Below are positions 1 to 64,000 of a DNA stretch of 64,000 nt, one piece after another. Each line of letters opens with the position of its first letter. The stretch's first letter is position 1. The notes beneath the pieces are model-generated. The model had not been told where the DNA came from, made no database searches, and saw only the letters and a list, made by a program, of their open reading frames with translations. The position numbers and the translations under genes are program-made. Origin of the DNA: Agelaius tricolor (lineage: Eukaryota > Chordata > Aves > Passeriformes > Icteridae); NCBI GenBank assembly GCA_023055355.1, contig JALJCS010000001.1, positions 75,185,381 to 75,249,380 on the forward strand, written 5' to 3'.

Positions 1-1614
1 GCCTCTATCTCTGCTTGACAGATCCAGTATTGCTCCTGGCATGGATTTAAACAGCTGTAATGTCAAGGATTTACAAAAATTCAAGCAGCAGAGTATAGCC
101 CAGGGCTTCAGCAAGTACAGTTTAAATGGTGTAATTAGGCATTTACTGAGATGTTTCTTGGTGTAAATTGTATTACCTGTTCTTCACACTTGCTTACAGC
201 CTTTGTTAGCAGAGACAAATGGTACCATCATAAGTCCTGTTGAAACATTCAACCTACTTTTAAGGCTGGGTTATTAATAAATTCCAGCATTTATTAGAAA
301 TGCCATTTTTAGACCTTTACATGGAAAAGGAGCTGTTTATTATGAACCACGTCCATTGCACCTCAAGTGTTTTTCAGGTATTGTGATGGTGTTCACAGGG
401 GTTCTTGGATGAGGGAAGTTTGTGTCGTCCTTTTTTCCCCTCTCACCCTGACCTTGGTACAGCTCTATTATATCAAGGTACAATATTCCTACTATTGTTG
501 AACCTCACTTCCTGAGAGACAAAAATCTGGATTCTCTCCCTCTGAAAGTGTGACTCACAGCAGGAAAACAAACCTTCACAGGAGGTCTACTCCTCCAGAA
601 TAGTTCCTCTTCTTCTCATTCTTGAGCTCAGGAAATTATATAATACAAACAAAACGTGTTTTAAAGGGGAAAGGGCAAACTTAGATTGAACAAATATCTT
701 TCCTGTTAGGATGCTCATGATGAAAACTGCAAATGTCTGTCACAGGCTGCCCTTCTGCCAAGGCTGTGCTTTCTTTCCTAGCCTGAATACTTTTCTCCTA
801 AAAAACAGCTTACCTGCTGTCTTACAACAGATGCTAAGAGTGAAGAAAGAAGCAAATAGCTGCAGTAGAAATGTAACTTTTAAAACTATTGCCAGTAGAT
901 ATTTATACAAAGAACTGGAGGTATGATTGAAGTTAATGTAAAGGAAACCACCTGTGGACCAGAAGTATTTAATTTCTGTCAACAGGGTACAAATAGTAAA
1001 TGGCTTTGGCTTCCAGCTTTGATGTTTACCAATACCTGACACTTACATATATAAAAGTGTGTGTTTATTCTTGCACATTGTCTTAATTTTCTTCCATCAA
1101 ACCTTTGAGAAGAACTGTCAGCATCATGAGCCCAAAGGCTGAGCAGCTGTGGCTGGGCACTGGGTGCCCAGGCCCTGCCCCAGCCCTGGCCAGGATGCCA
1201 ACATCACTCACTTTGGAATCCAGCCCCTCTGGAACAGCCACAGGGTGTTTATCACTTGTGACTAACCCACCCCAGTTCCCCCCTCTGTGCAATGAGTGCT
1301 GCTCTCTGTATCTGCAGAGTAAATCAAGAATAACTCAATCTCAGTTGTTGTGGCATCTAAAGAAACTAGAAAGGAAATCTGAGTTGTTTCAATTCTTTCT
1401 GTGCAATTTGTTCAGCTTTCCCTCCTTCAGAAAGGAGGGAAACATGCAGTGGCAAGTCTGACTGTGAATGTGTTTAGGGAGGGTGAATCTGTGGGTGTAA
1501 CTCTATCATCCAGTGTACCCAGGTTCACAAAACAGGCCCGTGAGCCTGAGAAAAAAGGGCATAGAAACAGAGAGACAAAGAGGGAATAGATGACAGAGGG
1601 GAGAGAGTGAAGAG
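1..1614. other. Intergenic, no gene seen
   Basis: Unique-looking AT-rich DNA with only short chance ORFs. I found no splice-bounded coding segment or recognisable repeat before the microsatellite. Confidence 0.5.
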
Positions 1615-1740
1615 GGAAGGAAGGAAGGAAGGAAGGAAGGAAGGAAGGAAGGAAGGAAGGAAGGAAGGAAGGAAGGAAGGAAGGAAGGAAGGAAGGAAGG
1701 AAGGAAGGAAGGAAGGAAGGAAGGAAGGAGGAAAGGAAGG
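1615..1740. repeat. (GGAA)n microsatellite
   Basis: A perfect tetranucleotide GGAA array runs to about 1729 (about 28 units), then an imperfect purine tail to 1740. The purine-only strand extends from about 1590 with GA-rich sequence. The FLPS-repeat ORFs on the other strand are translations of this array. Confidence 0.97.
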
Positions 1741-4510
1741 ACATACATCCATGTTGTTTTAAAATTATAACTTTCGTCATAGTCAAATTTTCATTACTGA
1801 GTCAATATATGAAATTTACCATTAAAAATGTACTTAAGGAGAGTAACACAGCAAATACCATAAGGATGGAAATATAACCACAGCAATAAACTAAAATGGC
1901 TCAAGGCATACCAGCTCTGCATACTAGCACCAAACAACTCTCCATCCTCAAATATCAAGAGACAATATCAAGCCAAAGAATATCTCAGAGAAGTTTTTCT
2001 CCTTAACTGTTCAAATCTATATCTGACCTCTGCTGGCCAGGTTTCTCCATGATGCATTTGCAGAACACCCCATGTCGGCTTCCCAGGAATGGCTGAGGCT
2101 GGGAGGGGATGTTTTGCATGTGGCTATTTTGATTCTTCTCTCAGCAGAGTTTTTAGGCAGCTGGGCAATCCGACCACTGTTTCTAACAGTTTCCAAAGGC
2201 TGGGCAGACAGCGGTGCTGCGGCAGATAGCATTGGGCAGGGTGAGGTGTGCGGCTGCTCTCCCGACAGGTACCCGGCAGCGTGACCTCGTTTCGCCTGGG
2301 AACTCCCCGGGTCAGGTTTCCCACGGGCCAGCGCACCTTCACTGCCACCCAGCCAGGGACAGCTACGGCTCTGCTGACACAAAAATCCCACCCCTTGCTC
2401 ATAGAATGCTTTGTGGGCAGACTGTTATTAACACGGATTTTCATGCTCATGATCTTGCTGTGTTTCTATAAAATATGATTGACTTTCCTTGCTCATTTTA
2501 AACTTTTAGGAAGTGCAGAGAGAATGTGACTGCATGGGAACATGCTGGACTGGCCCAAAGCTGGGTGAGTTCTCCTCTCTGGCTGCAAACCTGCATCTGA
2601 GACGCATGTGACAGGCAGGTGATTGGTTTAATACATCACTGAGAGGCATTCACACACAGGGTGTGCTACAGGGACCTGGGGGAGCACAAGCAGACCACAG
2701 TGTGATGCATATTGCAGAGGCACAAGTCTCCACAAACATCCCAGCCTCGTGCTCAGCCCTCAACAAGAGCCATGGCCTTGTTGGGGAAGCATCCCCCCTC
2801 CCAAGTGCTGCAGGGAGCATCCCAGCTCCTCAGGAATAATAACCATTTAATTCCATGTGTCCATCTGACAATGATGGATCCATGAACATTAATCACAGGT
2901 AGCCTCTAAAAGTAGCTTCAGACACAAACTGTAGTGTTCCTCAGAATTACCAACTCCTGTTTTAATGGCAGAGTTTGTGAGCTCTTGAGCTTTAATATAA
3001 AGTGTATCGTGCACAGGAACTGGGTGCTCTGTGTGGACTTAAATGTACTTTCTTCTTTTGTGCATTAATATGTTGGTTTCACTCTGTAATCCTCAGCTGG
3101 CCACAAAACTCTGTTGCCTTCTAGATGCTTGTCCCCTGTTAATGAGCCCACAAGACCGATTTCTTGGTCTTATGACATCAATGTGACCTCATATTTACAT
3201 GGAAAAATCAGTGGCTGAAAGTATTAGAGCAAGTCAAATCCTGAAATCCTTTCCCAAGCAGAAACCTCATCAAAATCAGTAGGGCCAAAGATGTAAGAAT
3301 TGCTCATGTAAACGTTTCAGGGCTGTTCTTTCAATCTACATATCTAAAAAATACCCACTAAAATGCGTCAGATCAGTTTGCTTTGTATCTTTTCTTGCTA
3401 ACTTGAAAAATGCCTTGATGATTGCACAATCACAGTCCTTCAAAGAATAGCTCTGATTTGACTCAAAAAAAAACTTCATAATGCTGGCTTTGCCACACAG
3501 ACTACACTTGCCTTTGGGATGAATGGGGTACGTTCTGCCTATCAAGCCGAAATCCATGCAGCAGTGCTCAGATTTTAATGAACAAAAAATCTTTGCTGGA
3601 AAGACAGGTTAGACTTGATTTATTTTTTTCTTAAGAAGAGAAAATATTGTCAGTAGCAGTGGGAAGGAGTCAATCTGTATTCACTGGTTACAGCTGTTAT
3701 AAGATCTTGTATATGAAAAGCATTAGAACAGCACGGCTTTTACATTTTCCGAGGAAAATTTAGTTACAGATTCGTATTGATGAACAAATGCTATGAGCTC
3801 TTCCCACTCCTATTGACATTAAGGGGAATTTTGTCATTCATTTTCTAAGGAACAACTTTTGGTAATTCTCTTTATTCCATGCACAAAAATGCTAACTGAG
3901 CAGCACAGGGGTTTAACTTCAGAACACGCTTGTGGGACATTATAACACAGACAATGCAGAAAACCTGATTTTAAAGATATGTCTTAACAGAGACAGTGCT
4001 GCAGGACCAGGGAATGAGCCTATTGTATAGACAGCAGGCAGCCATGGAAATCAAGGACCGCAGACTGAATTGAAGTGAGTTCCTACTGTAAAGTAGGAGA
4101 GGATAATGTGATTCATGGATGTATGAACAAGGAAGTAGTGAGTAGGAGTGGGGAGCTGATTTTATCTCTCCTCACTGCTCTGGTAAGACTAATACTGGCA
4201 AAGTGCATAAAGTTCTGGTGCCTTGTGTTTTAATTGTAAAAGCTGGAGACAGGTCAGAGAGAGGATGAGAGAAAAATGTCTCTCTCTAGTGAAAGCCTGG
4301 AAGGAATCTCTCTGCTTACCTTATCAAAAAGATGGAGACATGACTTGATTAAAGCATACAAGTACCACCACAACAAGATAATACCATATGCAAAAGATCT
4401 TCTTCATCTAGTGGAGAGAGCATAGCAGGAATCAACGGCTGGAAGCTGAAGCCAAACAAATTCATACAAAGAAACCCAGGCATGCATTATTAATAGTAAG
4501 AGCAATTAAT
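1741..4510. other. Intergenic, no gene seen
   Basis: No coding exon recognised. A slightly GC-richer patch at 2.04-2.42 kb has open frames on both strands but no family match. Confidence 0.45.
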
Positions 4511-4720
4511 CCTGGGAACTACTTACCAAAAGTAGGGCTGGATTCTCTGTCTCTTGATGTTTTCAGATCAAGATTGGATGTCTTCCTAGTAGAGGTGCCC
4601 CAGGCAAACCCTTATGAAAGGGAAGCAAGGTGAGACATAATAGTCTGTGATACACCATCAGACCGGTTGACTAGATGATCCTGTTCTTACTACCCACTGG
4701 CTCTATTTCTGCTAGTAAAT
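4511..4720 (+). mobile_element. Ancient CR1-type LINE 3' fragment
   Basis: The stretch through GGATTCTCTGTCTCTTGATG, ATCAAGATTGGATGTCTTCC and GACTAGATGATCC resembles the 3' end of old amniote CR1 elements in sense orientation. It is heavily decayed and lacks a clear terminal repeat. Confidence 0.5.
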
Positions 4721-7700
4721 TAAAGTGTCAGGACCCAGGCCCAGACTCCAGAACATGCTATTTAATGCTATTAAATTGTTAGGACAGTCCTTCACGTGTT
4801 GTTGACCAGGGTCAGCTGGCCCTCTCCCAGACACACTTAGCACAGTTTGGGAACAAGCATAGTCCAAAGTTACAGGAAATTTGGACATGGGCACTCTATT
4901 TTGGAGAGGAAAGGAATATAGAAGTGGTATATGCTGACCAGACCACCCTTTGGCAAAATCCATTTTCACCTGTATTACTTGCAAAGATTTGATTTGGCTA
5001 CAGCAGCTCAAGGTTTGACACCAACCAAGAGAAACGTCTGTGAATCAAATATTCCAGAGCCGCCTCCAAGTAGGTGGAATGATGTTGACACACTCACAGC
5101 TTTGAAGAGCTCTAAAAGGGAAAAAGGAAGAATGTTTTGACATATTTTGAGTATTCAGAAAGGCTAATTGTTTCCTGAAGTAACTGACATTCCATAGGAG
5201 TAGTGTATTCCTGCCGGTCATGTCCATACTAGATGGAGACATTGAAGCAGTGCTTCCCACACAGCCCTGGCAATTAGGCAACATGGAGCCCGATGACTGG
5301 GATCTTTTAAATGTCAACACAGCTTCCTATTCCAGTGCTCACCCGGCCCTCATTAGCAGCACTGAGTTAATGTCTTTGTTGCTGCTGGTGATGATGTGCA
5401 GGGACACAAGTGCTACCCCTCCACGTCTGCTGTAATAGGAGAACAAGGAGTGCAAGTTTAGGATTTAGTATCTCATCTCAGGGGTCCCACAAGGATGCTC
5501 TTCACTATTTCTGAGTGCTAGAAGCATTTCTTGCCTCCTGAATATTAAACAGACACGAACCCTCAGGCTTTTTATAGAAGAAAAAATCCCACATGCTCTG
5601 GCTAAAGCTTTAGCAGGCTCTAAACAATTTCTACAGTGAAATTCCATCTACAATTAATTTTTTTCCAGCACTGTTGAACCTGGCAGCACAATAAATATTG
5701 TATGGGTCATAGAGACAGTTGGGCAGCAGTTGCTGAGCTACCACTGTGCACATCAGAGGCCCCTAATGCATTAGTTTGTCTACTGGGAGACATGGGACAA
5801 AGGACTGGAATTCTAGTAAGCCCCTATGTAAAAACTTCCAGATTTTATCCCTGTTTATAAATCAACTAACACAGAACCCCCAAGAGAAAACAAAATAGTA
5901 CTGCCACTTCTTTCTAGTGTAAGAAATGAAGGCAGAAAAAGCAGGTGCTTTAGGTCCGTGAGATGTACAAAGAGAACTGGAGGGCAGATTTCCATTCCAA
6001 GGCCTTTGTGCAGAGACACCAGGTAACTTTATGGTCCTGGATGCCTCCAAAAGAGATGTCTTGCTCCATGCTGAGTACTGAAATGCCATGTCTAACTTAG
6101 CAGACAGTACCTGAATGAAGGACCTTAGCATTAGTTCCCATAGCTCCCCAAATCACCCTTTTGCTTGGTGTGTATCAAAAAACTCTTGCCCAAGAAAACA
6201 GAGCTATTCTGTATCTCTCTGAGGCTCTCTGAAAGAGCTCCACAGCTGCAGCAAGGGAATGCAGAAAGACCCTTTTCAGTTCTCTTCTGCAAGCCTGAAG
6301 ATCCTATGCTGACAAGAAGGTCATCTAGCTCAGATCAAGGTTTATTATTTTTGTGAAACTCAGATCACTCAACACCTGGAGGCAATTTCCTAAGCACCTG
6401 CACTTTTACAGTATGAAGCCAAGGTGGGATGAAAGGGCAAACCCAGTCGACTCTCAGAAAATCTGGCACTCCTGGGCTTTGCAAGCTTGCCTTAGCTGAG
6501 TAAAGTTGCCATTTGCAGGATATCTGTGAAAAGCTTCTGGATTAAGTGAAACAACGCTGTGGTTGTGATTTTCACTTCATTATACAGAACACATTTATTT
6601 TAGAAAATTTCATTCACATTTCATGCTGGCCTTAAAATATTGTGTTGTCATAAAAGCTGGATATAACACTGACAAGCAGTGCTCAGAAAAGATGATACAA
6701 ATCCATGAGTGAGGTGTAGAGAGGCCCATGGTTTGGCCACCACTCATCCCAGGCCAGCTTGTGCTCCTGCAGTCCCAGCTCAGGCAGGGTTCAGGAGCTG
6801 AACCACTGCCAACAGGCATTTACAATGGGGCCACTCGGTTTTGGGGAGAAGGTTGCTTGCCTCTGTGGTCATGAGGAATGCCACAACTCTAGGCCATGGG
6901 GCAGAAAGGGTCCTAGAACTACTTTCTTGTTCACAGTGGTGACATCTTAGGATTTATCTTGCCAGGACATGGGAGGAAAGGAGCAAGTGAAGCTCTCTGA
7001 AGCAATTCAGACACCAGGACTTAGCAGAAAAAAGTAATTATTAAATTTATTACATTAAGTTTAGGTGTCTACACCTAAGTGTCAACAGATGAGGTAAAGA
7101 AGAAGTTGTTTTTATCACCTGAGACCTTCTTGGTACTTTCTCTGGCTTCTAGACAACAGTGCAAACATCTTTGGGATTGTGCTGTGTCAATTCCCACAGC
7201 ACCACATAAAACTCTTGTGCATCCCAGGACATGTGTCTGGTCAATGGAGCTGAGCCCACAGCCCCTCTTAATACAGAGTTGAAACCCACCCCAAACTTCC
7301 TAAGGATTGATTTTCAAACTTGTAATAAATGTCATCAATTTAAAAAGACAAAAAAATAATATATTGGTCTTTTAATTAAGATAATTGTAAAGATTGACAT
7401 GCTACTCTTAGTTGTTTTATTCAAAGCATAGAGGGGTATCACAGATATCAAGGGCTACCAGTGTGGATTTCCATACTTTGTATTAGTCTTTATTCCAATT
7501 CTAGGTACTGGAATTTTATCTGTGTGAGATTGCATTGTGTTTTCAGAGAAGGTCATGGGTGGATCAGGTCTCTGGATGGAGCACTGGTCTCTAGTGTTTT
7601 TAATATTTTTATAGACTGCAGAAAGGAAATGTGGGGATAAATTCCTAGGACATATCTATGCTGCTGCTGCCCCCTCTATGAAAGTGACAGCGAATTTCTC

Positions 7701-7940
7701 AGCCTGAGGATCTGCAGAGTGAGAACTTCCAATAGAGCAAACAAAGGGACAATTGTAAGAACAGAGTGGTTTGGCAAATAAATGAGTAGAGACTTCCTTG
7801 GGCACATTCAGAGTTGCCAGACTGAGCCTGAACACATGACCTAGCATCTGTCAGGACATGTCCATGTCCAGTTCTGTGAGGGACATGTCAGACAGGCCGA
7901 GATCTCAGAGATCTCCTCTGTGCTGTTGATGGTCTGCTGT
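4721..7940. other. Intergenic, no gene seen
   Basis: No exon, RNA gene or repeat could be supported here. ORFs are all under 100 codons with no recognisable domain. Confidence 0.45.
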
Positions 7941-7985
7941 GTCACAGGATCACAGAGTATCCCAGGCTGGAAGGGATCCATAGCT
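7941..7985 (-). mobile_element. Short CR1 3'-end fragment
   Basis: TCACAGGATCACAGAGTATC followed by CCAGGCTGGAAGGGATCC is the reverse complement of a CR1 3' terminus with its short terminal repeat. Only about 45 bases are recognisable. Confidence 0.6.
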
Positions 7986-9640
7986 GGGTTATAGGATATT
8001 TTGAGATTATGAGAGATCCTGAAAGCATCCCTCACCTCATTATTGTCATCCCATTTTTTGGGTTTTGTCTTCTACCTTCTGTAACATTTCAGCATGTGCT
8101 GCTAAGCTGGGTTCAATTTTGAACCACATGTCCTTGGAAACTGGAGCAACCTTGTCTCAACCATACATTCAGAAACTTGGGACACTAAATTCCTCTGTGC
8201 ACCTTGGATTAGGCAGTGTTTCACCAGTCACAACAGCAAGCTTTAAATGAACAGAACTTTATTAGAGGGAAGGCAACAGAAGGAAGCAAGAGTTGGGGAA
8301 ATCTGAATTAACACCCAGTCAGCCCTAGGCTTGCCCCTCAGCAGAGTTATAAAGCAATTAGCCTGGACTCTTCTTTCTGCTTGCAGCTGTGACAGCACAA
8401 AGGGACAGCACTGCCCTCCTGCCTGGTCCCATTCACCTTGAAACGTGTCTGTGCTCAGGGTATTACACTGGGGTGCCTGTTCAGGCCATTTCCAGGGCTC
8501 TGAGTATCCACGGACAATGTTCCCAGCCCTGCTGCTGGTGTCCCCATGGAATCATCATGCCAGGCAGGTGCTCCCAATTGCCCCTGACTGGTACCCAGTC
8601 ACCTCCAAGCCACGGGTTTTGCCACTGGGTGCTGTGGCTCATGCAGTACCAGCTCTTGCTTACAGCCAGGGACCTGCTCCCCTCTGCAGCCATCACTTGC
8701 TTGGGTCACCTCTGGGCCACCCACCCACAGCTCCCTCGAGAAGCTGGGGGTGCCTTTCCTCCAGGCTCTCCAATGGGGCTGGTGAACTCTACACCTTTTA
8801 CGACATCCAGGATCATGTTTACAAGACTCCTGAGTGCAGCGGTTCTCCTACCATGTGTTTTCACTGTACCAAGGCCAAAAATTGTAAAATTTTAGGTATT
8901 ACTATTGCAAGTGACAAAGATGGTTTCTGTGATACAATGATACATGGTCTGTAGATTGTAACTCTACCTAATGGCCAGAGGTGATGGGGGTGTAAGGAGG
9001 GATGATGTCCCTCTGCCCCCTGATGCCCAAGAAAAGGGATGTGTGCTCAAGTACAGGAGGACGAATGGCACAAAGGGAGGTAAGGAAAGAAAACACAGAG
9101 AACAGCAAGGGGGAAAAAAAGAGTGGGCAGAGCACATGATATGAAATGGGTCAAAAGAGCAGGTAGAGAGGCAGCCCATCTGAGACATGGTGTAGCCATT
9201 TCCTACTCATAATTCATTTTCCCTGAGGATACCCCAGTGCTTCACCTTCTTCCCCTACAAGTCTTTACTACTGGCACACTCTGACCCTGGGGCTGCAGGC
9301 CAGGACACCTCCTGCCTGGACAGCCACAATGGCGCTGGTGCTAGAGACATCCAAAAGAGCCTGGAAATACTCATTTCCACCCTCAGCATGTTTAGCACTG
9401 ATATTAGCCTTGAAGGTTCTTCTATCAAGCACAAAATACATCTGGTTCAGGTTTGCCAAGCGCTATTACAATCTATACTTGTATTTCTCCAAAACCTTCC
9501 TCCCGGGTCCCAGGATGTACTCTCCCCCTTATTACATGTTACAGAAACCCCATTCTGCATGGCACACACACGAAGTACGGGGTTAACCCAGCCCTTCACA
9601 GCACTCAGATTTTTGAAGAATAGCCCGTGGGCATTGTTTC
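7986..9640. other. Intergenic, no gene seen
   Basis: Two overlapping frames of about 168 codons (8.4-8.95 kb) are open but match no family I know. They overlap each other extensively in different frames and lack splice or promoter context. Confidence 0.4.
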
Positions 9641-10420
9641 TGTCTTTCGTGCGAGGCGCGGGGCCGGAGCGCTCCATGTGTGACACGGGACAAAGCTCAG
9701 GCTGCTGTGATACCCTCGGAGCGCTCCGTGTGTGACACGGGACAAAGCTCAGGCTGCTGTGATACCCTCGGAGCCGCAGCGGGGCTGTGGCAGGGCTGCT
9801 GGCCCAGCCCGGGAGCGGAGACACGGCGCTCTTGGCTTTGATAAGGGTGTGAGAGATGCTGGCACCAAGACACGGCGCTCTTGGCTTTGATAAGGGCGTG
9901 AGAGATGCTGGCCCCAAGCCGGCAGTGAGCGTCCCTCCCCTCCCAGTGCCCCCGAGCCGGGCTGCCCCGCTCCCGATGGGGCTGACTCATGGAGATACAA
10001 TAATCAAGGGAAACGAGAAATATTTGACATTCCTCACACCCTCTCACAGTCAAAAAAAAAAAAAAAAAAAAAATACACTAATCAAGGGAAATGTAAAATA
10101 TTTGACATTCCCCGCGCCCTGTCACAGCCAGAAATGCTCTGGGTTTCGTGCCCTGCGGGCACCTCACGCCGAATGTCCGCGTTCCTCGGAGCACGGAAGG
10201 GCCCGTGGTGTTTCAGGAGAAGGGAAATGCCTGGGCCGGGCCTGCCAAGGCCGGTGCAGGATGAGGAGGAGGAGAGGAGCCCTCAGCAGCCGGGGCTGGG
10301 CCGTGCCAAGGCCGGTGCGGGATGAGGAGGAGGAGAGGAGCCCTCAGCAGCCAGGGCTGGGCCAGGCCCGCCTTGCCTGGGGCCTGCCGCCAGCCCCACG
10401 GGCATCGGGATGGAGCGGCA
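9641..10420. repeat. GC-rich cluster of four two-copy tandem duplications
   Basis: Four adjacent doublets with unrelated units are visible: 52-bp unit (9665-9772), 49-bp unit (9822-9917), 78-bp unit including an A-run (9995-10130), and 61-bp unit (10244-10362). Copies differ by only a few bases, except that the A-run is present in one copy of the third unit. The patch is GC-rich with frequent CpG and contains an AP-1-type TGACTCA at 9983. It may be a promoter or regulatory island, but no transcript can be inferred. Confidence 0.85.
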
Positions 10421-13400
10421 GTGCCAACAGTGAAGAGTTGTGAGATGAAACGGAGACTTTCACTGTGGAAGAGTCCTGATTCACATAGAACAAAAGAAAA
10501 ACAAAAAATCAGTCTGCTGCCACATGCCTGGCTTGGCCCTGTTACAATTTACACGCGATTTTTGAGCAGCCCTCCCCGTGGCTGGCATCAGCCATTTTAT
10601 GCTTAAGTACAAATTAAAGGATGTCTTATCTTTGTTTTCCCATCGTCTGTCCTCTCTACAGCTGATCTTTATACATCCTTGCATTACAGGAAGGGGAAAA
10701 TACTCCCAAGAATTCACTTGTATTGTATCAAAGAGAATGTCTTTTAAAAACCACAAACCCTCCACCCTGCCCCTGTTCCCCCCTCCCTCCCTCAGGTGGA
10801 GATTTTGGGACCTTGCAATATCAAGTTTGGGCTCCTGTTTCAATGGAGTGTCTTCATGAAATAAATCTTACTGAAATCTGCTTCTCCATCACCAGAAGAG
10901 CCCTTCTGGATAAATCCCACCTCTCTCCCTCCTGTAAATGGCTGTGATGATCTCACTCACCTGGGCTGGATCTGCATGGTTTAAAGTTACCAACAATGTA
11001 CAGAAATAAAATTAGCTTTTTCACCATTTCTTTCTCAGATTCTCATCTCCTGGTTTCTCTTTCTTACCTACATAGGAGGAAAGAAAGTGAAAGCCTTTCT
11101 GCTTGTGAGACAATGAATTTCTCTTTTTAATTATGAGGGTGTTTTGCCATAAATGTGGTTTAACTTCTACCCAGGTTGTCTTCTGCTTCTCCCACTACTT
11201 CTCAAAGCCTTTAAAATATGTAATGTGTTATTGCTTCATGGGCTCATTGACTCCCACATTGTGCTGGAATATGCTCCCATGGGAATACTTATTAAGTCAA
11301 GCTTTTTAAAAATTAAAGGGGCTTTGAGCAATCCTTCTCCCTGCCAGTCCTGATGGCATTGCTGAGGACAGACAGGGCTGAGGCTGCCCCTCTGCCCCCT
11401 TACCACGGGGTCTAGGTGGTTTGAATCCCTGCCTCCCACAGCAAGGGTGCTTTTTGGACCAATTTCTTCATTTATCACCTCCGCAACAGCTGGTTCTATT
11501 GTTGAAATTTGAAAGGACATCACCCCACAAATGCCCCAGCAACTAGAGAGGGTTAAACGTTTCCTACAGAAACCTTCTCTATCTGAAAATGTTGGTTAAT
11601 ATGAACCAAACTTATTTTTTAGAGTATGTGTATCTGTTCTGGAGGGGGGGAAAAAGGAAGTGACTTTTTTGCTTAACACAGGAGAAAAATATTACACAAA
11701 GGTAACTAAGAGATCTTTGCCTAGACCAGGATTCCAATGTCCTCTCTACAAATAGCTGGACATGAGAATAGGGACTCGACTTTTCCTCTACAATCTATAT
11801 CTGAGTATGAAAACAACATTTCCTGTTTAGGCAAAGATTGAATAAACAGTTAGAAGATAAATTTTCCCTTAGGCTGAAGCGAGAAACAGGGTTTCTGGAG
11901 ATGAGAAATACTTCTGTTAATATCTAAGATATTTGTGATCTAAACCAACATGTCTCTTAGGGGAGATATAACTTAAACCTTCAAAGGCTTTTTTGGTAAA
12001 TTTAAGATAATTTTAAAATTCAAGATGGCTTTCTACAGTGAAAAGTAAAGGGGTTTGTTTAGCAAAAGCCAAGAAGGGATACCAAAGTAAGATTTCCAAA
12101 AAATATGTCTCCATTTTGAGGGTCAATATTTTTGGCCAAACTGAACCCAGATTTATAAGTAGATTTATTCTTTCTAAAGATGTTTTGATTTTGGTGGGGT
12201 TTTTTGTTTGTTTTGGAGTTTGGTGGGTTTTCTTTTTTTTTTTTTTCAGGAAGAAACATACTGTTTGTAAAACTAAATTTAGAAAGCTTCCATGTCCTCT
12301 CACTACATCTGGAATAAGGATTGTGACCATTTGGTTATGCTGAAGTAGGTGAAAGGCTGCTCCCCCACTCCTATTATTTTTTCATCTCAAAAAATAGTGG
12401 TTTTCCCCCATGGTGAAACAAGGAATCAGTTTTCTAGTTGGATTTCTTGCCAGGCTGTGACCTGTCTCCCAGCAGGATGAACTCCACTGCAAACCTTCTT
12501 TCTCATTTAATGCCTGGCCAAGGCATAGGGGCAGTTTTAAACAGGAAGACTGTCAGCAAACCCCTGTGCACTTTCCAGTCCTCTGGCATCTCACCGGACT
12601 AAAGAAAGAGATGGCAGAGGAATTATCTCAGGCAGTGGTGCAGTCTCTTGGCAACTAATTCCTGAGGGAAGCAAGAAAAAATTGTCCTCCCTCCAGGTGT
12701 GAGGCTCTTACTGTCCAAGGAAAAGAACAAAACTCTAAAGGCATTAGTTTTGGTGAGCTACGTGTAGGTAAAAACACATTTAATTTCTTGAGCTGGATAT
12801 CAGTTACACTATTGTGAGTAATATCAGCAGGATTACGGCGATTTTGCCACTCCTGCAGAGTCGGAGGACGGCAAACTGAAATCGCTGCCTTGATCTGCTC
12901 TGCCTGTTTGCTCTTGTTAAAAGGCTGGGGACTGGTTTTCAAGTGGGACAGGTTTTTGAGGGCTCATTGTCAACAGCTGTAAGTGCTTTCAGCACAGCTC
13001 ACACCCAAAGGCAGCTCAGCGAGCATTATTGTTTCTTCCCCTGGAAATGTACTGAGCGACGCCAGAGATGCAATTTTATGTAACGCAGTGATGTGCTACA
13101 GCATTCTGCAGGCAATTTAGGGGCCTTGTGATCTAGACCAGCATGAAGAGGCAAGGTTGCTTTAATAAATGCTCACTCCTGCCTCTATGGTATCATCAAA
13201 ACAAAAAGTTTTACATGACCTCCCCTTCAGGTGTGCTGGTTTTCAGTGGCAGTGGTGCACTGATGCACATGGGAACTCCAGCTTCACAGCCAAAGCACGT
13301 GCCACAAATTATTGCAAATTAATAAAATAATAAAAAAGTTTCAGTTTCCCCTATATTTGTAGGACCAAGGTTTAAAATGCCGTGCATTTTATTGTATCCT

Positions 13401-13900
13401 TAGATTTTACGACATTTCCTCCTGTGGGCAGAAACCTTAGACCCCCCAGATTAATATAATTAAATGAAAGTAAATGCCAAGGGAATAGGGGCTGCAATAT
13501 AAACTGCCTAAACTCTGACTCCTCAGTGGATACCTTGCTTTTATAAGAGCCAGCAAGTCAGAGTATGACCCTGGGTGCCCAGCCATTGCCTCCAGGCTGT
13601 CATGGGGAAAGCAAAGGCTCATCCTGCCACCTGCTAATTCTCGAAAGTGCACAGTGAAATACAACATCTGAAAGGGCAGGACTAAGCTTTACATCACTTT
13701 TTAATTCAATGGCTGGTTCATTGAAATGAGATTTACAAAGACATTATGCAATTTTGGAGCACACAGTCACCAGGGTTGTGTAATGAATATCTAACCTGCA
13801 GCCTGAGAGCCTTAACTGGGTGTAGATCATCTCATGACCATAGCTGGGAAGCAAACAGGGGCCATGCACCAACTGAGCTTGTAAAAATGTGTTGAAGTTT
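10421..13900. other. Intergenic, no gene seen
   Basis: AT-rich, with a T-rich low-complexity stretch near 12.18-12.25 kb. No exon or repeat family recognised. Confidence 0.45.
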
Positions 13901-14720
13901 CTGACTCAGTTGTTGTCTTATATAAAAGAGAAATGCTAGAGCATTGTGAAACCTTGGAGTTATGCAAGGAGGGAGTTTAATTACTGTTATTGAATTTGTA
14001 CATTTTTTGCACTGCTAGTAGCTTTTAATTACTCATTACATTTTAAGCACTTGACAATTAGAAATAAGAACTGCAGGCAAATTTGTCCTTGATACTGCTT
14101 TTAGAGTAATGGAAAGTTAAACCTATCAGTACAGCTTATTTTATAGAGATATTTTAATTCATACATGACATAATGAAAAAGAGAAGCTAATAAAAATCTT
14201 GTTCACTCGTTTCTCTCTGAGAACTTGTCAAAGAGATTAAACATTTCTCATTAACAGTGTTTTAACTTCTATTAGAAAGGTTTTCTCACCTTGAAACACT
14301 TCAAAAGCATTTATTTATGTTACCAAAAAGCATTTCTGGAAGTTATAACACACACACACATCTATTTTCCAGCCTCCAGTTTACTGAGAATATTGACATC
14401 GTTTCTTGCAAACAAAAGGTGTAAAAAAGGTAAAAACACAGTATTTATTGCTGTAGGTATGAAAATCTAATAATAAAAACTTGACACAATTAATTGGAAG
14501 AAAAAACTATTTATTTCTCATTTAAAAATTGAAGAAGAAAAAGCAGAAACCTAAGTATGCCTCATTATTGACTAAAGTTTTTGAGTGCTAATGGAGTGAA
14601 AGACAGGATGCTTTGATTTTTTTTTTTTTCCATGGACATCTGCAGCAATTCCTATAGAAAATATCAGGAGAAAAACAAGCAAAAAATGCATTTGATAATG
14701 ATTCATATTTGCACTTGTAA
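13901..14720. other. AT-rich block, possible conserved non-coding element
   Basis: Dense homeodomain-type TTAATTA/TAATTACT cores near 13.98-14.06 kb and no ORF structure or repeat signature. The composition resembles vertebrate conserved non-coding elements. This is a guess from texture only. Confidence 0.2.
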
Positions 14721-15479
14721 ACATGGTGAAAGCACTCGACACAAGGAAATGGGCGTCAGTTCTGCAGAGTTATGGAAGAAACATAATGTACACTAGGCAA
14801 TGCTGAACGTGGTCTCCTTTGTCCCTTAACATAGTCCCCATGCCCATGGCAGTGACAGACACTGGATTTAACTGAATTCTCAGCTACATTTCTGTTGCCC
14901 CTGCTGGGTTTAATTTACTTATTTGGTTTACTAGGTAGGTAATGACTTGTGTGAATTCATGTGTCTGTGATTATCAATACCAGTATTGCTCAATACTTGA
15001 GATTGAGTCTCCATTGATTCTATTAACCAGCAAGAAGTACAGAGCCTAAATTGTGGTAATGGGGGGAAAAAAGTATCACATTGGGGGTCCTGTATTTTTA
15101 TAGTTTAGTTTTTTATTTTTTATTTTTATTTTTTAGTTTTTATAGTATAGTTTCCACTGGGTCTATGCTCTGCACATCCTCAGGGTTGCAGCAATTCATT
15201 CTGGTGTCTGATCTTAGTTTAGTAATTTAATTTTTTTGTTTCTTATGTAGCAGAGTGATGGCACATATAAACAAAGCGTGTCAATTTGGTTTGAGTGTTT
15301 TGACTTGTCCTCAGACATCTTTACAGCATAAGCACAACAATAATAAATCTCTGCCACTATTTATTTTTTTGTACCGAAAATCCCTGGCCAAGCTCAGGAG
15401 ATGAACGTAACTTATTCCTGCACAAAAGTGATGATTATATTTTTGCCCTAAAGGTTCAAGGTGGCTACAAAAATAACTG
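14721..15479. other. Intergenic, T/A low-complexity near 15.1 kb
   Basis: Contains an A/T-only-like run (about 15094-15145, TTTTTATTTTTTA type). Nothing else recognised. Confidence 0.4.
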
Positions 15480-15632
15480 AGTCACTACCATGGAGGTATT
15501 TAAAAGAAAGACATGTAGATGTGGCGCTCAGGGACATGGCTTAGTGGGTGACTTAGCAGTGCTGCTTAATGGGTGGACTCTATGATCTTAGAGGTCTTTT
15601 CCACCCTAAAGGATTCTGTGAGTCTGTGAATT
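15480..15632 (+). mobile_element. CR1 LINE 3' end
   Basis: Sense-strand CR1 tail: CATGGCTTAGTGGGTGAC, then TATGATCTTAGAGGTCTTTT and CCACCCTAAAGGATTCTGTG ending in the short terminal repeat. Severely 5'-truncated, as usual for CR1. Confidence 0.85.
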
Positions 15633-17478
15633 AGCATAATGTCAAGGTTTATTCCCACAGCCAGGTGTCCCTGGCAGCCAGAAGGAGGGGGCAGGACATG
15701 GAGAGTGTTTTGGGGCTGGATGTGCCCAAGTGCTACACAGGGCAGCTCAGTGACCCAGAACAACATCCCAACAGGTACTGGTGCCTGTGCCTGGACCTGT
15801 GCTCTGCAAGCCTGGAGCTTGCTGGTGCCAACATGCCCAACAAGCTGGTCAGACTTCCAGCTCCAGCCACCTACCTGGGGTAGTTACAAAACAAGCCCCA
15901 AATTACACAAAGCTCACTCAGTCCACCAGAAAATATTTATTTAGCCTTGCCACTCTCAGACAAAGTTTTCAACTGGGTGGTGAAGAATTTGATGCTAAAG
16001 ACTGAAGCCAAAACCCCCAAAGGCTAGAAGCAGTGAGAGGCAGCGGCGCAGAGCCGCGGATCCCGGCAGCCTGCGGTGCCCCTGGCTCGCCTGCCCCTGT
16101 TTTGGGTTACACAGTGTGGGTGACTGAGCCAGGGAGAGGGAGCCCCGGGAGGGGGAAATAAATGTGTTTGGAGGAGGAAATTGAAGGAAGAAGAGTATTT
16201 TCTGTAGGGGAGTAGAGTGGTATGTAGGACTGCTTGGTGGAAATCCAACATAAACCTTGCACAAGCCTGACTGCTATGATCCCCACGACTGTCTTCTCAT
16301 TCCTTCAGTAACTGAGGCTTCAGCTCAGCAAAGCATTAAAGCTCAGGCTTCATTTTATGCTGTCAGTAAGTGCTTTGCTGAACAGGGGCTTAAAGTATCA
16401 AGCTCCTTGCATGAGATTTATCCCACCTAATTTTAGACATTTGCAGTGCAGATATTTACGCCAGAGCTAGTGACCCCAGGCTCTCCCCACTGTGAATGAG
16501 GACAAATAAGCATCTCTGGGGGGCTGTTCATTAGGCCTACTCTACCCTAGAATGACAAATAGCACTCACAGAAGTATTTGCAATCAGAGCCCAAAATAGC
16601 TAAATCAGATGTAAACATCTACCATCCGTGTACCTACACGCACGCACCTGAACCACAACAGCCTCTGACAACAGATGAGTAGGAAAAAAACATACCAGTT
16701 GGGAGAAATCAGGAAAATGCAAACTGAATTCTAACAGAGAACGGAAACTGAAAATTATTTTCTCCCTGAGAAAGTTACAGTTGGAATTGTTTTTAAGACA
16801 AACAGAGGAAGAACAGAATAGGCCATTGTTATTCCCTTGTTTAAGGCATTATTTCTCTCATACTTGCATTGTTTGAGATTGCTTCCCTGCCTCCATTGGT
16901 TACTGGGGATTCCTGCTCATCCACCTAACTTTTAGAAAGCTGTAGTTAGGTGAAGTTAATCTCCTCTTGTGTCAGACAGATGTTTTTGAAGGAGTAATTT
17001 CAAATATTTGAGATATTTCTGCAAAGTTATTTGATTTGAAGCTCATGTTTCTCTGAATATTGAAAGTCCCTGCTTTCCCTGCGTAGGCAACCGCGATGTA
17101 AACTTCTGGGAATCACTGCAAACATGGGAATGCCTGGAATCCCTCTGGGAAATAACTGCAAAACCTTTAAGCCCTGTTATCTCTGAGAGCACATATTTTT
17201 GTTTGCTTGATTAGCAGTGGGAGGGGATGAGTGATTGGTGTGTTGGGCAGTAAAGCTTTGTGCTGTTTTTCTGCTGCTGCCTCAGGCTGCCTTGGGGAAG
17301 GTGCTGGTTCCTGGGCAAACACCCCTGAGCAGAAGAGCCACAGCAGTGCTTGGTGTGCTTGGTGTGAATTGGTGGGAGGCTGGGAATGTGTGGCAAATAC
17401 AAAATCAGCAGCAGCAACTGCAGCTGTTGAAAGTACAACACAGTGACCAGTACTGTTAGACTTAGCTGGTGCTCAGTC
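15633..17478. other. Intergenic, no gene seen
   Basis: A small GC-richer patch at 16.03-16.15 kb (CAGCGGCGCAGAGCCGCGG) is present. No coding or repeat assignment. Confidence 0.4.
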
Positions 17479-17705
17479 ACAGAATTACAGAGTCACAGAA
17501 TCCCAGAATGGCTTGAGTTGGAGTTCCAACCCTCTGCCATGGTCAGGGCCACCTTCCACTAGAGCAGGTTGTCCAACACCCCATCCAACCTGGCCTTGAA
17601 CACTTCCAGGGATGGGGCACCCACAGCTTCTCTGGGCAACCTGTTCCACTGTTTCATCATCCCCACAGTAAATAATTTCTTCCTAATATCTAATTAGGAA
17701 GAATA
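17479..17705 (-). mobile_element. CR1 LINE 3' end, antisense
   Basis: Begins with CACAGAATTACAGAGTCACA and CAGAATGGCTTGAGTTGGAG. It continues through CCACCTTCCACTAGAGCAGG and GGGATGGGGCACCCACAGCT to TTTCTTCCTAATATCTAA. This is the reverse complement of the CR1 3' region encoding the ORF2 C-terminus. It ends in a small inverted repeat, CTTCCTAAT/ATTAGGAAG. Confidence 0.92.
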
Positions 17706-20700
17706 TCTAATTCATGTGGTCTGACTCCTATGGCAGGAGTTTGGGATGCCCATTTAAGCACTGAGTTGAGGCAGTAAGTTAGGAGTAAAATTGCTCTACA
17801 TTTCGTTCTGCAAACAGTGGAGACAGGCAGCTCCAGAAAATAATTCATGCTATCCCAAGGAAAAAAAATTAAAATTTGTAGATTGAATCTCTCTCTGAAG
17901 ACAACAGTCTCTCTAACTGCAAGAAAGTCATGGGATACTTAACAGTGGTGGATAGTTCACTCCTTAAACATTGCTAATACAAACACTGCTAATGCAGAAT
18001 CTTACCACTGGAAAATTCTTTTTTTCTGCACTTTGACATCTGCTAAAACGAGGACTGTGCTAAGATTGCTGCTTCCATGTGCTCTCACAGGGCTGCTGAT
18101 AACAGAGCTCTGGGCTCTCTGAAGCCTGCAGAGGGAAAATTCATGTACTGGACTACAAGACATCTCTCTATTTTGACATCTTTCTGGCTCTAAGGTGAAA
18201 GCTTCTACCACAAGCCTGGGAGCTATATGGGGACCAGATCTAGTAAAGGGTGTATTTTACTTGGGGACAGATTCTGTCTGGGTGTTTTCTGGGGCCAAAG
18301 AAGAGGAAATGATTCACTGACAAAGGGGGGAACAGATGCCTTGACTCACAGTTTCCTGCTACAACCACTAGACAATTCCTCTAGCAATTCCTTAGTGCAT
18401 CAAAAGGATGGATTAGTTTCTTAATTCCTTCAACATCATGAAATGGTTTTCCAGTATTATACATCCAGGCTTACCATGTTGCCTACTGGAGGAAGATCTC
18501 TAAGTTTTATTCTGTAAGTCTGTAGAAAAAGTGCCAAGCTAAGTGCATTTGCCTGCCCAAATGCTAATTGCTGATGGAACCAAAGTGCCAGGTCTGCTGC
18601 ACTGCTTTCCTCACATGTGGAGGGCTGGGAATATGGAGTTGATTTACCCATATCTCACTTAGTTCATGAAATTCCAAAGATAACAGAAGATTTTTTTTAT
18701 GCCTAATTTGGTACATTTCTGGATGATGGTTAAGAATCCCAAAAGGATTATGTCCACATAAAAGCAAATTTCAGACATTACTGTTCAATTAAATAATTCT
18801 GGGGTTTCACTTTCTTTCCAGTAAACAGGATTTCTTTGTATCCATGACCACTGTAAATGGTTTCTAGATCATACAAGGATGATCAAAAGAGTGATTTATC
18901 AGGCATGGATGCAAAAAGCTTATACTTACACTTAAGCTGTCAGCTGTACTTGAGAATCTTAAATGAAACTCCACTGCTATCAGATTGTCTCATATATGCA
19001 GTTTCTTTTATGATTATTTCTCCTAAAGAGAAAACACGCTGTTTTCAAAACCAGTATGCTTAGGCTGACAAATCCACAGGATCCCCTTGAAGGAACGCTC
19101 AGATTCACAGCCCAGGCAGCATTTCCTCTTGCAGGCTGGTTTTAGTTTTAAGACTGTGCCATCTGCTGTTGGAACTGCAGATTTCCCTGAGTCCGCAGAG
19201 TCTGCAGTAGTCAGCTCCGACGGCCTGGCCACACACGTCTGTGATTTGCCCCAGGTGGGGGACACGTTGTAGAGTGGCTGCCACCCCTGTCAGAGGCTTC
19301 AACCATCCCAGGATCATTTATTTCACTGCTTTGAAGGGCTCTGCTTTGGCACGGACATGTAAGGGCTTCCATTTTTCCTTCCTGCTCAGAAGTATCAAAG
19401 GTGGTATGACACACGTGGGATGTATAGTCCTATTCTACAATATTAAATTTTAGCAAAAAAATAGAACCTCCTTCTGCTCTTCAGTTCCATGAACAGAGAA
19501 GGTGCACAAGCAACTAAGGAATGGGCAATTTCACCTTCCCAATCTTATACTTTAGTTCCCATTGTTTATATGCTTGTGGGATCACAGAGCTATTAAAAAC
19601 TAGATTGAACAATAGAGATATTATTCTGCTACTGAAACTGGATTACACTCCTAACCACAAGCTTCTCCTATCTGCCAACATGAAAGTGATACCGCTTTGG
19701 GAAAACTGAAAATGACTGTGCACTGGGTATTCAGATTCCTCACAAGGGTAACCCACATCCTCTGCAGAAGCATTTCTGAGCTTAAAGGTCTACCAGGAAA
19801 GACTGGCGGGGAAATATTCCCAAATGCATTTTGAAGTGTAACATTTCAACACAGGGCATTTTCCTGGCAGTCGCTGCAGAAGAGGCATGCTGTGCTCCAA
19901 AAATGAGGCAGTTGGTATAGGGATGAGCTCTCCAAGAGAACAATACCACATTTTGAGAGACACGACTGACCTGGAATGTCTTAATCCCACTCCTGCTTCC
20001 TGTTATAACTATATCTGACTGCCTAACATCACCAACATGCCTATCTACTGACACATTAGAAAAGGAAATGCTTACATTTTACACACAGAATTATGTGGGC
20101 AGTTAGGTAATAGGATTCTGTTGCTGGGAGCTGTAGGACCTGGCACCTTTGGCATCTGTCTAATGAGGGGGATGTATATGCCTAGGGATCAAAGTGAGAA
20201 TGGCCAGCACACCACACAATAAGCTTGTTAGAAATCCTGAGGCATACACCTTAAACCCTGTTCTGCTGCAGGATTTCGGCAGTTTTTAAGGCTTGTTTTT
20301 CTCTCAGCAGCATGAAGAACTCCCAGATCAACAAGCATCATTAATACTCGCAGCTGGCACGACACCAGTGCTCCTCCAAGTACTTGTCCCCAAGGCTTTA
20401 GGTGTCCATCCTACCATCAACATTTCCTGCACCAAAATGTCACCCCCTGGCCATGCCAGCCCATGCCCCTGGCCACGCCAGCTGACCCTGCTGGCCACAG
20501 CAGTCCATGGCTTGTGGAACCTGCCCCCGTGCTACTCACAGGCACAGCACATTCCAAAGTTAAAACTGAGGGTGACAGGGAGAGCAAGGGGTGGTGTTGC
20601 CTTGTGTAGACCATGGGCTGGTGGAGTTTGGGGAATGCTTATCTGAGAAGACAAGCAAATAAAGGATGTGAAAGCAAAGCCATTAGCTCCTGAGCTGAAA

Positions 20701-23700
20701 TGACTTCACCAGTGTTACCCAGCAGAGCTGGGAAGTGAACATGGCCCCCAAAGGTCATGTAAACCATGGTTTGTTTTCTAGTTGAGAAATAAAATGGAAA
20801 ATACCAGGAACAGAAGTAGAAAATCCCTTTTGCAGGCTGAGAATGTGGCTAATATTGGTGTTCCTCCTCTGCTTCATTTACTTATCTTACAATTTGTTTA
20901 TAACAGCAAATGATTCAATTTCAAATAGAAACAGGATGAAGTGTCAGCAGAGACCCTTGACATAATCATGGCCAGCATTTCCTTCCAGGATCTGAGTTTC
21001 TCCCACAGGGCCTACCATCCACACCAAGCCCTTTTTCAATGGGAGCTGCCTTCTCCCAATCTGCCTGCAGCCTGAGGCTAACTAGAGGAGAGCTGTACAG
21101 AGGTCAAGATGCTGAAGACCTTTCCCAGTTTTCCTGGCTTCAGGAGGTTTCAGAGCAAGCCTTGGGCCAGAAACAGGGGGCAAATGAAAACAGGAGGGCT
21201 GAAAGCAGGAGGCAAAAGTAGCTGTGAGTTTTTCACCAAGGGGGCTTGGGTGAGAGCAAGACATGAAGGGAAGTGAGCTCCTCCTGGAGGGAGGCCTTGG
21301 GATCCAGCCATCGCTGGACAGACCTGGCAGCTGGAGCTGGGCATGGAGCCACCTGCTCCTGCCTCAGCTGCCCTCTCCTGCCTGTCCCGAGGCCAGCACA
21401 GCTCTGCCCAGCAGCAGCACCACTCAGACAAAGAAACTGAGCCTTGGCATGACTGCCTACATTTTCCAGCCTGGATTGCCTCCTGAGACACTTTGCTTGC
21501 CACATTCCCAAGGTGGATTTAAAAATAGGACTGCCTCTGATCCATGCCAGGTAAACAGATCTTATTTTCCTGGTTTGCATGTTTGAATAGCATGTGTTGC
21601 ATGGTATCTAATGACCACGGTAAGCTGCAGGCAGCACAGTTTTTGGAGGCTGAGAAAAGACACATCTCATCTCTGGAGATGTCTCATACAGTGAATTTAA
21701 GCTCAATACCCTAAATTTAGAACAACATTACATGAAAGGAACATGAAGTGTAAGGAACTGCTAAAGGACTTGAACTCAGCTTAAGCACACACTCCTGCAA
21801 CCACTCAGAAAATTGCAAGGTGCTCCCTTCTGAAAAACAGCTACCACATATGCAGACTTCCTTTCTAAAATGCTGCATTATCTGGGAAGAAATCTGGAAG
21901 AACAAGTAACCATGTGCATGGGAGTCTCCAGTAGCACTGCTGCAACTACATGTTGCTGTGTGGTGTGGCTGGCAGGCTGGTGGGATGGCACTGAGTGCTA
22001 AATTATGCCATGTTGAGAGAGATACAGCCCCAGGAATGAAATGTTATCAGAAAAGTTACAATATAGTTGCCATGGCAATTATAAAAAGGGAAACCATCGA
22101 TGCCATTTATTTCATTGTCACATGCCTTACGGTGAAATCTTGGCACCCTGGGTTGTGGAGATAAATGTGGGGCTTATCCCAAGTGGCTGAGGGGTTTTTG
22201 TGTAGGCTGAGCTGAAGAGCAACAAACCCAACAAATCCTGATTGTCTGGATCCTTGGGGCACAACTCAGAGACACAGTCTTGGGATCCAGACAAAATGGT
22301 AGCTTGAAAAACCTTAGGACTTTGTTGCTAATAGAGATTTCTACTAAAAACCCAGATCCAGAATTTTCTTTGTGCTTACTGTAGCCCTGTGGGCCTGGCT
22401 GCTCACAGGACAGAGCCCTTGTTAGAGCAAACCTATGTGCACTGGAACCACAGGCAACTGCCAGCCATGGAGGAGAGTCAGCCCTTCACTGTGACTCCCC
22501 CTTTGAAGGATCTGGGGTCACATTTTATTTAATGGAAATTAGTAAACTGGCTAGGAAGCAGAAAAAACATGAGCAGCCAGCTCCACTGGTGCCCCTCATA
22601 TGTTTATGAGGAAAAGAGAGCTAAAATGGTCCCACACCATGTGTCTAGGATCAAGTTAATAGGTTACAAAGGCTGAATGTTACCTCTCCATAAGAAAATG
22701 CAGAAAAAGGATGTCAAGGGAATGTGCAAAATAAGAGACTCCAAAACCAACATGAGACCTGTTGGAAATGCCTTTTGGTGAGAAATACAGTTTTAATATT
22801 TTTTGTTTAAGAAGTGAGTCTAAGAGGTAACATATATGTGACACTGAAGCACTTTCTCAGGAGGAATAAGAGAATGATATCGCTGTCAGAGCAAGTCACA
22901 GAAATCAGTGGTGGGAAACCAGAGCTCGATAACATTAAATTAGCAACAAGATGTAGGTTTTTTTTTCACGTGGCAGATGACTAAACATGAGAAGAAACCA
23001 TGGAGGATGTGGTGGATGTGATACATTTTTCAGACCTCCACATCTCCAGATCAAAGTGGAAGATCCTCTTCAGATGCGAAGTTTATCTGAGCACATCCAG
23101 GGACAGCCATGCCTTTGATACCCTGATCTCATGAGAATGGGAAACTGCCTCAACACTGCAGGGTAGTCACACTTTTACCAGTGGATGTGTATTCAGACAC
23201 TTTTGACTCTAAAATCTCCCTGAGGGAAGTGATGCCCTCCCTCCAGTGTGTCAGCTGCATCTCTCAGAATGCTGGTTTTGATAGCAATAAACTGTGTGTC
23301 ATCACTCATTTACTGCATGCTCACTGTGTCGTTTGCCAGTTTGGATTAAAGCAAGGAGAGACATCTTAATTTGGAGACTTCTCTGTAGACATCATGTTCC
23401 TGCAAAATTGCACACGTGCTGCTGGTTGCTGATGAAGAGACCTAGGAAGTCTTTAAAGCATGAGCTTGAAGTGTTTGTCAAAAGAAACAGCAAATTACCA
23501 GCTGGTTTCCCAGACAGCTGGATGTGGGACACAGGCTGAAAAGCACAGAGAATAAATATGCATGGAAAGAACATAATAAAGCCCCGCCTTTTGCTGCTAA
23601 ACAAATACATTTATTACTTGTATAAAATATTTATAATAGTATGCTGTAAGTTGCATTCAGCTTTTTTTTTTCCCTGCCAGACTCCCAGATCACCACTGAG

Positions 23701-26299
23701 ATGTGCAAAAAACCTACCAATCCTGCTGTATATTCAGGCAGCTCTGCACAGGCTTCCACCCAGGGGAAGAATGGGTGCTCAGGGTGCGAGTGACCTGGGG
23801 CACTTAACAGCTCCTTTCTGAATTGTTTGACAGGGATGCAAACCTCTTCACCTCCAGGAAAGCCAGTTATGCATACTTTTATGTCTACTTCTGCTTTGCT
23901 CTCAAGGCCTTTGATTTTATCTTTAAACCAGCAGTGTTTACGGTTCTCAAGATGATGTGTTCTGTTAAACAAGTTCCTTTGTCCCACAGTGTGGCTGACA
24001 AATCTGCTAGTGAAACAATTTTACTATTCAGCAACTTCAGTTCGGCCTCCAACATTTTCTCTGTCGCCTTTGAACTGCCACTGCAGCATTGATGCCTGCT
24101 CTGGCTCTGCCTGCCATGCATGTCATTGCTATAGCCCATTAAAGCAGTTGCAGCCGTGCTTACCACTGGCTTCCTCCTTCCTTTGAAGCCGTTTTCTTTG
24201 ACTGGTCTTAATTAATGCATAAGCTGGGAAAGTGCCTTCTTTCCTCCTTTCAAGATGTTTTTTGTTTCTTTGTTTTAGTTTCATGTCTTTGGCTGAATAG
24301 ATGTTTCCAGTATGTTCTTTATGAAAATGAAAGGGAAATTGAAGCTTACACAACTTTTTTATTGGTGAAAGAAACCCAGGCCATGGTCTTTCTTTGACTG
24401 CATTACCATTGCGTGCTTTTTTGACTCCGTTGCTTCTCTCTATTCAGGAAAGCCAAGTAACATGATTAAAGTCTTCCAACTCAAAGACTTTGACAGCAAA
24501 CAAAGATGGATCACTTACCAACTGAATGAATCATGTACAGGAAACCGAGGCAAGTGTTAAACATATTTACTAGGGGAATCAGTTAGGAATGGTATGCTGA
24601 AGATCTGCAATTAATTAACAGCAGTTCCCTGTACTGAAACAAGAGATTGAAAAGCTATTAGATAATTAGTAAAATTCTATAAAGCTGCATTCCTCAAAGC
24701 AGCCACAGATGCCAAAAGGAAATGCTGGACTGCTAGGCCAGATACCAACTTGTCAAGGAATTAATCATCTTATTTAATGGCTAATACCTGGCCACGTGGG
24801 CAGCTGTGCAAAAGAGCTGAATAGTCTGAGCAGATGGAGCACTCCTCTCTCATTACTGGTCATTGTCACGCTGCTGCCAGGCGTGCAGCCACCACCTTCC
24901 TCAGTTTCCTCATCCACAGGCTAAGCAAGCTCAGTGCTTCATCAGCTTTAGGCATGTCCAGGGAAAGTCACTGCTGCACCAGGGCTTCAGACAGGAGGAA
25001 AAATGGGAGAAGTTTGCAAATTACACAAATATGTGACAAATACATGTCCTGCACATCAGCAGATGAGCCTCAGGACTTGGTGCAAATGTCCCTTCAAGCC
25101 TGTAAACAAGCAGGGTGTGAGACCATCTCAGCCTGTAAATATCTTCATTACAGGAGAGTCCAAGCCCACAGCAGGGCCTGCAGCAGGAGCTTGCTGGGGA
25201 ACGCATCCTCACTCAGCATCTCATTGCCCCCAAATGCCTGAAACAGAGACCTGTGCTTTGATCTCAGCCATGTCCAAACATCCTCCTGCACATGTTTGCA
25301 CAGTGCTCCCCGAAACCTCTCCCAGCTGTGGGCTCAGAAACACAGGGACTGCTCCATGGCACTCAAACGGGTGCAAACCCCCACTGGTTTCCACCCAGTT
25401 ACCCCAAATCCCTGAAGCTCAGAGAGGGGAAGGGTCTGTTCTGAACAGCCTGGTCAGCACCAAGGGCTCCTCCAAGGGCAGGCACAGCTCCTGCTCTGCT
25501 CTGCCCTGACCTCGGGATTTCTGAGCAGCTGCTTGGAAACAGAACTCCCTGCCTTCTTCCAGATGCAGCTTGCTGAACTCCTCAGGGTTAGGGAGTCTGA
25601 TTAAACAGGTCTCCTCACTGCCCCTCAAAAGGTGGTTTTAATGGGACCTCAAAAGATGGTTTTGCTGGGGCAATTTAAAAGTGTCCCCTCGATATCTCTG
25701 ACTTCTTTGAAATCCCTAATTTTTCTATCATGTCTGTTGCTGTTGATTAAGCATGAGCAGTGTCAGGGTAGGGCATTTCTCTTAGCTTTTGTAGGAGAAT
25801 CCTTAAGTCTACTGTTAATACATCAGGTCAGAACCTTATAATTTCTGTGAAATGCTATTAAAAATAATGTAATTCCTTCCTTTTTTTAGTAAATTTCATT
25901 TTTAAATGTTTCAATAGAAAATCGAAATAAAAATAATGCTTTAATTTCAGCTAGAAAACTCTGCTTTGCCTTTACCATGAAAACTGCCCAAACCAAGATT
26001 TTTGCCTTTTTTTTCAGTTACCGTATGATTTTGTCAAAATCAAACAGCTTTCATGAAATATTTAAATATTAATAAGACTGGATTTTTCTCTAGAAAACTT
26101 CCCAAAACCTATCTTCATAATTTCAGCACCCTGAATGACAAACTCAGCACAGAAGCAGACAGGTTTGACCAGGACCCATCAGGCATTAGTGTCTGCACTA
26201 TTTTGTCAGTGGAAATCCACCACATTTTGATCTACAACAGATAGGTTGTTCCAGCTCCTAATTATTGGACTTTCTGTCCAGGTATGAAGGGAGAACAAT
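17706..26299. other. Intergenic, no gene seen
   Basis: I found no coding exon or recognisable repeat in this 8.6-kb stretch. A degenerate 24-bp tandem doublet (CCTCAAAAGGTGGTTTTAATG type) lies at about 25623-25668. The longest frame (168 codons near 25.0 kb) overlaps other frames and matches nothing. Confidence 0.4.
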
Positions 26300-27604
26300 T
26301 CCCTATCTGGAATTTGCAATTAGCTCATGTCACACATAAATGGAAAAATATCTGCTCATGTTTGCAATAAAATTTCAGTCTTTCCATATAACATGACATG
26401 ATAATAATTTGTGCTATTTTCATAGAGCAATAATGTAGGAGATATGCTGCCAAATGAGCCTGTAGTAATACTAGAAAAAAAAGGTCTAATATGATGATGT
26501 TTATCTTTTTAAATAAATGCCATTAGAGGCCAGCCACAGTAATTGCCTCTATTGAAAAAAAAAAAGAAATAGAAAGGAATGTTGCAAAGCAGTAATCTCA
26601 TACTCAATTAAGCAATGCTGACTCCTGAAATGTCTTTCAGCTTATGTTTCCCAGGAAAAGAAAAACAAACTAATTTAGATGAGCTGAAAGTAGTGAATTT
26701 ATGTATGAGCTGAGATATAGATTGTATGCATTTTAACAGCTCAGACCTGAAGAGATGTATCTTCATTTTAGAGAAATAAAGAAGGGCAAAAAATAAAAAT
26801 CAAGATAAGGAAAAAAAAAAACAAAACACAAGTATCTATACTAACCACCTAACTGCGATTTTTAACTATGGAGGAAGTCCCCCTCTCTGACATTAGCACA
26901 TGATTACTCAGTTATCAGCTCAGGGCTCCAGATGGGTGCAAGATAGACATATTCTCACAAAACATCAGTATCAGGCCTAGCAACAGAAACACTCACATTC
27001 CTGAGGTTTTGAACCACAAGATTATTCAGTGCTGAATTTTAGAAGATAGGCAGTGTGAGATACAGACAGCAAATGATAACTTATGTGATCTGTGTTTAAG
27101 CAGAAGCTTCCTATCCCAACAACAGTATTTGAAGCACCACCATACCCCCACAGCTCCCTCCTGTATATTAAGCATTTCTCCCTCCCTCCCAAAACCTTCT
27201 TCTCCCCATAAGGCCATTCAACATATCATTTTATTCACAATTCTCCTGTATTTCATCTGGAAATTTCTAGAGTGCTATAAACACCTTATTTTGCTTTCAA
27301 AACCTAGACTTCTTTAGGATTAATTGTAATTCAGCCCGGGATGTGGGAATAATAAATCTTTAATCCCTGAAGAGTTGGTGATCCAATGGAAGGATGGATA
27401 ATGAGCCTTCCCCATTGCTATCTTTTCAGTGGGTTTCAGTTTGAGCTCCAGCACTTGGATCCACACTCAAGAGAGAGCAGTCCCTGCTGGGTGTGAAATA
27501 AACAATGACAGATAAAAGCCATTCTCTTACCAGCCTTTTCTCTGTGCTGGGTTTACTACAAACATGACTTTTTATGCTGTTTTAGTTAAATAAGTTTGTG
27601 GGGA

Positions 27605-27636
<32 letters not shown>

Positions 27637-27939
27637 GGGAGGGGGAGGATTTGGGTAGGGTTTTTTTTTTGGTAGTTATGGCCCCTGGTAAACCCCCCCG
27701 GGTTTGTGCCAGGTGCAAGACACAACCATGCTGAGAGAACGAGGAGCTCGCTCCTTCCCTTCACTGCTATTAAACGTTTATTAACTGCTCAGAGGTTGTC
27801 CCCCTAGACTGACCACGGCAAAATTCAGCTTTCCACTTCAAAAGAAACTCGGTGACTTTGAAAAAAAAGACTTTCTGAGAGCATCATCTGCACTTATTCA
27901 TCAGGTGGCTGTAGAAATTTTCCATCCAGCGCGGTAGAG
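26300..27939. other. AT-rich intergenic stretch upstream of the CpG island
   Basis: AT-rich with several A-runs (26.55, 26.81 kb) and a TG/T/G-rich low-complexity run at 27.61-27.68 kb. Parts of 26.3-26.7 kb look like unique regulatory DNA, but nothing can be assigned. Confidence 0.35.
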
Positions 27940-29060
27940 AGGTCTGTGGTTCGAGGCGCTGCGCTCCGCTGGCGGCGGTGAGATGCTGCTTCTCGGAGAT
28001 GAGCCCGAGATGAGAGCGCATCTCGCGCTGCGTTACATGGCAGCGCCTGTCATCATCACAGCCATGGTGCTCGATAACGACACGTTTGTAGCTCTGCCTG
28101 ACAACAGAAGTACATCCCCAGACACTGTTCCGTCTAGACCGGGGAATTTTGCAGAAAAGCATCACTTCTGAGCATCCCTGCGTACCCCAATCCCCGGCCA
28201 AACATCTGCTCTCAAACCAACGCTGCTGCTTCCAATCGCATCGCCTTCACCTTTCATCGCGTACCACTCTCATCCTTCCACAGGGGAGACCCAATCCGTG
28301 CATTAACCCCTTCCTCCCCCGCACCAGCGATCGGCCGCGCCCGGGGTCCCACTCCCGCCCCCCGCTCGGCGCCCCCGCCCTTCGCCGCGAGGCTCCCGTA
28401 AGCACCGACGTGTCCGCGCCCCCCGGGCCCCCCCGCATCCCCCGCCCGCCCGGCCGGTCCCCCGCCCGCTCCGCAGCCGCGCTGGTGCCGCTCGGGGCGG
28501 CGGCGGCGAGCGCGGCTCCGGCACCAACTTTGGGAGCGGAGCGAGCGGAGCATCCCCGCCGGGGGCGGCGCGGCCATGCTGGGGCCGGCGGCGCGGATGG
28601 CGCTGGGCGCGGGGGAGCTGCCGGGGCGGCTGCTGGCGCTGCTCTGGCCGGCGCTGGTGCTGGCGGCCGCCGCGGCCGCGCTGCTCGTCCTGCGGGGGCT
28701 GCGGGACCGAGGGGCCGTGCCGGGACCCCCCCGCCGCCGCGCCGCCGGGGAGGCGCAGGAGGAGGAGGAAGAGGAGGAGGAGGAGGAGGAGGAGGAGGAG
28801 GATGGTCCCGCGGGGGCCGGCGGCCGGGCGGCCGGGGCGCTGCCGGCGCGGCAGCCGGAGGAACAAAGGCGCACGGCGCAGGTAAGGTTAGTGCGGGGTC
28901 GCGCCTGGCCCGCTCCCCGGGACGGGACGAGCATCCTTCCCTCTTCCCTCCCTGGCACCTTTTCAGGGCAGAGAACAGTCCTGCACCCTCTGCGTCCGGC
29001 CCCACCGGGCTGCTGCCATCCCATCTCACCCTGTCTCGTCCCATCCCATCCCGTCCCGCC
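27940..29060 (+). promoter_or_regulatory. CpG-island promoter and 5' UTR region
   Basis: The DNA changes abruptly from AT-rich intergenic sequence to very GC- and CpG-dense sequence around 27.94 kb, peaks between 28.3 and 28.9 kb, and fades after about 29.06 kb. GC-box-like GGGGGCGG occurs just before the start codon (about 28561). No TATA box is evident. The first coding exon lies inside the island, which is the usual arrangement for a broadly expressed TATA-less vertebrate promoter. The exact transcription start cannot be read from sequence. Confidence 0.75.
28576..28881 (+). CDS. MTDH-like: Exon 1: N-terminus, membrane segment, poly-Glu run
   Basis: Encodes residues 1-102 and ends in phase 0 at CAG|GTAAGG. 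I chose the ATG at 28576 because it has G at -3; a second in-frame ATG follows at residue 8 (C at -3). A hydrophobic run from about L19 to L39 is followed by a basic stretch (R40, R43, R45, R53-55), so the bulk of the protein should face the cytosol. Fourteen consecutive glutamate codons (28759-28800) follow. The exon ends with EEQRR, at the same point where human metadherin has EEQKKKNRKK. The human protein has a longer segment before the helix, which is missing here. Sequence is extremely GC-rich; a longer upstream 5' coding part is not excluded. Confidence 0.8.
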
Positions 29061-32000
29061 CAGGACGCACCGTCCCGAACCTCTCGGTGGGATTTAGGGG
29101 TGAGGGGCTCAGCATTCCCCGCTGAATCCTGTGGGGCAATCAAGATGACAGTGCAAGGCAGCAGGTTGCCCGAGCACCTGGATGGGGGGGCTGGCACTGG
29201 CCTTTCATCCGCCGTTCTGTCTGACAGCACAACTCCATATGAGATTGATTTTCTTTGCAGGGAATTGAGAAAACTCCAGTTAATGTCCATCATATTAAGA
29301 AGGAATATACAAGAATAGTATCCATACTACGGTGTTAATACAATGTGCTAATTATGTGTATTTACTCAAATCAAAGCTCTGTTGTTACTGCATGAATACC
29401 TGGCTGTGAGCTGATGACCATGGCCACCCTGTTGAATACGTGCTGAGTTTGATTTGATGCGGTGTTGAAGTTTCTGTATGACATTGTCACGACTGTTGCT
29501 TTGACACACTGTAAGCTGTCTGTAGCAGAAAATCTCAGTGTAAATTACAGAAAACAATTTCACCAAGGCACTGCAATATGGAAAGTAAAGGTCTCAGAGT
29601 AACTTCCCAAACTTAAGTAGGTATTTAAAATTAATACATCGAGCTTTTTTAACATTTTCATCTGTTACGGTTGTCTCCTAGGTCTCATTTCTGAGCAAGA
29701 CAAACAAAATGAATTTGCAGGATTTTTTTTAAGTGTGCTATAAAATAAGTGAGTTCGTTCCTCAGGAACAGAAATGTGTCAGGCTTTCCATGGTAATGCT
29801 AGTTTTCAAGGGTTTATTATTTTGTCATGGAAGCTTTAGCTTTTAGTTACATTATAGTTATATTTTAAATAGCTATTCAATTTTAGGGCATTTTTTTTTC
29901 ATCAGTCAGAGCAGAATCTTGACCTGGCAGCACAAATGCCCCAGAATTTGTAAGAAACAATTAAATCCAAAAGCAATCTGAACAGAGCTGCCAGTGTCAA
30001 GGGGTGAAGAAGGATTTCAGTAACAATTTTTATCAGACCTTTATAATGATCAATACTAGATAACTTGAGTTGCCTGCAGAACAAATGAAAATTTTCCAGA
30101 GCAACCAGTACTGGAGGCAGTATGGGACAGGAAGGGGAGACACCCACTTTATTGTTTAATCTGTTACTATTATCTCCTAAGTCTCAGTTCTGAAAAAGAC
30201 AAACAAAATGAATTTGCAGGGATTTTTTAAACATGTGCTATAAAATAAATGGTTTTGTTCTTCACGAACAGAAATGTGTCAGAGACAGTCCAGTTGCTGT
30301 GATGTGGCTGGGTTATTAGTTCAAGCTGAAGGCATTGATTTGAATAGATATCTTCTAGTCAGAGATGCTGCATCTCACAGGCCTAAGTAACAGAAACCAA
30401 AGAGGAGGAGGGATAAACTGAAGGGATAAATTTGTTTACAGTCATGTGCAGTTTCTGCCATTAATCTCATCTTTTCCAGTGCTGAGCAATCCCTGCTCTT
30501 TAGGGACTGGTCTCTAGCAGTTGCATTTACACAGTAGCATCATCCTCTGTATGAGACCCACTGATTATTGTGGAGAGTATGGAAAACATGGTCCTGAGGA
30601 GGTGGAGGACGAGAAGAGGGTGATCAAGAAAAATAACTTACAAGATCCTAAAGATAGATAACCCAGAGAAAATATCTTGCATACTGAAATTAAAAACGAA
30701 GGCTTGTCCTCCCATGACAGTACCGTGCCCTTTCCTTCCTTTGTTTGTCTCTTTTGTTTTCTTTTCCCCATCGTGTCTTCTCCACTGCTCCTTGTCATTT
30801 CCTATCAGGTTCTCTCTGTCTGTGGAACATCATATCCTTGAGGCAAAAACTGTATCTCCTTACTTAAGTGTAAAACGCTGCACTGCTTTGGCACTTAGCT
30901 GATGGGAGGATGCCAGAACAGCCAAACACCTTTGATATGCTGAAATTTGCATATGAAAATCTCCACCAAAGCAGCAGCAGAGGTGTCATTAATAACAAAG
31001 TCTCCCATTCATACACATGGCCAATGTGATGAGATGGGGTGTGCAAGATGGGACCCCCTTCTCTGCTGCCTGCTGAGATATGAAAAAAACAAGACACAAA
31101 TTGCCTCCAGTGCTCAGGTGTGTTGATACATCCCAGCAGCCAAACATCTGCATATCCTGGAGTGGTGGATAAGTCAAGATCTTAATTAAAAGAACCTAGG
31201 TGGTTAATTATTTTTTCAGTTTGGGAATGCATGTTTGCCAGTGATTCCCAGTTGCTGCCTCAGGGGTGGGCTGTCAGGTTGCCTTCCCATGAAATCTGCT
31301 CTTACTTGGCTGCAGGATGGTGTAGGACTGATCTTCCCTTTGTGTGTCCCTACTCCCCACAGCAAATGTCCAGGAGCCATGGTCCCTGTTAGACCCAGAC
31401 TGAGTGGCTTCAACAGCCCTTGTGAGATCAGTCTGTTGAACAAGCTTTCACAGAAGCATGGAATGGTTTGGGTTGGAAGGGGACCTTGAAGATCATCTGG
31501 TTCCAACTCCCTTGCCATGGGTAGGAACACCTTTCACTAGACCCGGTTGCTCAGAGCTCCATCCAGTCTGTCCTTGAATACCTGCAGGGATGGGGCACCC
31601 ACCACTTCCCTGGGCAACCTGTTCCAGTGCCTCACCACCCTCGTGGTAAAGAACTTCTTCCTAATATCTAATCTAAACCTCCTTTCTTCCAATTTGAACT
31701 CATTCCTCTTGTCCTCTTGTGCTCTTGTAAATAGTTTTGCCCTGTGTTCCCTTGAAGTTCCCTTCAGGCAGGGGAAGGCCTCAGTTGGATCACTGTCATG
31801 GTTTAGGAATGGTAGTCCCCAATTTCGTGTGCCCACCAAGATTCCCCAAAACCACATGCTCCTCCCTCCTGCTCCGCAGCTTTTCCCCTCCCACCTGCAG
31901 TGGGATGGACTTGAGACTTAGAGGCACAAAAGGTAAAGATCATAAACTGAGATAAGATCAATTTACTGGAAACAGCAACGAGATAAGAAAACAAACAGGA

Positions 32001-35000
32001 ACAAGAGTAATACTAATGACAGAGGCTACAAGAAAAGAAATTATTTACACAGAAACCCCTTGACAATAGACAATACCAGACTGGAAGGAGCCCCTTCTCC
32101 CCAAAAGAGAGTCCCTTCCCCTGGCACCCCTGGTAATGACTGTAATGTGGGATAGAAAGGGCTCCAGGTCCTGGTCACACCCCCTGACAGTTTCTGCAAA
32201 AAATTAACCCTGTCCTGTCCAGAACCAGGACAGTCACCCTGAAGTTATCTCTTTTGCAAGCTGAACAACCCCAGTTCTCTCAGACTTTCCTCATAGCAGA
32301 GGCTTTCCATCCCTCTGATTGGTTTGGTGGCTTCCTCTGGACTCGCTCCAACAGGTCCATGTCCTCTCTGTGCTGGGGCCCCAGGGCTGGATGCTGCCCT
32401 GCAGGTGGGGTCTCACCAGGGCAGAGCAGAGCAGAGGGGCAGGATCCCCCTTCCCCTGGTGCTTTGGGTGCAGCCCAGGACACACTTGGCTTTCTGGGCT
32501 GTGAGAGCACATGGCTGTGTTATGTCCAGCCTCTCACCCACCACTTTGTTCCAATGGATACATGGCCTCCACACAATCATACAAGCACATTTTGAATGTG
32601 ATCTCATTATGCATAGAAGAAAAAGTTACATTCTGGCTGTTGTCACACAGCCATACACACAAAAAAAAATCCATCTAGAAATTATGCTGAGTGTGTTTAG
32701 TCTTTTTCAGAATTGCCTTTTCCTTAATTTTGGGAAATTGCTAATGAGACTTGCTGGAAGCCATCTGATCTGAATGGCAGTTGTTAAGTTGGGTGGTTTG
32801 TGTTTATTCAAAGTTTTTGGGCTGTTCTGCAAATTGGTCAGTTGTAAAGAAGAGCTTTTTTTACAAGTGCAGTGACATCATCTTCCTTAAAAAGCTGCTA
32901 AAAATATGTGCCATCTGATACATTCCAAAAGAAAGATTTCTACTTTTCTGAAGTGTCTTTATAAACTGGAGGTACTTTTTGCATCTTGCAGGATTGCTTA
33001 ACAGTACCAGAACTTCATAGCCATCCCTTCAGCTCCAGAGTTTCACAAATCGCAAACAGACGTTTTCTTTTACCCTTTCAGGTTACACAGTATTTTTCAT
33101 GCCAATGCAACACACTTGCACAATTATTTTTATATGACTATCTTGGATGAGCATTGATTTTTCAAGTATCCTGGAAGGTGTTGGAGTTTGGTAATTGCCT
33201 CCTTAAAATGGAGCCTTTATGCCTTGTTGAGATGGTGCTCTAATTAATCAGAATAGAAGATGCCAGGAAACTGATTTCTTCATCCCTCCTCACAACAGTA
33301 GTTTTAATCTACTCATGCTGCAGAAAGTCTTTCCCCAGATATGTTTTTTTCCCCGATGATGAGGGCAGCTGAACTGAGGCAGGTATGTGTCATGTGTGAT
33401 TGTGTTTATGGCTGCTGTGTGGCTTCTCATGTGTCCAGGGAAGGCTGGCCAGCTGGAGGACATGTAATGCAGGCAGCATCATCTTAAGGATGTTTCCCTA
33501 AATTTTCTTGTGCAGCTGCTTTTGGATGTGAATGGCTACATACATATGCAGTCCTGCCTCCCACTCCTTGTTATCAACCTGTGTTTGTGCTCAAGGGGTT
33601 CCTATGGGCAACTCCATCCCTGGGAATATGTGCAGATGAATGGGTTTTTTGTGCTGATGGCCCAGATCCTTTTCCACAAGATTCTTGGAGCATCCATTTG
33701 ATGGGAGAACTGCCCCTTTTTTTTCTACATTAGGTGCCTTAAGGGAAAGAGAAAATTTCACATATTCCTAGTGTGTAGTTCTATTTTATTTTGTTTGTTC
33801 ATTGCAGTGTTTCCCATGTAATTTTCCTTTCTAACAAATTCCTCTTTCCTAATGGGAACACATTTGTCTGAAGTGATTTTGCCAGGGAAAACTTTGTGTT
33901 TCCATATATCAATAACAGCTATTAACAATAAAATTATTAGTACTTACAGTATTGATCAAAACCCAGGATTCTGTTTTTTTTTTCCCTCCCCTTTGCAGAT
34001 ATGTCTTTGTAGTGTTGTGAGCAGCCATGTCCCAAAGAAGATCCTTTATGTCCTTCTGCCATGCATGGAGAGCCACTCAGTTTCCTTTGCTAACAAACCC
34101 AACTTTTTTTTTTGCTTTCCATTTTTACCTGAGCAGAAATTGCCATTTTGTTATCCTTTCTCTAGCTGTTAGAACTGAATGAGTGATTTTCTTTGAAGCT
34201 GGTACTTTCCTGTTTCTCTGATGGCCTCTGCCTAGACCCCATCCTTTCTCCTCTGACAAATGCAGGCTTGTCTTTTCCCATTCACCTGGTTCCCATTGGT
34301 TTAGGGAATTGGTCTCCCAGAACAAAGTCCATCATCTGGACGAGACCATGTGGCAAAGCCAGGCTGGCCAGGATGTCTGCTTCCATTTATGAGTCAGAGT
34401 TAATGAAAGCCAGCCCTGCTTTCTTTCCCAACACGTTTGTCTCGCCGATGGCTCGCTGTCCGTGGATGGAGAAATGCGAGCCCTGTCCGGCTGCAGCAGC
34501 AGCAGCAGCCCTTGGGTTTGCTCTCCCTGTGGCCCTGCCCCTGCTTCTGTGCACAGGAGACAAGAACCCACCTCAAGTGGTGCTGTGAATAATGTGACTC
34601 AGAGCATGGAGAGTAGGGAGCAAGGACCGGATCTTCCAGAGGATGCTGAGAGGGATGAAGACTTCCTGCTCACTTTTCAGCTTGTTGAAGATCTACTGAG
34701 AAAGCTGAAAAGTGCAGTCATACTTTGTTCAGTTGTAACAGAGCATGTTTAAGGGAGATTATTTATTTCCCTGCTTAGAAAGTCCTTTTTGTTCTTTTCT
34801 CCCACTCCCTGCCTTAATATTTTAATTTAATGCCTGTTGGTGTTACTTTTGTCATAGCAGTATTGCCTTTTGGCCTACATCCATGACATTTTTCATGTGT
34901 TGTAACAAAGTGAAAAAACCTCCATTTTTTTTCACTGGAATTGAGCACTATGAAACAATTTAATTGAAGTACTTCTTAAATCTGGAAATGGTTTTGTGTT

Positions 35001-38000
35001 CACAGACCCCCTGCCAGAATGGGGTAGTTTTGCTTCCTTTCATTTCCAATGTCCAACCCACTTAATTTGAGTTTTCTGAAAGTGGTAGCTGAGAACAATT
35101 TTCTGAATCTTTATTCATGTTCTTAAATGAATTTCCTGATTTCCAGTGTGTGAAGCACATAATAGCTCCCTTTGGGTTTCATAGGCTGAGTTTATTTTGT
35201 CCTAGTATCCCTCTACTGGGCAAACCTTTCCATGCCTTCCTCAGGAAGGCAATTTTAAGCACCTTTCCCAAGAGGGACAAAGGGCAGTTAGTGAACCTGA
35301 AGCTGATATTCACACAATTTTTAATTACCCCTCTAACCAGTTGGTGGCACTGAGATGTGAAAGCAGGCAGCCTGATCTGATAAACACAAAGGTGGTGGGT
35401 TTTATAAAAATGACTAGTCTAGCAAAACTATTAAAATGCATAAAAGTTAAGTCTCTAGGTGTACAGCTTTATGGCTTTGAATATAAGGTTTATATACTAA
35501 ACCCAGCATTTTTTGGCACTTGGAGTTGTATCACTTTGCCTCCTTTCTTTGTGACTTTATGTAGAACTATATTAAAAGCATGAAATAAATTAAACCCTAG
35601 CTCAAGAGAATCAGAAAATTGCTAGTTTCAGAACAATCATCAGAAATATAACCTTAAGTTACATAAAAAAGGGAAAAAAAAGGCAGGGGGTGGGGGGGGA
35701 AATCCTGTTCCACTGGGTCACGAACCAAATGGCCATGAACTAAAAATAATCTTTCTATTGTTCCATAGAATGTGAGTAGAAATTAATATGCTAAGTCTGA
35801 TTCCACTAAAAGTCTTAATTCTGTTTCTCCGCATATATTTGATGTATTTGGAATTGCACTTAAGACTTAATATAGTCATTTAATGTGGCGGATTTAGATG
35901 TGTTTTCCCTGTACAAAACTACATTTTTCATGAAGAAAAAAATTCTCCTGACAATATTAATTTATCTTTAATGATTGCATTAGGTTAAATGAAATAAAAT
36001 AATGAAAATTCCTTTTTCCTTTTCATAGTGGCCAAATGGCACGATAGAGAGGCATGACTAATCCCCTACCCTAAGGGCTTCAAAAGGAAAGAATAGGGTA
36101 GGGTGGGGTTCCTCAGCCACACAGCCAGCTTACTGCCTGAAAAAGGGTTGGATAAGGGCAGGATTTAATACAAAAGGTCAGGCTAACATAATACATTTCC
36201 ACTGAAAGGAAATAGAACTCAGTAAAAATTCTTGGTGATGAAAGAAAGGGAGTTGCTGGTATTACTGAAGGATGGCAGAGAAGCAAGAGATATTTCAGGT
36301 TTGAAAAAAGAGCATCACCACAGTGGTGGGACATTTGCTGAGCATCAGGCAGTGGTCAGGTTTGGCATTTTTTTGCACTCAGCTGCTTGTTAGGAAGGAT
36401 GCAACAAGGTTCAGGAGTCCCAGGTGGGCACTTAGGGCTGAATAGACACTCAGTCATCATGAAGACCCCTGGGACATAGTAAATGACTGTCAACAGTATA
36501 TATTTAACCTCCTAGTCAGTGATGGAGAGACAGGGGGATGTTTGTCTAGCAGCTGAAATATCATTTCAGTAGCAAAAGTTGTGCTTGTCTGGTAAACGTA
36601 CGCAGCAGTCAGGTTGGCAAAGCACTAAAACAAAGTGCTGCAATTTTCCTGCTCCTTGCTTGCTGTCATTTATACAGAGAGAAGGTCCAGGAACGTGATC
36701 CTGCCCCAGCTGAGACAAGTCTGTCAGAGCCAATATCATTTGCATCTTCCCTAATCTGTTATTGCACTCAGCATTTTCCTTCTGGGTTCTCCCTGCCTGT
36801 GTGAGGGCCCTGTACAGCCTCGGGCTGTGCTCACTCACGCCAGCCTGGGGGAGGAAGGCACTTTCATGTCCTTAATCCTGACATTTCCTTGTCTCTGCCT
36901 GCAGTCCCTCGTGCTTGCAGAAGCATCTTGATGTAAAGAGAGGCTAACAGGAGGTGGGGTGTCTCTTATCCTCTCATCTGTGTGTTTCTGAAAGACGGCA
37001 AAAAAGCATCCTCCTCCTTGCCTCCTAAGCTGGTGTTGCTATTTCTGTGCCCATGGTGGCAGTCTTGCTCAAAGTGCCTTCACTTGGGAGGTCCATTTGC
37101 AAAGCTTTTAGAAAACAGTGAAGATTTCATTATGGGAAAACAGGAAAAACACCAGCGTTTGATGACACCAGGAAGGAATATTTCACTTACATGTTGTTTG
37201 ACTTCCCCCAGTCATCTCTTCTTGCATTCATCTGATAAAATTCAGTTTTCCTGAAGTGCTGTCATATAATTGAAAGTAATTCCCCCAAGATTCTATATTG
37301 CATAGAAATTGTTGTCTACTGAAACAAGATCCATCTGTATTTTCACATATTTAATTGGACAGAAACATATGCTGAGAAAGAAAGAATAATATAAACTCAA
37401 GATTTTCCATATCTATGTGGTTCAAATTTTCACCAAAATGCCCCTGCTTTTGTATTTTATATCCCACATTTTATGTGAGAAGCTGCTTCCCTCCCTGCTG
37501 CAGGTAGAGTGGGATTTTTCCCTTGAGCAGAGCAGGAAATGGAAAATGATTTGCTTTGTGGTGGGATTTATGGAGTGCCTCTAGTAAATGAACCTGAGAG
37601 GCTTAGAAGAGAGTGCCCATGGGAAAAAACAAGACAGCCTTGCTAGCTACTAACAAATGTTGCTGGGTTTTAACAGAGAAGTAATTATTTTACTAATGTT
37701 CAGAATAACATAATTGTAAACAATTATATTGTTTGCATTTGACAGCTGAGGGAGACGGAGGAGATTTTGGCTCAAGCTTGTGATGTGAAGCTGGTGGAAT
37801 TACTGGCAGGGTTTTGCCTCCTGCTGCTGTGATGTTTTACTGGAAGACCCCAAATCAGTATTGTCTGTGTGCAAAGTCCACAATTTTGGGGCTTCCTCTC
37901 CTAATCATTATGGAACTTGGGATGAACACCAGACTGCTGGTTCTGTGTTCACCATGGGCTTGTAGCTGGTCTGGAATTCCAAGCAAACACCTCCAGGGAT

Positions 38001-41000
38001 GAAGCATTTGCCAGCATACAGGTGCCTGTCATGCACTTCAAACCAGACCTTCTGAGACTTGTGAAAAATAGCTCTAAAATCCTCAAAATATCAAAGAGAT
38101 GACTATTAAGAGTCTGAAGGATTGCAGCCCCACTAGGTCTGCTGGGGAGAGACATGGGCAGTCACCCACAGGATTTTATCTGCTCCTAACTAATCATGGC
38201 CCCATCTCAGGGACAGAGATGACCTGTCATACTGGGGAGAGGGAGGAGGCAGGGGGAAGCATCAGCTGCCTTCCCTTCCCCAAGGGAACTGGGCACCTGA
38301 ATTCAACAGGGATCAGATGGGTTTTGCTCCAGGCAGGGCTGCCTTCACCTGCCAGGGATCCCCTTGCCCCAGGCAGAGGAGGCAGAGGATGGATCACATA
38401 TTTGGGTGACAGCCTGAGTCAGGCTCCCTTCTGGGAGATGTGGGTTTGGCTGGGCAGCCCTACAGGTCTGATGGGCTGAAGGAAGCCTGGGCAGTGCTGA
38501 ACAGCAGCTGCATTGCACAGGTGGAGTAGCCATACACCCAGCAAGGAGCTGCTCTGTGTGTCAGGGGAAACAGAGGCACCTATGGAGGGAGCTTCAGCCT
38601 TGTCTTGGATGCTGCTGGCTCTGCACAGTGTGCAGTGGCCCTGGCTGGCACAGCCCTTGCTGTCTCAGCTGCAGATTTACATCCTCCCATCCCTGTAGCT
38701 GGTGGCTGGCAATTCCCAGGGAATTCTGAGACAGCTGAGACATTAGTCAAACTATGATTTGAAAAGTCCTTAAACATTTATTGTTTACTTTACTGGATCT
38801 AGGTAGGATAAAATCTATTCTTTTAGTTGGTCAGATAGACTTGAGAGGGAACATAAGGCCCACCCCAACTGGTAAACAAGAATTAAAAATAAGAATATTA
38901 AAATAAGCTCTCTCATGTCTATGCTGTTTCTTTAAGACAGGTTTACCCTATTTAAAAAACAACTTTGATCCTAGACAAATCTTCTGATAAACTACAAATA
39001 TGTCTGCTTTGGAATAAATCTTTCTGGAGTTTCTGGATTTACATTCATAAAGGCTTAGCATACACTAATTAATTTGGAATAAATTACTCCAGTTGGAATA
39101 AGGCCACAAATCCTAGCCCAGATTTGTACAGGGGGTTACTTAGCTGTATCTTTCAGACTATTACATGTATTATAGAAAGGTATTGAATTAAATATATTTT
39201 TATATATATTTACACGTACTCATGCATGTATATGTACTATAATGCATTTTGTTATTGTCCACTTCTTAGGTTCCAGTGAATGGCCATCTTATCACATCAG
39301 TCAACATCAGAGAGAAAAAGCTCCTCAAGGTACAGCAAGAGTTTTAGAGTTTATATATTATCTTTTAAGAGACAGTTGTTTTAAGAATGTTCCTTTTTTA
39401 AGATAGTTTGTTCTTCCTTGGTTTGCTGCACTTAAGAGATGATGTAGGAATATAAGACCATTTAATTTTCTGGCACAGCCACACTGTAGCATTTGTCACT
39501 GCCACCACAAGGGGGATGGTCTCATCATCCAAGCCCAGAATCTGCGTGCTGGAATCTCCGGTATTTCCATTCCAACTCTGACAGGGACATTTCCTTAGGT
39601 CTGTTTAAGGGTTTTACCTTGGGCATTGAGCACTTGTACTGGTATAGAAGAAGAGGCTAATGCTTTAAAGAGCCTCCAAGGCTTTACAGCAAGTTCCAAA
39701 TTGCCCAGAGAAGCTGTCTGCCCTGTCCCTGAAAGTGTTCTAGGCCAGGCTGGATGGGGCTCTGAGCAGCCTGGTCTAGTGGAAGGTGGCAGGGGGGTTG
39801 GAACTGGATGGTCTTTAAGGTTCCTTCCAAACTATTCTGTGATTTTGTGACTTTAAGTGAGGAGCAGCCCCTGAGCCTGGGAATGGAACTACATTTTCTG
39901 GCAGGGGTTTCCCACCTTGGAAAAGTCAAGAGCCACAGTTTAAACTAGAACATTCAAAATTTATGGTTTAGGGTTAGTGCTACCGTTTCATCAAGCTTTA
40001 TGCAACTGGCCTCAGCTACTCCTGTGCCCTTTCAGATTAGTGCAAACTGCAGATACCTTCAGTAAAAATAGGCTGTTCCATGGTTTGAAGTAGGGGGGGG
40101 CAGGTGGGGCTGGGTTTTTTTTGTTAAGCATTGGCAGGGTCCTAACTCTGATTTTCTGATTTTAAAGGGGGTACATACTTCAGACTTTCCTCCTTCAGAG
40201 GAAGAACTTTAGAACTTAGCAACAATGAATACAAATCTTACTATAGAGCGGGTACCTGAATTAAAATGTGAACTTTCTAATCTAGCAGATAAGTTAGGAT
40301 TTGTAGATCCAAAGCAATAGCATTTATTGGTTTGGAATTTGCAATAAAATCTGCTCAGGAAGACTTTTGCACACATTTAAAAGACTCCAGCAACCCTCTA
40401 CTCTCTCTGAGTATCATGGGTTGTCTCCATTTCACAAGTACTACTCTGACTCTTTTTTTCTTCCAGATTAAACATAACAAATACTTGTTTTATCTTTCTG
40501 CTCTATATCTCCTCCATACTGCAGCCTAAGAAGAAGAGGAAAACCCAGTGCTCAGACAAGGAAGTGCCAAAAGATCTGCTTTCTGTGGAAAAAGACAAAC
40601 TGCAAGAGGAAGAAGGTAACAAAAGATCTGATTCTTCTGTTATCTGATGCATACTACCAAATAATAACATGGGATGAAAAATGTCAAAAGGGAGGCATTC
40701 TCCACTATTCTAGAGTTCTGTGTTAGTGGGGAAAACTGCCAATTTGAGAGTTATTTTATCACCTGTTCCTTCCTATGTGTAACTATGTGGACAGGTGCTG
40801 TTGTGATCTGGTTTAATTACAGAGGACTAAAGAGAACTTTTTAGACTCTCCTTGAATAAAATGGATCGAACCCTGGAAGACTTGAATATAACCAAAAAAC
40901 GTGATTCAAACCAAACAAGCTTAGATGTTGATATAAAAAAAATTTATATATTTTATTTAATAGAAAAAGAGGCAAAGAGAAAGAAAGAGAAAAGAAAGAA

Positions 41001-44000
41001 AAATAGAAAAAGAGGTGTGTGGGGGAACAGGGAGAGTGACAAAGGTTAGAAATGTATCACCTCTCCATGGGTTCCAATGATGTCTCATTATTTCCCTCCA
41101 TGTGGTCTCCTTGGTGGTGAGGGTCCCCTGCCTTAAAGTATAGAATCTCATGGATTAATATACATTTGGGCAGGTGGGAATGCCCATGTGCCTCCCCTGA
41201 GGGGGGCAGGTTTGACACTGTCCCTTGCAGCACTGTGGATCTGTTGCATCACGTGCAGTGCTCCAGTGCAGGGTCTGGGGGCTCCTTTGGGAGGGGACTT
41301 TGATGGGCCATGACACCCCTCTGCTGTCCCTCACATGGATGTCCCTTGGATGTGGCTGTCCTGGGTGAAGGGGCCTCACAGCTGAGCTGGTGTGCACAGC
41401 AGAGGATGGGCACTCACTGGCCAGAGGCTGTGCCACACACCCAAACGCTTTCCTCCTCCCCGCCTTGGTGCAGGGTCTGTCTGAGCTTGGCAGCTGATAA
41501 ACCTGGGGCTGTGGCCTCCACCTTGAAGCAGGTGCTGGGCTGGGCCATGGGTGCTCTTCCAGATGCTCTGAACAATAGTGTCACTCTCCTTATCTCAAGT
41601 TGTCCTATGGGTTTAACTCACAGTTTGGGGTTTCAGTCAGGAGGCCCATCCAGGGAGGGCTTTAGGGGTGCAGTTTCATTATGCACTCTTCTTATAAGGG
41701 GCAAAAGTCCTTCATAAAGAGTTTAAGCCACAAACCACAACATTTCAGTCTCTGACATGGGCCATGTGCTTTCCTGCCACACTCCCCAAGTCCTGACTGT
41801 GTACACAGGGAGGGCAAATCTGCAGGTGAGGAAGGATCTCTGAAGTGGTCAGAGGCCCAGTGGTCAAGGGGTCCTTCCTCATGCTCTTCCCCTAATCCTG
41901 TGGCCTCTGCCATGCTGATGCACAGATGGAGCAGCACACTGTTGTGCCCACGACTGAGGCTGGTAAAGGTGCTGGGGCAATTCACAGCTAACTTGCAGCA
42001 TGCCTGTGAGCAGAGCCCAAGCCCTTTGTTTCAAGCAGATCTGCAGAGAAATCTGGCAGAGGCCAGCAAGGCTCAGGCAGCTAGAATTTCACTGTAAAAT
42101 ATATTGCATCCCATGAGCCCCTCTCTGCCTCCCCCCACCATGGTTGCACTGAAAACAACAAATTCTAAGCTTTTCTGGGCTTAAAAGATTACATTGTGAT
42201 TAGTGTGGTGGTGAGAGCAAGAGAAGCCCTCACTGCTGTTGGACCAGAGTCCTTCCTGGGGCCTGTGAGGCTGCTGGGGGAGAAGGGGACACAGCAGAGG
42301 CTTCCTGCAAATGGATCTGTAATTTTTTGAATGGATGAGCCTGCTGAACTGTTTCATGTGTTTTTCAGGAATGCTTCATGTGTCCTTCAGGGATGCTTCA
42401 GAGAAAAGAAGTGTCTTGGTCAGCTCCAGGGCTGTGTTTTTCCTTCATTAACCATTTTTGCCAGCACCTCCTCTGACTTCTTGGGCCATGGAGGGCATGG
42501 ATGGAGACAGGATGTGGCCCCACTGGTGTGAATGAATGTGTCTGTAAACCAGCTGAGTGGGAGAGGGTGTCCACATTGTAGGACAAGTCTTAGGGCTATG
42601 GAACCCAGTAAATAGAAGCCTTATTTAATGGTTAAGATTTACATTAACTGCTCCCCACTGTCAGACATATAAGGTGGCTGATGCTCTGCTGTGACACCTC
42701 TCCCAAGGGAATGGGTGTCACATCAGCCTGACACACAGGACAGAAGAATATGTGCAGTTAGATGGGTCAGGACACAACAGACAGGTCTGTGATGGGGATT
42801 TCTTATGTAACACATCTCTGCAGAGGAAGCAAAGGCTGCACACAGGAGACATGCTGCACAAGATCTGATGCCTCTTTTACAGCCAGCATCAGAAACTTTC
42901 AGATGGCTATTTACCTTGCTGCTGAGCAGTAAAAGCAATGAAGATAGTTGTTTGATAGCTTAAAAATGAACTTCGCTCTATGTTGCAGGAGTTTGGCAGA
43001 CCAAGATCAGCAGCCGTGAAAAGAGACACTTAAGGAAGGAAAGGCTGAAACAAAAAGGTAAATGTACAGGCTCAATTTACACACCTGATCTGGCTGGGCT
43101 GCTTACCCCTCCCCACAGCCCACTGTCTGTTTGCTCTGTTCATCATTTGGCAGCAAAATCCATGCACTTACTGAGGCTATTTACTTAAGAAAAAACAGCT
43201 TTGGGAGCTTTTACTTGGGAGCTTGCCTTTTACTCCATGCTCTCATTAAAACACACAGCAGAGCACACAGCATTACCCACAGGACTTGGAAAGCAGATGT
43301 CTCTTAGATGGTAGATCTGCTGAAGGCTTGGTGTCACGTGGGCTTGTTCTTTTTGCATGGCTTGACGGAAGTTTTCTGATACGGAAAATTGGATGGAATT
43401 TGGATATTGGATGTTTAAAAACACAAATAATTTTCTCAGTTCTAAACAGGTTCTTTAGTCCAGGATTGCCCAGACTAAAGAACTGTAAAAGGAATATACT
43501 CTTATCCTAATGAGATAAAATGAAACAACACTTGGTGCTCACTCCACATTTTTTCTCTGGGGATTTCAGGGTGTCTGCTGTGTACTTATGCCTATACACG
43601 TCTGCTAATCATGTTATATGTAATAACCACTATATGAAAGCAGATCATGGAATTAAGACATTTGGAAATATTTTCATGATCTGTGATAAAATGATCAAAA
43701 TAAACTTTAGGTTTATAATATTAGAGTAATTTAGAAGCTAAGATAGGAATTTGGATATTGGAGATATGTAACTGGATTAGGAGATGTAGCTGGATATATG
43801 TGTGAGTTGGTGCACTGTCTGCAATAAGGCTCTTAAAGTGCTCTCAGGTGCTCTATTAATATTGAAGGGTAAGGGAACAGGAAATTTCAGTAGAAAAATA
43901 TGCAGACACCTTGGGACCACTTTATCTATGATTTGGGTTATATAGAGTTAAATATCAAGAGTTTAGATTTTTAACTCTAGGTTTATCAAGGGTCTTTAGA

Positions 44001-47000
44001 GGCTGGAAGTGCTGAGGTCTCCACTTTCTCTCCAGCAAAGTGAATGGGTCCACATTTCTTTCTTCATGTAAGTTGACCTCTTGTCATCAGTGGTGCCAGC
44101 TCCATCTGCAGAACCCCACAGAGATTAACCCTAAGGTCATGCAGGTGTTAGAGGCTTTGCTGACCCAGGAAAGGGAGCTCAGTTCACCAAGTCTCATTTG
44201 AAGCACCAGAAGTCTTTTGTGCAGTCCTGCAGCCTGGGCTGTGCAGAATGCTGACCCTCTGATCATGCTGGCATGGGCATTTCCAGAGTAGTGAGATCTG
44301 ATCCAGGAAGAAGCCCTAATCCTGCCGAGTGCTGGCTGCTGTTCCCTGGCAGGGGAGAAACAGCAGCATCACCATTAAGGGATGTGAAGGTGGAGTTGGT
44401 GTCAGCAGTTGGTGGTCTCCTCCTCACCAGAGGTCCAGAAAATGCTTTGCTATTCTGAAGGGTGGAGTCATGAAACGCTTCAAGAGTCCTTTGGAACAAA
44501 AATGTTGGAGATAACTGTCATTTTTTAAAATATTCATATGCCTGCACTGATTTCTCTAGCAGCCTTGAACTACCAACATCCAAGAGGTTTGCTTTCTTTT
44601 TTCTTGGAGGTCCAGCTGTTCTCTTTCTCTCCCTTTACTGCTCTGGACCCCCAGCAGGACTCTGGAGGCCTTGAGCCTCCCCTCCAGGGAGGGATGCCCA
44701 AGGCTGCTGTGGCACCATCCTTCTCACATTGGCCTTCCTGTTCTCCACTTCAGTGTCCCATCCCAGGAGCTGTGTTTCACTGCTACCATGTCTGTAAATA
44801 ATTTCAGTTGGAGAGAGTCTGATGGGTTTAGATCAAGCTTTGTTCTGTTTTCTCTCTTGAACAAACTCTTCCTTGTAACTAAAAATAACGATGATCCTGT
44901 GGTAATGTTTGTTCCCGAGAAGACCCCAGCAGAGCATCTCTGGGTAGCTCAGTGGCTGAGCCAGCCTTTGACTGGGACGAGAAGAGAGCAGTGTGGCCGC
45001 TCACAGAGGACACTGGTGGTGGTGGAAAAGGTGCTTTCTTTGCCAAGGCAGAGTGTGGGACTGTGCTGAAGGGCTCAGGAGCCCTACGGGAAGAATTGGC
45101 AACCTCCAGATCAGAAGATGATGTTTTCTCCAATGTAGGTGAGTGTTGACATTCCAGTATTGCTGAGGTGAAGCTTCACAAATTGCTGTGTCCTTGCTGC
45201 AGCCCCACTGGCATTCATCCTGCACACACAGTGTTGTCCAACCCTTTATTTCCCAGCAATGTGAAAAGAGGGGTCCTTATGGCAGGAATTCCTTGTGTTG
45301 TAGATTACCTGCTGGGTGCAAGTTGTTTTCTACCCACAGGTACTATTTGTGTCTTTTACAACCAAAGCCTTGCCTTCTGAGGATGCTCACACATGGTCAG
45401 AGTTAGGCTGCAGGGTGTATCCATGTATTTCAAAAAAGGAAAAGGCAGGATATTCCTAAACTGAAAGCATTTGATTTTGACTACATTCTCAGTGATTATT
45501 GAGCATGGTGGCTGAACTGAATGGTATATAAGGCCACATGATGACTCACCTTCAGTAGCAGTAATCCAGTACTCTCATGATTCAGAAAATGCTCTTAGGT
45601 TGCCCTCATGTGAGTTGCCTTCTCTGCTAGAGTTCTTTTCTTGCCAAGTACAGGGTTGGTGGGGGAGGACATTACTACCATTTTTACTCTAATGCTTTCA
45701 AAAGGCTAAATTCCAATATGTGATGAGAACTTTGCCAGCAGTGCATAAAGGGGGCATCAGTTCAGATGAGTGAGGAATTTAAGTCCAGAGAAGTGTCATG
45801 ACGGTGTGACATGCACGTTGAAGGTCTGAGAAGGTGTACATGGTGATGGGGCTGGACTCTCTCTGTCCATAAAGGTGATTTCTCCTTGCTGGATGCTTGT
45901 CCAGCAACAGCAGTGAATGTAGGCTTGGAATGAAGAGAACATGGAAGAGCTGTAGTGAGCTTGGGAGCATGAGGTAGAAACTGTGAACATGACATGAGAT
46001 TTTGTTTGCATTTTAAATTCAGGAACATGGGATATTGCAGATGTAAAATCCTGCCCTGTGACCTTTGGGACATTGTCAGATCTCTCCAGGGATTTAGGTG
46101 AGTGGCCTCTTGCTGTACTTCTGTCCGAATTCTTCTATCTCTTTCCTAGCTGCTTGGCTGAAAAGAGCTCTCATTGATCACACATGACTCTTCTTCCCTG
46201 GAGCCACATCTCATTAGTCACTCTCCCTTGCAGAGCTTGCTTACATCTGCAATCCAGCACACCAGTGTTTTAGGGAGCAACATTAGAACCTTTACTGAGT
46301 GCTTTCCAAACTCATGTACTCATCTTGGAACAAATTTTAAAAAATACTGCCTCCCCTGCAGATTGTTTCTGTTAGGTTGACTCACACAGAAGGTTTCTGT
46401 TGTGCTCTGATAACCAACAAATTCAGAGAATTTCAGGGCGAGGGAGGGAGTGAATGTGCAGCTTGGAAAGACTGTGTTAGAGGTTGCCTAGCCAGCAGCT
46501 TCTCATCCAGCACAGTGAGGGATTTCTTGCCTGAGCCTTTCCATGCATGGCCTTGAGAAGGATGGAGCATCTCCTCATTTTGCGTTAAGCCTCATTTTTG
46601 GCTTTCACTTTGCATCTTTGCACCTGTCAGTCTTCACTGATTGACTGCATGTGCCCCTGGTTCATACATTCCCTGCCTACCAGAAACTCACTCTGACTGA
46701 AAGTTTAGCTGATGATGAATGCAAAGTCTGGTCCTGAATCCATTAGAGATGCTAAAGACAAGCATAGATACATCTAGATTGTGTACACCTGTGCACAAAA
46801 CAGTGTGTGTGATGTTAGCTAGAATGATGAAATCAGCTTCTAAAGCCAGATAAGGCAATTAATATAACACGTGCCATATTTAACCATCTGTTTTCCAACA
46901 CTTTGCCAGTGGATTCAAGCAGTTCCTAATGTATAAGTACTCAACAAGGAGAAATATTTTTTAACATGTGCATTTATGCAGTAAAAAACCAAAATGATAC

Positions 47001-50000
47001 ACAATGCATAAACCTCAGAGTTTATTAGGTGAAATGAAGAAAGGAAAAAAAACCCAATTTATGAAAGATGTAAAGAATACCCTAATCTTTTATGTACAGG
47101 CCTTAGAAAGGGGCTAAGGGGAGTCATTCAGAGAGGCATGAGAATCCTAGTGGTTGCTTCAGTTACTGAAAGTAATCATCAAAGCAACTTTTTCCTCCAG
47201 CAGCTCTCTCACCTGTGCTCTTTCATGGAGCAATTAATTTGGTAATTATGGATTTCTGTTAGCTTGAGCAGAAGCCTTCTCACTGAAGGTGGTGGGAGTT
47301 GGAGCTGGATACTCTGGATGCGGCTTTTGTTCTGCAGGAACTACAGCTCCCTCCTTAGGTCCCCAACAGAGATGTGCCAGAAGTTTACTTTTCTGAATGC
47401 TGTTAGTGTAGCCACTCCTGAGTGAGTTGTTTTTAATAAGTTATGCATGTAGTGTCCTCGTCCAGCCTTTGTTAATAAATCCACAGTGATGAGATTAATG
47501 TGTGGCTTAAATTACATAACATCCAGGCATCGTGACATAGCGAGCAGACAGAGGCATGATTAATTGGTTTTAATAATGTGAATATACCTATGTGATTATC
47601 TTTTAGGTTTGGGATTTGGGCTTTTTTGGTTTAATTTTTTAATGAAGATGCTTTCCTGTGTGCAGATAACGTGAAGAGTAAATCATCTGAGGACAGTCCT
47701 TCCAGATGCTGTTGGCATGGCAGCTCGACTTTCCTCCCAGCAGATGATGCGTGGCAGGGGCAGGGTACGTCTCTTTGCCCTTCTTCTGTAGACAGACAAT
47801 ACAGGAACTCTCTTCAGTCCATTCCCTAAGCATCAGACATCAGGGTCCACTTCCCATGGGGCTCATTTGCTGATCAGGGAGAAATCCCATGTGGGTCTGG
47901 TTTTGAGCAGGTGCCCAGAGCTGCTGCGAGTCAGTCAGGGCAGCAGTTGTCCAGGTGGAACCCTTGAGAAAGGCAAGAAAATGCATTTTATTTATGTTTT
48001 CCCTCTGAAGAAAAACAAATAATGTGGTAGGTAGTGTCTCTTTTGGTATGTACATACTGGTCCAAACTAGAGCTGCTGGGCAGCTGCAGCTGCTGTAGGG
48101 GGCTGTCTGCAGGCTCTGCAGCAGTGCCCTGCTATCAGCTGTGGGCAGATAAGCACAGGAACAAGGCAAGCACAGGGTGATCCCTCCCCACACCCTGCAG
48201 AGAGCGGGTTAGGGACTTCCTGAGCCAGAGGCAGCAGGATGGGCTCTGTGTTTCAAAAAGCCCCATGTGTTAGCAGTCAACTCAGATTACTAAATTTGTG
48301 AAATGAGTTCAAAGCTGTGTTTGGGTTTCATAACTGAAGCATTGTGTTTCCCTCCCTCCCTCCTATGGTTGTGTGGGAAGGTGGAGCTGAGTGGCCTTTT
48401 CCAGGCAGCTGCAGCCTGGGCTCAGTGGGGTGGCTGGGGGAGAGCCATGGGAGGACGGTGCTTTTCAAGCTCCATGTACCTTTGCCAAAGCTTTAAATTT
48501 CCTTGGAAATGCCCTGAACCCAGATGCAGAATACAACTCCAGTGCATTGTGGCAGTCAGGATTTCAGTCTTTTTATGACTGGTAATGGGTGTTTTTTTAC
48601 TTTTAAAAGAAAGACAAGCATGGGTCCTGAGTGGCTGGAATAATTTGGCATAAACAGAGTGGGTATTAGATGACCTTTTCACTTGACCTTTTGGTCAGGA
48701 TCAAGTGAAGTATTTATATATATATATATATATACCCCTGTTGTTGGGAAGCCTTTCCCTGCTCTTGCAGGAATGATGGCTGATGAGCTGAGCAAACCTC
48801 TTTGTTCTCTAGCTGCTCTGATTGCTTAACTGCAGGAGAACCCAGAGGGGAGGAATGCATTAAGGAGAAAAGATTGTGGTTCTCTTCCTTCTTTGCTCAG
48901 CGGTAACTGAAGCTCTGCAGCAGATGCACCATTTTGGCCATGATTTTATAAATAACACTGTTTGCTTTAAAAAGAATAAAAACAAAACCCCCAACCCTGA
49001 GCCTTCCCTTCCCTTGGTGCTGTGTTTCTTTACCCCTGCGTTGCTGCAAAGAGCGCCTGGCCCTTTCCAACTTTGGAGCCCCGTTGCGCCCACATGGGAT
49101 GGAGGGAGGCAGTGTGGGCAGCTCTTCAGCAGCGTTCCCTTGCACTACATTTAGCACATGTCAGACTTGGCACACTCTGGGCTTGATCTGCACTTGCAAA
49201 GCCAAGCAGAGCTCTGCTTTTGGAGTTCGATATCTGTCTGAGAGTAGAACTATAGGAGCAAATTCAGGAGCTTGCTTCTGCAAACATCAGAGCAGAAGTT
49301 TTTAGAGGATTCAGTCTGTCTTACAGCTTGCTTTTCTGTCCTGGTATTTTTTTTTCTTTTGAATCATCAGCCTTGCTCTTGATGCAGGGGAGGGGTGCGT
49401 CAGGAACATGTATTCCCTGAATTTAGATGAGGTAATGGTTGGCATGAAGGTTGGCGCTGCAAGCAAAATGAGCTCTTAGACAGTTAAACACGCCTGTTAG
49501 CTCTTGCAGGCTTGGGAACTAAAAAAAAAAAAGCCATTCATAGCCTAAATATGACCTGGGGTCATTTCATCAAATCCAGGACAGTACATGTAATGAGTCT
49601 CTTTGTTCTGTGCTGGGCTGGTACAGCCAAAGGAGATGCATGCCGGACTCCTGCCTCTGGCCTGGCTGGTGGAGCTGCCTTGGCCTGCTCCCTGCTCCAC
49701 ATCGGGTTATCTTTCTGTGAAGTACCAGCAATAATAACACCCTCACTTACAAAAGGCTTGAGATTTAAGTGTTGGCACAGCTGAAAGCACATATACACAT
49801 AGGGAGAGAGGAAGTTAGTGGTAAAGGGAACTAGGCAGTCACTTTTGGAATATTTAAAAGACTCTCAATCAGGCTGGTTTCCAAACAACACACTCCTGTG
49901 TTGACATTCATTAATGATATATGCTTGCTGATGGTTAATTCTCAATTATTGTCATATCTGGAGTCCTGTGTCCATTTCTGGGCTCCCCAGTACAAAACAG

Positions 50001-53000
50001 CAGAGATATACTGGAGAAGGTCCAGCCATGCCTGTGTATGAGCACCTGATGGGGTCGTGGCCTGGAGAGTGGGGAACAGGCAAGAAGTGGGTAAGAAGTG
50101 AATTTCCACTTATCCATAAGTGAAAATTTTTTTTTATAGGGAAAGTGGTCAGGCAACAGAACAGTTTGCCCAGAGGTGTTCCAGACTTTCCACCTTTTGA
50201 AATATTCAAAACTTTGCTGCATTACTGAGAAACCTGCTGTAGCTGAACCCTCTGAGAGACATGAGGTGGGACTAGACAATTTCCAGAGGCCACTTCCAAC
50301 CTCATTGATTCTGAAATTGTCATTCTGTCATCAGTCATTGTCTCTGCATATTCAAACAATTAGTCCTTAGCAATCTGAGCCTTTGTTAGCTGGGGGCATT
50401 CAGTGTCTTGGAGTTGAAGTCACATGGTCAGCACTGATGGCTGCTGTCCCAGCAGTCCCAGCAGCAGGATGAGGTGGCCAGGACTCTGCCATGAGAGCCC
50501 CAAAGTGGGAAGATTTGCTCATCATCTTTTTCCCCTACTCATCATTAGTGTTTACATACTTTTCATTCCTGTCACAAAGAGAAAGAAAGGGGGCTGAACT
50601 CTTCTGGTCCTGACATAATTCACTTCATTTTTGAGCCCAGGAAGTGCTCTGCTTTCACCAGGTGCCTTTCTTGTTCCTGTTCTGCAGGGTTGTTCTCTGC
50701 CTGGGAAGCTTTACTTGCATGTGCTTCCTAACACTCCCTTTGTTGTACCTATGGCACACATCTGCCACTGCCTCTTTGGTGACATTTATGTACTTGAGCT
50801 TTGCTGTCCCACAGAATGCATTGCAAGCTGTGGCTGGTTCTGCTGTTATAAAACATGTAACCCACACAGTGTGGCCAGCTGGGCTGTTTTTGAGCACTTG
50901 TGTCTGGTTCCAAGGCAAGGGAATACTAATTTTATCCCATGCATCTGCTTCCAAATGCAGCAGACCTGTGCTTTGGCAACAGCGCAGTGCAATCTCAGAA
51001 AATCCACATTCTGCTTTGCAAATGCAACAGCTCATGGCCACGAGAGTCACTTTTTATCTGTGTTCTGGCATCCTCCCAATGAATCCCTCTTGATTGCCAA
51101 AGCAAATTTTCCCCATAACCTTAAGAAAAGCTCAATGTCTCCTGATCCTATGTCTCCTGACTCCCAACCTTCCTTCTGTTCCAGAGTTACAATCAATTGT
51201 AATTCCTTTGTTTTATGGGAATCAGTAGCTTTTTTCCACTAAAAGAAGTCTTCAGTCTGGGGTTTATTTGATATTTTGCCTCTACTGAATTAGGCTGAAG
51301 GAAGGTGCCAAATAAGGGATTCTTCCACCCAGCTATTGACCTGTAACACAGAAATTCAAGCTTTAGACTGGAAATTATCTACCCATTTCAACTGAATGTA
51401 TTACACTTAGTCTACAAGTGATGTCTTGGCAAGGATTTGGGTTAGGACTGTGTTCCTAGCACAGTAAACTGCCCTTTGCAAAGGGATGGGTTTTCTACAG
51501 CAGCCACAGAAAAGCTCAGTGCCATGGACGATATGCAGCCTACTGAGGGGTTTGCCCTGCCAGATGAGCCTCCCTTAAGTTTCTGCTGCCCATTTTTGTG
51601 ACAGCATGCAAGAGAGATGCTGGTAGATTAGAATCCAAATGTACAACTCCAGATTAGAAAATTTTGAATCCCCTTCTTGGTGACACAGACTGTTTTGCTG
51701 CAATACTTTCCAGTTTCATTTTCCAGGCCAGATAATTAGGTTCAGCCTGTACAGTACTGTACTCCACCCTACCTATCAGGAGGCACAGAGAAGTTGCTGA
51801 CTGTCCCCTTTGAGCAGATCCTGCTGCTCTGGGGCCCTGTTTTCCTGCTCCCCAACACCCCCCAGGGTGCAGCCATCCGCTCCCTGTCCGCTCCTCGTTA
51901 CACAGGAGAGAGACTGGAGACCAAGGGCGTTCAGGTAGTTGGTGCTGGGATAGACTTTCTGCCTGCAGACGTGCTGGCAGCCTCCCTGGTTTCTGAAGGC
52001 ACCTTCAGTGTTGTGCCTTTCAGGATCTAAAAGTGTTTTCATTGCATGGGGTACATGGAAACTACCTTGGCCTTGAAATGCACTCTGCAAATGTTTGCTG
52101 CCAACAGAAAAATACAGCTTTGTCTGGGTGGAGTTTGCTGGAGGACTGGGGTGGGTTGCAAGCAAGAACAGAAATGGAAAATGACATTCAACAACATTGC
52201 TTTTGTAAAAATGAACAGCAGGAATTGCCAAGATGTTGGCCTGTGTTGGTGCTGAGAGAGATATCACCTCTGTCAGGTCTAAACCCACATGGGGAGCAGG
52301 GGGACATGCATGGCACATTTCTTTTAGTGTTTATGTTCACAGGCATTAATGATCAGTTTTAGCCTGTTGGAGAATTGATGACCCAAGGAGAATCAAATTT
52401 AAAAATACTAGAGAGTATTCAAAGTTTAAGGACACTGTGGGAGATGTTACTGAAGGGAAATATGCTACACAACAGAAGCAATTTTAAGTCAGAGCTTTGG
52501 GATAAGTACATTTAATCAGAGCTTTGGGATAAGTACATTTAATCCGATTTCCCCATCAAATCCAGCAAATTGTAGAGAATCTTATATTGCCCTTAATTTT
52601 AGTCTGAGTTGATTTTAAACACCCCTGGGACACAGTAATTTGGGGGAGTAATTCTGAGGTGAGGCAGTCACTACTGTCTGGCAAAGTTTCATGCCCACGT
52701 GTGACAAGGGTGAAGCATTAATGTAAGCCCATTGCAGGCCAATCAAAACTATTTTCATGTTTAGAAGCATATACATAAATGCACTTTTTAAGACATCAGA
52801 AGTTAAAAAGGAGTAAACAACAGTTGTGGCTTTCCATGTGTTAAGTTATGGTCTGTTTTGCTTGCACACCCACAAGAACATCATCAGCAGAGCTGCTGCC
52901 TTGCAGCTCAGGAGGCTGAATTCTGTTTTGGACTGGAATTTTATGGGGGAATGCATTCAAAATTAGTTGTTCCTTTCCCCTTTGAAGAAGGAAAGACATA

Positions 53001-56000
53001 TTGTCTATATAGAGGGCGTGGATTTTAAACTGAGAAGCTTAAACAATGTTTATAATCATGTTTATAACATTTGGCAGCAAACTGGTCAGAGCAACTTTTT
53101 GGAAACAGTTTTCTTTTATCATTCCCAGCATGCTTTTGGTTTTGGCCCTGCTTCAAGTAGAAGTTTTTCCATCCCGCTTGGGATTTTTTTTTTTTAAGAG
53201 AAGTAATCAGCTAAGAGTTATTATTATATGTTTTCAAACTTATATTGTGTTTTTAAAGTCATTCTTCCTGTTAGGATAAGACTTAAGATTGTTACATTCA
53301 AATTGTTAAAAAATAATCAAGTAGTCCTTTCAACATCTTATGCTGATTTATCTGCTTTTTTGCACCTCATTCAGTTTGGGTGAAGGAATTAAACTGGTCT
53401 GTTTTGCCTTCTCGACTGAGGATAGTTTGCCAGTGCTTTGTGGAGAGGCAGCTGAGGGCTTGCAGCCAGATTTTCAAAGGTACCAGATGCTGAAAGACAG
53501 AGAAACCTAAACGATTTTGAAAAGTTTTTTGCCCATTTCCCATGAAATTATCAGAATTGACACAGGGTAGGTGTTCTCTATTTCATGCCTGTTTAGAGTT
53601 GTATATCAAGGAGGTTTGGAAATCAGTACTGGGATGGTGCTTTTCTGGCTTACATTCAAGAAAAGAAAATAGAAAAGGAAGATGAAGTTGAGAATGTAGT
53701 TGGTTCTATTTTTTGTAAGAAAGAAAACACCAATGAGAGCAATAATGAATGCACAAATCCTTTGTTAATATTACTCTTCTATATGAATAATTGCCCAGAG
53801 TTTTCTTGAAAAACAAGCTTTACAAAACTAGAAGGGCTTTTGGTTTTGTATGTGCTTTTCTGCCCTTCTTTAATTTTTCTCCTGTCCTGGAGAGTGCTGT
53901 CACTAATTGTGAATTGGCAGTCAATGTATATGTCTTAATACATTTTTAAAATAAATTTGTAAATGTTTTAACACATTTAAGACATGCATACATGCACATC
54001 CAAATATCACATGAGCAAGCAAGAAGATATTTTTGCAGCATTTGTGCTGCTCATGTGAGGCTGGGAAGTAGTATGGATTTGAACATAATTCGTTCATGTG
54101 CGTGCCCTAATAGGTGACCCTTCCATGATTGACCTGGACTCTGACTGGAAGGCTCCCACGGAGGAGTGGGGAAACTGGACTGGAGTTGAGGAACATCAGA
54201 CGAGGGATGAGAAGAAGGTGAGGCAGTGCTGTTGATGGCCAAGGGAGACCTGGTCCACTGGGGTCAGTCTCATCCACACTGGGGTCAGTCTCATCCACAC
54301 TGGGGTCTCCAGTCCAGCCCTGGAGCCAGGCTCCTTTGGTTGTGGGGGCTTTCTCATGCTGGGAGGAAATGCTTGGCATGGTCCCTGCCTCACCTGTCTA
54401 AGATAGCTGGAGCTGGGGAACACACTTGCAGGAGGCATGAGATGGGCTGGGGAGAGCTGGTTGGTTCTGGGAGTTCATCATCCCCCTGTGATCACTGTCC
54501 TAAGCAGCAAACCTTGGGTGTTTGCACCCTACTGCTGCTGACCTTCTCAAATACCCAGGCCTTAAAAGAGGTGTGGAGTCCAGAGCTGACACAGCCTTCA
54601 CAGGATCTCAGGCAGCCAGGACATATTTATTTAAGTTTGCTGATAAGAGGGTTTGGTGACAGTGATACAGTGGTATCTTGGGTGGAGATGTAGAAGCAGA
54701 AGTCTTGCTGTTTAAATGCTTTCTAGAAGCCCAGAGAAATGTTCCCTTTGGGCAGCAGTGGGAAGAGCAGGCTGAGCTTTTTGCAAAGATATGTGTTAAG
54801 CTGAGGTGTGCACCCTATCCAGAGAGACAGCCCCTTGTACACTGTCAACACATACTCCTGGAGGTAATCAGTTTTCCTGAAAAAACCAAAATTAGCTGTC
54901 CCATGACTCCTCTTACAAAATCTCTGATGATTTCAGGATTTGCCAAAAGGCAAAGCAGGCATTCGTTTCTGTCTTTCTGGACCTGAAAGTAAAACACGAC
55001 GGAAGAAGAAGAAGATGGAAGTGAAGGAAGCAAAGGGTGGAGCTGGACTGAGGCATGTGAGTATTTTGTATTCCAAGAGTAGTGTTTGGTTTTCCATTAG
55101 CAGAGGGGGATTCTTCTCTCTTAGGATGACCTAAGGGAGACTTTTCTTCCTCTCTGTCTTCTGGCTTTCTCTTCTCTTTTCTCCCTGTCTTCCCATAAAA
55201 AGCAGTTATGAACACAGGGAACAGTGGAGTTTTGCAACATGGTATTCCCTAACATATTTTCAAAACACTTTGATTTTGCAGTACAGAATGTTGTGCACTA
55301 AACTTGGAATGCATCTGCCTAAACATTTTTTCATCCATGATTAAAACCAGATGCACTCCAAATTTAGCGTACAATTGGCCTGTCTTTCATCTGTAGCTGA
55401 AGGTCACCCAGAGATATCAACAGTAATGAAAAGGTGGTTCCCAAAAGTCAGTGAAGATAAAACAAGGCCATTGTTATACCACTAAAAAGCTTATTGAGAG
55501 AAAAATGTCTCAGAGTGTAATAGAGAAAGGCTGTGGAGAATGTCAGTTCATTTGGGATGGAAAGTGCACAGGAACAGAATGTTGACTGGCTTTTGGTCCA
55601 GTGCTTGCCTGTGACTGGTGTTCAGTGAAATGAGAAATTGTGGGGGAAATGCCTGAAATGTCCAAATTGTATTTCATTCACTTGTCATAGAATGTGTTTT
55701 GGACATGTACAGCTGCATTTTTTTTTTTTAAATCATATGTCTTCCCCTCACACCCACTGTGGTCTCTCATGATCCTCGAGACGATTTTGCTCCCAGATCT
55801 CCTGATGCTCCCATTTTAAGGGACAGGTTTTAACTGCCTGACTGACCACAGTCCACATAATCATTAGGACATCCTAGAGTTCCCAGAGTGCTGCCATACC
55901 TTTTTATATCCTTTTTGGACATAAAAAATGAAATTACTTATGAAGCCAGATCCACAAAGTTGCTCATCCCACTCCAGTGTTTCTGTGGACCCTAGTCACT

Positions 56001-56975
56001 TAGCACTCACTGGGCACATGTTGCTCTTCAGTGTCACTACACGATGACAGTACTTTCATCTCAGTATTTCTTGCTGCTCTTCTGTTCACTGGGAGAAACA
56101 AGGGGAAAAATAACACTGAAAGACAACTTCAACACTTTAATCCCCTCTAAAACAAATAAATAAGAGGTAGGTAGATAACATGGCGAACTATTCTAATCAT
56201 ATAAAAATTTATTTGTCCTGCAGTTTCTTTAAATGCCCCACAATAATGACATTTTCTCTCATATTTTGTACTTGCATATGCTTCGTTTAACTCATATGCT
56301 TAGTGAAGCATATTGTTTCAATTAAGCCCCAGCAAGGTTTGCAAACAAGAATGGAAGAAGGCCCCAGGGACTTGATATCTACAAGAGATAGCAGTGATGC
56401 AGTGAGTGCTTCCTTCGAAAAATCCTTGGACATTGTTAATAATTCACCCAATAATGGTAAGTGATTGTTTTTGCACATCTGATGAATTTTCAGAATAATG
56501 TGTAATCTAAGAAGTATTCACAAATGCATTTTTAAGTGAATATGTGAAATGCTTCTCCTTTAGCTGCATATTTTAATTCTTTGAGAGGCTCTGTATTACT
56601 CAGAGGCTATTCTGACAAATACTTGTTGCTGTTCCTCTCAGAGTTACTGAGCAAAAAAAAAGCTAGTATTGCATTTAGTGACTGTAATTTTTGCACAGCT
56701 CTTTTCAACATGAAACAGAAGCAAATATGAGTGAGTCAGAGCCCACTTAAAAACACTGAGTCCTCCCCATGATTTTGAATTACCCCAGAAAGTAGGTGGC
56801 CCTTGTAAAACACATCTAAAAACCTTTAAATCCTCTTCGTCAGGCAAAAAGCCAACAGTTCTCAGAGATGCAATTGCACGTGGAAGGTTTGTGCATTGTC
56901 CCTGTTGTTTGTATGGCAGGTGTACCTGGAAAAAAGGAGAGGAGGAAGAGGAAGAAAATGAAGAAAGAGACTTGA
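28576..56975 (+). CDS. MTDH-like: Metadherin/LYRIC-family gene, 11 coding exons (span)
   Basis: Joining eleven GT-AG exons gives one open frame of about 429 residues that splices in consistent phase (0,0,1,1,1,1,1,0,0,1). In order it has a 17-18 residue N-terminus, a hydrophobic membrane segment (about 19-39), 14 glutamates (62-75), PKKKRK (123-128), VWQTKISSREKR (154-165), DDAW (289-292), DSDWKAPTEEWGNW (304-317), RRKKKK (351-356), and a basic tail ending KKET. Human metadherin (582 residues) has the same order: membrane helix, AWETKISHREKR, DDEW, SDWNAPAEEWGNW, Lys-rich stretches, and an end in RRET. Known family members are ER/nuclear-envelope and tight-junction scaffold proteins that bind the nuclease SND1. 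Function here is inferred from that family. The protein is shorter and strongly diverged, so a paralog is more likely than the ortholog. Family assignment is firm; ortholog status is open. Confidence 0.85.
29661..29782. repeat. Direct repeat, copy A
   Basis: About 122 bp that recur at 30160-30282 with roughly 80% identity. Shared cores include AAGACAAACAAAATGAATTT, GTGCTATAAAATAA and GAACAGAAATGTGTCAG. The unit is not a repeat family I recognise. Confidence 0.85.
30160..30282. repeat. Direct repeat, copy B
   Basis: Second copy of the 122-bp sequence at 29661, same orientation, offset by 499-500 bp. The 378 bp between the copies shows no obvious retroelement or transposon feature. Confidence 0.85.
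31450..32555 (-). mobile_element. CR1 LINE 3' part, antisense, split by an LTR
   Basis: The minus strand encodes the CR1 ORF2 C-terminus: RLDIRKKFFTTRVVRHWNRL, then PREVVGAPSLQVFKDRLDGA at 31540-31670. The 3' end lies at about 31450-31500 (GAATGGTTTGGGTTGGAAGG on plus). Homology resumes after the LTR at 32238 (CCTGAAGTTATCTCTTTTGC) and continues past ACTCGCTCCAACAGGTCCAT to about 32555. It is 5'-truncated. Confidence 0.92.
31794..32232 (-). mobile_element. Solo LTR of an endogenous retrovirus inside the CR1
   Basis: A 439-bp block interrupts the CR1 exactly. It starts with TG and ends with CA on plus, so on minus it reads TGTCCTGG...CA. Its minus-strand 5' end, with CAGGGTTAATTTT, resembles LTRs common in songbirds and related birds. 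Flanks ATCAC (31789-31793) and GTCAC (32233-32237) look like a 5-bp target duplication with one change. No internal retroviral genes remain, so it is most likely a product of LTR-LTR recombination. Confidence 0.75.
39270..39329 (+). CDS. MTDH-like: Exon 2 (20 codons)
   Basis: A 60-nt phase 0-0 exon after a pyrimidine-containing acceptor (CTTCTTAG) and before donor GTACAG. It encodes VPVNGHLITSVNIREKKLLK, residues 103-122. It sits where human metadherin has PNGRTVEV after the EEQ-basic block, and shares the NG and a following basic stretch. It follows the 10.4-kb intron 1. Because the exon is symmetric, skipping it would keep the frame. Confidence 0.75.
39330..40524 (+). other. Intron 2
   Basis: Bounded by GTACAG and CTGCAG. 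It carries a sense CR1 3' fragment and little else. Confidence 0.75.
39699..39862 (+). mobile_element. CR1 LINE 3' end
   Basis: Sense CR1 tail: TTGCCCAGAGAAGCTGTCTG, GGCTCTGAGCAGCCTGGTCT, GGTGGCAGGGGGGTTGGAAC, and the terminal repeat ATTCTGTGATTTTGTGA. Lies in intron 2. Confidence 0.93.
40525..40615 (+). CDS. MTDH-like: Exon 3: basic PKKKRK motif and acidic tail
   Basis: Starts after ACTGCAG and ends at GAAG|GTAAC in phase 1; encodes residues 123-152 plus the first base of codon 153. It opens with PKKKRK, a textbook monopartite nuclear-localisation signal, and ends with EEE before the next exon's GVWQTK. Human metadherin has a KKNKKKSK cluster followed by KEVDEG at the same place. Nuclear import is an inference from the motif. 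Confidence 0.85.
40616..42988 (+). other. Intron 3
   Basis: Bounded by GTAACA and TTGCAG. Contains an A/G-rich low-complexity stretch at 40960-41020. ORFs of up to 135 codons match no family. Confidence 0.75.
42989..43057 (+). CDS. MTDH-like: Exon 4: conserved family block (W-TKIS-REKR)
   Basis: Lies between TTGCAG and GGTAAATG, 69 nt, phase 1-1, residues 153-175. It encodes GVWQTKISSREKR followed by a basic helix-like run. Human metadherin has GAWETKISHREKRQQRKR here, the best-conserved short block outside the tryptophan motif. This match first identified the family. Confidence 0.92.
43058..44952 (+). other. Intron 4
   Basis: Starts with GTAAAT. No convincing extra exon was found, though human metadherin has residues between the blocks of exons 4 and 5 that are not represented here. 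Confidence 0.6.
44953..45138 (+). CDS. MTDH-like: Exon 5: low-complexity middle region (start uncertain)
   Basis: The donor is clear (AATGTAG|GTGAGT). The reading frame is open from about 44895 to the donor, and encodes AEPAFDWDEKRAVWPLTEDTG and onward to SEDDVFSNV, residues 176-237. The last part resembles the human exon end SDRSIFSGIG. The acceptor is ambiguous. CTCAG|TG at 44953 keeps phase with exon 4, and GAG|CA at 44935 would also fit (six more residues). The stronger CCCCAG at 44929 does not fit unless an unseen exon lies in intron 4. Confidence 0.68.
45139..46022 (+). other. Intron 5
   Basis: Bounded by GTGAGT and TTCAG; nothing else recognised. Confidence 0.75.
46023..46097 (+). CDS. 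MTDH-like: Exon 6 (25 codons)
   Basis: Acceptor AATTCAG, donor TTAG|GTGAGT, 75 nt, phase 1-1, residues 238-262. It encodes GTWDIADVKSC and ends in SRDL. I see no clear counterpart in human metadherin as I recall it, so it may be lineage-specific or too diverged to align. Both splice sites are strong and the phase fits its neighbours. Confidence 0.78.
46098..47665 (+). other. Intron 6
   Basis: Bounded by GTGAGT and TGTGCAG; no repeat or ORF of note. Confidence 0.75.
47666..47764 (+). CDS. MTDH-like: Exon 7: DDxW exon
   Basis: Acceptor TGTGTGCAG, donor CAGG|GTACGT, 99 nt, phase 1-1, residues 263-295. It carries W279 and DDAW at 289-292. The human counterpart exon has the same coding length (about 34 residues with the split codon), a tryptophan in the middle and DDEW near its end. 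The match in length, position and motif makes this a confident exon although overall identity is low. Confidence 0.82.
49945..50330 (+). mobile_element. CR1 LINE 3' fragment
   Basis: Sense CR1: GGAGTCCTGTGTCCATTTCT, CAGAGATATACTGGAGAAGG, GTGGTCAGGCAACAGAACAG, GTGGGACTAGACAATTTCCA, ending near GATTCTGAAATTGTCATTCTG. An older, more diverged copy than those at 15.5 and 39.7 kb. Confidence 0.88.
52489..52542. repeat. 27-bp tandem duplication
   Basis: Two identical adjacent copies of a 27-bp unit starting TCAGAGCTTTGGGATAAG. Perfect identity suggests a recent event. Confidence 0.95.
54114..54217 (+). CDS. MTDH-like: Exon 8: SND1-binding-type two-tryptophan motif
   Basis: Acceptor CCTAATAG, donor AAG|GTGAGG, 104 nt, enters in phase 1 and leaves in phase 0, residues 296-330. 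It encodes DSDWKAPTEEWGNW with W307 and W314 seven residues apart. In human metadherin the equivalent SDWNAPAEEWGNW segment inserts two tryptophans, also seven apart, into pockets of the SND1 staphylococcal-nuclease-like domains. The near identity here, in a poorly conserved protein, suggests that SND1 binding is kept. Confidence 0.92.
54218..54936 (+). other. Intron 8
   Basis: Bounded by GTGAGG and TTTCAG. Carries a 21-bp tandem repeat shortly after the donor. Confidence 0.8.
54258..54307. repeat. 21-bp tandem repeat near the exon 8 donor
   Basis: Two perfect copies of CTGGGGTCAGTCTCATCCAC-A plus the start of a third (CTGGGGTC). Confidence 0.95.
54937..55056 (+). CDS. MTDH-like: Exon 9: Lys/Arg-rich region
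   Basis: Acceptor GATTTCAG, donor CAT|GTGAGT, 120 nt, phase 0-0, residues 331-370. It contains SKTRRKKKKMEVKE (349-362). Human metadherin has a polylysine stretch (GKSKKKKKKKKK) in this part of the protein, known there as a nuclear-localisation signal. As a symmetric exon it could be skipped without a frameshift. Confidence 0.85.
55057..56332 (+). other. Intron 9
   Basis: Bounded by GTGAGT and CCCCAG. It holds the 27-bp-stem hairpin described separately. Confidence 0.75.
55291..55374 (+). ncRNA. Hairpin, possible intronic microRNA precursor
   Basis: Arms 55291-55317 and 55348-55374 pair at 24 of 27 positions (one G-U, three mismatches, no bulges) around a 30-nt loop. The size and mismatch pattern fit a pre-miRNA hairpin in the sense strand of the host intron. 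A short palindromic transposon remnant would look the same. No known miRNA seed was recognised. Confidence 0.35.
56333..56456 (+). CDS. MTDH-like: Exon 10: Ser-rich acidic linker
   Basis: Donor AATG|GTAAGT is strong. The acceptor CCCCAG at 56332 was preferred over an in-frame AAG six bases upstream (56326), which would add two residues. Encodes residues 371-411 with STRDSSDAVSASFEKS. The human protein has a comparable Ser/Asp-rich stretch before its C-terminus. The polypyrimidine tract is weak, so the exact start carries some doubt. Confidence 0.78.
56457..56919 (+). other. Intron 10
   Basis: Bounded by GTAAGT and TGGCAG; no features recognised. Confidence 0.8.
56920..56975 (+). CDS. MTDH-like: Exon 11: basic C-terminus and stop
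   Basis: Acceptor TATGGCAG, then 18 codons and TGA at 56973-56975. Encodes GVPGKKERRKRKKMKKET, residues 412-429. The family C-terminus in human is KKKKKARRET, so both a basic cluster and a final ET are shared. This cluster is probably a nuclear/nucleolar localisation signal by analogy. Confidence 0.88.
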
Positions 56976-59125
56976 GGGAGCTGTGTCGCTGCCAGGGTGC
57001 CAACCTGATGGGGCAGACATGCCAATGAGCTGCAAGGATTCTGCTTTCTGCGATGCTGCTGAGCCCCAGGCAAAGAGAGGCTCTGGGAGACCTCCCAGCG
57101 AGAGGAAGAGAAGAGGAGCAGTGAGCCAGAGAGCGTGAGTGTGTGAGAGAGGAGAGAGGGAGCAGGCTGTGCACAGGAGGTGGTTTTGAAACAGAGTGGC
57201 TGTTCATTGCAAGCTGCTGCCCTTGATCAAAAGCTGTTGAATGGGGTTTGACTGGTTGCATTAAGTCCTTTCAGTTTTTTGCTGTCATGTTGTTTGTCAA
57301 CTTGTAGTGTTCTATGCCATTGTAGAAATAGTCGGGCTGTACCTGACTGTGATTGTACTTTGGTCCTGTGGAGGATCCTCCAGCTAGTCTGGTCTCCCCT
57401 GGCATTTCTGCAGAGGTGCTCATCGACAGGCTAGTAATGTACAGAAGGAAGCACTGTTCAGAAACAAAGGGAGAATAACATGGATCATTCTCCAACCTCC
57501 TAACTCTTTTAAATCCTTGGTGGCTGCTATTTGTCAGACTTTTGCCTCTTACCTTGCCATATTTATACTTTTTACCCCACATCAGACTAGTTTGCTCCTC
57601 AAAGAACATTTCTAAAGGAGGTTTTTAACTTGTTTGGAAAGATGGTCTAAACCCATTTTTTCCCCTGGATTTCATGGTGGACTAAAGTTTAAAGTCTGTA
57701 TGTCCAAAGCATGTTGCATTTGTACTTATAGTAGGCTGAGGTAACTTTTAAAAATAATTTTTCTTAACCTGATGTTTGGAAGTTTTTTATCATTTTGTCA
57801 CTTGAATATTCTAATATAAACTAAATTTGTGAATGAAGTTTTTAAGTCAGTTTAGTATTTATTGATGGGTGTGTATTTCTCCTTGTCAGAGGGCTCATAG
57901 TATGGAGGAGAATGTGTTACAATAGAATACTGTGGTTTATAAACAATGCTGAACTGACACCACTAAAAGCAGAAGCCTTTTATCCCCAGCGGAGCTGCAG
58001 CTTTGGTGGTAGCTGGGGGCTCTTCTGTAGCTGGTAGACAGTCCTGAGACTCTGCCTGACCCATCCCAGAAGTGCTGCCTCAAAGGATGAGATCGTTTTT
58101 CTCAAATCTCCATCTGCATTTGACTCTGTGCCTTTGGAGATGGGGGGGGACAGTTACTAATGCATGTTAAATGTGTGCACATTTGTAGGCTTTGGGCTGA
58201 TGCTGTGAAACTCTTCACTAGGACAGTGAATAACCAGGGATGTCCGTGGCTTTACACTGCCACAGCTGCACTCCTGTTTGCATCATGGAGCCAGAGGAGA
58301 GCTCTGTGCTTCCGCCATTGCATCCCTGATCCCCAATCCCAGCTTGTCTAAGCTTTACTTGCAGCTCAACACTTTTCCCTGCTGGCCTTCATCTGTTGCA
58401 TAGCTGTCAGATCAGCTGTACCCTTCAGAGAAGCAATTAACTGCAGCAATGTATTTGTGTTTAGAGTTTAGCTACTACATGCTGAAGCTGCTATACGTTG
58501 AATCATTCTTGTGCTGTGATTTTTGGGGTAGTTAGCTGTACCATGTGCCCTGAAATTTAGCACAGTAGGGTTTTTTCAGAAGGCAGGGGATGGGTAATCT
58601 TAACTGATGCCACTTAACAGCCCACTGTCTAGGACCTGCACATCTTGGTGTTTGTGTCTCAGTGTAGGCGAAATATTGGCAGTTCATGAATGGACTGAAC
58701 AGACCAAAGAGCTTTTATGGGGAAAGCAACTGGTTTGGAATAGAAGCATAACAAGAAAATACATGGCCTTGCTGGAGGAACAGGTACAGCAAGTTCAAGG
58801 ATTTAGAAGATGTGGTAATGAGTATGTGGGTAATGAACAAAGTTCTGCTATCTCTGAAGCCAATGGAAAACATTCATTGACCTCATTGGGGCCAGGATGT
58901 TGCCCATGGCCTTTGCTTAGCATTGAAGCACTGTCATGCAAAAAAGAAAGAAAGAAAAAAAAAAGAGATAAAGAAAAGCTCTTGGTGGACTACAGATTTC
59001 TTCTGCTTTTTTTTCTCTATATCTGCTTGTAAACGTTTTGATGTCTTTGTAATTATGCTTTATTTCAACATTTTTCAGTATTTCAAATGCCACTGTTTTT
59101 ATAATAAAACATTAAAACTTTTGTC
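56976..59125 (+). other. 3' UTR of the MTDH-like gene
   Basis: About 2.1 kb follows the stop codon with no further family match. It ends about 15-20 bases after the AATAAA at 59103 and is followed by T/G-rich sequence. The 3' end is inferred from the signal only; earlier alternative cleavage cannot be excluded. Confidence 0.55.
59103..59108 (+). terminator. Polyadenylation signal AATAAA
   Basis: A canonical hexamer lies in the downstream part of the putative 3' UTR. About 30-60 bases further on there is T/G-rich DNA (GAGGTGTTTTATTT, TTGTATGTGTTTG), the usual downstream element. Confidence 0.6.
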
Positions 59126-62100
59126 CAAAGCCCAACACTCATGAGGTGTTTTATTTAATTTGTATGTGTTTGAGTAAGAGCATGTGTTTTTTGCTAGAAC
59201 CATTCAATTTTCAAGCCTTTTTTAAGAGATTCCCTTTATCTGAACTCTTCAATGTTTAGGAAATCCTAGTGACATTCTTTTGTTGTTGGGATGAAAGAAC
59301 AATCCAGACTTATAACACTGACAAGCTGACTGAGGTGCTGATGATAAGCAGCAGCAAATGATATTACTGTTTTTGTGTCAAATTCTTCAGTACCCCTCTT
59401 CCTGACTTCAGTGGTGTCTGAGGGTTGCATTTTCCTTCTGGCCTCACTGTTTCACCCCTGGGAATTCATCACAGTAATACAGAGATGGGCTCAATAGTTT
59501 ACAGCAGCACATTATTTAATACCACTCTCTAATGTAGGCAAAAAGAATACACTTCTACAACTAAATATTCTTGATCATAGGCTTTCCTAAATAATTGAAA
59601 AGCACCTTTCAGGGTAAATTAGGTGGCAATGTACAGCATGCCTGTGTGATTAATCTCTTTTGTCAGCAGTTAGGAAAGGGTGTATTGGTTGTTGCTTGTT
59701 TGATATGGCTGTGGCAGTGCCTGGAGCCTTCCAGTACCACGTCCCCCAGCAGTGCTGCTGCACAGGCTCCCAGGGATGCAGAAGTGCTCTTCAGTGAGAG
59801 AACAGAATTTACAAAAACAACCAAATCAGAACACAAAGCTCTAAGCAACTCTTGTCAACTTCCATTCTTTCACTTCCCATTTGTCAGAGGCTGAAAAATC
59901 ATCACACAGCTTAATAAATGGTCTCTGCAGTTGCTTTGAAAATCAGACAAAGCTTTGAGTTCCTGAAGAAACTCCCCTTCATCACCACATGTTCAGGTGA
60001 ATCCCTGGTTTCTGTGCTTTTAGGACAGAGGCTGTGCAGATCATCAGCCTGCTCTGCTGCTCCTGGCTTCAGGAGGGTTAACTGGGTGTGCTGGATGTGT
60101 GCATTCTCCCAGTCTCTGATCTTTGCTAGCTGAAGACTATTGAAAATCCTCAGACAGAAGATTCAACATCCCCCCAACATGCTGAAGCACTGATTGAGCT
60201 ATAACTGAATGTTATTCCTTAGAAGAGTAAATAGAGAGTAGTTCTCTCTGGTCATTCAATAACTCAGTGTAGCCTAATTGCCCGTTCATGGGCCAGGTCC
60301 AGCTGGCACCCCGTGCCTTTTCCCTAAGCAATTCATTAGCTGCTTGAGGGGCACTTGCCTTAGGAACAGCCAAAAGCTCTCCACATGCCTGCAAATGGCC
60401 CAGCAACTGGAAATCGAGCCTCTGGTGCAGCCACAGTGTGGGATGTGGGATGAAGTGTGGCTGGCAAGCGTCTATGATCTCATTAAGGGCAAGCAATTAA
60501 TTGTTACAGCTGCAGCTGTAAATGATGAAATACATGGCTTTAAGTTTCCACTTTCTCCTAAACTCAGTCTGCTCTATTTTTCTAATGATGCTCTTTCTTG
60601 TGGGCAGCTCTTGAAGGGGGAAGATTGGCTATATCCCTAATAAAAGAGCCATGTCCAGATGTGATGAATCCATAGGCATTAAGATGTGGCTGATTATGTA
60701 ACTGACAAGCTCCTGACCTACAAAGTTGTGTTTACTTGCAGGCAGACAGCAGGATGCAGATGTAGAGGCTGAAGGTTCACACTCAAACCATGGTGTAACA
60801 CTGCCAGGGTAAAGACAGGCAACCATAGAGAGGAATTTGGCCTGCTGTTCCATAATTATCCATAACTGTAATTGTCTATAATTATCATCAAGGTCCCACC
60901 CAATGTGGAGATCAGTGGCACAGCCAACATGTGCACAAGCTGACTAGCAGGTAGACATGCTAATTGCCTGGCAGGAAATAATTTCTTTGCTATGCTTACA
61001 ACATGGGCCTACTCTGTAGTGCTGAGTATTTTCTAAAGGTAAGCTGAATGTTGTGAGAGAGGTTTTTTAAGTCATGGGCCACAAAAATCAGATATAGGAA
61101 ACCTTGTCCTTCTTTGATTGTACTGAATGAGACCCAGGGATCTTTTCAAGGTAAAATGAACTTTCTAGTATGTGCCATCCCTGACATTCAGCCCTGCAGG
61201 TGTTCTTGCAAAGGAAAGATCCTCCTGTACTGACTGCACAGACACTGTAATGCATTGATCTCAGAAACAACTCTGTGTCTTCTGGGGAAAAGGCCACTGT
61301 AAGAGTAATTGACCCCTGTGTCATCCCACCAAGAGTGTACCAGAAACTTGGCAAACACTATTTTCTATCAAACTTTGATTCTCCTAGTACACATGATTTT
61401 CCTTTGGTGGTGGTTCTGTGCAGCACACCTTGCAGGGACTCACAATAAACGGCTTCATCGAGCTCTTCTGGCAGCACCAGTCTCCTGCCACTGTGTTCCT
61501 CCTGGACACCTGCTGGTGTCCCCAGCTGCAAAGCCAGTCAAGGAGCTCATGTGTAAAGAAACCACAGCCATTAGGGGGTGACTCCCTGCCTCCCTGAGGA
61601 GGCAGTGTTCAGGTGCTCAGGCTCCTCCTGCTCACCCCGCCAAGATTCATGGAGGGGCAAATCCAGGCTGAGGCCGGAAGGGAGAGGCTGCCAGTGAGTA
61701 CAGGAGATTTTCAATTTCCAGTGCTCACTGTTGTTCATGTGAAAGCACTGAGATATTGCAAGTACCATTTTAGATCGTGTTATTTTTAGACATTTTCATA
61801 GCTCCTCAACTGTGTGGAGGCTGCTATAAATGAACCACAGCTCTTTTAGTTTTGAATATTTTGATTCTCTAAATGAAGAAAAGAATTTTATTCGGTGTTT
61901 AAGACTTAGAAAATCTGAGCATACAGTGAGTAACCCAGAAACAGTCCTGGGTTTAGAGAAACTTTATATCATGCTGTCATATTTTAGCTTATTTTCTAAC
62001 CCTGACTTTCTGACCCATCTGTTATGAGTTTAAAAGGTTTGGAACTGAGTTAAACTGACTCATACTGGTAAAAGATAATTCATATTGTTAACAGCAACCA

Positions 62101-64000
62101 ACTAGAACAAATAGTACAGAAGCTTGGAACATTACATTAGGAATCCCAAAATGAAGTTGATTAATTCAGTAAACAAGAGTAAAATTCAATAATCACAAAA
62201 CTCATTGTGATACATTTTTATTACTTTCTAGTCCTTTTTACAAGAAACCACTGATCTTCCAAATTAGGCTGTTTTCCTACAAAACTAATCTTGGAGAAAA
62301 AGGATGGTAAAATTTGTTAATGCTGACTTCAGGATATCTGTAATTTTGCTGTATGAGTCACCAACAGGCAAGCTTCTCCCTAACTAATTTATATGAGGGT
62401 TTTTTTCCTCTCATTGATATGTTAATCCATTGCTTTTACTCGAGTAATTCTTCTCTTTTTTAAGGAAGCAAAAAGTCAATCCATACTTTCAGCCTGGGTA
62501 TTTTTCACACCTTCTGCACCAGTTCTATAGATTTTTGTAAATTCTGCTGAGGGGATACAGTGTACTTTATATTGCAGTTTCCGTGTAAAGATACTACTTT
62601 CTCTGTGACGTTGAAAAACTTTTTAAATCTAAAAATGTTTGTTCAGCATGGAAAATAACCAAATCTTTAGAATGCAGAGTAGCAGGCACATGCATAAAGT
62701 TATAGGAAAAAAAATTAAAAATAGCAGTAGCTTGTTCCTGCCCTCATACTCAAGTGCCTTCCATTTGGGATGGAGGAGCTCCAACATGTCCTGCACTGCA
62801 CCTTTTATCTCCTGGCAAAGAAGCCAATGGACAAGGTGTTCCTGTAACTTTGGTTGACCTGTAGTAGTGTTGGTCAGATCAGATCATCTCACTGTGCCTC
62901 TGTTTCTGAACCCCCATCAGGACAATATTTTCACTAGAAAGTGATGTGAGCTCTGCCCGAGGTTACATATGATTATCAGTTCAGAGTCTGTAGGTTTCCA
63001 TTCACACAACACAGCAAATGCTGAAGCAGAACAGCACCTTATTCTTCAAAATCTTGCCATCCTGGCTATAGTTCAGTGTGTGGTTACAGCATTCAACCCC
63101 CATCTTCTAGCCAAGGACAGACTGAAGAACAGCACAAAAGAGAGAAAATATGGTATTACAAAAATTAGCAGAAAACAGTCTTAGTGCTGCATTGTTTTGA
63201 CATCTTGCAAGTGCAGGACTTGAAATTTTTGAAGAAGTTGAAGCCTGGTCTCTCATTTACCTGACCCTAGCTGTTTTGCTGTCACCTTATTAAAATCTGA
63301 TTATCCAAAACTAATTTGTGTTTGGTAAAACATTGTCAGGCTCTCTCAAGACAGAAGTGCAAATCTCCTGTCTAGACATGGGTTTTGAAAGCCCGACTAG
63401 TTTGGCTAATGAGGAACACCTCGATATCAAACCCTCCCTACCTGCTGAGAGGGAAGGAGTTAAAACGCCCTGCTGGTAAAGGAATCCCAAGCATTCTTTT
63501 GCAGCTGCTTCTGACTTGCAGATCTGTGTATGGCTTCCTGCTCTTACTGCTGTGGATGCTTTGGTCCTGCATGCCATGGTCTGTTCATGAGGAAGTTTTA
63601 TCACTAGTACTCGCTGATTCTCTGAGATTTTGCTCGGTCTGTCATGACTGTAAGCTGAGCCCAGAGTTTTTAATATATTTAGCCTCAGAAATCCTCTTTG
63701 AACTAGCAAAAAGGAGAGAATTAAGGCTCAGCGAGAAGGAAGTCTCTTGCCTGAGGTCATCTGGGCTGCTTGTGGCAAGGAAGAACTGGAATCTGTCACA
63801 GAGGGTAGGACTAAAATCATTACCCTATCACCTCTTCCCTTAAGTACAAGAAACAATGCCATCATTCTCAAAATACTCTTTAAATCGTTCTTTTCCTTTT
63901 TTTTTTTTTTTGGGAGGATAAAGTGGAGAGGTTTTTTTTATGCAAATTCAATAGTTCCACATCAGCTTTTCCTGCTGTGGAAAGCTTCTTTGTGATGTTA
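59126..64000. other. Downstream intergenic, no gene seen
   Basis: Only chance ORFs (the longest is 152 codons near 63.4 kb). A perfect 8-bp hairpin CTGCCTCC/GGAGGCAG lies near 61587-61606, and a poly-T run at about 63898-63911. A stretch at about 63720-63780 faintly resembles the 3' part of an amniote MIR SINE, too weak to call. Confidence 0.4.

What the first reader, a model, noticed from the sequence alone, without database searches (positions are those of the whole stretch)
28576..56975. Divergent second member of the metadherin/LYRIC family
Exon order, phases and short blocks (W-TKIS-REKR, DDxW, DSDW-AP-EEWGNW, basic ET terminus) identify the family. The rest is unlike human metadherin, and the protein is about 429 rather than 582 residues with a different N-terminus. 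Vertebrate MTDH is, to my knowledge, well conserved in exactly these blocks. A copy this diverged in a bird is therefore better explained as an ancient paralog, perhaps lost in mammals, than as the ortholog.
Basis: partly seen in the sequence, partly recalled or inferred. Interest (0 to 1): 0.75.

Follow-up and report, generated by a model that had tools for sequence, protein, structure and literature searches.

The report
Ancient sister gene of metadherin
This bird carries, besides the well-known cancer-linked gene metadherin, an intact and faster-changing sister gene that most likely dates from the genome duplications at the origin of vertebrates; databases hold it only as an automatic "LYRIC-like" entry.

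Summary
The finding holds. Window 28576-56975 (+) carries an intact 11-exon gene for a 442-residue LYRIC-family protein (Pfam LYRIC above cut-off). The same genome has a separate MTDH on contig C2: 623 residues, 27% identical, matching intron phases. Gene order and orientation match in two blocks: SDC1, this gene, LAPTM4A, MATN3 (C1) and SDC2, MTDH, LAPTM4B, MATN2 (C2). In a 28-row tree it groups with LYRIC-like proteins of birds, turtles, coelacanth and ray-finned fishes, apart from MTDH (100/100); an avian-only or amniote-only duplication is rejected. It is best read as a 2R ohnolog of MTDH. No named hit is mammalian, crocodilian, lepidosaur, amphibian or galliform. The protein is already in databases as 'LYRIC-like' (nearest Agelaius phoeniceus, 1 of 339 residues different); no paper listed in my ten searches describes the ohnolog. 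Likely mechanism (inferred): a membrane-anchored, lysine-rich scaffold that binds SND1 through a retained two-tryptophan motif. New member of a known kind; moderate interest.

The parts
28576..28881 (+). coding exon 1 (phase 0 out): short N-terminus, hydrophobic anchor (residues about 15-44), acidic run
   Evidence: hydropathy
28636..28692 (+). most hydrophobic 19-residue segment, ALLWPALVLAAAAAALLVL (predicted membrane anchor)
   Evidence: mean Kyte-Doolittle 2.47
39270..39329 (+). coding exon 2 VPVNGHLITSVNIREKKLLK (phase 0-0)
   Evidence: same phases as MTDH exon 2
40525..40615 (+). coding exon 3 PKKKRK...EEE (phase 0-1)
42989..43057 (+). coding exon 4 GVWQTKISSREKRHLRKERLKQK (phase 1-1)
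   Evidence: conserved in both subfamilies
44920..45138 (+). coding exon 5 (phase 1-1); acceptor at 44920 or 44923 (tandem GAG/AAG), as database proteins differ there
46023..46097 (+). coding exon 6 GTWDIADVKSCPVTFGTLSDLSRDL: block typical of LYRIC-like proteins and not found in MTDH
   Evidence: GTW..P[VL]TFGT in 94 of 115 LYRIC-like and 0 of 120 MTDH-type ids
47666..47764 (+). coding exon 7, ends ADDAWQGQ (99 nt, as in MTDH exon 8)
54114..54217 (+). coding exon 8 with the two-tryptophan motif DLDSDWKAPTEEWGNW, aligned to the LYRIC peptide 4qmg_F
   Evidence: SDW-x6-W in 108 of 115 LYRIC-like ids
54937..55056 (+). coding exon 9 DLPKGK...RRKKKK (120 nt, as in MTDH exon 10)
56327..56456 (+). 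coding exon 10 (phase 0-1)
56920..56975 (+). coding exon 11, basic terminus KKERRKRKKMKKET and stop TGA

Best explanation
The gene is an intact 2R ohnolog of metadherin (MTDH/LYRIC/AEG-1): the copy in the SDC1-LAPTM4A-MATN3 block, sister to MTDH in the SDC2-LAPTM4B-MATN2 block. Shown: gene structure, family membership, a separate MTDH in the same genome, paralogous synteny, deep tree position. Inferred: like MTDH it makes a single-pass, membrane-anchored (probably ER and nuclear envelope), lysine-rich and mostly unstructured scaffold. Its two tryptophans (SDW and EEW) would dock SND1, and its basic clusters would serve nuclear targeting or RNA and protein contacts. A block found only in this subfamily (GTWDI..K..PVTFGT) would give it a partner or regulation that MTDH lacks. 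Likelihood: ohnolog identity about 0.97, SND1 docking about 0.55.
For: Eleven open, phase-compatible exons with GT-AG introns. Pfam LYRIC over cut-off. Match to the LYRIC peptide of 4qmg (that this entry is a complex with SND1 is recalled). Separate MTDH on C2 with 13 coding exons; the ten LYRIC-like intron phases equal those of MTDH once two MTDH exons are left out. Same neighbour order and orientation on C1 and C2, with partial counterparts on C36 and C23. Tree split 100/100 in two data sets. AU tests reject an amniote-only duplication (p 6.6e-49; repeat 8.2e-37) and an avian-only one (p 1.9e-7). SDW-x6-W is kept in 108 of 115 LYRIC-like ids, the other 7 being models without that exon, and in 120 of 120 MTDH-type ids. 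The seven-residue spacing fits W394 and W401 of human AEG-1, named as key residues for SND1 binding in PMC12025727 (passages read). Hydrophobic N-terminal segment in both proteins; K+R 17.6% against 14.4% (76). PMC1464127 describes the syndecan-matrilin-LAPTM4 paralogous regions (passages read).
Against: Only short blocks align; identity to MTDH is 110 of 405 positions. On matched paths the gene changes 2.2 to 2.9 times faster than MTDH (70, first tree). Long branches (reedfish, coelacanth, gar) were flagged, and the AU groups were named after the tree was seen. The poly-lysine exon 9 is absent from all 5 non-avian rows of A1 and weakly conserved overall (0.42 against 0.81, 76). The wider tryptophan block is not fully fixed: reedfish P0122 reads EEWGHF. 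No chondrichthyan ortholog was seen. No expression, binding or localisation data; the SND1 step rests on sequence alone. A fifth, weak syndecan match at C1:11919302 (31.9 bits) was not explained.
Confidence: 0.85

Rival explanations
1. It is the avian MTDH ortholog itself, fast-evolving in this species.
For: It shares the LYRIC family blocks and exon phases with MTDH.
Against: A separate conserved MTDH exists in the same genome. Mycteria and Pelodiscus have one row in each clade.
Confidence: 0.01
2. It is a lineage-specific (avian or amniote) duplicate of MTDH that diverged fast.
For: Long branches and a faster rate in the LYRIC-like clade.
Against: Coelacanth and ray-finned members group with it; AU p 1.9e-7 (avian) and 6.6e-49 (amniote). 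It sits in the SDC1-LAPTM4A-MATN3 block, the counterpart of MTDH's block. A sturgeon model fuses it with LAPTM4A (P0121), so the linkage looks as old as bony vertebrates.
Confidence: 0.02
3. It is a decaying pseudogene.
For: Faster rate than MTDH and two exons fewer.
Against: All 11 exons are open with GT-AG introns. The Agelaius protein differs at 1 of 339 residues and the Passer one at 13 of 340. P0010 (source lgn, organism not named) is a 335-residue frame from within exon 2 to exon 11 on a contig of at most 1480 bases, as only a spliced transcript or its copy could give. Orthologs run from ostrich to passerines.
Confidence: 0.03
4. It is an intact MTDH ohnolog, but its kept function does not involve SND1 and lies in the paralog-specific block or the membrane anchor.
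For: The exon-6 block is as conserved in this subfamily (0.71) as the tryptophan exon (0.70) and occurs in 94 of 115 LYRIC-like but 0 of 120 MTDH-type ids.
Against: The two tryptophans at the same spacing are kept in 108 of 115 LYRIC-like ids and match the LYRIC peptide of a solved structure.
Confidence: 0.3

Closest known systems
MTDH / LYRIC / AEG-1 (Pfam PF15686)
   Same: Exon order and phases, N-terminal hydrophobic anchor, W.TKIS.REKR block, DD.W, SDW.AP.EEWGNW, basic ET end.
   Different: 442 against 623 residues in the same genome, 27% identity, short N-terminus, two MTDH exons without counterpart, acidic run in exon 1, its own exon-6 block, 2.2-2.9 times faster.
'protein LYRIC-like' database entries (e.g. 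P0001 Agelaius phoeniceus)
   Same: Same gene: 1 of 339 residues different over exons 2-11.
   Different: Automatic annotation; some entries of this subfamily are called Metadherin, LYRIC, uncharacterized protein or, as fusions, LAPTM4A.
Syndecan-matrilin-LAPTM4 paralogous regions (PMC1464127)
   Same: SDC1-4 regions with matrilins, and LAPTM4 and KCNS members near most, described there as duplicates of one region (passages).
   Different: LYRIC and MTDH have 0 occurrences in that text; this gene and MTDH add a further paralogous pair.

Membership tests
LYRIC family (PF15686) | Score above the curated Pfam cut-off | tested here: met
   39.8 bits against 30 on the 397-residue early model; the 442-residue model was not rescored
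LYRIC family (PF15686) | SND1-binding tryptophan motif | tested here: met
   by sequence only: 4qmg_F alignment, E 6e-4; SDW-x6-W in 108 of 115 LYRIC-like ids, 7 models lack the exon
LYRIC family (PF15686) | N-terminal membrane segment | tested here: met
   hydropathy only: best 19-mer mean 2.47 at residue 21; own MTDH 2.54 at residue 51
LYRIC family (PF15686) | Shared intron phases in order | tested here: met
   0,0,1,1,1,1,1,0,0,1 against MTDH with two extra exons; which two is ambiguous, because neighbouring MTDH introns share a phase
MTDH orthology group | Falls within the vertebrate MTDH clade | tested here: not met
   100/100 split from 11 MTDH rows
MTDH orthology group | Sits between SDC2 and LAPTM4B | tested here: not met
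   lies between SDC1 and LAPTM4A; MTDH itself is at C2 between SDC2 and LAPTM4B
MTDH orthology group | LXXLL motif at residues 21-25 of human AEG-1 | tested here: inconclusive
   only LLALL at 19-23, inside the hydrophobic segment; the bird's own MTDH has LXXLL only at 63-68, also inside its hydrophobic segment
2R ohnolog pair | Paralogous neighbours in the same order and orientation | tested here: met
   SDC, LYRIC, LAPTM4, MATN on C1 and C2
2R ohnolog pair | Duplication older than the split of ray-finned and lobe-finned fish | tested here: met
   LYRIC-like rows from both groups join the window gene; amniote-only duplication rejected
2R ohnolog pair | Copy in cartilaginous fish | tested here: inconclusive
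   shark rows were MTDH-type only
2R ohnolog pair | Single copy in a pre-duplication outgroup | not tested
   no lamprey or amphioxus row was obtained

The most novel reading that the evidence does not exclude
Besides its own product, the locus makes in-frame read-through transcripts into the next gene. A LYRIC-like phase-0 exon is joined to LAPTM4A exon 2, putting an SND1-binding module on a lysosomal membrane protein, and this has been kept from sturgeon to birds. Basis: predicted proteins P0051 (penguin) and P0063 (goose), joined after LYRIC-like exon 9, and P0121 (sturgeon), joined after the tryptophan exon, which ends ANEKQ. Both genes lie on the same strand about 10 kb apart, and LAPTM4A exon 2 reads in that frame from its first base in this genome. 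Gene-prediction error is the simpler reading.
Probability: 0.1. Interest if true: 0.65.

Novelty: new member of a known kind. Interest (0 to 1): 0.45.

Why it matters
To my knowledge metadherin is treated as a gene without relatives; the review passages I read call it highly conserved in vertebrates and name no sister gene (PMC12025727). A retained ohnolog would make its apparent single-copy state in mammals a derived one. It also offers a natural experiment: lineages with one or with two SND1-docking scaffolds. It warns that avian, turtle or fish 'MTDH' records may be the paralog: several LYRIC-like hits are named Metadherin or LYRIC (e.g. P0013, P0014, P0026, P0061, P0075, P0119).

Tried and rejected
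Rejected: the ortholog, young-duplicate and pseudogene readings (see rivals). Third or fourth copy: tblastn with seven queries and five queries found nothing below E 0.1 in 120 kb between LAPTM5 and SDC3 on C36, nor, with the five, in 42 kb around SDC4-MATN4 on C23. The same five queries did find the window and the C2 locus, but MTDH queries found the window gene by one exon only, and LYRIC-like queries found MTDH by one exon only, so a very diverged copy could be missed. Rfam: nothing at gathering scores in the window. Splice-site scans: the loose scan gave 17 candidate extra exons, of which one (46023-46097) was real; it missed 39270-39329. Literature: ten searches listed no paper whose title or abstract start describes an MTDH paralog in vertebrates; listings were cut at 10-20 titles where more papers matched. 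I read passages of PMC1464127, PMC12025727 and PMC3523547 only; the one 'paralog' in the last concerns HLA-G. No structure prediction was run (protein expected, from general knowledge, to be mostly disordered).

Weak points: the own-MTDH sequence used in A2 and the first tree lacked exon 5 (23 residues) and had one wrong residue (S for T before KSEESW). It was corrected and the tree repeated, with the long-branched Erpetoichthys row dropped and stricter columns; the avian-only AU test and the rate ratios were not repeated. Trees used 26 and 25 rows chosen from 235 database proteins plus the two of this genome. No ray-finned MTDH row was obtained, because only the best 120 of 1161 MTDH hits were listed. 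One search scored only the 7991 candidates sharing most words. Of the 11 fish species, Conger, Gymnothorax and Acipenser oxyrinchus were typed by score and motif only. Human MTDH was recalled and used as a reading guide only.

Full report
Observation. On the + strand, 11 coding exons between 28576 and 56975 join in phase to a 442-residue protein. All 10 introns are GT-AG. One acceptor is uncertain by a codon (44920 or 44923). The early 397-residue model scores 39.8 bits with Pfam LYRIC (cut-off 30) and matches the PDB LYRIC peptide 4qmg_F (E 6e-4). Over exons 2-11 it differs from the Agelaius phoeniceus 'protein LYRIC-like' at 1 of 339 residues and from Passer at 13 of 340, so the bird is probably an icterid songbird (inference; family of Agelaius).

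The same genome's MTDH. A family search finds six MTDH matches on C2 at 73.48-73.50 Mb, minus strand, and none elsewhere. From fetched DNA I read 13 coding exons and 623 residues. Aligned to the window protein, 110 of 405 positions are identical. By that alignment window exons 1-4, 5, 6, 7, 8, 9, 10 and 11 correspond to MTDH exons 1-4, 6, 7, 8, 9, 10, 12 and 13. The ten intron phases (0,0,1,1,1,1,1,0,0,1) equal those of MTDH after leaving out two exons; exons 5 and 11 fit best, but neighbouring introns share a phase, so the choice is not certain. The two profiles align with 99.7% probability over 106 columns.

Synteny. Domain and protein searches place syndecans, LAPTM4/5 and matrilins. C1 (+): syndecan at 75119772; this gene at 75213956-75242355; LAPTM4A, start codon near 75252338, last match to 75264853; matrilin at 75279707. 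C2 (-): syndecan at 73799891; MTDH at 73501505-73470547; LAPTM4 matches between 73427433 and 73412677; matrilin at 73314318. C36 (-): syndecan at 6268325; LAPTM matches at 6149417-6132134; matrilin at 6098637; no LYRIC copy found between syndecan and LAPTM. C23 (+): syndecan at 4652124, matrilin at 4693188, no LYRIC copy found. One more weak syndecan match, C1:11919302 (31.9 bits), is unexplained. The individual names SDC1-4, LAPTM4A/4B/5 and MATN1-4 are inferred from this arrangement, from P0051's LAPTM4A name and from PMC1464127. That paper lists LAPTM4A and MATN3 beside SDC1 and LAPTM4B and MATN2 beside SDC2, and argues that the four regions derive from one ancestral region; LYRIC and MTDH do not occur in it (passages and counts). 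The order syndecan-LYRIC-LAPTM4-matrilin on C1 and C2 is what whole-genome duplication would leave.

Tree. With 28 rows and 634 columns, 17 LYRIC-like rows (window, six birds, two turtles, Latimeria, gar, two paddlefish rows, three elopomorphs, reedfish) separate from 11 MTDH rows (this genome, three birds, Alligator, two turtles, four cartilaginous fish) with 100/100 support and in 100% of 200 bootstrap trees. Holding bird rows of both kinds together costs 417 log units (AU p 1.9e-7); holding amniote rows of both kinds together costs 138 (p 6.6e-49). With corrected MTDH, without reedfish, 27 rows and 435 columns give the same split (100/100) and reject the amniote-only grouping again (p 8.2e-37). 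The groups were named after the first tree was seen and long branches are present, but the margins are large. Each subfamily spans an old split (birds with ray-fins in one, birds with sharks in the other), so wherever the root lies the duplication is at least as old as bony vertebrates. Coelacanth grouping with ray-fins rather than tetrapods (94/91) is probably long-branch pull.

Distribution. Searches list 112 and 116 proteins. Besides many birds and turtles they name 11 LYRIC-like fishes: Polyodon, two Acipenser, Lepisosteus, Erpetoichthys, Latimeria, Anguilla, Conger, Gymnothorax, Albula, Aldrovandia. P0106-P0112, P0124 and the unnamed P0123 are MTDH-type, as one search confirms. Waterfowl are present (Anas, Anser, Cygnus, Cairina), but no galliform, crocodilian, lepidosaur, amphibian or mammal is named. 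MTDH of Gallus, Numida, Cyrtonyx and Alligator is listed, so proteins of those species are in the database. Repeated loss is the natural reading, but rows stand for clusters, names are cut, some rows have none, and candidates were capped; this is not a genome-level proof.

How it works. Shown by sequence: a hydrophobic segment near the N-terminus and basic clusters, and SDW-x6-W in 108 of 115 LYRIC-like ids, the other seven being models that lack this exon. From the literature: in human AEG-1, W394 and W401 are key for binding SND1, residues 50-77 anchor it in the ER membrane, and lysine-rich regions act as nuclear signals (PMC12025727, passages). Inference: the paralog is an anchored scaffold that docks SND1. 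The exon-6 block GTW..P[VL]TFGT occurs in 94 of 115 LYRIC-like and 0 of 120 MTDH-type ids, so a paralog-specific contact is likely. Against a close functional match: the poly-lysine exon 9 is missing from all five non-avian rows of A1, reedfish reads EEWGHF, and the gene evolves 2.2 to 2.9 times faster than MTDH on matched paths. P0010, a 335-residue frame on a contig of at most 1480 bases running from exon 2 to exon 11, is best read as a spliced transcript of a related bird; other proteins of the same source (P0099, P0100) run into introns.

Verdict. The gene is already in sequence databases as an automatic 'LYRIC-like' annotation. Its status as the 2R ohnolog of MTDH in the SDC1-LAPTM4A block did not turn up in the ten literature searches named under Tried and rejected.

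Noticed in passing
P0051, P0059, P0063, P0121; this genome C1:75242355-75259018: Predicted 'LAPTM4A' proteins of penguin, flycatcher, goose and sturgeon begin with LYRIC-like exons. P0051, P0063 and P0121 join a LYRIC-like phase-0 exon directly to LAPTM4A exon 2; P0059 joins later with extra residues between. Either gene-merging errors or read-through transcripts.
   Followed up: partly
P0128: A UniRef record assigned to the bacterium Kangiella spongicola is a 601-residue LYRIC-domain protein scoring among the sharks: presumably contamination of a bacterial assembly.
   Followed up: no
P0226: A turtle protein with the LYRIC domain, 71% identical to this bird's MTDH, is recorded as 'aryl-hydrocarbon-interacting protein-like 1' (Platysternon): misnamed record.
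   Followed up: no
window 44917-44925: Tandem acceptor (GAG/AAG) at exon 5; database proteins of related birds show QKDPS, QKEDPS or QKADPS there.
   Followed up: partly
window 56910-57025: The last exon is also open in another frame with an acidic stretch (GEEEEEENEERDLRELC); a predicted stork isoform (P0015) uses that frame.
   Followed up: no
C2:73483526-73483440: This bird's MTDH has an 87-nt exon (AAWNVDARINTSEQ...) corresponding to LYRIC-like exon 6; human MTDH as I recall it lacks this exon.
   Followed up: partly
window 1615-1741: GGAA microsatellite, about 32 copies, 96% matches.
   Followed up: no
C2:73314318 and C2:73799891: A matrilin lies on the same contig and strand as the SDC2-type syndecan here; the 2006 syndecan study found none near chicken SDC2 (passage), so that gap may have been due to the assembly.
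   Followed up: no
C1:11919302-11919427: Fifth, weak syndecan-domain match (31.9 bits, above the family cut-off of 25.2), far from any of the four paralogous blocks.
   Followed up: no
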